Source of the DNA: Ilex aquifolium
Taxonomy: Eukaryota > Streptophyta > Magnoliopsida > Aquifoliales > Aquifoliaceae
Assembly: GCA_951799425.1 (NCBI GenBank)
Contig: OX637402.1
Span: 6,104,001-6,168,000 of the forward strand
Reading direction: 5' to 3'
Length of the DNA stretch: 64,000 nucleotides
Each line of letters begins with the position of its first letter. Positions within the stretch are counted from its first letter, which is position 1. Shown one piece after another: positions 1-64,000 of the stretch. The translations under genes and the position numbers were made by a program. Under the pieces are notes generated by a model. It was not told the DNA's origin. It did no database searches and saw nothing but the letters and a program-made list of their open reading frames with translations.

Positions 1-163
1 TATACATTTTACCATGTATATAATTTAAACATAACACATAATCATGTAGCACATAATCATGTAACAAATAAAACACATAACATGAATGCACATGGAATGC
101 AATGGTGTAAACCCATTCCCCTCAAGCCCTAGGTAAACGTATACCTATGCTCTGATACCAAGC
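1..163 (-). mobile_element. Partial internal region (leader and primer site) cut by the window edge
   Basis: This matches bases 5737-5899 exactly in layout. It is the leader between the gag start and the primer-binding site of the unit whose gag lies left of the window. It contains short AT-rich repeats of the acataatcatgta type and then the primer site. Confidence 0.9.
149..160 (-). other. Primer-binding site for initiator-Met tRNA
   Basis: The minus strand reads TGGTATCAGAGC, the standard plant initiator-Met tRNA complement used by many Ty3/gypsy elements. It lies 3 bp inside the LTR end at 164. The same site recurs just left of every LTR start (5900, 11635, 17371, 23093, 28829, 34565, 40301, 46027). 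It fixes the minus-strand orientation of the array. Confidence 0.93.
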
Positions 164-398
164 TGTGACGCCCCAAAACCCGGGGGTCCTTTATTAACCG
201 TTGACCATCCGTCAACCCGCGGAAATACTCGTGATAGTCGTATAACCCGACACCACGTCATTCACGTGCTTTTAACCGGATTTACCATCCACAAGATCAA
301 TTATACCTCAAATTATGTCCATTTATGTCATAGGAACCAAAGAAAACCAAGCCCAAAAGCATGGCTAAGCATTTTGAAAATTTCAAATTTTTGGAAAA

Positions 399-753
399 CC
401 TTCCGGAAGGTTTTGACTCAACCTTCCGGAAGGTTTGCTCACTGGAAAAGTTCTTCCGGAAGGTTTTTCTTAACCTTCCGGAAGGTTTTGCCTTCTGGAA
501 ATAGATTGAAAAAAATGAAACGTGTCGGCCTTCCGGAAGGTGTACTCAAACCTTCCGGAAGGTTTTGCTCACTGGAAAGGTTCTTCCGGAAGGTTTTTCT
601 TCACCTTCCGGAAGGTTTTGCCTTCTGGAAAATAGATTGAAAATGAGACGTGTCGACCTTCCGGAAGGTGTACTCCACCTTCCGGAAGGTTTTACCTTCT
701 GGACCACAATTCTGCCTTAACCTTCCGGAAGGTGTTAGTGACCTTCCGAAAGG
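399..753. repeat. Cluster of 12 AACCTTCCGGAAGGTT-type palindromes in the LTR
   Basis: Twelve copies of CTTCCGGAAGG, most extended to the 16-bp perfect palindrome AACCTTCCGGAAGGTT, lie in 355 bp. Part of the tract (about 421-510) is repeated about 130 bp further on (about 551-640). The last copy is imperfect. Equivalent clusters are at 6135-6489, 11870-12224, 17606-17960, 23328-23682, 29064-29418, 34800-35154, 40536-40890 and 46262-46616. On the element strand the cluster is near the LTR 3' end, about 235-590 bp before the primer site. The core TTCnnGAA resembles two inverted heat-shock-element half units; any function is unproven. Confidence 0.93.
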
Positions 754-1013
754 TTTTGCCCAGAATTTCTTCCTTCCTTAGTTTTTCAATTCGAATCCGT
801 TTCAATTTGCTTCAAAATCATCCAAAACTTATACAATGAAGTTTCTAACATAAAACATTGTTTGTACAAGTTCTATTACAACCCAATACATATATTTACA
901 TGTCAATATCAAATTTCCTTAAAATTTTTACAAACATTCAAAACAAAGCCACATCCGGCTTTCTTCGTCCTTGAAGCCCGTATGAGGGTCTTCCACCCAT
1001 GCATATCCCACAC

Positions 1014-3274
1014 CTGAAAATGTTGTCCCACGAAGGGTGAGCCACGCTCAATAGGATATCCTCCTACAGAGGCTACTCCCCAACCTAAATGCATATGAAA
1101 TGCGCACATTCAACGATCAACAAGCATCAACCAATCCAACAAGAGTACACACTTCAATGTTAGAAAGCTACCATGCTATGCTATGTCATGCCATGATATG
1201 AGATGGAACTCACTCACGCACCTTATCCCGAGTCTTCCCCGACTCACACAACACAATGCAAAAGCCAATGTGTATGAACCCGTCTATTGACGGAAAAACC
1301 CTCCCAATGATCGTTTGAATTAAAAGTTATATCTTTATAAAATCAAATCATTGTTTGAGGCTACCCATTGAATGGGTGTTTTTATATAACAAAATCTTGT
1401 GTCTTCCTGGGCAACGGATTTTGGAATCGCACCGCCGGCTCCGTGGGCCTATCTACACTTTTTGGACTTGCACCGTCGGAGTGTATGAACCAGTGGTTCC
1501 GGGTTTTTCACCCGAGGGAGTGTCTAGCCCTACTTGCTCTACCCGACACAAGTTTTCCTTATGCAATGCAACCGTGCAACTCAATCGGATCTTCGATCCC
1601 GACTTTCCCGAGTTCACATACCAACCACCAAGATTTGGTGTTTGATCCGCAACACATGCACACACCCACACTCATGCCTATGACCCATGAATGCGATGTC
1701 AACTCACCCACACATACTCATGTCTTATAACCATGAATGTGATGTACCCATGTGAATGCAATGTAATGTACCAATTGCACTATAACCACATGTTCGATAT
1801 GTATGAGTGCCATATGAACAATATCAAGATAAATCTACATATTCATGGTACTTCATATCATAAGCACATAAATACCATAATTCAACACATTATCAATATA
1901 TAGCAAGCATGCCTATATCAACATTTCATCCAATAACCATTTTCAAACATGTTATCACATAAGCATGCAATTAACATAGCAAACTCATCAATACATCATT
2001 CTAGGCATTTAATCAAGGAAGTGATCTAAGTCATTTCTCTAATTATTTTGTAAGTGTTAAGGCTCTAACACCCTTCTTTTCCATACCAACATCTCATATA
2101 AGCAACTAAGGTGAGGAATAATCCCAAATAGGAAGAATCCTACACGTCATCACGTATCACAAGAAATTACTCTAAGTAATTTCTACACCACCATTTCAAG
2201 ATAGGATATATTGTATCCACTTTCAACATCCATTTAATCATGTCACCAACAACAGGTAAAAGCCCCATTTAATCAAGTCACCACCCATATGTAAGAGTCC
2301 TATACAAGGTCTCCTACATCAACCCCTTTTCACATAAACATCATAGCCTGAAATAAGCCCAAAACAGCCCATAAGTTTAACCCAAAACAGTCCGCAATTT
2401 CAGCCTCAAGGCAACCACAATTTCAGTCCCCAAACAACCATAAAAACAGTCAACTAATTAGCCACAAAACAATCCACTAATTAGCCACAAAACATTCCGC
2501 TAATTAACCACAAAACAGTCCCCAAATTAAGCTACATAGCAGCCCCGAAATAGGCTATAAACCAGTCCACTATTTCATTCACTTCCACAAAGATATACAA
2601 GTAACTTCCATATATCAATTGTAAGCTAAAATTTAGCTTAAGTTATTCATATAATCAATTCTTCATTTCCTTAAAAACATACAATTCCAATTGTGAATCA
2701 CACCACCCAAACATGTTATTCCACTTTCGTTCAAATAACAACTTTTATCCTTTAAGGCATTTCATCAAACGCCATATAAGCATAATGTCATGTAACCACA
2801 AGGTATAGCCCACACACATCAATTATCATCATCAAACTCAAGAAATCATATCTAGTGATTTCTACATAACTATACCAAGATAGAATTTATTCTATCCATT
2901 TCCTAATATCCACATATCATAATCCCCCAAGAGAATTATAAAGCAACCACCTCTAAATGTCAATTCCATTTAGAATTTCACTTTACCAATTTTCCCATAT
3001 CCATTTTCTACACTTCAAGTTCCTTCATGAAATTTACCCAACAAGTAAATATATGCACCCATTTCATACCAACCTTGCTTAGCACATTTGGTACCCATTT
3101 CCCACACATAAAATGCATTAGTGGTACATTAAACTAGAGAATGTGATTTAAATCATACCAACCATTCTCAATACCCATTTCACCCAATTAACCACAATAG
3201 GCAAGTGATACACCTACCCATTCCATATAACCTTCCTAGGTTGGAAATAAACCTAAGTAGGAAGAAAACCCTAC
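1014..3274 (-). other. Candidate intron inside the LTR (leader intron)
   Basis: On the minus strand, downstream of the TATA box and a GA-rich leader, CAAGAG is followed by GTAGGGTTTTC, a good plant 5' splice site. At 1014 the minus strand reads AACATTTTCAG followed by GTGTGG, a good 3' splice site. The same layout occurs in the unrelated-length LTR of the inner element at 55548. This is a pattern match only, with no transcript evidence. It recurs in each LTR. Confidence 0.33.
2350..2575. repeat. Degenerate 23-bp tandem repeat in the LTR
   Basis: About five to eight diverged copies of a unit like ccactaattagccacaaaac follow one another, grading into weaker copies on both sides. The tract recurs at the same place in every LTR of the array. 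It is noncoding and looks like local slippage expansion. Confidence 0.75.
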
Positions 3275-3573
3275 CTCTTGTAGCGTGTAGAATCGCCGTG
3301 GGAAGCTCCTAGAACTCAAAGCAAGCTTGAATCCTTCACTTCCAAATTTTCGGCCCTCCAACGTTCGGTGAAAACCGTCGTTTTTGGTACCCACGTGTAG
3401 CCCTCGACGCGTAGAGCAACTCTTGTTCTTGGCCCGAGTCGATTTGAGCGCTAGAACGGAGTAGATCGTAGAGAGAAGGTGGAGTTTTCTCTCATTTTCC
3501 CTCTCTTCTTTTCTCTCGGCTGAAACCGGCTGAAGGGTGAAGGAGAAGTCTGATTTTTCAGACTTTAGGCCCC

Positions 3574-3581
3574 TATTTATA
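3574..3581 (-). promoter_or_regulatory. TATA box of the array LTR
   Basis: The minus strand reads TATAAATA followed by GGGG and, after about 80 bp, a GA-rich tract typical of plant 5' leaders. If real, transcription starts near 3545, leaving a short U3 of about 0.4 kb and an R-U5 of more than 3 kb. The site is kept in every LTR (for example 9310-9317, 15045-15052, 20767-20774). Confidence 0.55.
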
Positions 3582-3970
3582 TTTTTAGGATACTTGGCTC
3601 ACAATTGGCCACATGTCCTATTTAATTTCGGGTCCGTTTTAATCACGAAACGATTAAATTTCGCTCCGGTTTGAGTTCAAAATATTTTTATTTTAACTTG
3701 CCTCTAATATTTCCCCAAACTTTAAAATTTTATAAAAATTTCGTGTACGGGGTCACCCGAGGCCCGTTCGTCTCGTAAAACGCGAAAAATCCGACCATCT
3801 CGGAATTCAACGAAATTTGACGTGGTAACTAGATTTCGCGAGACGAATCCAACGGTGAAATCCGTTTCGTCATTCGAGATCTAGAAAAATTCAGTTTTTC
3901 AACTAGTCCCGAAGTGGCAATTCACCTATTGCCCTTGTTCGTCAAAGTTTAAATTTTCCGGGGTTTCACA

Positions 3971-3987
3971 TTCTTCCCCCCTTAAAA
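3971..3987 (-). other. Polypurine tract of the array element
   Basis: The minus strand reads TTAAGGGGGGAAGAA immediately before the LTR start TGTGAAACC. It is preceded by GGGGACGAAATTCTTTTAAG, a motif typical of the 3' end of Tekay/Del-type elements. It recurs beside each full internal region with one- or two-base variation. Confidence 0.88.
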
Positions 3988-4469
3988 GAATTTCGTCCCC
4001 GAAATTCACACCCACATGCACATTCGACCATATGCATAAGTTACAACATTACTGCCTCACTGTCCCTCATGTATCCGTCTTTCTCCCGGACTAGGTTCTA
4101 GACGCAACCAAGTCCGTCCGTAAAGGCACCACATATCCCATGTACCTCTGTCCCATTTCCGGGACTACTAGAATAGGGGGTAAAGTAACCTTCTTTGTAA
4201 TTTGACAATAGTACTGAAGCATCCCAAGGTGAAGCATTCGGTAGTGAAGTCCTTATTCAAACTAGAGTTCTCACAACTCTACTCGTGTCATTCTATGAGG
4301 AGCCATAGAGTAGACAACATACCGGGGTGTAACTTAACACTGAAGTCTACATCCCAATGTGGAGGCAAACATTCGTAAGCTCCTAAAACTTAAAACATAC
4401 ACACTCTGAGGTGTAAACAGTGACTCGCTGACGATCACAATCACCGACGACTCAGTGTGCCGTCAATCC

Positions 4470-4566
4470 GTCCATCCCAAGGATGACATCAAACCCGACA
4501 TGTCCACGACCCTAAGGTCCATAGTGAGTAGAGTCCCCGAGATCTCAAACTCACAACCGTCATATC
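4470..4566 (-). pseudogene. Retropepsin (protease) remnant of the array element
   Basis: The minus strand encodes a short stretch with the retropepsin C-terminal signature DMSGFDVILGMD, preceded by residues resembling the family's strand before it. Only this scrap of the protease is left; the rest of pol is absent. It is a fossil downstream of gag, where protease sits in intact relatives. It recurs about 500-596 bp right of each LTR end in units 1-8. Confidence 0.72.
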
Positions 4567-4762
4567 TGATCAATGTAGGCCCTAATCCCTAAGGTGGAAT
4601 TCACCCCTGAGGACTCTTCTAGAGTTATAATATTTAAAACTGTACCATGCACAAAACATGAAGAATAACAGTATTTGACACGCTCAAGTCAAATAACACG
4701 TGTACCCATAAATAAGGAATAAGTGATGTACCGTGGGTCGCTGCCTGATCTCCCGACTCACT

Positions 4763-5533
4763 CTATGGTGCAACATCAAAGACCGTTTCCTGGGTCTCCA
4801 ATGTTGTCGCTTCAGAGTCTTGTTCTTGGCCTTGGCCCATACCTTGGCTCATCCGGTCTGATTGCGGAGTCTCCGCACGTGGCGTACTAGGGACTTGCAC
4901 AACGCTCTGTAGTTGGGACTGATTTCCCTGGTCCTTAGTGGAATAGGGAAGAACAATACGTGCCTGTGTGAGTCCCACCGACGACTGGGATTGAGAAGTC
5001 TCGGAACTCTGTGAGGTTTGCCTCAGGGGGCAATCCTTCTTCCTATGGCCCGGTTGTCGACAATAGAAACATGTCTTCTGGCCTCCTTGAAACGTTCCCT
5101 TGAATTTCTTCCCTCCTTGGGACAAAAGATTTTGGGCTTGAACCCGCTCCTGTGATCCATGCCTCTGAGGACAATCCCTCCTCGTATGACCCACTTGGCG
5201 ACAATGATAACATGGCCCCTGCCCCGCTTGGCTGGGAACCCTGAAGTGCCCACTACTTTGGGAGGTTTGCCCTTGGCCTTGGCCTTGATAGCCGCGGCCC
5301 TGCCCCAATGATTCTTGTGGGCTCGATGCCTTTTGCTTTTTCCGTGGCCGTTGATGGCCCATGGAACTTAAACTCCTTTGGATGGCTTGAGCCCCTTGGT
5401 TCAAATTGGCGCTTGCCTGTGCTAGGTTAGCAGCCATCGTACTCACAGCCTCCATATAGGCTTGTTGGTCCAAAGCCGGTAGTGGTTGGTTGTTCCGTCC
5501 ACCGCCTAGACGTCCCCTTCCTCTATATGCCAT
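4763..5533 (-). CDS. Capsid-less gag-like protein with two CCHC knuckles, unit 1
   Basis: This 256-aa protein starts MAYRGRGRLGGGR, a basic RG-rich N-terminus seen in Tekay/Del gag proteins. Residues 24-56 are Ala/Gln-rich and probably helical, and 60-70 are basic (RPRKKQK). Two nucleocapsid knuckles of form CX2CX4HX4C follow: Cys108, Cys111, His116, Cys121 and Cys155, Cys158, His163, Cys168. The tail is rich in Gln and Ser. No Retrotrans_gag capsid domain is present between the N-terminus and the knuckles, and typical gag proteins of this clade are longer. The likely role is nucleic-acid binding, inferred from the knuckles. It has one uninterrupted frame in all eight units. Confidence 0.88.
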   Translation of the reverse strand: MAYRGRGRLGGGRNNQPLPALDQQAYMEAVSTMAANLAQASANLNQGAQAIQRSLSSMGHQRPRKKQKASSPQESLGQGRGYQGQGQGQTSQSSGHFRVPSQAGQGPCYHCRQVGHTRRDCPQRHGSQERVQAQNLLSQGGKKFKGTFQGGQKTCFYCRQPGHRKKDCPLRQTSQSSETSQSQSSVGLTQARIVLPYSTKDQGNQSQLQSVVQVPSTPRAETPQSDRMSQGMGQGQEQDSEATTLETQETVFDVAP

Positions 5534-5899
5534 CTACACACATGTCAAATAGCAATAGAGTACTAACTTAATATCCCAAGGTAGGGATCAAGTTCAAAAC
5601 ATTGAGAATTCTCTCATCGTGTCCCTAGTAGAGCGAGTGTCTCACACTAGTAGACATTTAACCCATGAACTATCCCGTTCATCCTTTTCCGAACCCCCAA
5701 GGTTATGTTTTCTAAACCTAGTGTTCCTCTTTTCCATATACATTTTACCATGTATATAATTTAAACATAACACATAATCATGTAGCACATAATCATGTAA
5801 CAAATAAAACACATAACATGAATGCACATGGAATGCAATGGTGTAAACCCATTCCCCTCAAGCCCTAGGTAAACGTATACCTATGCTCTGATACCAAGC

Positions 5900-8800
5900 T
5901 GTGACGCCCCAAAACCCGGGGGTCCTTTATTAACCGTTGACCATCCGTCAACCCGCGGAAATACTCGTGATAGTCGTATAACCCGACACCACGTCATTCA
6001 CGTGCTTTTAACCGGATTTACCATCCACAAGATCAATTATACCTCAAATTATGTCCATTTATGTCATAGGAACCAAAGAAAACCAAGCCCAAAAGCATGG
6101 CTAAGCATTTTGAAAATTTCAAATTTTTGGAAAACCTTCCGGAAGGTTTTGACTCAACCTTCCGGAAGGTTTGCTCACTGGAAAAGTTCTTCCGGAAGGT
6201 TTTTCTTAACCTTCCGGAAGGTTTTGCCTTCTGGAAATAGATTGAAAAAAATGAAACGTGTCGGCCTTCCGGAAGGTGTACTCAAACCTTCCGGAAGGTT
6301 TTGCTCACTGGAAAGGTTCTTCCGGAAGGTTTTTCTTCACCTTCCGGAAGGTTTTGCCTTCTGGAAAATAGATTGAAAATGAGACGTGTCGACCTTCCGG
6401 AAGGTGTACTCCACCTTCCGGAAGGTTTTACCTTCTGGACCACAATTCTGCCTTAACCTTCCGGAAGGTGTTAGTGACCTTCCGAAAGGTTTTGCCCAGA
6501 ATTTCTTCCTTCCTTAGTTTTTCAATTCGAATCCGTTTCAATTTGCTTCAAAATCATCCAAAACTTATACAATGAAGTTTCTAACATAAAACATTGTTTG
6601 TACAAGTTCTATTACAACCCAATACATATATTTACATGTCAATATCAAATTTCCTTAAAATTTTTACAAACATTCAAAACAAAGCCACATCCGGCTTTCT
6701 TCGTCCTTGAAGCCCGTATGAGGGTCTTCCACCCATGCATATCCCACACCTGAAAATGTTGTCCCACGAAGGGTGAGCCACGCTCAATAGGATATCCTCC
6801 TACAGAGGCTACTCCCCAACCTAAATGCATATGAAATGCGCACATTCAACGATCAACAAGCATCAACCAATCCAACAAGAGTACACACTTCAATGTTAGA
6901 AAGCTACCATGCTATGCTATGTCATGCCATGATATGAGATGGAACTCACTCACGCACCTTATCCCGAGTCTTCCCCGACTCACACAACACAATGCAAAAG
7001 CCAATGTGTATGAACCCGTCTATTGACGGAAAAACCCTCCCAATGATCGTTTGAATTAAAAGTTATATCTTTATAAAATCAAATCATTGTTTGAGGCTAC
7101 CCATTGAATGGGTGTTTTTATATAACAAAATCTTGTGTCTTCCTGGGCAACGGATTTTGGAATCGCACCGCCGGCTCCGTGGGCCTATCTACACTTTTTG
7201 GACTTGCACCGTCGGAGTGTATGAACCAGTGGTTCCGGGTTTTTCACCCGAGGGAGTGTCTAGCCCTACTTGCTCTACCCGACACAAGTTTTCCTTATGC
7301 AATGCAACCGTGCAACTCAATCGGATCTTCGATCCCGACTTTCCCGAGTTCACATACCAACCACCAAGATTTGGTGTTTGATCCGCAACACATGCACACA
7401 CCCACACTCATGCCTATGACCCATGAATGCGATGTCAACTCACCCACACATACTCATGTCTTATAACCATGAATGTGATGTACCCATGTGAATGCAATGT
7501 AATGTACCAATTGCACTATAACCACATGTTCGATATGTATGAGTGCCATATGAACAATATCAAGATAAATCTACATATTCATGGTACTTCATATCATAAG
7601 CACATAAATACCATAATTCAACACATTATCAATATATAGCAAGCATGCCTATATCAACATTTCATCCAATAACCATTTTCAAACATGTTATCACATAAGC
7701 ATGCAATTAACATAGCAAACTCATCAATACATCATTCTAGGCATTTAATCAAGGAAGTGATCTAAGTCATTTCTCTAATTATTTTGTAAGTGTTAAGGCT
7801 CTAACACCCTTCTTTTCCATACCAACATCTCATATAAGCAACTAAGGTGAGGAATAATCCCAAATAGGAAGAATCCTACACGTCATCACGTATCACAAGA
7901 AATTACTCTAAGTAATTTCTACACCACCATTTCAAGATAGGATATATTGTATCCACTTTCAACATCCATTTAATCATGTCACCAACAACAGGTAAAAGCC
8001 CCATTTAATCAAGTCACCACCCATATGTAAGAGTCCTATACAAGGTCTCCTACATCAACCCCTTTTCACATAAACATCATAGCCTGAAATAAGCCCAAAA
8101 CAGCCCATAAGTTTAACCCAAAACAGTCCGCAATTTCAGCCTCAAGGCAACCACAATTTCAGTCCCCAAACAACCATAAAAACAGTCCACTAATTAGCCA
8201 CAAAACAATCCACTAATTAGCCACAAAACATTCCACTAATTAACCACAAAACAGTCCCCAAATTAAGCTACATAGCAGCCCCGAAATAGGCTATAAACCA
8301 GTCCACTATTTCATTCACTTCCACAAAGATATACAAGTAACTTCCATATATCAATTGTAAGCTAAAATTTAGCTTAAGTTATTCATATAATCAATTCTTC
8401 ATTTCCTTAAAAACATACAATTCCAATTGTGAATCACACCACCCAAACATGTTATTCCACTTTCGTTCAAATAACAACTTTTATCCTTTAAGGCATTTCA
8501 TCAAACGCCATATAAGCATAATGTCATGTAACCACAAGGTATAGCCCACACACATCAATTATCATCATCAAACTCAAGAAATCATATCTAGTGATTTCTA
8601 CATAACTATACCAAGATAGAATTTATTCTATCCATTTCCTAATATCCACATATCATAATCCCCCAAGAGAATTATAAAGCAACCACCTCTAAATGTCAAT
8701 TCCATTTAGAATTTCACTTTACCAATTTTCCCATATCCATTTTCTACACTTCAAGTTCCTTCATGAAATTTACCCAACAAGTAAATATATGCACCCATTT

Positions 8801-9706
8801 CATACCAACCTTGCTTAGCACATTTGGTACCCATTTCCCACACATAAAATGCATTAGTGGTACATTAAACTAGAGAATGTGATTTAAATCATACCAACCA
8901 TTCTCAATACCCATTTCACCCAATTAACCACAATAGGCAAGTGATACACCTACCCATTCCATATAACCTTCCTAGGTTGGAAATAAACCTAAGTAGGAAG
9001 AAAACCCTACCTCTTGTAGCGTGTAGAATCGCCGTGGGAAGCTCCTAGAACTCAAAGCAAGCTTGAATCCTTCACTTCCAAATTTTCGGCCCTCCAACGT
9101 TCGGTGAAAACCGTCGTTTTTGGTACCCACGCGTAGCCCTCGACGCGTAGAGCAACTCTTGTTCTTGGCCCGAGTCGATTTGAGCGCTAGAACGGAGTAG
9201 ATCGTACAGAGAAGGTGGAGTTTTCTCTCATTTTCCCTCTCTTCTTTTCTCTCGGCTGAAACCGGCTGAAGGGTGAAGGAGAAGTCTGATTTTTCAGACT
9301 TTAGGCCCCTATTTATATTTTTAGGATACTTGGCTCACAATTGACCACATGTCCTATTTAATTTCGGGTCCGTTTTAATCACGAAACGATTAAATTTCGC
9401 TCCGGTTTGAGTTCAAAATATTTTTATTTTAACTTGCCTCTAATATTTCCCCAAACTTTAAAATTTTATAAAAATTTCGTGTACGGGGTCACCCGAGGCC
9501 CGTTCGTCTCGTAAAACGCGAAAAATCCGACCATCTCGGAATTCAACGAAATTTGACGTGGTAACTAGATTTCGCGAGACGAATCCAACGGTGAAATCCG
9601 TTTCGTCATTCGAGATCTAGAAAAATTCAGTTTTTCAACTAGTCCCGAAGTGGCAATTCACCTATTGCCCTTGTTCGTCAAAGTTTAAATTTTCCGGGGT
9701 TTCACA
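5900..9706 (-). repeat. LTR 2 of the array (3807 bp)
   Basis: Same ends and contents as LTR 1, from which it differs by about five substitutions by eye. It shares a one-base variant near 9207 only with LTR 3. The adjoining purine tract is 1 bp shorter, which explains the 5735-bp spacing to the next LTR. Confidence 0.92.
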
Positions 9707-11634
9707 TTCTCCCCCCTTAAAAGAATTTCGTCCCCGAAATTCACACCCACATGCACATTCGACCATATGCATAAGTTACAACATTACTGCCTCACTGTCC
9801 CTCATGTATCCGTCTCTCTCCCGGACTAGGTTCTAGACGCAACCAAGTCCGTCCGTAAAGGCACCACATATCCCATGTACCTCTGTCCCATTTCCGGGAC
9901 TACTAGAATAGGGGGTAAAGTAACCTTCTTTGTAATTTGACAATAGTACCGAAGCATCCCAAGGTGAAGCATTCGGTAGTGAAGTCCTTATTCAAACTAG
10001 AGTTCTCACAACTCTACTCGTGTCATTCTATGAGGAGCCATAGAGTAGACAACATACCGGGGTGTAACTTAACACTGAAGTCTACATCCCAATGTGGAGG
10101 CAAACATTCGTAAGCTCCTAAAACTTAAAACATACACACTCTGAGGTGTAAACAGTGACTCGCTGACGATCACAATCACCGACGACTCAGTGTGCCGTCA
10201 ATCCGTCCATCCCAAGGATGACATCAAACCCGACATGTCCACGACCCTAAGGTCCATAGTGAGTAGAGTCCCCGAGATCTCAAACTCACAACCGTCATAT
10301 CTGATCAATGTAGGCCCTAATCCCTAAGGTGGAATTCACCCCTGAGGACTCTTCTAGAGTTATAATATTTAAAACTGTACCATGCACAAAACATGAAGAA
10401 TAACAGTATTTGACACGCTCAAGTCAAATAACACGTGTACCCATAAATAAGGAATAAGTGATGTACCGTGGGTCGCTGCCTGATCTCCCGACTCACTCTA
10501 TGGTGCAACATCAAAGACCGTTTCCTGGGTCTCCAATGTTGTCGCTTCAGAGTCTTGTTCTTGGCCTTGGCCCATACCTTGGCTCATCCGGTCTGATTGC
10601 GGAGTCTCCGCACGTGGCGTACTAGGGACTTGCACAACGCTCTGTAGTTGGGACTGATTTCCCTGGTCCTTAGTGGAATAGGGAAGAACAATACGTGCCT
10701 GTGTGAGTCCCACCGACGACTGGGATTGAGAAGTCTCGGAACTCTGTGAGGTTTGCCTCAGGGGGCAATCCTTCTTCCTATGGCCCGGTTGTCGACAATA
10801 GAAACATGTCTTCTGGCCTCCTTGAAACGTTCCCTTGAATTTCTTCCCTCCTTGGGACAAAAGATTTTGGGCTTGAACCCGCTCCTGTGATCCATGCCTC
10901 TGAGGACAATCCCTCCTCGTATGACCCACTTGGCGACAATGATAACATGGCCCCTGCCCCGCTTGGCTGGGAACCCTGAAGTGCCCACTACTTTGGGAGG
11001 TTTGCCCTTGGCCTTGGCCTTGATAGCCGCGGCCCTGCCCCAATGATTCTTGTGGGCTCGATGCCTTTTGCTTTTTCCGTGGCCGTTGATGGCCCATGGA
11101 ACTTAAACTCCTTTGGATGGCTTGAGCCCCTTGGTTCAAATTGGCGCTTGCCTGTGCTAGGTTAGCAGCCATCGTACTCACAGCCTCCATATAGGCTTGT
11201 TGGTCCAAAGCCGGTAGTGGTTGGTTGTTCCGTCCACCGCCTAGACGTCCCCTTCCTCTATATGCCATCTACACACATGTCAAATAGCAATAGAGTACTA
11301 ACTTAATATCCCAAGGTAGGGATCAAGTTCAAAACATTGAGAATTCTCTCATCGTGTCCCTAGTAGAGCGAGTGTCTCACACTAGTAGACATTTAACCCA
11401 TGAACTATCCCGTTCATCCTTTTCCGAACCCCCAAGGTTATGTTTTCTAAACCTAGTGTTCCTCTTTTCCATATACATTTTACCATGTATATAATTTAAA
11501 CATAACACATAATCATGTAGCACATAATCATGTAACAAATAAAACACATAACATGAATGCACATGGAATGCAATGGTGTAAACCCATTCCCCTTAAGCCC
11601 TAGGTAATCGTATACCTATGCTCTGATACCAAGC
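9707..11634 (-). mobile_element. Internal region 2 (1928 bp)
   Basis: Same layout as internal region 1. The leader next to LTR 3 carries two variants (cttaag near 11592 and taatcg near 11605), the first of which recurs only beside LTR 4. Confidence 0.9.
10498..11268 (-). CDS. Capsid-less gag-like protein, unit 2
   Basis: This 256-aa protein is identical to the unit 1 copy, including both CCHC knuckles. The ATG lies about 365 bp downstream of the primer site on the minus strand. Confidence 0.87.
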   Translation of the reverse strand: MAYRGRGRLGGGRNNQPLPALDQQAYMEAVSTMAANLAQASANLNQGAQAIQRSLSSMGHQRPRKKQKASSPQESLGQGRGYQGQGQGQTSQSSGHFRVPSQAGQGPCYHCRQVGHTRRDCPQRHGSQERVQAQNLLSQGGKKFKGTFQGGQKTCFYCRQPGHRKKDCPLRQTSQSSETSQSQSSVGLTQARIVLPYSTKDQGNQSQLQSVVQVPSTPRAETPQSDRMSQGMGQGQEQDSEATTLETQETVFDVAP

Positions 11635-14600
11635 TGTGACGCCCCAAAACCCGGGGGTCCTTTATTAACCGTTGACCATCCGTCAACCCGCGGAAATACT
11701 CGTGATAGTCGTATAACCCGACACCACGTCATTCACGTGCTTTTAACCGGATTTACCATCCACAAGATCAATTATACCTCAAATTATGTCCATTTATGTC
11801 ATAGGAACCAAAGAAAACCAAGCCCAAAAGCATGGCTAAGCATTTTGAAAATTTCAAATTTTTGGAAAACCTTCCGGAAGGTTTTGACTCAACCTTCCGG
11901 AAGGTTTGCTCACTGGAAAAGTTCTTCCGGAAGGTTTTTCTTAACCTTCCGGAAGGTTTTGCCTTCTGGAAATAGATTGAAAAAAATGAAACGTGTCGGC
12001 CTTTCGGAAGGTGTACTCAAACCTTCCGGAAGGTTTTGCTCACTGGAAAGGTTCTTCCGGAAGGTTTTTCTTCACCTTCCGGAAGGTTTTGCCTTCTGGA
12101 AAATAGATTGAAAATGAGACGTGTCGACCTTCCGGAAGGTGTACTCCACCTTCCGGAAGGTTTTACCTTCTGGACCACAATTCTGCCTTAACCTTCCGGA
12201 AGGTGTTAGTGACCTTCCGAAAGGTTTTGCCCAGAATTTCTTCCTTCCTTAGTTTTTCAATTCGAATCCGTTTCAATTTGCTTCAAAATCATCCAAAACT
12301 TATACAATGAAGTTTCTAACATAAAACATTGTTTGTACAAGTTCTATTACAACCCAATACATATATTTACATGTCAATATCAAATTTCCTTAAAATTTTT
12401 ACAAACATTCAAAACAAAGCCACATCCGGCTTTCTTCGTCCTTGAAGCCCGTATGAGGGTCTTCCACCCATGCATATCCCACACCTGAAAATGTTGTCCC
12501 ACGAAGGGTGAGCCACGCTCAATAGGATATCCTCCTACAGAGGCTACTCCCCAACCTAAATGCATATGAAATGCGCACATTCAACGATCAACAAGCATCA
12601 ACCAATCCAACAAGAGTACACACTTCAATGTTAGAAAGCTACCATGCTATGCTATGTCATGCCATGATATGAGATGGAACTCACTCACGCACCTTATCCC
12701 GAGTCTTCCCCGACTCACACAACACAATGCAAAAGCCAATGTGTATGAACCCGTCTATTGACGGAAAAACCCTCCCAATGATCGTTTGAATTAAAAGTTA
12801 TATCTTTATAAAATCAAATCATTGTTTGAGGCTACCCATTGAATGGGTGTTTTTATATAACAAAATCTTGTGTCTTCCTGGGCAACGGATTTTGGAATCG
12901 CACCGCCGGCTCCGTGGGCCTATCTACACTTTTTGGACTTGCACCGTCGGAGTGTATGAACCAGTGGTTCCGGGTTTTTCACCCGAGGGAGTGTCTAGCC
13001 CTACTTGCTCTACCCGACACAAGTTTTCCTTATGCAATGCAACCGTGCAACTCAATCGGATCTTCGATCCCGACTTTCCCGAGTTCACATACCAACCACC
13101 AAGATTTGGTGTTTGATCCGCAACACATGCACACACCCACACTCATGCCTATGACCCATGAATGCGATGTCAACTCACCCACACATACTCATGTCTTATA
13201 ACCATGAATGTGATGTACCCATGTGAATGCAATGTAATGTACCAATTGCACTATAACCACATGTTCGATATGTATGAGTGCCATATGAACAATATCAAGA
13301 TAAATCTACATATTCATGGTACTTCATATCATAAGCACATAAATACCATAATTCAACACATTATCAATATATAGCAAGCATGCCTATATCAACATTTCAT
13401 CCAATAACCATTTTCAAACATGTTATCACATAAGCATGCAATTAACATAGCAAACTCATCAATACATCATTCTAGGCATTTAATCAAGGAAGTGATCTAA
13501 GTCATTTCTCTAATTATTTTGTAAGTGTTAAGGCTCTAACACCCTTCTTTTCCATACCAACATCTCATATAAGCAACTAAGGTGAGGAATAATCCCAAAT
13601 AGGAAGAATCCTACACGTCATCACGTATCACAAGAAATTACTCTAAGTAATTTCTACACCACCATTTCAAGATAGGATATATTGTATCCACTTTCAACAT
13701 CCATTTAATCATGTCACCAACAACAGGTAAAAGCCCCATTTAATCAAGTCACCACCCATATGTAAGAGTCCTATACAAGGTCTCCTACATCAACCCCTTT
13801 TCACATAAACATCATAGCCTGAAATAAGCCCAAAACAGCCCATAAGTTTAACCCAAAACAGTCCGCAATTTCAGCCTCAAGGCAACCACAATTTCAGTCC
13901 CCAAACAACCATAAAAACAGTCCACTAATTAGCCACAAAACAATCCACTAATTAGCCACAAAACATTCCACTAATTAACCACAAAACAGTCCCCAAATTA
14001 AGCTACATAGCAGCCCCGAAATAGGCTATAAACCAGTCCACTATTTCATTCACTTCCACAAAGATATACAAGTAACTTCCATATATCAATTGTAAGCTAA
14101 AATTTAGCTTAAGTTATTCATATAATCAATTCTTCATTTCCTTAAAAACATACAATTCCAATTGTGAATCACACCACCCAAACATGTTATTCCACTTTCG
14201 TTCAAATAACAACTTTTATCCTTTAAGGCATTTCATCAAACGCCATATAAGCATAATGTCATGTAACCACAAGGTATAGCCCACACACATCAATTATCAT
14301 CATCAAACTCAAGAAATCATATCTAGTGATTTCTACATAACTATACCAAGATAGAATTTATTCTATCCATTTCCTAATATCCACATATCATAATCCCCCA
14401 AGAGAATTATAAAGCAACCACCTCTAAATGTCAATTCCATTTAGAATTTCACTTTACCAATTTTCCCATATCCATTTTCTACACTTCAAGTTCCTTCATG
14501 AAATTTACCCAACAAGTAAATATATGCACCCATTTCATACCAACCTTGCTTAGCACATTTGGTACCCATTTCCCACACATAAAATGCATTAGTGGTACAT

Positions 14601-15441
14601 TAAACTAGAGAATGTGATTTAAATCATACCAACCATTCTCAATACCCATTTCACCCAATTAACCACAATAGGCAAGTGATACACCTACCCATTCCATATA
14701 ACCTTCCTAGGTTGGAAATAAACCTAAGTAGGAAGAAAACCCTACCTCTTGTAGCGTGTAGAATCGCCGTGGGAAGCTCCTAGAACTCAAAGCAAGCTTG
14801 AATCCTTCACTTCCAAATTTTCGGCCCTCCAACGTTCGGTGAAAACCGTCGTTTTTGGTACCCACGCGTAGCCCTCGACGCGTAGAGCAACTCTTGTTCT
14901 TGGCCCGAGTCGATTTGAGCGCTAGAACGGAGTAGATCGTACAGAGAAGGTGGAGTTTTCTCTCATTTTCCCTCTCTTCTTTTCTCTCGGCTGAAACCGG
15001 CTGAAGGGTGAAGGAGAAGTCTGATTTTTCAGACTTTAGGCCCCTATTTATATTTTTAGGATACTTGGCCCACAATTGGCCACATGTCCTATTTAATTTC
15101 GGGTCCGTTTTAATCACGAAACGATTAAATTTCGCTCCGGTTTGAGTTCAAAATATTTTTATTTTAACTTGCCTCTAATATTTCCCCAAACTTTAAAATT
15201 TTATAAAAATTTCGTGTACGGGGTCACCCGAGGCCCGTTCGTCTCGTAAAACGCGAAAAATCCGACCATCTCGGAATTCAACGAAATTTGACGTGGTAAC
15301 TAGATTTCGCGAGACGAATCCAACGGTGAAATCCGTTTCGTCATTCGAGATCTAGAAAAATTCAGTTTTTCAACTAGTCCCGAAGTGGCAATTCACCTAT
15401 TGCCCTTGTTCGTCAAAGTTTAAATTTTCCGGGGTTTCACA
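11635..15441 (-). repeat. LTR 3 of the array (3807 bp)
   Basis: Full-length LTR. One palindrome copy has a C-to-T change near 12003 that is shared only with LTR 4, and a base near 14942 is shared only with LTR 2. This mosaic sharing suggests exchange between units. Confidence 0.92.
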
Positions 15442-17370
15442 TTCTTCCCCCCTTAAAAGAATTTCGTCCCCGAAATTCACACCCACATGCACATTCGACC
15501 ATATGCATAAGTTACAACATTACTGCCTCACTGTCCCTCATGTATCCGTCTCTCTCCCGGACTAGGTTCTAGACGCAACCAAGTCCGTCCGTAAAGGCAC
15601 CACATATCCCATGTACCTCTGTCCCATTTCCGGGACTACTAGAATAGGGGGTAAAGTAACCTTCTTTGTAATTTGACAATAGTACCGAAGCATCCCAAGG
15701 TGAAGCATTCGGTAGTGAAGTCCTTATTCAAACTAGAGTTCTCACAACTCTACTCGTGTCATTCTATGAGGAGCCATAGAGTAGACAACATACCGGGGTG
15801 TAACTTAACACTGAAGTCTACATCCCAATGTGGAGGCAAACATTCGTAAGCTCCTAAAACTTAAAACATACACACTCTGAGGTGTAAACAGTGACTCGCT
15901 GACGATCACAATCACCGACGACTCAGTGTGCCGTCAATCCGTCCATCCCAAGGATGACATCAAACCCGACATGTCCACGACCCTAAGGTCCATAGTGAGT
16001 AGAGTCCCCGAGATCTCAAACTCACAACCGTCATATCTGATCAATGTAGGCCCTAATCCCTAAGGTGGAATTCACCCCTGAGGACTCTTCTAGAGTTATA
16101 ATATTTAAAACTGTACCATGCACAAAACATGAAGAATAACAGTATTTGACACGCTCAAGTCAAATAACACGTGTACCCATAAATAAGGAATAAGTGATGT
16201 ACCGTGGGTCGCTGCCTGATCTCCCGACTCACTCTATGGTGCAACATCAAAGACCGTTTCCTGGGTCTCCAATGTTGTCGCTTCAGAGTCTTGTTCTTGG
16301 CCTTGGCCCATACCTTGGCTCATCCGGTCTGATTGCGGAGTCTCCGCACGTGGCGTACTAGGGACTTGCACAACGCTCTGTAGTTGGGACTGATTTCCCT
16401 GGTCCTTAGTGGAATAGGGAAGAACAATACGTGCCTGTGTGAGTCCCACCGACGACTGGGATTGAGAAGTCTCGGAACTCTGTGAGGTTTGCCTCAGGGG
16501 GCAATCCTTCTTCCTATGGCCCGGTTGTCGACAATAGAAACATGTCTTCTGGCCTCCTTGAAACGTTCCCTTGAATTTCTTCCCTCCTTGGGACAAAAGA
16601 TTTTGGGCTTGAACCCGCTCCTGTGATCCATGCCTCTGAGGACAATCCCTCCTCGTATGACCCACTTGGCGACAATGATAACATGGCCCCTGCCCCGCTT
16701 GGCTGGGAACCCTGAAGTGCCCACTACTTTGGGAGGTTTGCCCTTGGCCTTGGCCTTGATAGCCGCGGCCCTGCCCCAATGATTCTTGTGGGCTCGATGC
16801 CTTTTGCTTTTTCCGTGGCCGTTGATGGCCCATGGAACTTAAACTCCTTTGGATGGCTTGAGCCCCTTGGTTCAAATTGGCGCTTGCCTGTGCTAGGTTA
16901 GCAGCCATCGTACTCACAGCCTCCATATAGGCTTGTTGGTCCAAAGCCGGTAGTGGTTGGTTGTTCCGTCCACCGCCTAGACGTCCCCTTCCTCTATATG
17001 CCATCTACACACATGTCAAATAGCAATAGAGTACTAACTTAATATCCCAAGGTAGGGATCAAGTTCAAAACATTGAGAATTCTCTCATCGTGTCCCTAGT
17101 AGAGCGAGTGTCTCACACTAGTAGACATTTAACCCATGAACTATCCCGTTCATCCTTTTCCGAACCCCCAAGGTTATGTTTTCTAAACCTAGTGTTCCTC
17201 TTTTCCATATACATTTTACCATGTATATAATTTAAACATAACACATAATCATGTAGCACATAATCATGTAACAAATAAAACACATAACATGAATGCACAT
17301 GGAATGCAATGGTGTAAACCCATTCCCCTTAAGCCCTAGGTAATCGTATACCTATGCTCTGATACCAAGC
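15442..17370 (-). mobile_element. Internal region 3 (1929 bp)
   Basis: Same layout as internal region 1. The leader beside LTR 4 carries the same two variants as the leader beside LTR 3. Confidence 0.9.
16234..17004 (-). CDS. Capsid-less gag-like protein, unit 3
   Basis: 256 aa, identical in protein sequence to the unit 1 copy. Confidence 0.87.
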   Translation of the reverse strand: MAYRGRGRLGGGRNNQPLPALDQQAYMEAVSTMAANLAQASANLNQGAQAIQRSLSSMGHQRPRKKQKASSPQESLGQGRGYQGQGQGQTSQSSGHFRVPSQAGQGPCYHCRQVGHTRRDCPQRHGSQERVQAQNLLSQGGKKFKGTFQGGQKTCFYCRQPGHRKKDCPLRQTSQSSETSQSQSSVGLTQARIVLPYSTKDQGNQSQLQSVVQVPSTPRAETPQSDRMSQGMGQGQEQDSEATTLETQETVFDVAP

Positions 17371-20300
17371 TGTGACGCCCCAAAACCCGGGGGTCCTTTA
17401 TTAACCGTTGACCATCCGTCAACCCGCGGAAATACTCGTGATAGTCGTATAACCCGACACCACGTCATTCACGTGCTTTTAACCGGATTTACCATCCACA
17501 AGATCAATTATACCTCAAATTATGTCCATTTATGTCATAGGAACCAAAGAAAACCAAGCCCAAAAGCATGGCTAAGCATTTTGAAAATTTCAAATTTTTG
17601 GAAAACCTTCCGGAAGGTTTTGACTCAACCTTCCGGAAGGTTTGCTCACTGGAAAAGTTCTTCCGGAAGGTTTTTCTTAACCTTCCGGAAGGTTTTGCCT
17701 TCTGGAAATAGATTGAAAAAAATGAAACGTGTCGGCCTTTCGGAAGGTGTACTCAAACCTTCCGGAAGGTTTTGCTCACTGGAAAGGTTCTTCCGGAAGG
17801 TTTTTCTTCACCTTCCGGAAGGTTTTGCCTTCTGGAAAATAGATTGAAAATGAGACGTGTCGACCTTCCGGAAGGTGTACTCCACCTTCCGGAAGGTTTT
17901 ACCTTCTGGACCACAATTCTGCCTTAACCTTCCGGAAGGTGTTAGTGACCTTCCGAAAGGTTTTGCCCAGAATTTCTTCCTTCCTTAGTTTTTCAATTCG
18001 AATCCGTTTCAATTTGCTTCAAAATCATCCAAAACTTATACAATGAAGTTTCTAACATAAAACATTGTTTGTACAAGTTCTATTACAACCCAATACATAT
18101 ATTTACATGTCAATATCAAATTTCCTTAAAATTTTTACAAACATTCAAAACAAAGCCACATCCGGCTTTCTTCGTCCTTGAAGCCCGTATGAGGGTCTTC
18201 CACCCATGCATATCCCACACCTGAAAATGTTGTCCCACGAAGGGTGAGCCACGCTCAATAGGATATCCTCCTACAGAGGCTACTCCCCAACCTAAATGCA
18301 TATGAAATGCGCACATTCAACGATCAACAAGCATCAACCAATCCAACAAGAGTACACACTTCAATGTTAGAAAGCTACCATGCTATGCTATGTCATGCCA
18401 TGATATGAGATGGAACTCACTCACGCACCTTATCCCGAGTCTTCCCCGACTCACACAACACAATGCAAAAGCCAATGTGTATGAACCCGTCTATTGACGG
18501 AAAAACCCTCCCAATGATCGTTTGAATTAAAAGTTATATCTTTATAAAATCAAATCATTGTTTGAGGCTACCCATTGAATGGGTGTTTTTATATAACAAA
18601 ATCTTGTGTCTTCCTGGGCAACGGATTTTGGAATCGCACCGCCGGCTCCGTGGGCCTATCTACACTTTTTGGACTTGCACCGTCGGAGTGTATGAACCAG
18701 TGGTTCCGGGTTTTTCACCCGAGGGAGTGTCTAGCCCTACTTGCTCTACCCGACACAAGTTTTCCTTATGCAATGCAACCGTGCAACTCAATCGGATCTT
18801 CGATCCCGACTTTCCCGAGTTCACATACCAACCACCAAGATTTGGTGTTTGATCCGCAACACATGCACACACCCACACTCATGCCTATGACCCATGAATG
18901 CGATGTCAACTCACCCACACATACTCATGTCTTATAACCATGAATGTGATGTACCCATGTGAATGCAATGTAATGTACCAATTGCACTATAACCACATGT
19001 TCGATATGTATGAGTGCCATATGAACAATATCAAGATAAATCTACATATTCATGGTACTTCATATCATAAGCACATAAATACCATAATTCAACACATTAT
19101 CAATATATAGCAAGCATGCCTATATCAACATTTCATCCAATAACCATTTTCAAACATGTTATCACATAAGCATGCAATTAACATAGCAAACTCATCAATA
19201 CATCATTCTAGGCATTTAATCAAGGAAGTGATCTAAGTCATTTCTCTAATTATTTTGTAAGTGTTAAGGCTCTAACACCCTTCTTTTCCATACCAACATC
19301 TCATATAAGCAACTAAGGTGAGGAATAATCCCAAATAGGAAGAATCCTACACGTCATCACGTATCACAAGAAATTACTCTAAGTAATTTCTACACCACCA
19401 TTTCAAGATAGGATATATTGTATCCACTTTCAACATCCATTTAATCATGTCACCAACAACAGGTAAAAGCCCCATTTAATCAAGTCACCACCCATATGTA
19501 AGAGTCCTATACAAGGTCTCCTACATCAACCCCTTTTCACATAAACATCATAGCCTGAAATAAGCCCAAAACAGCCCATAAGTTTAACCCAAAACAGTCC
19601 GCAATTTCAGCCTCAAGGCAACCACAATTTCAGTCCCCAAACAACCATAAAAACAGTCCACTAATTAGCCACAAAACAATCCACTAATTAGCCACAAAAC
19701 ATTCCACTAATTAACCACAAAACAGTCCCCAAATTAAGCTACATAGCAGCCCCGAAATAGGCTATAAACCAGTCCACTATTTCATTCACTTCCACAAAGA
19801 TATACAAGTAACTTCCATATATCAATTGTAAGCTAAAATTTAGCTTAAGTTATTCATATAATCAATTCTTCATTTCCTTAAAAACATACAATTCCAATTG
19901 TGAATCACACCACCCAAACATGTTATTCCACTTTCGTTCAAATAACAACTTTTATCCTTTAAGGCATTTCATCAAACGCCATATAAGCATAATGTCATGT
20001 AACCACAAGGTATAGCCCACACACATCAATTATCATCATCAAACTCAAGAAATCATATCTAGTGATTTCTACATAACTATACCAAGATAGAATTTATTCT
20101 ATCCATTTCCTAATATCCACATATCATAATCCCCCAAGAGAATTATAAAGCAACCACCTCTAAATGTCAATTCCATTTAGAATTTCACTTTACCAATTTT
20201 CCCATATCCATTTTCTACACTTCAAGTTCCTTCATGAAATTTACCCAACAAGTAAATATATGCACCCATTTCATACCAACCTTGCTTAGCACATTTGGTA

Positions 20301-21163
20301 CCCATTTCCCACACATAAAATGCATTAGTGGTACATTAAACTAGAGAATGTGATTTAAATCATACCAACCATTCTCAATACCCATTTCACCCAATTAACC
20401 ACAATAGGCAAGTGATACACCTACCCATTCCATATAACCTTCCTAGGTTGGAAATAAACCTAAGTAGGAAGAAAACCCTACCTCTTGTAGCGTGTAGAAT
20501 CGCCGTGGGAAGCTCCTAGAACTCAAAGCAAGCTTGAATCCTTCACTTCCAAATTTTCGGCCCTCCAACGTTCGGTGAAAACCGTCGTTTTTGGTACCCA
20601 CGCGTAGAGCAACTCTTGTTCTTGGCCCGAGTCGATTTGAGCGCTAGAACGGAGTAGATCGTAGAGAGAAGGTGGAGTTTTCTCTCATTTTCCCTCTCTT
20701 CTTTTCTCTCGGCTGAAACCGGCTGAAGGGTGAAGGAGAAGTCTGATTTTTCAGACTTTAGGCCCCTATTTATATTTTTAGGATACTTGGCCCACAATTG
20801 GCCACATGTCCTATTTAATTTCGGGTCCGTTTTAATCACGAAACGATTAAATTTCGCTCCGGTTTGAGTTCAAAATATTTTTATTTTAACTTGCCTCTAA
20901 TATTTCCCCAAACTTTAAAATTTTATAAAAATTTCGTGTACGGGGTCACCCGAGGCCCGTTCGTCTCGTAAAACGCGAAAAATCCGACCATCTCGGAATT
21001 CAACGAAATTTGACGTGGTAACTAGATTTCGCGAGACGAATCCAACGGTGAAATCCGTTTCGTCATTCGAGATCTAGAAAAATTCAGTTTTTCAACTAGT
21101 CCCGAAGTGGCAATTCACCTATTGCCCTTGTTCGTCAAAGTTTAAATTTTCCGGGGTTTCACA
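17371..21163 (-). repeat. LTR 4 of the array (3793 bp, short variant)
   Basis: This LTR is 14 bp shorter than the usual form. The missing stretch (near 20605) lies between two copies of cgcgtag present in the others, so slippage or short-repeat recombination is the likely cause. It shares the palindrome variant near 17739 with LTR 3. Confidence 0.92.
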
Positions 21164-23092
21164 TTCTTCCCCCCTTAAAAGAATTTCGTCCCCGAAATTC
21201 ACACCCACATGCACATTCGACCATATGCATAAGTTACAACATTACTGCCTCACTGTCCCTCATGTATCCGTCTCTCTCCCGGACTAGGTTCTAGACGCAA
21301 CCAAGTCCGTCCGTAAAGGCACCACATATCCCATGTACCTCTGTCCCATTTCCGGGACTACTAGAATAGGGGGTAAAGTAACCTTCTTTGTAATTTGACA
21401 ATAGTACCGAAGCATCCCAAGGTGAAGCATTCGGTAGTGAAGTCCTTATTCAAACTAGAGTTCTCACAACTCTACTCGTGTCATTCTATGAGGAGCCATA
21501 GAGTAGACAACATACCGGGGTGTAACTTAACACTGAAGTCTACATCCCAATGTGGAGGCAAACATTCGTAAGCTCCTAAAACTTAAAACATACACACTCT
21601 GAGGTGTAAACAGTGACTCGCTGACGATCACAATCACCGACGACTCAGTGTGCCGTCAATCCGTCCATCCCAAGGATGACATCAAACCCGACATGTCCAC
21701 GACCCTAAGGTCCATAGTGAGTAGAGTCCCCGAGATCTCAAACTCACAACCGTCATATCTGATCAATGTAGGCCCTAATCCCTAAGGTGGAATTCACCCC
21801 TGAGGACTCTTCTAGAGTTATAATATTTAAAACTGTACCATGCACAAAACATGAAGAATAACAGTATTTGACACGCTCAAGTCAAATAACACGTGTACCC
21901 ATAAATAAGGAATAAGTGATGTACCGTGGGTCGCTGCCTGATCTCCCGACTCACTCTATGGTGCAACATCAAAGACCGTTTCCTGGGTCTCCAATGTTGT
22001 CGCTTCAGAGTCTTGTTCTTGGCCTTGGCCCATACCTTGGCTCATCCGGTCTGATTGCGGAGTCTCCGCACGTGGCGTACTAGGGACTTGCACAACGCTC
22101 TGTAGTTGGGACTGATTTCCCTGGTCCTTAGTGGAATAGGGAAGAACAATACGTGCCTGTGTGAGTCCCACCGACGACTGGGATTGAGAAGTCTCGGAAC
22201 TCTGTGAGGTTTGCCTCAGGGGGCAATCCTTCTTCCTATGGCCCGGTTGTCGACAATAGAAACATGTCTTCTGGCCTCCTTGAAACGTTCCCTTGAATTT
22301 CTTCCCTCCTTGGGACAAAAGATTTTGGGCTTGAACCCGCTCCTGTGATCCATGCCTCTGAGGACAATCCCTCCTCGTATGACCCACTTGGCGACAATGA
22401 TAACATGGCCCCTGCCCCGCTTGGCTGGGAACCCTGAAGTGCCCACTACTTTGGGAGGTTTGCCCTTGGCCTTGGCCTTGATAGCCGCGGCCCTGCCCCA
22501 ATGATTCTTGTGGGCTCGATGCCTTTTGCTTTTTCCGTGGCCGTTGATGGCCCATGGAACTTAAACTCCTTTGGATGGCTTGAGCCCCTTGGTTCAAATT
22601 GGCGCTTGCCTGTGCTAGGTTAGCAGCCATCGTACTCACAGCCTCCATATAGGCTTGTTGGTCCAAAGCCGGTAGTGGTTGGTTGTTCCGTCCACCGCCT
22701 AGACGTCCCCTTCCTCTATATGCCATCTACACACATGTCAAATAGCAATAGAGTACTAACTTAATATCCCAAGGTAGGGATCAAGTTCAAAACATTGAGA
22801 ATTCTCTCATCGTGTCCCTAGTAGAGCGAGTGTCTCACACTAGTAGACATTTAACCCATGAACTATCCCGTTCATCCTTTTCCGAACCCCCAAGGTTATG
22901 TTTTCTAAACCTAGTGTTCCTCTTTTCCATATACATTTTACCATGTATATAATTTAAACATAACACATAATCATGTAGCACATAATCATGTAACAAATAA
23001 AACACATAACATGAATGCACATGGAATGCAATGGTGTAAACCCATTCCCCTCAAGCCCTAGGTAAACGTATACCTATGCTCTGATACCAAGC
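21164..23092 (-). mobile_element. Internal region 4 (1929 bp)
   Basis: Same layout as internal region 1, with the common form of the leader. Confidence 0.9.
21956..22726 (-). CDS. Capsid-less gag-like protein, unit 4
   Basis: 256 aa, identical in protein sequence to the unit 1 copy. Confidence 0.87.
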   Translation of the reverse strand: MAYRGRGRLGGGRNNQPLPALDQQAYMEAVSTMAANLAQASANLNQGAQAIQRSLSSMGHQRPRKKQKASSPQESLGQGRGYQGQGQGQTSQSSGHFRVPSQAGQGPCYHCRQVGHTRRDCPQRHGSQERVQAQNLLSQGGKKFKGTFQGGQKTCFYCRQPGHRKKDCPLRQTSQSSETSQSQSSVGLTQARIVLPYSTKDQGNQSQLQSVVQVPSTPRAETPQSDRMSQGMGQGQEQDSEATTLETQETVFDVAP

Positions 23093-26000
23093 TGTGACGC
23101 CCCAAAACCCGGGGGTCCTTTATTAACCGTTGACCATCCGTCAACCCGCGGAAATACTCGTGATAGTCGTATAACCCGACACCACGTCATTCACGTGCTT
23201 TTAACCGGATTTACCATCCACAAGATCAATTATACCTCAAATTATGTCCATTTATGTCATAGGAACCAAAGAAAACCAAGCCCAAAAGCATGGCTAAGCA
23301 TTTTGAAAATTTCAAATTTTTGGAAAACCTTCCGGAAGGTTTTGACTCAACCTTCCGGAAGGTTTGCTCACTGGAAAAGTTCTTCCGGAAGGTTTTTCTT
23401 AACCTTCCGGAAGGTTTTGCCTTCTGGAAATAGATTGAAAAAAATGAAACGTGTCGGCCTTCCGGAAGGTGTACTCAAACCTTCCGGAAGGTTTTGCTCA
23501 CTGGAAAGGTTCTTCCGGAAGGTTTTTCTTCACCTTCCGGAAGGTTTTGCCTTCTGGAAAATAGATTGAAAATGAGACGTGTCGACCTTCCGGAAGGTGT
23601 ACTCCACCTTCCGGAAGGTTTTACCTTCTGGACCACAATTCTGCCTTAACCTTCCGGAAGGTGTTAGTGACCTTCCGAAAGGTTTTGCCCAGAATTTCTT
23701 CCTTCCTTAGTTTTTCAATTCGAATCCGTTTCAATTTGCTTCAAAATCATCCAAAACTTATACAATGAAGTTTCTAACATAAAACATTGTTTGTACAAGT
23801 TCTATTACAACCCAATACATATATTTACATGTCAATATCAAATTTCCTTAAAATTTTTACAAACATTCAAAACAAAGCCACATCCGGCTTTCTTCGTCCT
23901 TGAAGCCCGTATGAGGGTCTTCCACCCATGCATATCCCACACCTGAAAATGTTGTCCCACGAAGGGTGAGCCACGCTCAATAGGATATCCTCCTACAGAG
24001 GCTACTCCCCAACCTAAATGCATATGAAATGCGCACATTCAACGATCAACAAGCATCAACCAATCCAACAAGAGTACACACTTCAATGTTAGAAAGCTAC
24101 CATGCTATGCTATGTCATGCCATGATATGAGATGGAACTCACTCACGCACCTTATCCCGAGTCTTCCCCGACTCACACAACACAATGCAAAAGCCAATGT
24201 GTATGAACCCGTCTATTGACGGAAAAACCCTCCCAATGATCGTTTGAATTAAAAGTTATATCTTTATAAAATCAAATCATTGTTTGAGGCTACCCATTGA
24301 ATGGGTGTTTTTATATAACAAAATCTTGTGTCTTCCTGGGCAACGGATTTTGGAATCGCACCGCCGGCTCCGTGGGCCTATCTACACTTTTTGGACTTGC
24401 ACCGTCGGAGTGTATGAACCAGTGGTTCCGGGTTTTTCACCCGAGGGAGTGTCTAGCCCTACTTGCTCTACCCGACACAAGTTTTCCTTATGCAATGCAA
24501 CCGTGCAACTCAATCGGATCTTCGATCCCGACTTTCCCGAGTTCACATACCAACCACCAAGATTTGGTGTTTGATCCGCAACACATGCACACACCCACAC
24601 TCATGCCTATGACCCATGAATGCGATGTCAACTCACCCACACATACTCATGTCTTATAACCATGAATGTGATGTACCCATGTGAATGCAATGTAATGTAC
24701 CAATTGCACTATAACCACATGTTCGATATGTATGAGTGCCATATGAACAATATCAAGATAAATCTACATATTCATGGTACTTCATATCATAAGCACATAA
24801 ATACCATAATTCAACACATTATCAATATATAGCAAGCATGCCTATATCAACATTTCATCCAATAACCATTTTCAAACATGTTATCACATAAGCATGCAAT
24901 TAACATAGCAAACTCATCAATACATCATTCTAGGCATTTAATCAAGGAAGTGATCTAAGTCATTTCTCTAATTATTTTGTAAGTGTTAAGGCTCTAACAC
25001 CCTTCTTTTCCATACCAACATCTCATATAAGCAACTAAGGTGAGGAATAATCCCAAATAGGAAGAATCCTACACGTCATCACGTATCACAAGAAATTACT
25101 CTAAGTAATTTCTACACCACCATTTCAAGATAGGATATATTGTATCCACTTTCAACATCCATTTAATCATGTCACCAACAACAGGTAAAAGCCCCATTTA
25201 ATCAAGTCACCACCCATATGTAAGAGTCCTATACAAGGTCTCCTACATCAACCCCTTTTCACATAAACATCATAGCCTGAAATAAGCCCAAAACAGCCCA
25301 TAAGTTTAACCCAAAACAGTCCGCAATTTCAGCCTCAAGGCAACCACAATTTCAGTCCCCAAACAACCATAAAAACAGTCCACTAATTAGCCACAAAACA
25401 ATCCACTAATTAGCCACAAAACATTCCACTAATTAACCACAAAACAGTCCCCAAATTAAGCTACATAGCAGCCCCGAAATAGGCTATAAACCAGTCCACT
25501 ATTTCATTCACTTCCACAAAGATATACAAGTAACTTCCATATATCAATTGTAAGCTAAAATTTAGCTTAAGTTATTCATATAATCAATTCTTCATTTCCT
25601 TAAAAACATACAATTCCAATTGTGAATCACACCACCCAAACATGTTATTCCACTTTCGTTCAAATAACAACTTTTATCCTTTAAGGCATTTCATCAAACG
25701 CCATATAAGCATAATGTCATGTAACCACAAGGTATAGCCCACACACATCAATTATCATCATCAAACTCAAGAAATCATATCTAGTGATTTCTACATAACT
25801 ATACCAAGATAGAATTTATTCTATCCATTTCCTAATATCCACATATCATAATCCCCCAAGAGAATTATAAAGCAACCACCTCTAAATGTCAATTCCATTT
25901 AGAATTTCACTTTACCAATTTTCCCATATCCATTTTCTACACTTCAAGTTCCTTCATGAAATTTACCCAACAAGTAAATATATGCACCCATTTCATACCA

Positions 26001-26899
26001 ACCTTGCTTAGCACATTTGGTACCCATTTCCCACACATAAAATGCATTAGTGGTACATTAAACTAGAGAATGTGATTTAAATCATACCAACCATTCTCAA
26101 TACCCATTTCACCCAATTAACCACAATAGGCAAGTGATACACCTACCCATTCCATATAACCTTCCTAGGTTGGAAATAAACCTAAGTAGGAAGAAAACCC
26201 TACCTCTTGTAGCGTGTAGAATCGCCGTGGGAAGCTCCTAGAACTCAAAGCAAGCTTGAATCCTTCACTTCCAAATTTTCGGCCCTCCAACGTTCGGTGA
26301 AAACCGTCGTTTTTGGTACCCACGCGTAGCCCTCGACGCGTAGAGCAACTCTTGTTCTTGGCCCGAGTCGATTTGAGCGCTAGAACGGAGTAGATCGTAG
26401 AGAGAAGGTGGAGTTTTCTCTCATTTTCCCTCTCTTCTTTTCTCTCGGCTGAAACCGGCTGAAGGGTGAAGGAGAAGTCTGATTTTTCAGACTTTAGGCC
26501 CCTATTTATATTTTTAGGATACTTGGCCCACAATTGGCCACATGTCCTATTTAATTTCGGGTCCGTTTTAATCACGAAACGATTAAATTTCGCTCCGGTT
26601 TGAGTTCAAAATATTTTTATTTTAACTTGCCTCTAATATTTCCCCAAACTTTAAAATTTTATAAAAATTTCGTGTACGGGGTCACCCGAGGCCCGTTCGT
26701 CTCGTAAAACGCGAAAAATCCGACCATCTCGGAATTCAACGAAATTTGACGTGGTAACTAGATTTCGCGAGACGAATCCAACGGTGAAATCCGTTTCGTC
26801 ATTCGAGATCTAGAAAAATTCAGTTTTTCAACTAGTCCCGAAGTGGCAATTCACCTATTGCCCTTGTTCGTCAAAGTTTAAATTTTCCGGGGTTTCACA
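23093..26899 (-). repeat. LTR 5 of the array (3807 bp)
   Basis: Close to the array consensus. The purine tract next to it carries a one-base variant shared only with that beside LTR 6. Confidence 0.92.
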
Positions 26900-28828
26900 T
26901 TCCTCCCCCCTTAAAAGAATTTCGTCCCCGAAATTCACACCCACATGCACATTCGACCATATGCATAAGTTACAACATTACTGCCTCACTGTCCCTCATG
27001 TATCCGTCTCTCTCCCGGACTAGGTTCTAGACGCAACCAAGTCCGTCCGTAAAGGCACCACATATCCCATGTACCTCTGTCCCATTTCCGGGACTACTAG
27101 AATAGGGGGTAAAGTAACCTTCTTTGTAATTTGACAATAGTACCGAAGCATCCCAAGGTGAAGCATTCGGTAGTGAAGTCCTTATTCAAACTAGAGTTCT
27201 CACAACTCTACTCGTGTCATTCTATGAGGAGCCATAGAGTAGACAACATACCGGGGTGTAACTTAACACTGAAGTCTACATCCCAATGTGGAGGCAAACA
27301 TTCGTAAGCTCCTAAAACTTAAAACATACACACTCTGAGGTGTAAACAGTGACTCGCTGACGATCACAATCACCGACGACTCAGTGTGCCGTCAATCCGT
27401 CCATCCCAAGGATGACATCAAACCCGACATGTCCACGACCCTAAGGTCCATAGTGAGTAGAGTCCCCGAGATCTCAAACTCACAACCGTCATATCTGATC
27501 AATGTAGGCCCTAATCCCTAAGGTGGAATTCACCCCTGAGGACTCTTCTAGAGTTATAATATTTAAAACTGTACCATGCACAAAACATGAAGAATAACAG
27601 TATTTGACACGCTCAAGTCAAATAACACGTGTACCCATAAATAAGGAATAAGTGATGTACCGTGGGTCGCTGCCTGATCTCCCGACTCACTCTATGGTGC
27701 AACATCAAAGACCGTTTCCTGGGTCTCCAATGTTGTCGCTTCAGAGTCTTGTTCTTGGCCTTGGCCCATACCTTGGCTCATCCGGTCTGATTGCGGAGTC
27801 TCCGCACGTGGCGTACTAGGGACTTGCACAACGCTCTGTAGTTGGGACTGATTTCCCTGGTCCTTAGTGGAATAGGGAAGAACAATACGTGCCTGTGTGA
27901 GTCCCACCGACGACTGGGATTGAGAAGTCTCGGAACTCTGTGAGGTTTGCCTCAGGGGGCAATCCTTCTTCCTATGGCCCGGTTGTCGACAATAGAAACA
28001 TGTCTTCTGGCCTCCTTGAAACGTTCCCTTGAATTTCTTCCCTCCTTGGGACAAAAGATTTTGGGCTTGAACCCGCTCCTGTGATCCATGCCTCTGAGGA
28101 CAATCCCTCCTCGTATGACCCACTTGGCGACAATGATAACATGGCCCCTGCCCCGCTTGGCTGGGAACCCTGAAGTGCCCACTACTTTGGGAGGTTTGCC
28201 CTTGGCCTTGGCCTTGATAGCCGCGGCCCTGCCCCAATGATTCTTGTGGGCTCGATGCCTTTTGCTTTTTCCGTGGCCGTTGATGGCCCATGGAACTTAA
28301 ACTCCTTTGGATGGCTTGAGCCCCTTGGTTCAAATTGGCGCTTGCCTGTGCTAGGTTAGCAGCCATCGTACTCACAGCCTCCATATAGGCTTGTTGGTCC
28401 AAAGCCGGTAGTGGTTGGTTGTTCCGTCCACCGCCTAGACGTCCCCTTCCTCTATATGCCATCTACACACATGTCAAATAGCAATAGAGTACTAACTTAA
28501 TATCCCAAGGTAGGGATCAAGTTCAAAACATTGAGAATTCTCTCATCGTGTCCCTAGTAGAGCGAGTGTCTCACACTAGTAGACATTTAACCCATGAACT
28601 ATCCCGTTCATCCTTTTCCGAACCCCCAAGGTTATGTTTTCTAAACCTAGTGTTCCTCTTTTCCATATACATTTTACCATGTATATAATTTAAACATAAC
28701 ACATAATCATGTAGCACATAATCATGTAACAAATAAAACACATAACATGAATGCACATGGAATGCAATGGTGTAAACCCATTCCCCTCAAGCCCTAGGTA
28801 AACGTATACCTATGCTCTGATACCAAGC
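26900..28828 (-). mobile_element. Internal region 5 (1929 bp)
   Basis: Same layout as internal region 1. Confidence 0.9.
27692..28462 (-). CDS. Capsid-less gag-like protein, unit 5
   Basis: 256 aa, identical in protein sequence to the unit 1 copy. Confidence 0.87.
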   Translation of the reverse strand: MAYRGRGRLGGGRNNQPLPALDQQAYMEAVSTMAANLAQASANLNQGAQAIQRSLSSMGHQRPRKKQKASSPQESLGQGRGYQGQGQGQTSQSSGHFRVPSQAGQGPCYHCRQVGHTRRDCPQRHGSQERVQAQNLLSQGGKKFKGTFQGGQKTCFYCRQPGHRKKDCPLRQTSQSSETSQSQSSVGLTQARIVLPYSTKDQGNQSQLQSVVQVPSTPRAETPQSDRMSQGMGQGQEQDSEATTLETQETVFDVAP

Positions 28829-31800
28829 TGTGACGCCCCAAAACCCGGGGGTCCTTTATTAACCGTTGACCATCCGTCAACCCGCGGAAATACTCGTGAT
28901 AGTCGTATAACCCGACACCACGTCATTCACGTGCTTTTAACCGGATTTACCATCCACAAGATCAATTATACCTCAAATTATGTCCATTTATGTCATAGGA
29001 ACCAAAGAAAACCAAGCCCAAAAGCATGGCTAAGCATTTTGAAAATTTCAAATTTTTGGAAAACCTTCCGGAAGGTTTTGACTCAACCTTCCGGAAGGTT
29101 TGCTCACTGGAAAAGTTCTTCCGGAAGGTTTTTCTTAACCTTCCGGAAGGTTTTGCCTTCTGGAAATAGATTGAAAAAAATGAAACGTGTCGGCCTTCCG
29201 GAAGGTGTACTCAAACCTTCCGGAAGGTTTTGCTCACTGGAAAGGTTCTTCCGGAAGGTTTTTCTTCACCTTCCGGAAGGTTTTGCCTTCTGGAAAATAG
29301 ATTGAAAATGAGACGTGTCGACCTTCCGGAAGGTGTACTCCACCTTCCGGAAGGTTTTACCTTCTGGACCACAATTCTGCCTTAACCTTCCGGAAGGTGT
29401 TAGTGACCTTCCGAAAGGTTTTGCCCAGAATTTCTTCCTTCCTTAGTTTTTCAATTCGAATCCGTTTCAATTTGCTTCAAAATCATCCAAAACTTATACA
29501 ATGAAGTTTCTAACATAAAACATTGTTTGTACAAGTTCTATTACAACCCAATACATATATTTACATGTCAATATCAAATTTCCTTAAAATTTTTACAAAC
29601 ATTCAAAACAAAGCCACATCCGGCTTTCTTCGTCCTTGAAGCCCGTATGAGGGTCTTCCACCCATGCATATCCCACACCTGAAAATGTTGTCCCACGAAG
29701 GGTGAGCCACGCTCAATAGGATATCCTCCTACAGAGGCTACTCCCCAACCTAAATGCATATGAAATGCGCACATTCAACGATCAACAAGCATCAACCAAT
29801 CCAACAAGAGTACACACTTCAATGTTAGAAAGCTACCATGCTATGCTATGTCATGCCATGATATGAGATGGAACTCACTCACGCACCTTATCCCGAGTCT
29901 TCCCCGACTCACACAACACAATGCAAAAGCCAATGTGTATGAACCCGTCTATTGACGGAAAAACCCTCCCAATGATCGTTTGAATTAAAAGTTATATCTT
30001 TATAAAATCAAATCATTGTTTGAGGCTACCCATTGAATGGGTGTTTTTATATAACAAAATCTTGTGTCTTCCTGGGCAACGGATTTTGGAATCGCACCGC
30101 CGGCTCCGTGGGCCTATCTACACTTTTTGGACTTGCACCGTCGGAGTGTATGAACCAGTGGTTCCGGGTTTTTCACCCGAGGGAGTGTCTAGCCCTACTT
30201 GCTCTACCCGACACAAGTTTTCCTTATGCAATGCAACCGTGCAACTCAATCGGATCTTCGATCCCGACTTTCCCGAGTTCACATACCAACCACTAAGATT
30301 TGGTGTTTGATCCGCAACACATGCACACACCCACACTCATGCCTATGACCCATGAATGCGATGTCAACTCACCCACACATACTCATGTCTTATAACCATG
30401 AATGTGATGTACCCATGTGAATGCAATGTAATGTACCAATTGCACTATAACCACATGTTCGATATGTATGAGTGCCATATGAACAATATCAAGATAAATC
30501 TACATATTCATGGTACTTCATATCATAAGCACATAAATACCATAATTCAACACATTATCAATATATAGCAAGCATGCCTATATCAACATTTCATCCAATA
30601 ACCATTTTCAAACATGTTATCACATAAGCATGCAATTAACATAGCAAACTCATCAATACATCATTCTAGGCATTTAATCAAGGAAGTGATCTAAGTCATT
30701 TCTCTAATTATTTTGTAAGTGTTAAGGCTCTAACACCCTTCTTTTCCATACCAACATCTCATATAAGCAACTAAGGTGAGGAATAATCCCAAATAGGAAG
30801 AATCCTACACGTCATCACGTATCACAAGAAATTACTCTAAGTAATTTCTACACCACCATTTCAAGATAGGATATATTGTATCCACTTTCAACATCCATTT
30901 AATCATGTCACCAACAACAGGTAAAAGCCCCATTTAATCAAGTCACCACCCATATGTAAGAGTCCTATACAAGGTCTCCTACATCAACCCCTTTTCACAT
31001 AAACATCATAGCCTGAAATAAGCCCAAAACAGCCCATAAGTTTAACCCAAAACAGTCCGCAATTTCAGCCTCAAGGCAACCACAATTTCAGTCCCCAAAC
31101 AACCATAAAAACAGTCCACTAATTAGCCACAAAACAATCCACTAATTAGCCACAAAACATTCCACTAATTAACCACAAAACAGTCCCCAAATTAAGCTAC
31201 ATAGCAGCCCCGAAATAGGCTATAAACCAGTCCACTATTTCATTCACTTCCACAAAGATATACAAGTAACTTCCATATATCAATTGTAAGCTAAAATTTA
31301 GCTTAAGTTATTCATATAATCAATTCTTCATTTCCTTAAAAACATACAATTCCAATTGTGAATCACACCACCCAAACATGTTATTCCACTTTCGTTCAAA
31401 TAACAACTTTTATCCTTTAAGGCATTTCATCAAACGCCATATAAGCATAATGTCATGTAACCACAAGGTATAGCCCACACACATCAATTATCATCATCAA
31501 ACTCAAGAAATCATATCTAGTGATTTCTACATAACTATACCAAGATAGAATTTATTCTATCCATTTCCTAATATCCACATATCATAATCCCCCAAGAGAA
31601 TTATAAAGCAACCACCTCTAAATGTCAATTCCATTTAGAATTTCACTTTACCAATTTTCCCATATCCATTTTCTACACTTCAAGTTCCTTCATGAAATTT
31701 ACCCAACAAGTAAATATATGCACCCATTTCATACCAACCTTGCTTAGCACATTTGGTACCCATTTCCCACACATAAAATGCATTAGTGGTACATTAAACT

Positions 31801-32635
31801 AGAGAATGTGATTTAAATCATACCAACCATTCTCAATACCCATTTCACCCAATTAACCACAATAGGCAAGTGATACACCTACCCATTCCATATAACCTTC
31901 CTAGGTTGGAAATAAACCTAAGTAGGAAGAAAACCCTACCTCTTGTAGCGTGTAGAATCGCCGTGGGAAGCTCCTAGAACTCAAAGCAAGCTTGAATCCT
32001 TCACTTCCAAATTTTCGGCCCTCCAACGTTCGGTGAAAACCGTCGTTTTTGGTACCCACGCGTAGCCCTCGACGCGTAGAGCAACTCTTGTTCTTGGCCC
32101 GAGTCGATTTGAGCGCTAGAACGGAGTAGATCGTAGAGAGAAGGTGGAGTTTTCTCTCATTTTCCCTCTCTTCTTTTCTCTCGGCTGAAACCGGCTGAAG
32201 GGTGAAGGAGAAGTCTGATTTTTCAGACTTTAGGCCCCTATTTATATTTTTAGGATACTTGGCCCACAATTGGCCACATGTCCTATTTAATTTCGGGTCC
32301 GTTTTAATCACGAAACGATTAAATTTCGCTCCGGTTTGAGTTCAAAATATTTTTATTTTAACTTGCCTCTAATATTTCCCCAAACTTTAAAATTTTATAA
32401 AAATTTCGTGTACGGGGTCACCCGAGGCCCGTTCGTCTCGTAAAACGCGAAAAATCCGACCATCTCGGAATTCAACGAAATTTGACGTGGTAACTAGATT
32501 TCGCGAGACGAATCCAACGGTGAAATCCGTTTCGTCATTCGAGATCTAGAAAAATTCAGTTTTTCAACTAGTCCCGAAGTGGCAATTCACCTATTGCCCT
32601 TGTTCGTCAAAGTTTAAATTTTCCGGGGTTTCACA
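28829..32635 (-). repeat. LTR 6 of the array (3807 bp)
   Basis: Full-length LTR. A C-to-T difference near 30294 is shared only with LTR 8, two units away, while the LTR between them lacks it. Confidence 0.92.
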
Positions 32636-34564
32636 TTCCTCCCCCCTTAAAAGAATTTCGTCCCCGAAATTCACACCCACATGCACATTCGACCATATGC
32701 ATAAGTTACAACATTACTGCCTCACTGTCCCTCATGTATCCGTCTCTCTCCCGGACTAGGTTCTAGACGCAACCAAGTCCGTCCGTAAAGGCACCACATA
32801 TCCCATGTACCTCTGTCCCATTTCCGGGACTACTAGAATAGGGGGTAAAGTAACCTTCTTTGTAATTTGACAATAGTACCGAAGCATCCCAAGGTGAAGC
32901 ATTCGGTAGTGAAGTCCTTATTCAAACTAGAGTTCTCACAACTCTACTCGTGTCATTCTATGAGGAGCCATAGAGTAGACAACATACCGGGGTGTAACTT
33001 AACACTGAAGTCTACATCCCAATGTGGAGGCAAACATTCGTAAGCTCCTAAAACTTAAAACATACACACTCTGAGGTGTAAACAGTGACTCGCTGACGAT
33101 CACAATCACCGACGACTCAGTGTGCCGTCAATCCGTCCATCCCAAGGATGACATCAAACCCGACATGTCCACGACCCTAAGGTCCATAGTGAGTAGAGTC
33201 CCCGAGATCTCAAACTCACAACCGTCATATCTGATCAATGTAGGCCCTAATCCCTAAGGTGGAATTCACCCCTGAGGACTCTTCTAGAGTTATAATATTT
33301 AAAACTGTACCATGCACAAAACATGAAGAATAACAGTATTTGACACGCTCAAGTCAAATAACACGTGTACCCATAAATAAGGAATAAGTGATGTACCGTG
33401 GGTCGCTGCCTGATCTCCCGACTCACTCTATGGTGCAACATCAAAGACCGTTTCCTGGGTCTCCAATGTTGTCGCTTCAGAGTCTTGTTCTTGGCCTTGG
33501 CCCATACCTTGGCTCATCCGGTCTGATTGCGGAGTCTCCGCACGTGGCGTACTAGGGACTTGCACAACGCTCTGTAGTTGGGACTGATTTCCCTGGTCCT
33601 TAGTGGAATAGGGAAGAACAATACGTGCCTGTGTGAGTCCCACCGACGACTGGGATTGAGAAGTCTCGGAACTCTGTGAGGTTTGCCTCAGGGGGCAATC
33701 CTTCTTCCTATGGCCCGGTTGTCGACAATAGAAACATGTCTTCTGGCCTCCTTGAAACGTTCCCTTGAATTTCTTCCCTCCTTGGGACAAAAGATTTTGG
33801 GCTTGAACCCGCTCCTGTGATCCATGCCTCTGAGGACAATCCCTCCTCGTATGACCCACTTGGCGACAATGATAACATGGCCCCTGCCCCGCTTGGCTGG
33901 GAACCCTGAAGTGCCCACTACTTTGGGAGGTTTGCCCTTGGCCTTGGCCTTGATAGCCGCGGCCCTGCCCCAATGATTCTTGTGGGCTCGATGCCTTTTG
34001 CTTTTTCCGTGGCCGTTGATGGCCCATGGAACTTAAACTCCTTTGGATGGCTTGAGCCCCTTGGTTCAAATTGGCGCTTGCCTGTGCTAGGTTAGCAGCC
34101 ATCGTACTCACAGCCTCCATATAGGCTTGTTGGTCCAAAGCCGGTAGTGGTTGGTTGTTCCGTCCACCGCCTAGACGTCCCCTTCCTCTATATGCCATCT
34201 ACACACATGTCAAATAGCAATAGAGTACTAACTTAATATCCCAAGGTAGGGATCAAGTTCAAAACATTGAGAATTCTCTCATCGTGTCCCTAGTAGAGCG
34301 AGTGTCTCACACTAGTAGACATTTAACCCATGAACTATCCCGTTCATCCTTTTCCGAACCCCCAAGGTTATGTTTTCTAAACCTAGTGTTCCTCTTTTCC
34401 ATATACATTTTACCATGTATATAATTTAAACATAACACATAATCATGTAGCACATAATCATGTAACAAATAAAACACATAACATGAATGCACATGGAATG
34501 CAATGGTGTAAACCCATTCCCCTCAAGCCCTAGGTAAACGTATACCTATGCTCTGATACCAAGC
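32636..34564 (-). mobile_element. Internal region 6 (1929 bp)
   Basis: Same layout as internal region 1; its purine-tract variant matches internal region 5. Confidence 0.9.
33428..34198 (-). CDS. Capsid-less gag-like protein, unit 6
   Basis: 256 aa, identical in protein sequence to the unit 1 copy. Confidence 0.87.
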   Translation of the reverse strand: MAYRGRGRLGGGRNNQPLPALDQQAYMEAVSTMAANLAQASANLNQGAQAIQRSLSSMGHQRPRKKQKASSPQESLGQGRGYQGQGQGQTSQSSGHFRVPSQAGQGPCYHCRQVGHTRRDCPQRHGSQERVQAQNLLSQGGKKFKGTFQGGQKTCFYCRQPGHRKKDCPLRQTSQSSETSQSQSSVGLTQARIVLPYSTKDQGNQSQLQSVVQVPSTPRAETPQSDRMSQGMGQGQEQDSEATTLETQETVFDVAP

Positions 34565-37500
34565 TGTGACGCCCCAAAACCCGGGGGTCCTTTATTAACC
34601 GTTGACCATCCGTCAACCCGCGGAAATACTCGTGATAGTCGTATAACCCGACACCACGTCATTCACGTGCTTTTAACCGGATTTACCATCCACAAGATCA
34701 ATTATACCTCAAATTATGTCCATTTATGTCATAGGAACCAAAGAAAACCAAGCCCAAAAGCATGGCTAAGCATTTTGAAAATTTCAAATTTTTGGAAAAC
34801 CTTCCGGAAGGTTTTGACTCAACCTTCCGGAAGGTTTGCTCACTGGAAAAGTTCTTCCGGAAGGTTTTTCTTAACCTTCCGGAAGGTTTTGCCTTCTGGA
34901 AATAGATTGAAAAAAATGAAACGTGTCGGCCTTCCGGAAGGTGTACTCAAACCTTCCGGAAGGTTTTGCTCACTGGAAAGGTTCTTCCGGAAGGTTTTTC
35001 TTCACCTTCCGGAAGGTTTTGCCTTCTGGAAAATAGATTGAAAATGAGACGTGTCGACCTTCCGGAAGGTGTACTCCACCTTCCGGAAGGTTTTACCTTC
35101 TGGACCACAATTCTGCCTTAACCTTCCGGAAGGTGTTAGTGACCTTCCGAAAGGTTTTGCCCAGAATTTCTTCCTTCCTTAGTTTTTCAATTCGAATCCG
35201 TTTCAATTTGCTTCAAAATCATCCAAAACTTATACAATGAAGTTTCTAACATAAAACATTGTTTGTACAAGTTCTATTACAACCCAATACATATATTTAC
35301 ATGTCAATATCAAATTTCCTTAAAATTTTTACAAACATTCAAAACAAAGCCACATCCGGCTTTCTTCGTCCTTGAAGCCCGTATGAGGGTCTTCCACCCA
35401 TGCATATCCCACACCTGAAAATGTTGTCCCACGAAGGGTGAGCCACGCTCAATAGGATATCCTCCTACAGAGGCTACTCCCCAACCTAAATGCATATGAA
35501 ATGCGCACATTCAACGATCAACAAGCATCAACCAATCCAACAAGAGTACACACTTCAATGTTAGAAAGCTACCATGCTATGCTATGTCATGCCATGATAT
35601 GAGATGGAACTCACTCACACACCTTATCCCGAGTCTTCCCCGACTCACACAACACAATGCAAAAGCCAATGTGTATGAACCCGTCTATTGACGGAAAAAC
35701 CCTCCCAATGATCGTTTGAATTAAAAGTTATATCTTTATAAAATCAAATCATTGTTTGAGGCTACCCATTGAATGGGTGTTTTTATATAACAAAATCTTG
35801 TGTCTTCCTGGGCAACGGATTTTGGAATCGCACCGCCGGCTCCGTGGGCCTATCTACACTTTTTGGACTTGCACCGTCGGAGTGTATGAACCAGTGGTTC
35901 CGGGTTTTTCACCCGAGGGAGTGTCTAGCCCTACTTGCTCTACCCGACACAAGTTTTCCTTATGCAATGCAACCGTGCAACTCAATCGGATCTTCGATCC
36001 CGACTTTCCCGAGTTCACATACCAACCACCAAGATTTGGTGTTTGATCCGCAACACATGCACACACCCACACTCATGCCTATGACCCATGAATGCGATGT
36101 CAACTCACCCACACATACTCATGTCTTATAACCATGAATGTGATGTACCCATGTGAATGCAATGTAATGTACCAATTGCACTATAACCACATGTTCGATA
36201 TGTATGAGTGCCATATGAACAATATCAAGATAAATCTACATATTCATGGTACTTCATATCATAAGCACATAAATACCATAATTCAACACATTATCAATAT
36301 ATAGCAAGCATGCCTATATCAACATTTCATCCAATAACCATTTTCAAACATGTTATCACATAAGCATGCAATTAACATAGCAAACTCATCAATACATCAT
36401 TCTAGGCATTTAATCAAGGAAGTGATCTAAGTCATTTCTCTAATTATTTTGTAAGTGTTAAGGCTCTAACACCCTTCTTTTCCATACCAACATCTCATAT
36501 AAGCAACTAAGGTGAGGAATAATCCCAAATAGGAAGAATCCTACACGTCATCACGTATCACAAGAAATTACTCTAAGTAATTTCTACACCACCATTTCAA
36601 GATAGGATATATTGTATCCACTTTCAACATCCATTTAATCATGTCACCAACAACAGGTAAAAGCCCCATTTAATCAAGTCACCACCCATATGTAAGAGTC
36701 CAATACAAGGTCTCCTACATCAACCCCTTTTCACATAAACATCATAGCCTGAAATAAGCCCAAAACAGCCCATAAGTTTAACCCAAAACAGTCCGCAATT
36801 TCAGCCTCAAGGCAACCACAATTTCAGTCCCCAAACAACCATAAAAACAGTCCACTAATTAGCCACAAAACAATCCACTAATTAGCCACAAAACATTCCA
36901 CTAATTAACCACAAAACAGTCCCCAAATTAAGCTACATAGCAGCCCCGAAATAGGCTATAAACCAGTCCACTATTTCATTCACTTCCACAAAGATATACA
37001 AGTAACTTCCATATATCAATTGTAAGCTAAAATTTAGCTTAAGTTATTCATATAATCAATTCTTCATTTCCTTAAAAACATACAATTCCAATTGTGAATC
37101 ACACCACCCAAACATGTTATTCCACTTTCGTTCAAATAACAACTTTTATCCTTTAAGGCATTTCATCAAACGCAATATAAGCATAATGTCATGTAACCAC
37201 AAGGTATAGCCCACACACATCAATTATCATCATCAAACTCAAGAAATCATATCTAGTGATTTCTACATAACTATACCAAGATAGAATTTATTCTATCCAT
37301 TTCCTAATATCCACATATCATAATCCCCCAAGAGAATTATAAAGCAACCACCTCTAAATGTCAATTCCATTTAGAATTTCACTTTACCAATTTTCCCATA
37401 TCCATTTTCTACACTTCAAGTTCCTTCATGAAATTTACCCAACAAGTAAATATATGCACCCATTTCATACCAACCTTGCTTAGCACATTTGGTACCCATT

Positions 37501-38371
37501 TCCCACACATAAAATGCATTAGTGGTACATTAAACTAGAGAATGTGATTTAAATCATACCAACCATTCTCAATACCCATTTCACCCAATTAACCACAATA
37601 GGCAAGTGATACACCTACCCATTCCATATAACCTTCCTAGGTTGGAAATAAACCTAAGTAGGAAGAAAACCCTACCTCTTGTAGCGTGTAGAATCGCCGT
37701 GGGAAGCTCCTAGAACTCAAAGCAAGCTTGAATCCTTCACTTCCAAATTTTCGGCCCTCCAACGTTCGGTGAAAACCGTCGTTTTTGGTACCCACGCGTA
37801 GCCCTCGACGCGTAGAGCAACTCTTGTTCTTGGCCCGAGTCGATTTGAGCGCTAGAACGGAGTAGATCGTAGAGAGAAGGTGGAGTTTTCTCTCATTTTC
37901 CCTCTCTTCTTTTCTCTCGGCTGAAACCGGCTGAAGGGTGAAGGAGAAGTCTGATTTTTCAGACTTTAGACCCCTATTTATATTTTTAGGATACTTGGCC
38001 CACAATTGGCCACATATCCTATTTAATTTCGGGTCCGTTTTAATCACGAAACGATTAAATTTCGCTCCGGTTTGAGTTCAAAATATTTTTATTTTAACTT
38101 GCCTCTAATATTTCCCCAAACTTTAAAATTTTATAAAAATTTCGTGTACGGGGTCACCCGAGGCCCGTTCGTCTCGTAAAACGCGAAAAATCCGACCATC
38201 TCGGAATTCAACGAAATTTGACGTGGTAACTAGATTTCGCGAGACGAATCCAACGGTGAAATCCGTTTCGTCATTCGAGATCTAGAAAAATTCAGTTTTT
38301 CAACTAGTCCCGAAGTGGCAATTCACCTATTGCCCTTGTTCGTCAAAGTTTAAATTTTCCGGGGTTTCACA
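34565..38371 (-). repeat. LTR 7 of the array (3807 bp)
   Basis: Full-length LTR with about five private substitutions by eye, three of them C-to-T or G-to-A. Confidence 0.92.
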
Positions 38372-40300
38372 TTCTTCCCCCCTTAAAAGAATTTCGTCCC
38401 CGAAATTCACACCCACATGCACATTCGACCATATGCATAAGTTACAACATTACTGCCTCACTGTCCCTCATGTATCCGTCTCTCTCCCGGACTAGGTTCT
38501 AGACGCAACCAAGTCCGTCCGTAAAGGCACCACATATCCCATGTACCTCTGTCCCATTTCCGGGACTACTAGAATAGGGGGTAAAGTAACCTTCTTTGTA
38601 ATTTGACAATAGTACCGAAGCATCCCAAGGTGAAGCATTCGGTAGTGAAGTCCTTATTCAAACTAGAGTTCTCACAACTCTACTCGTGTCATTCTATGAG
38701 GAGCCATAGAGTAGACAACATACCGGGGTGTAACTTAACACTGAAGTCTACATCCCAATGTGGAGGCAAACATTCGTAAGCTCCTAAAACTTAAAACATA
38801 CACACTCTGAGGTGTAAACAGTGACTCGCTGACGATCACAATCACCGACGACTCAGTGTGCCGTCAATCCGTCCATCCCAAGGATGACATCAAACCCGAC
38901 ATGTCCACGACCCTAAGGTCCATAGTGAGTAGAGTCCCCGAGATCTCAAACTCACAACCGTCATATCTGATCAATGTAGGCCCTAATCCCTAAGGTGGAA
39001 TTCACCCCTGAGGACTCTTCTAGAGTTATAATATTTAAAACTGTACCATGCACAAAACATGAAGAATAACAGTATTTGACACGCTCAAGTCAAATAACAC
39101 GTGTACCCATAAATAAGGAATAAGTGATGTACCGTGGGTCGCTGCCTGATCTCCCGACTCACTCTATGGTGCAACATCAAAGACCGTTTCCTGGGTCTCC
39201 AATGTTGTCGCTTCAGAGTCTTGTTCTTGGCCTTGGCCCATACCTTGGCTCATCCGGTCTGATTGCGGAGTCTCCGCACGTGGCGTACTAGGGACTTGCA
39301 CAACGCTCTGTAGTTGGGACTGATTTCCCTGGTCCTTAGTGGAATAGGGAAGAACAATACGTGCCTGTGTGAGTCCCACCGACGACTGGGATTGAGAAGT
39401 CTCGGAACTCTGTGAGGTTTGCCTCAGGGGGCAATCCTTCTTCCTATGGCCCGGTTGTCGACAATAGAAACATGTCTTCTGGCCTCCTTGAAACGTTCCC
39501 TTGAATTTCTTCCCTCCTTGGGACAAAAGATTTTGGGCTTGAACCCGCTCCTGTGATCCATGCCTCTGAGGACAATCCCTCCTCGTATGACCCACTTGGC
39601 GACAATGATAACATGGCCCCTGCCCCGCTTGGCTGGGAACCCTGAAGTGCCCACTACTTTGGGAGGTTTGCCCTTGGCCTTGGCCTTGATAGCCGCGGCC
39701 CTGCCCCAATGATTCTTGTGGGCTCGATGCCTTTTGCTTTTTCCGTGGCCGTTGATGGCCCATGGAACTTAAACTCCTTTGGATGGCTTGAGCCCCTTGG
39801 TTCAAATTGGCGCTTGCCTGTGCTAGGTTAGCAGCCATCGTACTCACAGCCTCCATATAGGCTTGTTGGTCCAAAGCCGGTAGTGGTTGGTTGTTCCGTC
39901 CACCGCCTAGACGTCCCCTTCCTCTATATGCCATCTACACACATGTCAAATAGCAATAGAGTACTAACTTAATATCCCAAGGTAGGGATCAAGTTCAAAA
40001 CATTGAGAATTCTCTCATCGTGTCCCTAGTAGAGCGAGTGTCTCACACTAGTAGACATTTAACCCATGAACTATCCCGTTCATCCTTTTCCGAACCCCCA
40101 AGGTTATGTTTTCTAAACCTAGTGTTCCTCTTTTCCATATACATTTTACCATGTATATAATTTAAACATAACACATAATCATGTAGCACATAATCATGTA
40201 ACAAATAAAACACATAACATGAATGCACATGGAATGCAATGGTGTAAACCCATTCCCCTCAAGCCCTAGGTAATCGTATACCTATGCTCTGATACCAAGC
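38372..40300 (-). mobile_element. Internal region 7 (1929 bp)
   Basis: Same layout as internal region 1. The leader beside LTR 8 has the taatcg variant also seen beside LTRs 3, 4 and 9. Confidence 0.9.
39164..39934 (-). CDS. Capsid-less gag-like protein, unit 7
   Basis: 256 aa, identical in protein sequence to the unit 1 copy. Confidence 0.87.
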   Translation of the reverse strand: MAYRGRGRLGGGRNNQPLPALDQQAYMEAVSTMAANLAQASANLNQGAQAIQRSLSSMGHQRPRKKQKASSPQESLGQGRGYQGQGQGQTSQSSGHFRVPSQAGQGPCYHCRQVGHTRRDCPQRHGSQERVQAQNLLSQGGKKFKGTFQGGQKTCFYCRQPGHRKKDCPLRQTSQSSETSQSQSSVGLTQARIVLPYSTKDQGNQSQLQSVVQVPSTPRAETPQSDRMSQGMGQGQEQDSEATTLETQETVFDVAP

Positions 40301-43300
40301 TGTGACGCCCCAAAACCCGGGGGTCCTTTATTAACCGTTGACCATCCGTCAACCCGCGGAAATACTCGTGATAGTCGTATAACCCGACACCACGTCATTC
40401 ACGTGCTTTTAACCGGATTTACCATCCACAAGATCAATTATACCTCAAATTATGTCCATTTATGTCATAGGAACCAAAGAAAACCAAGCCCAAAAGCATG
40501 GCTAAGCATTTTGAAAATTTCAAATTTTTGGAAAACCTTCCGGAAGGTTTTGACTCAACCTTCCGGAAGGTTTGCTCACTGGAAAAGTTCTTCCGGAAGG
40601 TTTTTCTTAACCTTCCGGAAGGTTTTGCCTTCTGGAAATAGATTGAAAAAAATGAAACGTGTCGGCCTTCCGGAAGGTGTACTCAAACCTTCCGGAAGGT
40701 TTTGCTCACTGGAAAGGTTCTTCCGGAAGGTTTTTCTTCACCTTCCGGAAGGTTTTGCCTTCTGGAAAATAGATTGAAAATGAGACGTGTCGACCTTCCG
40801 GAAGGTGTACTCCACCTTCCGGAAGGTTTTACCTTCTGGACCACAATTCTGCCTTAACCTTCCGGAAGGTGTTAGTGACCTTCCGAAAGGTTTTGCCCAG
40901 AATTTCTTCCTTCCTTAGTTTTTCAATTCGAATCCGTTTCAATTTGCTTCAAAATCATCCAAAACTTATACAATGAAGTTTCTAACATAAAACATTGTTT
41001 GTACAAGTTCTATTACAACCCAATACATATATTTACATGTCAATATCAAATTTCCTTAAAATTTTTACAAACATTCAAAACAAAGCCACATCCGGCTTTC
41101 TTCGTCCTTGAAGCCCGTATGAGGGTCTTCCACCCATGCATATCCCACACCTGAAAATGTTGTCCCACGAAGGGTGAGCCACGCTCAATAGGATATCCTC
41201 CTACAGAGGCTACTCCCCAACCTAAATGCATATGAAATGCGCACATTCAACGATCAACAAGCATCAACCAATCCAACAAGAGTACACACTTCAATGTTAG
41301 AAAGCTACCATGCTATGCTATGTCATGCCATGATATGAGATGGAACTCACTCACGCACCTTATCCCGAGTCTTCCCCGACTCACACAACACAATGCAAAA
41401 GCCAATGTGTATGAACCCGTCTATTGACGGAAAAACCCTCCCAATGATCGTTTGAATTAAAAGTTATATCTTTATAAAATCAAATCATTGTTTGAGGCTA
41501 CCCATTGAATGGGTGTTTTTATATAACAAAATCTTGTGTCTTCCTGGGCAACGGATTTTGGAATCGCACCGCCGGCTCCGTGGGCCTATCTACACTTTTT
41601 GGACTTGCACCGTCGGAGTGTATGAACCAGTGGTTCCGGGTTTTTCACCCGAGGGAGTGTCTAGCCCTACTTGCTCTACCCGACACAAGTTTTCCTTATG
41701 CAATGCAACCGTGCAACTCAATCGGATCTTCGATCCCGACTTTCCCGAGTTCACATACCAACCACTAAGATTTGGTGTTTGATCCGCAACACATGCACAC
41801 ACCCACACTCATGCCTATGACCCATGAATGCGATGTCAACTCACCCACACATACTCATGTCTTATAACCATGAATGTGATGTACCCATGTGAATGCAATG
41901 TAATGTACCAATTGCACTATAACCACATGTTCGATATGTATGAGTGCCATATGAACAATATCAAGATAAATCTACATATTCATGGTACTTCATATCATAA
42001 GCACATAAATACCATAATTCAACACATTATCAATATATAGCAAGCATGCCTATATCAACATTTCATCCAATAACCATTTTCAAACATGTTATCACATAAG
42101 CATGCAATTAACATAGCAAACTCATCAATACATCATTCTAGGCATTTAATCAAGGAAGTGATCTAAGTCATTTCTCTAATTATTTTGTAAGTGTTAAGGC
42201 TCTAACACCCTTCTTTTCCATACCAACATCTCATATAAGCAACTAAGGTGAGGAATAATCCCAAATAGGAAGAATCCTACACGTCATCACGTATCACAAG
42301 AAATTACTCTAAGTAATTTCTACACCACCATTTCAAGATAGGATATATTGTATCCACTTTCAACATCCATTTAATCATGTCACCAACAACAGGTAAAAGC
42401 CCCATTTAATCAAGTCACCACCCATATGTAAGAGTCCTATACAAGGTCTCCTACATCAACCCCTTTTCACATAAACATCATAGCCTGAAATAAGCCCAAA
42501 ACAGCCCATAAGTTTAACCCAAAACAGTCCGCAATTTCAGCCTCAAGGCAACCACAATTTCAGTCCCCAAACAACCATAAAAACAGTCCACTAATTAGCC
42601 ACAAAACAATCCACTAATTAGCCACAAAACATTCCACTAATTAACCACAAAACAGTCCCCAAATTAAGCTACATAGCAGCCCCGAAATAGGCTATAAACC
42701 AGTCCACTATTTCATTCACTTCCACAAAGATATACAAGTAACTTCCATATATCAATTGTAAGCTAAAATTTAGCTTAAGTTATTCATATAATCAATTCTT
42801 CATTTCCTTAAAAACATACAATTCCAATTGTGAATCACACCACCCAAACATGTTATTCCACTTTCGTTCAAATAACAACTTTTATCCTTTAAGGCATTTC
42901 ATCAAACGCCATATAAGCATAATGTCATGTAACCACAAGGTATAGCCCACACACATCAATTATCATCATCAAACTCAAGAAATCATATCTAGTGATTTCT
43001 ACATAACTATACCAAGATAGAATTTATTCTATCCATTTCCTAATATCCACATATCATAATCCCCCAAGAGAATTATAAAGCAACCACCTCTAAATGTCAA
43101 TTCCATTTAGAATTTCACTTTACCAATTTTCCCATATCCATTTTCTACACTTCAAGTTCCTTCATGAAATTTACCCAACAAGTAAATATATGCACCCATT
43201 TCATACCAACCTTGCTTAGCACATTTGGTACCCATTTCCCACACATAAAATGCATTAGTGGTACATTAAACTAGAGAATGTGATTTAAATCATACCAACC

Positions 43301-44097
43301 ATTCTCAATACCCATTTCACCCAATTAACCACAATAGGCAAGTGATACACCTACCCATTCCATATAACCTTCCTAGGTTGGAAATAAACCTAAGTAGGAA
43401 GAAAACCCTACCTCTTGTAGCGTGTAGAATCGCCGTGGGAAGCTCCTAGAACTCAAAGCAAGCTTGAATCCTTCACTTCCAAATTTTCGGCCCTCCAACG
43501 TTCGGTGAAAACCGTCGTTTTTGGTACCCACGCGTAGCCCTCGACGCGTAGAGCAACTCTTGTTCTTGGCCCGAGTCGATTTGAGCGCTAGAACGGAGTA
43601 GATCGTAGAGAGAAGGTGGAGTTTTCTCTCATTTTCCCTCTCTTCTTTTCTCTCGGCTGAAGGGTGAAGGAGAAGTCTGATTTTTCAGACTTTAGGCCCC
43701 TATTTATATTTTTAGGATACTTGGCCCACAATTGGCCACATGTCCTATTTAATTTCGGGTCCGTTTTAATCACGAAACGATTAAATTTCGCTCCGGTTTG
43801 AGTTCAAAATATTTTTATTTTAACTTGCCTCTAATATTTCCCCAAACTTTAAAATTTTATAAAAATTTCGTGTACGGGGTCACCCGAGGCCCGTTCGTCT
43901 CGTAAAACGCGAAAAATCCGACCATCTCGGAATTCAACGAAATTTGACGTGGTAACTAGATTTCGCGAGACGAATCCAACGGTGAAATCCGTTTCGTCAT
44001 TCGAGATCTAGAAAAATTCAGTTTTTCAACTAGTCCCGAAGTGGCAATTCACCTATTGCCCTTGTTCGTCAAAGTTTAAATTTTCCAGGGTTTCACA
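40301..44097 (-). repeat. LTR 8 of the array (3797 bp, short variant)
   Basis: This LTR is 10 bp shorter than the usual form, near 43660, between short direct repeats ggctgaa. LTR 9 has the same length variant, so the two descend from one short copy or were converted. Confidence 0.92.
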
Positions 44098-46026
44098 TTC
44101 TTCCCCCCTTAAAAGAATTTCGTCCCCGAAATTCACACCCACATGCACATTCGACCATATGCATAAGTTACAACATTACTGCCTCACTGTCCCTCATGTA
44201 TCCGTCTCTCTCCCGGACTAGGTTCTAGACGCAACCAAGTCCGTCCGTAAAGGCACCACATATCCCATGTACCTCTGTCCCATTTCCGGGACTACTAGAA
44301 TAGGGGGTAAAGTAACCTTCTTTGTAATTTGACAATAGTACCGAAGCATCCCAAGGTGAAGCATTCGGTAGTGAAGTCCTTATTCAAACTAGAGTTCTCA
44401 CAACTCTACTCGTGTCATTCTATGAGGAGCCATAGAGTAGACAACATACCGGGGTGTAACTTAACACTGAAGTCTACATCCCAATGTGGAGGCAAACATT
44501 CGTAAGCTCCTAAAACTTAAAACATACACACTCTGAGGTGTAAACAGTGACTCGCTGACGATCACAATCACCGACGACTCAGTGTGCCGTCAATCCGTCC
44601 ATCCCAAGGATGACATCAAACCCGACATGTCCACGACCCTAAGGTCCATAGTGAGTAGAGTCCCCGAGATCTCAAACTCACAACCGTCATATCTGATCAA
44701 TGTAGGCCCTAATCCCTAAGGTGGAATTCACCCCTGAGGACTCTTCTAGAGTTATAATATTTAAAACTGTACCATGCACAAAACATGAAGAATAACAGTA
44801 TTTGACACGCTCAAGTCAAATAACACGTGTACCCATAAATAAGGAATAAGTGATGTACCGTGGGTCGCTGCCTGATCTCCCGACTCACTCTATGGTGCAA
44901 CATCAAAGACCGTTTCCTGGGTCTCCAATGTTGTCGCTTCAGAGTCTTGTTCTTGGCCTTGGCCCATACCTTGGCTCATCCGGTCTGATTGCGGAGTCTC
45001 CGCACGTGGCGTACTAGGGACTTGCACAACGCTCTGTAGTTGGGACTGATTTCCCTGGTCCTTAGTGGAATAGGGAAGAACAATACGTGCCTGTGTGAGT
45101 CCCACCGACGACTGGGATTGAGAAGTCTCGGAACTCTGTGAGGTTTGCCTCAGGGGGCAATCCTTCTTCCTATGGCCCGGTTGTCGACAATAGAAACATG
45201 TCTTCTGGCCTCCTTGAAACGTTCCCTTGAATTTCTTCCCTCCTTGGGACAAAAGATTTTGGGCTTGAACCTGCTCCTGTGATCCATGCCTCTGAGGACA
45301 ATCCCTCCTCGTATGACCCACTTGGCGACAATGATAACATGGCCCCTGCCCTGCTTGGCTGGGAACCCTGAAGTGCCCACTACTTTGGGAGGTTTGCCCT
45401 TGGCCTTGGCCTTGATAGCCGCGGCCCTGCCCCAATGATTCTTGTGGGCTCGATGCCTTTTGCTTTTTCCGTGGCCGTTGATGGCCCATGGAACTTAAAC
45501 TCCTTTGGATGGCTTGAGCCCCTTGGTTCAAATTGGCGCTTGCCTGTGCTAGGTTAGCAGCCATCGTACTCACAGCCTCCATATAGGCTTGTTGGTCCAA
45601 AGCCGGTAGTGGTTGGTTGTTCCGTCCACCGCCTAGACGTCCCCTTCCTCTATATGCCATCTACACACATGTCAAATAGCAATAGAGTACTAACTTAATA
45701 TCCCAAGGTAGGGATCAAGTTCAAAACATTGAGAATTCTCTCATCGTGTCCCTAGTAGAGCGAGTGTCTCACACTAGTAGACATTTAACCCATGAACTAT
45801 CCCGTTCATCCTTTTCCGAACCCCCAAGGTTATGTTTTCTAAACCTAGTGTTCCTCTTTTCCATATACATTTTACCATGTATATAATTTAAACATAACAC
45901 ATAATCATGTAGCACATAATCATGTAACAAATAAAACACATAACATGAATGCACATGGAATGCAATGGTGTAAACCCATTCCCCTCAAGCCCTAGGTAAT
46001 CGTATACCTATGCTCTGATACCAAGC
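44098..46026 (-). mobile_element. Internal region 8 (1929 bp)
   Basis: Same layout as internal region 1, with two private CG-to-TG changes in the gag region. Confidence 0.9.
44890..45660 (-). CDS. Capsid-less gag-like protein, unit 8
   Basis: 256 aa, the only copy whose protein differs: residue 130, between the two knuckles, is Gln instead of Arg. Both knuckles are intact. Confidence 0.87.
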   Translation of the reverse strand: MAYRGRGRLGGGRNNQPLPALDQQAYMEAVSTMAANLAQASANLNQGAQAIQRSLSSMGHQRPRKKQKASSPQESLGQGRGYQGQGQGQTSQSSGHFRVPSQAGQGPCYHCRQVGHTRRDCPQRHGSQEQVQAQNLLSQGGKKFKGTFQGGQKTCFYCRQPGHRKKDCPLRQTSQSSETSQSQSSVGLTQARIVLPYSTKDQGNQSQLQSVVQVPSTPRAETPQSDRMSQGMGQGQEQDSEATTLETQETVFDVAP

Positions 46027-49000
46027 TGTGACGCCCCAAAACCCGGGGGTCCTTTATTAACCGTTGACCATCCGTCAACCCGCGGAAATACTCGTGATAG
46101 TCGTATAACCCGACACCACGTCATTCACGTTCTTTTAACCGGATTTACCATCCACAAGATCAATTATACCTCAAATTATGTCCATTTATGTCATAGGAAC
46201 CAAAGAAAACCAAGCCCAAAAGCATGGCTAAGCATTTTGAAAATTTCAAATTTTTGGAAAACCTTCCGGAAGGTTTTGACTCAACCTTCCGGAAGGTTTG
46301 CTCACTGGAAAAGTTCTTCCGGAAGGTTTTTCTTAACCTTCCGGAAGGTTTTGCCTTCTGGAAATAGATTGAAAAAAATGAAACGTGTCGGCCTTCCGGA
46401 AGGTGTACTCAAACCTTCCGGAAGGTTTTGCTCACTGGAAAGGTTCTTCCGGAAGGTTTTTCTTCACCTTCCGGAAGGTTTTGCCTTCTGGAAAATAGAT
46501 TGAAAATGAGACGTGTCGACCTTCCGGAAGGTGTACTCCACCTTCCGGAAGGTTTTACCTTCTGGACCACAATTCTGCCTTAACCTTCCGGAAGGTGTTA
46601 GTGACCTTCCGAAAGGTTTTGCCCAGAATTTCTTCCTTCCTTAGTTTTTCAATTCGAATCCGTTTCAATTTGCTTCAAAATCATCCAAAACTTATACAAT
46701 GAAGTTTCTAACATAAAACATTGTTTGTACAAGTTCTATTACAACCCAATACATATATTTACATGTCAATATCAAATTTCCTTAAAATTTTTACAAACAT
46801 TCAAAACAAAGCCACATCCGGCTTTCTTCGTCCTTGAAGCCCGTATGAGGGTCTTCCACCCATGCATATCCCACACCTGAAAATGTTGTCCCACGAAGGG
46901 TGAGCCACGCTCAATAGGATATCCTCCTACAGAGGCTACTCCCCAACCTAAATGCATATGAAATGCGCACATTCAACGATCAACAAGCATCAACCAATCC
47001 AACAAGAGTACACACTTCAATGTTAAAAAGCTACCATGCTATGGTATGTCATGCCATGATATGAGATGGAACTCACTCACGCACCTTATCCCGAGTCTTC
47101 CCCGACTCACACAACACAATGCAAAAGCCAATGTGTATGAACCCGTCTATTGACGGAAAAACCCTCCCAATGATCATTTGAATTAAAAGTTATATCTTTA
47201 TAAAATCAAATCATTGTTTGAGGCTACCCATTGAATGGGTGTTTTTATATAACAAAATCTTGTGTCTTCCTGGGCAACGGATTTTGGAATCGCACCGCCG
47301 GCTCCGTGGGCCTATCTACACTTTTTGGACTTGCACCGTCGGAGTGTATGAACCAGTGGTTCCGGGTTTTTCACCCGAGGGAGTGTCTAGCCCTACTTGC
47401 TCTACCCGACACAAGTTTTCCTTATGCAATGCAACCGTGCAACTCAATCGGATCTTCGATCCCGACTTTCCCGAGTTCACATACCAACCACCAAGATTTG
47501 GTGTTTGATCCGCAACACATGCACACACCCACACTCATGCCTATGACCCATGAATGCGATGTCAACTCACCCACACATACTCATGTCTTATAACCATGAA
47601 TGTGATGTACCCATGTGAATGCAATGTAATGTACCAATTGCACTATAACCACATGTTCGATATGTATGAGTGCCATATGAACAATATCAAGATAAATCTA
47701 CATATTCATGGTACTTCATATCATAAGCACATAAATACCATAATTCAACACATTATCAATATATAGCAAGCATGCCTATATCAACATTTCATCCAATAAC
47801 CATTTTCAAACATGTTATCACATAAGCATGCAATTAACATAGCAAACTCATCAATACATCATTCTAGGCATTTAATCAAGGAAGTGATCTAAGTCATTTC
47901 TCTAATTATTTTGTAAGTGTTAAGGCTCTAACACCCTTCTTTTCCATACCAACATCTCATATAAGCAACTAAGGTGAGGAATAATCCCAAATAGGAAGAA
48001 TCCTACACGTCATCACGTATCACAAGAAATTACTCTAAGTAATTTCTACACCACCATTTCAAGATAGGATATATTGTATCCACTTTCAACATCCATTTAA
48101 TCATGTCACCAACAACAGGTAAAAGCCCCATTTAATCAAGTCACCACCCATATGTAAGAGTCCTATACAAGGTCTCCTACATCAACCCCTTTTCACATAA
48201 ACATCATAGCCTGAAATAAGCCCAAAACAGCCCATAAGTTTAACCCAAAACAGTCCGCAATTTCAGCCTCAAGGCAACCACAATTTCAGTCCCCAAACAA
48301 CCATAAAAACAGTCCACTAATTAGCCACAAAACAATCCACTAATTAGCCACAAAACATTCCACTAATTAACCACAAAACAGTCCCCAAATTAAGCTACAT
48401 AGCAGCCCCGAAATAGGCTATAAACCAGTCCACTATTTCATTCACTTCCACAAAGATATACAAGTAACTTCCATATATCAATTGTAAGCTAAAATTTAGC
48501 TTAAGTTATTCATATAATCAATTCTTCATTTCCTTAAAAACATACAATTCCAATTGTGAATCACACCACCCAAACATGTTATTCCACTTTCGTTCAAATA
48601 ACAACTTTTATCCTTTAAGGCATTTCATCAAACGCCATATAAGCATAATGTCATGTAACCACAAGGTATAGCCCACACACATCAATTATCATCATCAAAC
48701 TCAAGAAATCATATCTAGTGATTTCTACATAACTATACCAAGATAGAATTTATTCTATCCATTTCCTAATATCCACATATCATAATCCCCCAAGAGAATT
48801 ATAAAGCAACCACCTCTAAATGTCAATTCCATTTAGAATTTCACTTTACCAATTTTCCCATATCCATTTTCTACACTTCAAGTTCCTTCATGAAATTTAC
48901 CCAACAAGTAAATATATGCACCCATTTCATACCAACCTTGCTTAGCACATTTGGTACCCATTTCCCACACATAAAATGCATTAGTGGTACATTAAACTAG

Positions 49001-49823
49001 AGAATGTGATTTAAATCATACCAACCATTCTCAATACCCATTTCACCCAATTAACCACAATAGGCAAGTGATACACCTACCCATTCCATATAACCTTCCT
49101 AGGTTGGAAATAAACCTAAGTAGGAAGAAAACCCTACCTCTTGTAGCGTGTAGAATCGCCGTGGGAAGCTCCTAGAACTCAAAGCAAGCTTGAATCCTTC
49201 ACTTCCAAATTTTCGGCCCTCCAACGTTCGGTGAAAACCGTCGTTTTTGGTACCCACGCGTAGCCCTCGACGCGTAGAGCAACTCTTGTTCTTGGCCCGA
49301 GTCGATTTGAGCGCTAGAACGGAGTAGATCGTAGAGAGAAGGTGGAGTTTTCTCTCATTTTCCCTCTCTTCTTTTCTCTCGGCTGAAGGGTGAAGGAGAA
49401 GTCTGATTTTTCAGACTTTAGGCCCCTATTTATATTTTTAGGATACTTGGCCCACAATTGGCCACATGTCCTATTTAATTTCGGGTCCGTTTTAATCACG
49501 AAACGATTAAATTTCGCTCCGGTTTGAGTTCAAAATATTTTTATTTTAACTTGCCTCTAATATTTCCCCAAACTTTAAAATTTTATAAAAATTTCGTGTA
49601 CGGGGTCACCCGAGGCCCGTTCGTCTCGTAAAACGCGAAAAATCCGACCATCTCGGAATTCAACGAAATTTAACGTGGTAACTAGATTTCGCGAGACGAA
49701 TCCAACGGTGAAATCCGTTTCATCATTCGAGATCTAGAAAAATTCAGTTTTTCAACTAGTCCCGAAGTGGCAATTCACCTATTGCCCTTGTTCGTCAAAG
49801 TTTAAATTTTCCGGGGTTTCACA
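46027..49823 (-). repeat. LTR 9, right-hand terminal LTR of the array (3797 bp)
   Basis: This LTR has the same 10-bp length variant as LTR 8 and about six private substitutions. It ends ggggtttcaca at 49823 and is followed by gcttgtctatag, which is not the purine tract found after the other LTRs. On the minus strand this is the 5' LTR end that met target DNA. The next five bases, GCTTG (49824-49828), are the candidate target duplication; its partner would be left of the window. Confidence 0.92.
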
Positions 49824-50036
49824 GCTTGTCTATAGAAATGGGGCGTGAGTAGTTACTTATACCCTTCCGTAAAAGGTGAACATATGTATACTATTGGTTA
49901 GATTGGAAATGCTGATGTTTTATTCATATATTTATTTATATATATATTATACGCTTCGTGCATGATACATCGATGTACGTAATTTCGGTGTTGTGCTTGG
50001 AATTATGTCATCGATGCATCATCAACCTGCTGGTTA

Positions 50037-50254
50037 AATATCTACGGTGTTCCCACCGGTATGGCTTGTCCTCCACTGGAACACTGAGGATGTTCTACTG
50101 ATGCATGGTACAAAACTTAAATGATCCTCATGAATGGCTTGTCCTTCTGGGTTATTAGGGTTGTTTAACTACTATATATAACTATATTGCCAATCGAATA
50201 TCTACGGTGTTCCTATCGGTATGGTTTATCCTCCACCGGAACACTGAGGATGTT
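50037..50254. repeat. Two 58-bp direct repeats 160 bp apart
   Basis: 50037-50094 and 50197-50254 share the pattern aatatctacggtgttcc...ggaacactgaggatgtt with about six differences. The intervening segment catgaatggcttgtccttct also recurs with variation near 50307 and 50530, so a larger unit of roughly 160-220 bp has been duplicated and has drifted. Confidence 0.8.
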
Positions 50255-50360
50255 TAACTAGTATATATATATCACAGATGACCTATTGAGTAATTCAAGT
50301 ATTCCTCATGAATGGCTAGTCCTTCTAGTTCACTCGAATTAATCAATTGACACATCTATA

Positions 50361-50480
50361 ACCAGCTAACCTAAAAAGTTGATGTGTTATGACTTAATAT
50401 AACCAGCTAACCTAAGAAGTTGTTGTATTATGACTTAATACCACCAGCTAACCTAAGAAGTTGTTGTGTTATGGTTTATT
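50361..50480. repeat. 41-bp tandem repeat, three copies, with a fourth at 50584
   Basis: The unit accagctaacctaagaagtt...gtgttatgacttaat starts at 50361, 50402 and 50443, exactly 41 bp apart. A more diverged copy starts near 50584. It is noncoding and lies inside the LTR. Confidence 0.85.
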
Positions 50481-50982
50481 ATGTACGCACTTACTATTAA
50501 GAGATCAATTGAATAATTCAACTATTCCTCATGAATGGCCTGTCGTTCTGGTTTGCTTGGATTGATCAATTGTCATGGATACTACCAGCTAATCTAAGAA
50601 GTTGTTGTTTGATGGTTTATATACATCAGACCTACCGGTTAACTTGCCAGTACCATGGAAGTTAATTGATGTAAGGTGGCATTTCCAGTATTTAACCAAT
50701 ATAAAGTATATGGAATCCCCAAACTGAAGGATACCTTTTCTATTGTTGTCATTAAGAAGCCACCTACGCATTTCATTTAAATTAAACTAGTTATCAATCT
50801 AAGCTCACATCACAAGCTATCAACTGTTATAATGCTTTAAACAACTTTACTGTTTCTCTCTAAGTTACTCAAACTCTTCGTGGGATCGATACTTGGACTT
50901 AAACCGAGAAAACTACAATTTGACCACTTATACTTGGGTGTATAATATAATTCAAATCACAAAATAGTGCAAATCAAGTTTT

Positions 50983-51000
50983 TGGCGCCGTTGTCAGGGA
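50983..51000 (+). other. Primer-binding site (Asp-type tRNA) of the Athila/Tat-type element
   Basis: TGGCGCCGTTGTCAGGGA closely resembles the TGGCGCCGTTGCCGGGGA primer site used by Athila/Tat elements. It lies 6 bp after the LTR end. It sets plus-strand orientation and the LTR boundary. Confidence 0.88.
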
Positions 51001-51088
51001 GTTATAGTAATTTAAAAAAAATATATATATAATAAAATAAAATTAAAAAATTTGTTTATTTGTATTGTATGTTTATTTTTAATAGTCT

Positions 51089-52640
51089 ATGTCTGTTCAT
51101 TCATCAGTTGGTTCTGTAAATCACTCATCTCCCTCGTCTTCTTCATCTTCATCTACACAAGAATCATTTGATTTAAGTATGGCTCACAACATACCTAGGG
51201 AGGAAGAAGCTAGAGAACAAGAAGTAGTTCAAAATGTTCGACCATTAAAAGAATATTTACATCCTACAAGAACGAATGTCCCGTCATGTTTTGCTTTTCC
51301 AACAGACGTTCCAAATGTTAATATTAAACCAGGAACAATACAGTTACTACCATAGTTCCATGGTTTAGAAACTGAAAATTCCTATGTTCATATAAAAGAA
51401 TTTGAAGAAGTCTGTGGAACTTTGCAAGATAATTCTGAAATGGTCAGATTAAAACTTTTTCCTTTCTCGTTAAAAGATAAAGCTAAACTATGGCTTAACT
51501 CTTTAAGAGCAAATTCTATCACAAGTTGGCAAGCTTTACAAACTGAGTTTTTTAAAAAGTTTTTTTCTGTGCATCGTACTAATGCATTAAGACGTCAAAT
51601 AATGAATTTTGTTGTAAAAGACAAATAAACTTTTTATCAATGTTGGGAAAGATTTAAGGATCTTCTCCAAGCTTGTCCACATCATGCATTTGAAAACTAG
51701 ACGTTAGTCAGGTTTTTCTATGATGCTCTTCCATCTGCAAAGCGACAATTTGTTGAAATGATGGCTCAAGGAGAATTTATGAATAAAAACCCTGAAGAAG
51801 CATTTCAATTTTTTGATACTATTTCAGAGAGTTCTCAAATGTGGGACTCGACTTTTTCAAATATTGTGGAAAATAAGCCATCTACATCTGAAAGAGGAAA
51901 ATAAATTTTGAAAGACGATGATGATTTAATAGCTAAAATGGCTAATTTATCTCGAAAATTAGAAGCTTTGGAAATGAAAAAAATTAAACAAGTAGCTGTT
52001 GTTTCTTCTACTGATCAAGTATGTGAAATTTGTGCGTTGTCAGGAATGTCTAACTATACCTGCCTTTAAAGAAGTCTTAATTGAACAATCTAATACTGTT
52101 CCAACTTATACTAAATCATATTCTAAAACTTATAATCCAGGACGGAGAAATCATCCAAATTTTAGTTGGAGAAATACACAACCAACAAATCAAACACAAT
52201 GTCCACCGCAGCTACAAAATCAACAACAATATGAACCGTATCAACCTCCTCAGAGAAGAACTCTGGAAGATACTATGAATCAATTTATTCAAAGTCAAAT
52301 GAGTTTTAATACTCAAACAACTCAAGCTTTTAATGATTTTAAAGCTCAAACTTCTCAGAGTATTGAAGATATTAAGAGTCATCTAGCTAAGTTGACCCAA
52401 TCTTTAAGTACGTCAGAGAAAGGAAAGTTTTCATCTCAACCTAAACCTCCACAAAGTCAGAGTCAAACTAATTATGTGTCATTTGAAGCCTCGCCAAGTC
52501 AAGTACAAGCAATTACAACACTAAGAAGTGGTAAGGTAATTGATAAAACTATTAAACCAAGATTCCAAAAAAAATACGTAAGTCAATTCCTGTAAATGAA
52601 CCACTTGAACTTGAACATTTAGTCAAAAAGCAATCAGAAA
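51089..52640 (+). pseudogene. gag region of the Athila/Tat-type element (fossil)
   Basis: The N-terminal part is Ser-rich and then carries the family pattern LKEYLHPTR, PSCFAFP and IQLLP. Further on, residues such as KLWLNSL and ITSWQALQTEFFKKFF match the capsid (Retrotrans_gag) helices. A Gln-rich low-complexity tail runs to about 52595 and ends with ITTLRSGKV, a motif found at the gag-protease boundary in this branch. It is broken in several places. Confidence 0.85.
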
Positions 52641-52869
52641 TACAAAGTGAAAAAGATCCTCCATGTAAAAATTAATATTCCTTTGTTGGATGCAATAAAA
52701 AGAGTTCTGGTTTATGCTAAATTTTTAAAAGATATTTGCACAATAAAAAGAAGAACTAATGTACCAAAGAAAGCATTTTTAACTGAACAAGTTAATACTA
52801 TAATACAGCATGACACGCTTCTTAAGTATAAAGATCCAGGTAGTCCACCAGTTTCATGTCTCATTGGAA

Positions 52870-53240
52870 ATTTTTGAATTGAACAAGCTCTATTAGATCT
52901 TGGATCCAGTTGTAATCTAATGTCATATTCAGTATATACACAATTAGGATTAAGTGAGCTAAAACCTTCTAGTATTACACTACAACTAGCAGACCGTTTA
53001 ATAAAAATTCCACGAGGAATTGTGGAAGATGTTATTGTCCAAGTCGATCAATTCTATTTTCCAGCAGACTTTATCGTTATAGACACAAAACCAATTTGTC
53101 ATGCATGTGCATCCATAACTCTAATTTTAGGTCCACCATTCCTAGCTACATCAAATGCATTGATTAATTGTAAGAACGGAGTCATGAAACTTTCATTTGG
53201 AAATATGACTTTGGAATTAAATATTTTTAATAGTGCAAAA
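52870..53240 (+). pseudogene. Protease region of the Athila/Tat-type element (fossil)
   Basis: The retropepsin active-site region reads LLDLGSSCNLM. Downstream are LKPSSITLQLADR, PRGIVEDV and LGPPFLAT, in the order and spacing of Athila/Tat proteases. It lies between gag and reverse transcriptase as expected. Confidence 0.87.
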
Positions 53241-53559
53241 TAACCTAGAGAAGAACAAGAGATATATGAAGTAAATTGTGTGGAAACTTTAACTCCAAGT
53301 TTTTTTGAAAAGAACTTTCTGAAAGAGTTATTTGCATTAGAATCTATATCTGATGCTGAATCTGAAAATATATCCGCAAAGAATCTACAATGTGAAAAAT
53401 TGTTACCAAAGAATGCAGAATCTAATGTCAAGGTTTTTAAGCCAGAATTAAAACCTCTTCCAACCAATTTTAAATATATTTTTTTAGGAGAAAATGAAAT
53501 ATATCCAGTAATAATATCATCAAAATTATCTGAAATTTAGGAAAAAGAACTAACAAAAA

Positions 53560-54470
53560 TCTTGAAAAATCATCAAAGTTTTATTGGATGGACTATAGTA
53601 GATATAAAAGGTATAAGTCCACTTCTATGTACTCATTGTATCTATTTAGAAGAAAATGCTAAACCATCTCGTCAAATGCAAAGAAGATTGAATCCACACT
53701 TAAAAGAAGTAGTTCGCGCTGAAGTACTTAAACTATTAGATGCTAATATTATATATCCTATATCTGATAGTAAATGGGTCAGTCCTACACAAGTAGTTCC
53801 TAAAAAATCTGGTGTTACTGTAATAAAAAATTAAGAAAATGAATTAGTCCCAATGCGTACAATTACAAGTTGGCGTGTATGTATTGACTATCGAAAGCTA
53901 AATTCTCTCACCAGAAAGGATCACTTTCCATTACCATTCATAGATCAAGTACTTGAAAGAATAGCTGGTCGTGCATATTATTGTTTTCTAGATGGATATT
54001 CTGGTTATAATCAGATTAAAATTGCAATAGATGATCAAGAAAAAACTACATTTACATGTCCGTTTGGAACTTTTGTTTATAAAAGAATGCCTTTTGGATT
54101 ATGTAATGTTCCAGCTACTTTTCAGCATTGTATGTTAAGTATATTAAGTGATATGGTAGAACGACATCTAGAAGTTTTTATGGACGATTTTTCAGTATAT
54201 GGTGATTCATTTCACTTATATTTAAAAAATCTTGAAAAAGTACTTATTCAATGTGAAGAAACAAATCTTGTTTTGAATAGGGAAAAATGTCATTTTATGG
54301 TTACACAAGGTATTGTTTTAGGTCACATAGTCTTTGAAAGAGGAATTGAAGTTGATAAATCCAAAATTGACTTAATAGCTAATCTTCCTTCACCAAAAAC
54401 TGTAAAAGATGTTCGATCTTTTTTAGGTCACGCTGGTTTTTATAGAAGATTCATTAAAAAACTTTAGTTC
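53560..54470 (+). pseudogene. Reverse transcriptase region of the Athila/Tat-type element (fossil)
   Basis: The motifs appear in order: RRLNPHLKEVVRAEV, WVSPTQVVPKK, CIDYRKLN, FLDGYSGYNQI, the catalytic FMDDFSVYG, GIVLGHIV and VRSFLGHAGFYRRFI. The DD pair is present. The sequence is still easily recognisable. Confidence 0.92.
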
Positions 54471-54479
54471 AATATCTAA

Positions 54480-54938
54480 ATCAATCTGTAATCTTTTATG
54501 TCAGGATATAATATTTGAATGGAATGATGCATGTCAATTAGCATTTGATAAATTAAAAAACATGTTTATTTCTGCACCTATCATGCAACCTCCTGACTGG
54601 TCCTTACCTTTTGAATTAATGTGTGATGCAAGTGATTTTGCAGTAGGAGCTGTATTAGGTCAAAGAAAAGATAAAAAACCATGTGTTATTTACTATGCAA
54701 ACAAAACTCTAAATGATGCACAAATGAACTATTCAACCACAGAAAAAGAATTACTTGCTGTTGTGTTCGCATTAGATAAATTTCGATCATATTTGGTTGG
54801 ATCGTCAATTGTTGTATTTACAGATCATGCAGTTTAAAATACTTACTTACTAAGAAAGATGCAAACCACGTCTCTTGCGTTGGATTTTGTTACTTCAAGA
54901 ATTTGATCTTATCATTAAAGATAAGAAGAGAGTAGAAA
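54480..54938 (+). pseudogene. RNase H region of the Athila/Tat-type element, interrupted by an insertion (fossil)
   Basis: The sequence carries PPDWSLPFELMCDASDFAVG, YSTTEKELLAVVFAL and FTDHA, the RNase H signature of Ty3/gypsy pol. The region is interrupted by the Tekay/Del derivative; the same element resumes at 62546 with VVVDHLSRL, the linker between RNase H and integrase. Confidence 0.88.
54934..54938. other. Left 5-bp target-site duplication AGAAA
   Basis: AGAAA directly precedes the LTR start at 54939 and is repeated exactly at 62546-62550 after the other LTR. This marks a single integration event. Confidence 0.92.
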
Positions 54939-55246
54939 TGTAACACCCCGTATTTTCGTTCATATAGATATATAGATATAGCAAATAATGGTTGTAAAGA
55001 TGTGGATAGGGGTATTGAAGGGTGTTTGAACTTTGTAAATTTGAAAAGTAAAGATTTAAAATGTTAATGAAAATCATAGTTGAAATTTAGTTTTAGTGAG
55101 TGAAAATATAAAATGTTAGGTCCTATAACTTGTATTAGATAGGTTTGGTGGATAAATATGTGTTGGAGAGGTTTGTGATGGATTTGGTTAGTTTTGGAAT
55201 GGATTGGAAATGGAAAACAAAAGAAATAGGCAAAACTGGGTAAATG

Positions 55247-55335
55247 GTACCGGTACTGGGTACCGGTACTGAATGGTACCAGTACTGTGTACCGGTACCC
55301 CCGATTCCAGAAGGTTTCTGGTACCGGCACTACCG
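55247..55335. repeat. Cluster of GGTACCGGTAC-type palindromes in U3
   Basis: Repeats built on GGTACCGGTACTG lie just upstream of the TATA box. The 3' LTR has a differently arranged and longer version at about 60686-60795. The number and order of units differ between the two LTRs although the flanks are nearly identical, so the tract changes faster than the rest. Confidence 0.9.
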
Positions 55336-55384
55336 AAACCAGACTGTTTATTTTAAGTCGCGAACAAGCCGATTTTTCCTCCAC

Positions 55385-55392
55385 TATAAATA
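55385..55392 (+). promoter_or_regulatory. TATA box of the 5' LTR
   Basis: TATAAATA in CTCCACTATAAATAC is followed about 50 bp later by a GA-rich untranslated leader. The same box is at 60848-60855 in the 3' LTR. Confidence 0.65.
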
Positions 55393-55547
55393 CATTTTTG
55401 TCACCTCCTTAGCCTTCATTACACCACTCCAAACCCTAGAAAACATAAGAGAGGAAGAGAGAAAGAGAGAAACACAAGATCAAGAGAAAACAAGAGATTG
55501 AAGGGTTGATTCAAGATCAAAGCCCTAATTTTTCCAAGAACATTAAG

Positions 55548-56549
55548 GTAGGGGATTTCTTCTCTTTCTCTTACATTGAGGTTAGGGTATTTATATATGT
55601 ATGTTTTGGCTATCAATGATATATATATGCTATGTAATCATCCTCTCTTAGGCTTTTTGACAAAGATTACATGTTTTACACAAAGTTAGGGTTGTATACC
55701 CATGAAATCCCTCTTTTGTTTGAAAAACCCTAGTTTTCAAGAGTGATGGGTTTTCCTCTTGAACTCTTCCTTTATTCTTGATTTCAAAATCATAGTGTTT
55801 TGTGTTGAGTAATAAAATGATATTGTTGTGATCTCTTGCATTTTCTTTGTTGGTTATTGAAAATGTCACATGCTTAAATTGGGGATTTTTAAGATATTCT
55901 TGTAAATTGTGAAATTGGGTTTGGTATTGTATCTCTTATGAGTGTGGGATGACCATGGGTGGCCTTTGACGAGATATCGTAGAGTGGATAGTGGGGTTAG
56001 TGCTTTGGTAAGACTAAACCGCTATTGCTCACGGGTGCCGTGTAAGAGGGTTAGTATACTAATGCATGGGTTGGATACGTCACTGCCATTGGTGTGGCAT
56101 ACGCCCTTCCTAAAGGATGAATATCTTTGATAAGATTTGTGTGGGTGTGTGTGGGTTAGATATTACTCAATGTGTCGATTCATGGGGTGTGCCTTACATC
56201 ATGTTTGAGATACATATACATATTGATGGATTGTTGTATTATTGTGGAAAATGGTTTCCTACAAAGACTTGTGGGAGTATGGGATTCCACAAGGTCTTGT
56301 GGGAAACTGGTTTATATTTTGGAAAATGGATATGTATTGGATCTTGGTTTCTTCTACTGTTTATGTAAATTACTGTTGCTACTTAAACTTGAGATCCATT
56401 TTAAAATGTCCCTGTTTTACTTCAAAGATTATGTATGCTATTTGTAAAATGAGACCGGCCATTTTATATGTTTTTATAAACCTTGTTTGAGTTTGGGAAG
56501 ATTTTGCTACAGAGCTTCGTGCTCATCCCCTACAATTAATATTTTTCAG
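55548..56549 (+). other. Candidate leader intron inside the 5' LTR
   Basis: ATTAAG followed by GTAGGGG, after the GA-rich leader, looks like a 5' splice site. AATATTTTTCAG, followed by ATTTGG at 56549, looks like the 3' site. The interval is T-rich like a plant intron. The 3' LTR has the same pair at 61011-62060. This is a pattern match only. Confidence 0.38.
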
Positions 56550-57037
56550 ATTTGGTTTTAGAGGAGGAGCTTGGCGCTAATGAGCCGGGCCTTGGGGAAG
56601 CCTCATTAGAGGGGTACCTGGATCCCGAGTGGGACATTTAGAGATGCCCTTTTATTTTTGTACTAGACTAGGAACCAATATGTACAAACATTGTAAAGTC
56701 TAGTTTCTTTTGAAATTCCGCTGCAATATATTCATGTAATTCTTTTGGGTTGTAATGGCCTTAGTTTGGCTTATTCTTTTGGGATGATTGTTGTGGATAG
56801 TATATATGGTGAATGAAATATTTTGGATTTGATGGTTAGATAGACCCGGTGTGGTCAAGGTATTATAAATGTACAGGTTGTGAGTTTTGGGAGAGCTTCC
56901 CGTACGAAGGAGACTCTGCCCAAATTTTGTTAAAATTAAGAATGTTTCTTATTTGATGGATATATATTTAGTGCTCTCATGATGTGAATGTTTTAGAATG
57001 TAATGCCGTCCAGGGTGGTATTTGGGGCGTTACAGAA

Positions 57038-57049
57038 TGGTATCAGAGC
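57038..57049 (+). other. Primer-binding site for initiator-Met tRNA
   Basis: TGGTATCAGAGC lies 3 bp after the LTR end, the same primer type and spacing as in the tandem-array element. Confidence 0.95.
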
Positions 57050-57223
57050 TTAGGCTTTAGGTCTTACATGGGAGCTGTAGGTTATGGATTCTCACTAGAG
57101 AAGTATTAATAGGTCGGACGAAACTTTTGATCTAGATTTTACACGAGTTGTATACTTGAGATTAAATTGACTATTAGGAGATCTTGTACATCAATGAAAC
57201 TAAATTGTAAATTGATGTGCAGG

Positions 57224-58396
57224 ATGGACGGTGAACGTGTACGTGGACGAGGGCGTGGTCGTGGTCGTGGTGGTCAAACAAACCCACCACCGCCACCACC
57301 TCCCGATGCAATTAATGGCATCTATTAGTGTTTGAGGGAGCTCACCACTCTGGTACAACACCAGAATGGGAACAACCATAACGGTGGGGCTCATCCACTA
57401 GCCCAAGTACCGGGCAACGGAGAGGAGAATAGGAGAATGGTAGTTCTCCGAGAGTTTCTGAGGCAACACCCGCCTACTTTCCAAGGGAGCTCTAACCCCT
57501 TGGATGCGGATAAATGGATCCGCCGAGTGAAGAAGATATGTGATGGCATGGGGATAGCCGAGGATCTTCGGGTCGGCTTGGCGACTTATCTATTCGAGGG
57601 GGAGGCCGACCATTGGTGGGACTCAGTGAAAAGAAGGAGGACCACAGATGCACTCACTTGGGAGGAATTTGACCAAATTTTCCAAGACAAGTACTTTCCG
57701 GAATCAGTAAGAGACAGAATGAAGGCCGATTTCCTTGCTCTCCGACAGGGCAGTAGGACGGTGATCGAGTACGAGAGGAGTTTCGATGAGCTTTCCCGTT
57801 ATGCTACAGAGTTTATATCTACTGAGGCCAGCAGGGCCAAGCGCTTTGAGCAGGGCTTGAGGCCTGCTATCCGGGAGAAGCTGGTGGCTCTCAAGATCCG
57901 GGAGTATGGGGACCTAGTTGACCGAGCTGCATTGGTGGAGAGAGATATAGAGGACAGCCAGCAGCGACAGAGCTTCGCGAGAGGAGGTCCGATTAGGACG
58001 GACCCTAGCACCAGTGGAGCGCAGCGAGCAGCACCATACCGAAGTCTAGATCAGGCAGGTGGACAGAGACTTCTGAAAACTCGAGGAGATGAAGTGACTC
58101 AGACTAGAACAAGAACTGACCCGCGCCAATGCTTTGCATGCGGAGAGTATGGGCACTTCAAACATAGATGCCCCTCGTTTCCCCCAGGGACCAAACAAGC
58201 AACCGAGCAAGTACCAGCAAACAAGCCACCTCTACAAAGGCCAGCACAAAAGATACCTCAGATAGCTCGAGGAGCGGGAGGCGTGCCAGAGAGAGTAGAC
58301 ACGGATGCACGCCGATGCTTCGCCTGTGGAGGTGCTGGGCACTTCAAAGATAATTGTCCATTGCTTTCCACCAAGACCAACCAAGTAACTGGGTGA
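57224..58396 (+). pseudogene. gag region of the Tekay/Del derivative (fossil)
   Basis: An RGRGRGRG-rich leader begins at 57224. A long open stretch (57332-58396) carries a Retrotrans_gag capsid domain (PPTFQGSSNPLDADKWI, EGEADHWWDS, FDQIFQDKYFP, LRQGSRTVIEYE). Two CCHC knuckles follow, with CFACGEYGHFKHRC near 58130 and CFACGGAGHFKDNC near 58316. This is the full gag domain order of the clade, in contrast to the array element, which has the knuckles but no capsid domain. The region is not perfectly open. Confidence 0.88.
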
Positions 58397-58809
58397 GTGA
58401 ATGCAAACAGGCCACCGCTACGACAGCCACTACCACCACAGAGACCGTTACAAGCTCAAGCCCCCGGCGGCGCCAATCAAGGAAGGGTTTTTGCTTTGAC
58501 TCAACCGGAGGAAGATGCCTCCAACGCCGTTGTGGAAGGTATTGTTCTTCTCTACCATTCTTGGGCCCGAATTGCATTGGATACCTATGCGACTTATTCT
58601 TTTCTACGTACTGTGTACACTGTGGAATTGGGATTGGGTTTCTAGGGAATAGAACTTACTGTATATGTTAACTTGCCTACGGGAAAACAAGGGGATACCA
58701 GTAGGGTTTATTTATATGTACTCTTTGACTCTAATTTATATCTACTTGCTAGGAAATCATCATGTCTTGCCATTCTGGATAATACTACCTTGTTCCAAAA
58801 TATATTATG
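58397..58809 (+). other. Protease-proximal noncoding stretch after gag
   Basis: The first part resembles the linker after gag and the start of a protease (ARIALDTYATYSFL resembles the region around the active site of Tekay proteases). It then turns AT-rich with no further pol similarity. The missing middle of pol begins here. Confidence 0.5.
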
Positions 58810-59650
58810 GTGGGGTAAACCCTAAATCTTTTCTTATGCCTTCAAACCCTAGTTTACAAAGGAGATGTGTTTTTCTCTTGATTTCTCCTTTGTTCTTGAT
58901 TCCCGAACTTAAATATTATTTGTTCTAAGCTATGTTATGGGTGGGTGACCACCAAATCCTTTTGGTATGCCCTTGAAATCCTAGTTTTCAAGGGAGAGGT
59001 GTTTTCTCTTTATCTTGCCTCTGTCATTGATTTCAAACCTTGATAGTCGTTTGTTATTGATTTCCATACATGATTGTCCCGTTAAATCTTAATTTCTCCT
59101 TTGTTCATGACTTTCAAGCTTGATACGCTTTTATTCTTGATTTCCAAGCTTAATATCCATTTGCTCTTGATAGCCAAATTTGGTATTCATTTGATTGATT
59201 CTATCTATTGTAATTCATGTATTCTTGATATTCAATATTTGACATCCTTTGGTTCTTGATTTCAAGACTTGGTTGTTCCTTTGTTTTTAACTTCCCCAGG
59301 CTTGATGATCCATTGGTTCTTGATAGCCAAATTTAATATTCATTTGTTATTGATTCTAACCCTTGTGATTCATTTATTCTTGATATTCAATACTTGATAT
59401 TCATTGGTTCTTGATTTCAAGACTTGACATTCAATTGCTCTTGATTTCAATACTTGATTTCTCCTTGTCCTTGAGTTCAAAACTCGATACTCTTTAGTTC
59501 TTGGTTACAAAGCTTGATATGCATCTGTTATTGACTCCAAGACTCGATTGTTACTTTGTTCTTGATTCCCAAGCTTGATTATTTATTTGTTCCTTAATTC
59601 AAAATTCTAAAGATTGGTATTGACCAATAAAATGGTATTTTCGATGATAT
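58810..59650. repeat. Degenerate TTTGTTCTTGATTTCAAGCTTGAT repeat tract resembling the LTR
   Basis: About 20-25 loose copies of a 25-30-bp unit around ttcttgatttc and aagcttgat fill the space where pol should be. The tract opens with sequence like LTR bases 55715-55790 (aaaccctagttt...aaggagatg) and repeats that opening near 58975. It closes with ccaataaaatggtattt, like LTR bases near 55808. It therefore looks like an expanded copy of an LTR segment; this derivation is an inference. Confidence 0.65.
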
Positions 59651-59804
59651 TATGTTAATGTTTCTTAAATTATTTCGTTGGAAAAAATATATATGGATTT
59701 GGAAGCTAAGATGGGAGGACAAGTCTGGTTAGGTTTCAACTGTAACCTTTGGTGGATTGTAATTTATATCAGAGTGCGCAGCGAACTAACGGAGTAAGGA
59801 CTAC

Positions 59805-60335
59805 AATGGGGAAACTACGAAGAAGATTCAACTCATCCGGGAGAGGCTATGCACGGCGCAAAGTAGATAGAAGAGCTATGCGGACCACAGACGAAGATCC
59901 TTGGAATTAAAAGTGGGAGATTACATGTTTCCCAAGGTGTCACACAAGAAGGGCGTGTTTCGATTCGGTAAGAAGGAAAAGTTAGCGCCAAGATATACCA
60001 AACCGTTTGAAGTGATCAAAGCAGTAAGCAATGCGGCGTATCAACTTCGACTACTAGCCCAGCTATCCGGAGTACATGGCGTGTTTCACGTGTTGATGTT
60101 GAGGACGTGTCACTCGGATGCAACTCCAGTCGTGAACTTGGAGGAGATTGAAATTCAAGATGGAGCCACCTATGAAGAACAACCGTTGAAGATTCTCGAG
60201 GCCAAAGAAAAGGTACTCCGTAACAAAGTCATTCGACTAGTGAAGGTTTGGTGGCAACACCATGGAGTGGAGGAAGCTACATGGGAACCGGAGCAAGAAA
60301 TGCGGGAGAAGTATCCCTTTTTGTTCACTACTTGA
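59805..60335 (+). pseudogene. Integrase C-terminus and chromodomain of the Tekay/Del derivative (fossil)
   Basis: Residues such as KIQLIRERL precede the integrase C-terminal (GPF-type) fold: VGDYMFPKVSHKKGVFRFGK, LAPRYTKPFEV and SGVHGVFHVLMLR. A chromodomain-like tail follows, with YEEQPLKILEAKEKVLRNK, VKVWWQHHGVEEATWEPE and KYPFLF. This tail defines chromoviruses and is thought to guide integration towards marked chromatin. The catalytic DDE core is absent. Confidence 0.88.
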
Positions 60336-60361
60336 GGTAAGTTTCGAGGACGAAACTTTCT

Positions 60362-60376
60362 TTAAGGGGGGTGGAT
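60362..60376 (+). other. Polypurine tract of the Tekay/Del derivative
   Basis: TTAAGGGGGGTGGAT lies immediately before the 3' LTR, preceded by GAGGACGAAACTTTC. The array element has the closely similar GGGGACGAAATTC and TTAAGGGGGGAAGAA, which supports a shared clade. Confidence 0.88.
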
Positions 60377-62545
60377 TGTAACACCCCGCATTTTCGTTCA
60401 TATAGATATATAGATATAGCAAATAATGGTTGTAAAGATGTGGATAGGGGTATTGAAGGGTGTTTGAACTTTGTAAATTTGAAAAGTAAAGATTTAAAAT
60501 GTTAATGAAAATCATAGTTGAAATTTAGTTTTAGTGAGTGAAAATATAAAATGTTAGGTCCTATAACTTGTATTAGATAGGTTTGGTGTATAAATATGTG
60601 TTGGAGAGGTTTGTGATGGATTTGGTTAGTTTTGGAATGGATTGGAAATGGAAAACAAAAGAAATAGGCAAAACTGGGTAAATGGTACCGGTACTGTGTA
60701 CCGGTACCCCGATTCCAGAAGGTTTCTGGTACCGGTACTGGGTACCGGAACTGGGTACCGGTACTGAATGGTACCGGTATTGAGTACCGGTACTACCGAA
60801 ACCAGACTGTTTATTTTAAGTCGCGAACAAGCCGATTTTTCCTCCACTATAAATACATTTTTGTCACCTCCTTAGCCTTCATTACACCACTCCAAACCCT
60901 AGAAAACATAAGAGAGGAAGAGAGAAAGAGAGAAACACAAGATCAAGAGAAAACAAGAGATTGAAGGGTTGATTCAAGATCAAAGCCCTAATTTTTCCAA
61001 GAACATTAAGGTAGGGGATTTCTTCTCTTTCTCTTACATTGAGGTTAGGGTATTTATATATGTATGTTTTGGCTATCAATGATATATATATGCTATGTAA
61101 TCATCCTCTCTTAGGCTTTTTGACAAAGATTACATGTTTTACACAAAGTTAGGGTTGTATACCCATGAAATCCCTCTTTTGTTTGAAAAACCCTAGTTTT
61201 CAAGAGTGATGGGTTTTCCTCTTGAACTCTTCCTTTATTCTTGATTTCAAAATCATAGTGTTTTGTGTTGAGTAATAAAATGATATTGTTGTGATCTCTT
61301 GCATTTTCTTTGTTGGTTATTGAAAATGTCACATGCTTAAATTGGGGATTTTTAAGATATTCTTGTAAATTGTGAAATTGGGTTTGGTATTGTATCTCTT
61401 ATGAGTGTGGGATGACCATGGGTGGCCTTTGACGAGATATCGTAGAGTGGATAGACGTGTTGCTTGCTCCGTGGGGGTTGGCATTTCTCCTACCACTCGT
61501 AGTGGGGTTAGTGCTTTGGTAAGACTAAACCGCTATTGCTCACTGGTCCCGTGTAATAGGGTTAGTATACTAATGCCTGGGTTGGATACGTCACTGCCAT
61601 TGGTGTGGCATACGCCCTTCCTAAAGGATGGATATCTTTGATAAGATTTGTGTGGGTGTGTGTGGGTTAGATATTACTCAATGTGTCGATTCATGGGGTG
61701 TGCCTTACATCATGTTTGAGATACATATACATATTGATGGATTGTTGTATTATTGTGGAAAATGGCTTCCTACAAGGACTTGTGGGAGTATGGGATTCCA
61801 CAAGGTCTTGTGGGAAACTGGTTTATATTTTGGAAAATGGATATGTATTGGATCTTGGTTTCTTCTACTGTTTATGTAAATTACTGTTGCTACTTAAACT
61901 TGAGATCCATTTTAAAATGTCCCTGTTTTACTTCAAAGATTATGTATGCTATTTGTAAAATGAGACCGGCCATTTTATATGTTTTTATAAACCTTGTTTG
62001 AGTTTGGGAAGATTTTGCTACAGAGCTTCGTGCTCATCCCCTACAATTAATATTTTTCAGATTTGGCTTTAGAGGAGGAGCTTGGCGCTAATGAGCCGAG
62101 CCTTGGGGAAGCCTCATTAGAGGGGTACCTGGATCCCGAGTGGGACATTTAGAGATGCCTTTTTATTTTTGTACTAGACTAGGAACCAATATGTACAAAC
62201 ATTGTAAAGTCTAGTTTCTTTTGAAATTCCGCTGCAATATAATCATGTAATTCTTTTGGGTTGTAATGGTCTTAGTTTGGCTTATTCTTTTGGGATGATT
62301 GTTGTGGATAGTATATATGGTGAATGAAATATTTTGGATTTGATGGTTAGATAGACCCGGTGTGGTCAAGGTATTATAAATGTACAGGTTGTGAGTTTTG
62401 GGAGAGCTTCCCGTACGAAGGAGACTCTGCCCAAATTTTGTTAAAATTAAGAATGTTTCTTATTTGATGGATATATATTTAGTGCTCTCATGATGTGAAT
62501 GTTTTAGAATGTAATGCCGTCCAGGGTGGTATTTGGGGCGTTACA
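60377..62545 (+). repeat. 3' LTR of the Tekay/Del derivative (2169 bp)
   Basis: Same ends and order of parts as the 5' LTR: palindrome tract (about 60686-60795), TATA box (60848), GA leader, candidate intron (61011-62060). It carries a 48-bp segment (about 61455-61502) not in its partner. Confidence 0.93.
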
Positions 62546-62550
62546 AGAAA
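62546..62550. other. Right 5-bp target-site duplication AGAAA
   Basis: Exact partner of 54934-54938, directly after the 3' LTR end. The Athila/Tat-type element resumes here. Confidence 0.92.
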
Positions 62551-62945
62551 ATGTGGTAGTAGATCACTTGTCAAGATTAAATTACAATATAAAAGATGAA
62601 CCAATTCCGATTAGAGAAACCTTTCCAGATGAACAACTTTTAGCAATAATCGAAGTACCATGGTATGCAGATATAGCTAATTATTTGGCTACTGGTACTA
62701 TTCCTTTTAATTATACCTGAACTGATAAAAACAAGTTCTTAAATACTGTAAAGATCAAATAATAAGACGTTGTGTACCTAATCATGAAATTAGTCAGATA
62801 ATTCAGTTTTGTCACTCTGAAGCTTGCGGAGGTCATTTTGCTTCAAAGAAAATCGCTGCAAAATTTTGTAGTGTGGATTTTATTGGCCAACTCTTTTTAA
62901 AGACATTCATATCTTTTGTTTAAATTGTGACAGATGTCAAAGAAT
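62551..62945 (+). pseudogene. RNase H-integrase linker and integrase zinc-binding region (fossil)
   Basis: VVVDHLSRL and FPDEQLLAI are the post-RNase H linker of Athila/Tat elements. IRRCVPNHE, CHSEACGGHFASKKIA and CLNCDRCQ follow, giving the HHCC zinc-binding pattern that opens integrase. Decayed. Confidence 0.82.
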
Positions 62946-63870
62946 GGGGAATATTTCAAAAAGAAATATGATGCCTTTAAACCCTATTTTAATTATTGAA
63001 AATTTTGATTGTTGGGACATCAATTTTATGGGACCATTTCCTCCATCTTTTGGATATCTGTATATTTTGGTTGCAGTCGACTTTGTTTCTAAATTGGTAG
63101 AGGCAATTCCATGTAGAAATAATGATCACAGAAAGGTGATCAAATTTTTAAAAGAAAATATTTTATCCAGATTTGGGATTCCGCGAACAATCATCAGTGA
63201 TGGTGGATTACATTTTTGTAATAAATTTTTTGAAAACCTGATGAAAAAATATTTGATTTCTCATAAAATATTCACTCCGTATTATCCTCAGACAAGTGGA
63301 CAAGTTGAATTAGCTAATAGGGAAATAAAATACATTTTAGAAAAAACAGTAAATCCAGATCATAAGGATTGATCTTTAAGATTAACTGATGCACTTTGGG
63401 CTTACCGTACCGCGTATAAGACTATTCTAGGAATGTCTCCTTATCGGTTAGTTTATGGTAAACCATGTCACTTGCCAGTAGAATTAGAACATAGAGCATA
63501 TTGGGCAATCAAAATGATGAGTCTTGACGGATAAAGCTGGAATATCACGTAAATTACAAATTAATGAATTAGAGGAATTAAGGAACGAAGCTTATGAAAA
63601 ACGCAAAGATTGCTAAATCAAGAACAATAGTTTTTCATGATAAAAATATCGTGAGAAAATCTTTTGAACCATCTCAAAAAGTTCTGTTGTACAATGCAAA
63701 ACTTTGTTTATTCCCTGGAAAATTAAGATCTGAATGGACAGGACCTTATATAGTCAAGCAAGTCTTTGACTATGGGGCAATTGAAATTGAAAATCGAGTA
63801 ACTGGGAATATCTTCAAAGTAAATGGGCCAAGACTTAAACCCTATTATAATGGATTCACTCAAAATGTAA
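62946..63870 (+). pseudogene. Integrase core and C-terminal region of the Athila/Tat-type element (fossil)
   Basis: The DDE core is recognisable as WDINFMGPFP (first Asp), IISDGGLHFCNKFFE (second Asp) and PQTSGQVELANREIK (Glu). [21 protein letters not shown] and [13 protein letters not shown] follow. The tail has KLRSEWTGPYIV and VNGPRLKPYY, typical of Athila/Tat integrase ends. Decayed. Confidence 0.9.
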
Positions 63871-64000
63871 CTTTTGTGCAACTTTTGATCCAGTCTATGT
63901 GCGCTAAAAAAATATATATTGTTGTTTGATTATAAGTAATATTACTAGTTACTTGTAATTTGTTTGACAGATTAAATCTCTTGAGTGAAAGCCAGATATC
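63871..64000 (+). other. Start of the post-integrase region
   Basis: AT-rich sequence after the integrase tail. I see no further domain, purine tract or LTR before the window ends. Confidence 0.5.

Follow-up and report, generated by a model that had tools for sequence, protein, structure and literature searches.

A 64,000-nt stretch of Ilex aquifolium DNA (GCA_951799425.1, contig OX637402.1, positions 6,104,001-6,168,000, forward strand; hereafter the window) carries a tandem LTR-retrotransposon array, in which nine complete LTRs and eight complete internal regions alternate in strict register up to position 49,823. Judging from the pattern of small differences between the units, recombination in place appears to have enlarged or reshuffled the array, and we consider it probable that exchange between LTRs did both.

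Structure of the array

Edge motifs delimited the repeats sharply, with nine exact LTR starts, eight exact LTR ends and one LTR end with a single mismatch. LTR starts were spaced by 5,736 bp in five of eight steps, while the remaining three (5,735, 5,722 and 5,726 bp) are shortened by a small deletion in an LTR or internal region at that place. The LTRs measure 3,793-3,807 bp and the internals 1,928-1,929 bp; they adjoin each other without intervening sequence, and neighbouring interiors have one LTR in common. Self-alignment of the window at an offset of one unit resulted in a single unbroken match over 44,112 aligned columns with 99.81% identity, and at an offset of eight units identity decreased to 99.47% over 3,970 columns, a length and identity that are not a chance match. 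A preliminary description had proposed the same nine LTRs and eight internals in register, on which edge motifs and self-alignment agree; its by-eye identity of 99.7-99.9% was slightly above the values measured for the shifted arrays. It had also counted at least 8.7 units with shared LTRs, and the window indeed contains about 8.7, a lower bound since the left end lies beyond the window edge. Of the span given there, 1-49823, the right boundary coincides exactly with the end of the ninth LTR and of the array, whereas position 1 is the edge of the window and not of the array. Its term 'satellite' is apt for the arrangement.

All parts of the array lie on the minus strand. The window opens with an internal region truncated by its left boundary to the PBS-side tail (INT0, 1-163, 163 bp), which is identical to the corresponding part of four of the eight internals and shows one or two mismatches to the other four. 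Rightwards follow LTR1 (164-3970), INT1 (3971-5899; 1,929 bp), LTR2 (5900-9706), INT2 (9707-11634; 1,928 bp, with a 1-bp deletion adjoining the purine tract), LTR3 (11635-15441; like LTR1 and LTR2, 3,807 bp), INT3 (15442-17370), LTR4 (17371-21163; 3,793 bp, with a 14-bp deletion between short direct repeats), INT4 (21164-23092), LTR5 (23093-26899), INT5 (26900-28828), LTR6 (28829-32635), INT6 (32636-34564), LTR7 (34565-38371), INT7 (38372-40300), LTR8 (40301-44097; 3,797 bp), INT8 (44098-46026; 1,929 bp) and LTR9 (46027-49823; 3,797 bp), which is outermost on the right and represents the 5' LTR of the array.

The array element and its surroundings

The element, read from the minus strand, contains a primer binding site (PBS), a polypurine tract (PPT) and a gag-like open reading frame (ORF). 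Its LTRs end in TGTGA...TCACA, and TGGTATCAGAGC and AAGGGGGG adjoin the LTRs in all eight interiors. In INT8, the predicted PBS (46007-46026, minus strand GCTTGGTATCAGAGCATAGG) directly adjoins LTR9 and the PPT (44098-44110, minus strand AAGGGGGGAAGAA) directly adjoins LTR8; the gag-like ORF (44890-45660, minus strand) encodes 256 amino acids with two CCHC zinc knuckles. This frame is open in each of the eight internals, INT1 included, so that a 256-aa gag-like protein could be produced from each unit. A Pfam search of the gag-like ORF recovered the zinc knuckles and no capsid domain, and no pol was found in the array unit. Searching the rightmost unit for captured genes, we obtained no Pfam match at E values up to 0.1 for any of seven further ORFs of at least 80 aa, and a search for pol remains using the C-terminal protein of the element nested in the right flank gave no match in INT8 or LTR9. 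Judged by these features, the array unit is predicted to be a Ty3/gypsy-type element that is non-autonomous and retains a remnant of gag. TR-GAG elements have two LTRs and gag and lack pol; LARDs have two LTRs, lack pol and are non-coding. The PBS, PPT context and zinc knuckles of the array resemble those of the nested flank element, and membership in the Tekay lineage of Ty3/gypsy chromoviruses, which is recognised by its type of reverse transcriptase or by an integrase with chromodomain, is a lead only. Membership in the Cassandra TRIM family, whose LTR carries 5S rRNA-like sequence, was considered and rejected, as neither 5S nor any other Rfam family reached its gathering score within 38372-64000, a span that takes in LTR8 and LTR9. 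No tRNA genes were found in the window in a search run with the bacterial code.

To its right, the array abuts another Ty3/gypsy-type element on the plus strand and lies beside or inside that element. The first part of this flank element (49824-54938) contains a PBS-like site near 50983, a weak protease match, reverse transcriptase and RNase H, and the element resumes with an integrase core at 62546-64000. A third LTR element is nested between the two parts (54939-62545, plus strand; LTRs at 54939-57034 and 60377-62545), bordered by the 5-bp target duplication AGAAA. A search of the right flank for copies of the array unit gave only a 34-bp match at the PBS. The first five bases right of LTR9, GCTTG, also stand at the start of the internal region when it is read on the opposite strand, presumably by chance.

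Shared variants and the proposed growth of the array

Variants were compared along one haplotype of assembled sequence, with the left end of the array and its target duplication lying outside the window. Eight variants are common to at least two units, comprising seven substitutions and one 10-bp deletion (LTR8 and LTR9). In the LTRs, the substitutions occupy columns 370 (LTR3 and LTR4), 1466 (LTR6 and LTR8), 3308 (LTR2 and LTR3) and 3436 (LTR1 and LTR2); in the internals, they occupy columns 4 (INT5 and INT6), 1889 (INT2 and INT3) and 1903 (INT2, INT3, INT7 and INT8). INT5 and INT6 do not differ by any substitution and carry the same change adjoining the purine tract. Six of the seven two-carrier events join direct neighbours when INT column 4 is given to INT5 and INT6 (permutation p=0.00052), as do five of six without that assignment (permutation p=0.00185); INT columns 1-4 were realigned for the 1-bp deletion of INT2, with the same conclusions before and after. 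LTRs that lie farther apart in the array also differ more (Mantel r=0.49, p=0.0036), and the internals alone show a weak trend (r=0.39, p=0.040 realigned; r=0.37, p=0.052 before). The four-gamete test failed at three of ten informative LTR site pairs and at none of three internal site pairs, so the marker combinations in the LTRs require exchange or repeated mutation. Private substitutions are most numerous in the outermost LTR9 (six), followed closely by LTR7 (five), which is not at an edge; LTR1 has three. Array edges often hold the most private substitutions.

A one-step insertion of a long concatemer, made from a rolling-circle-amplified one-LTR circle, read-through transcripts or recombined cDNA and followed by mutation only, would fit the strict register and near identity; for rice tandems that have one target duplication only, the insertion of a tandem structure is treated as a possibility in PMC11899658. 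Such an event predicts almost exclusively private variants, however, whereas the array shows eight shared events and fails the four-gamete test three times, and a star history with independent mutation reached at least six shared sites in 0 of 20,000 simulations, again 0 of 20,000 when 40% of mutations were placed on CG sites. Neighbour-shared variants and four-gamete failures therefore point to exchange or conversion in place, and we regard the concatemer as very unlikely, tenable only as a founding step before in-place exchange. Of the two routes suggested by the preliminary description, unequal exchange between LTRs is thus backed by the neighbour-shared variants and chimeric-looking LTRs, while amplification through a one-LTR circle could have founded the array but cannot alone, in one step, yield shared variants. 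A multimer of two or three units, inserted by retrotransposition and then enlarged by LTR exchange in place, overlaps with our preferred explanation and is compatible with everything in the window; both steps are considered possible, and not mutually exclusive, in PMC11899658 and PMC7215508. The window shows no positive sign of a multimeric founder, and we hold this variant as a tentative possibility.

How the exchange proceeded is partly legible from the markers. LTR3 bears the LTR4 marker on its left side and the LTR2 marker on its right, and INT2 and INT3 have two markers in common, a pattern that a single tandem duplication through an intra-LTR crossover would leave. No single series of crossovers was found that accounts for all markers: columns 3436, 1466 and INT 1903 call for patches of conversion, for exchanges of greater length or for the same change arising more than once. 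These patchy markers resemble conversion tracts, and for maize CRM-derived arrays gene conversion has been put forward as the way they grew (PMC3648361), yet a growth process dominated by non-allelic gene conversion or by break-induced replication, in place of reciprocal unequal crossing-over, is inseparable from crossing-over with one haplotype, and the LTR2-LTR4 markers also fit an intra-LTR crossover; we see it as possible but rather doubtful, and as overlapping with the preferred explanation. Finally, a tandem array as large as this is difficult to assemble and the analysis rests on the assembly, so that inflated or mis-ordered units had been a concern from the outset. This concern is weakened, albeit not removed, by differences among all eight complete units (units 5 and 6 differ at one column, every other pair at five or more), by the distinct deletions in LTR4 alone and in the LTR8-LTR9 pair, and by a longest exact repeat of 5,324 bp when the array was compared with itself at the offset of each of the 36 LTR-start pairs. 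For accurate reads longer than this, placement would be unique, and we judge an artefact highly improbable.

Under the favoured explanation, LTR exchange in place, a non-autonomous Ty3/gypsy-type element (minus strand, 3.8-kb LTRs, 1.9-kb interior) would have integrated into, or next to, a second element of Ty3/gypsy type. Since the LTR accounts for two thirds of the unit and the LTRs are nearly identical, sister chromatids or homologues would then have exchanged out of register and gained whole LTR-internal units through unequal crossing-over, or through break-induced or conversion-type repair within an LTR. Ongoing exchange would have reshuffled the units and made them partly homogeneous, leaving a satellite-like array with 8.7 units or more. 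Exchange may also have founded the array, or a short multimer may have been what inserted. Either crossing-over or conversion may have been at work, and the array is presumably a by-product without function.

C-to-T-type changes fall on CG sites more often than expected (8 of 18, p=0.0025, one alignment artefact left out), which suggests methylated DNA and is the only hint toward a centromeric or heterochromatic role. An early stage in the passage from retrotransposon to centromeric or pericentromeric satellite, with whole LTR-internal units, gag-like frames still open, a history of exchange spanning some 50-100 thousand years and a long homogenised block extending far left of the window, appears unlikely to us.

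Relation to known tandem LTR arrays

The array has precedents in the literature, where LTR elements in tandem and kilobase satellites derived from LTRs are described (PMC11899658, PMC7215508, PMC4528315, PMC13232507), and it represents this structure type in a long and clean form. Tandem LTR-retrotransposons identified with IDENTAM in rice, Arabidopsis, almond and cotton, described as mostly Ty3/gypsy, Tekay-enriched in rice and mostly recent, likewise alternate LTRs and internals and share LTRs (PMC11899658). Each of the two loci detailed there comprises three LTRs around two internals, whereas the Ilex array has at least eight complete internals and a short, defective interior. The preliminary description had understated the known range by limiting it to two or three units, as TRIM tandems reach up to seven LTRs in maize Wukong (PMC4528315) and up to 12 repeats in Cassandra (PMC7215508), with recombination proposed for both, and Solanum verrucosum centromeres hold arrays of kilobase LTR-derived repeats (PMC13232507). 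Cassandra and Wukong, too, alternate many LTRs with short interiors, but TRIMs are miniature, and Cassandra is described as carrying 5S sequence in its LTR and as lacking coding capacity (PMC7215508), whereas the Ilex array has a 3.8-kb LTR, no Rfam family match (38372-64000) and an interior encoding a gag-like protein.

Kilobase tandem units of LTR-retrotransposon sequence also form the potato and Sobo satellites (PMC9659126) and arrays in S. verrucosum centromeres, where the cen10 unit is reported as Tekay-derived with a GAG domain (PMC13232507). Those centromeres span 0.6-1.7 Mb, are CENH3-bound and consist of 1.7-4.1-kb units that, as described in PMC13232507, are not presented as whole LTR-internal units; the Ilex array, known here from its sequence, covers about 50 kb of the window with a 5.7-kb unit and both LTR edges intact. 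Maize CRM1TR and CRM4TR similarly multiplied an LTR-bearing unit by recombination or conversion, but their unit is given as part of an LTR and UTR joined via a deletion (PMC3648361), in contrast to the complete LTR and PBS-to-PPT interior in Ilex.

These comparisons bear on an open question, the route from short tandem LTR elements to long satellites; at the best-studied locus in PMC11899658, the choice between multimer insertion and in-place recombination was left undecided. Haplotypes of the same species at the array locus could decide the founding step. The Ilex array is long enough, and its units differ enough, for exchange to be read directly from shared variants, and it offers a concrete example of LTRs that kept exchanging sequence.

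Structure and extent of the array

In a self-alignment of the window, positions 1 to 49,823 form a single unbroken block. Displaced by one unit (one LTR plus one internal region, about 5.7 kb), the block is 99.81% identical to itself across 44,112 columns; displaced by eight units, it is 99.47% identical across 3,970. Edge motifs located nine complete LTRs (LTR1-LTR9, numbered left to right) with eight complete internals between them (INT1-INT8), as well as the tail of one further internal at 1-163, bearing out the preliminary description of a macrosatellite of LTR-internal units at 1-49823. The LTRs are 3,807 bp long, except LTR4 (3,793 bp) and LTR8 and LTR9 (both 3,797 bp), and the internals 1,929 bp, except INT2 (1,928 bp). 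On the right, the array stops exactly where LTR9 does; on the left, it runs beyond the window, so the unit count is a lower bound.

No two of the eight complete units are the same: a single column separates units 5 and 6, and at least five separate the members of every other pair. At the offsets given by the 36 pairs of LTR starts, no exact repeat exceeds 5,324 bp; accurate reads above that length would therefore place uniquely, making the unit order believable if such reads were used for the assembly. Overall, this is a long, clean tandem LTR array, real in this assembly.

The array element and its neighbours

The array element lies on the minus strand, its LTRs starting TGTGA and finishing TCACA. 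GCTTGGTATCAGAGCATAGG, which we take to be a primer binding site (PBS) of the initiator-methionine type, adjoins the LTR in all eight internals, and the purine tract AAGGGGGGAAGAA at the opposite internal end is exact in five of eight, with a one-base change in INT2, INT5 and INT6. Each internal carries one 256-aa open frame, the product being identical in seven and differing by one amino acid in INT8. In the INT8 copy, Pfam recognises two stretches of zinc knuckle (zf-CCHC, E 9.9e-11) and detects no capsid domain; in the INT1 copy, the knuckle motifs lie at residues 108 and 155. No pol ORF of at least 80 aa was seen in the array unit, and none of the seven other ORFs of the rightmost unit had a Pfam match. 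The perfect palindrome CCTTCCGGAAGG is present in 8-9 copies per LTR, at 46258-46620 in LTR9 and at the equivalent place in the other LTRs, near the PBS-side LTR end and embedded in imperfect repeats of 53 bp and about 130 bp.

Right of LTR9 follows a plus-strand, Ty3/gypsy-type flank element, in which a PBS-like site lies near 50,983. It encodes reverse transcriptase, RNase H and integrase, with a weak protease match below the Pfam cut-off (8 of the 13 ORFs listed for the flank were scanned); protease-RT-RNase H-integrase is the Ty3/gypsy domain order. Short motifs recur at 50037-50660, adjoining the array and before the PBS-like site, among them a 41-bp unit at 50357-50473. A nested LTR element, whose own LTRs measure about 2.1 kb and whose target duplication is the 5-bp AGAAA, interrupts the flank element at 54,939-62,545. 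This nested element has a PBS of the same kind as the array element and a similar purine-tract context (TTTCG-GGACGAAA ... AAGGGGGG). It codes for gag, with a capsid domain and zinc knuckles, and for a Tf2-1-like SH3 domain; its knuckles align weakly with the array ORF (26% identity, E 3e-4), and reverse transcriptase was absent from the two ORFs scanned out of five of at least 100 aa. Degenerate tandem repeats of ~30 and 155 bp occupy 59097-59602, between gag and the C-terminal ORF.

Given its gag-like ORF with knuckles, the lack of a visible pol and its resemblance to the nested element, the array element is best called non-autonomous Ty3/gypsy-type; it may be related to Tekay, a lineage offered only as a lead. 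Because the flank element, itself interrupted by another LTR element, adjoins LTR9, the array sits among nested retrotransposons. It possibly lies inside an LTR of the flank element, a placement we infer rather than observe, as the window holds no second copy of that LTR.

Shared variants and probable growth of the array

The aligned LTRs hold 22 variant events and the internals nine, some of the latter that fall in INT columns 1-4 being fragments of a misaligned one-base INT2 deletion. Shared variants join LTR3 with LTR4 (LTR column 370), LTR6 with LTR8 (1466), LTR2 with LTR3 (3308), LTR1 with LTR2 (3436) and LTR8 with LTR9 (a 10-bp deletion), and, among internals, INT5 with INT6 (INT column 4), INT2 with INT3 (1889) and INT2, INT3, INT7 and INT8 (1903). 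With INT column 4 corrected, six of seven two-carrier events link neighbours (p=0.00052; five of six, p=0.00185, before correction). LTR differences increase with distance along the array (r=0.49, p=0.0036), a trend less clear in the internals (r=0.39, p=0.040 corrected; r=0.37, p=0.052 uncorrected). The four-gamete test failed for 3 of 10 LTR site pairs and for none of three internal pairs. Seven shared substitutions were observed, versus a mean of 0.03 shared sites in star-history simulations, or 0.26 with strong CG bias; six were never reached in 20,000 runs each with and without that bias. LTR4 (17371-21163) lacks 14 bp, and LTR8 (40301-44097) and LTR9 (46027-49823) lack 10 bp; each of these two deletions takes away one copy in a short direct repeat. 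Array edges are often richest in private substitutions; here the outermost LTR9 has the most (six), but the inner LTR7 has five.

LTR3 combines the LTR4 marker on the left (370) with the LTR2 marker on the right (3308), and a single tandem duplication through a crossover inside an LTR would yield both this mix and the sharing of 1889 and 1903 by INT2 and INT3. LTR2 has matching polarity (3308 with LTR3, 3436 with LTR1). That of LTR8 is reversed (1466 with LTR6, the deletion with LTR9), a pattern that conversion or unit loss could produce. No single crossover order explaining every marker was found; the markers therefore also call for patches of conversion, exchanges over longer stretches or recurrent change. 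One-step amplification without later exchange was rejected; one-step amplification as the founding event was not.

Mean divergence is 0.13% for LTRs and 0.12% for internals after correction. At the rice rate of 1.3e-8 per site per year, this corresponds to about 50 thousand years, and the most different LTR pair to about 110 thousand, figures that are only rough because C-to-T-type changes concentrate at CG sites (8 of 18, p=0.0025, leaving out the alignment artefact; 8 of 19, p=0.004, keeping it).

Relation to known tandem LTR arrays

A rice pangenome study reports 266 potential tandem LTR structures, describing them as common and enriched in Tekay, and lists tandem LTR elements in Arabidopsis, almond and cotton as well; the authors argue that the tandems did not arise when two independent insertions recombined, and leave both insertion as a ready-made tandem and in-place recombination possible (PMC11899658). 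Cassandra arrays are reported with up to 12 repeats (PMC7215508) and Wukong with up to seven LTRs (PMC4528315), while Solanum verrucosum centromeres are described as containing kilobase LTR-derived arrays, one of them Tekay-derived with GAG (PMC13232507). For the maize CRM1TR/CRM4TR arrays, illegitimate recombination followed by conversion is given as the cause (PMC3648361). Lathyrus satellites are reported to have arisen by a different route, out of tandem repeats lying within LTR elements (PMC7004042). The holly array belongs to an already known kind of structure, of which it is a new example, and one in which the evidence for exchange between LTRs is unusually legible.
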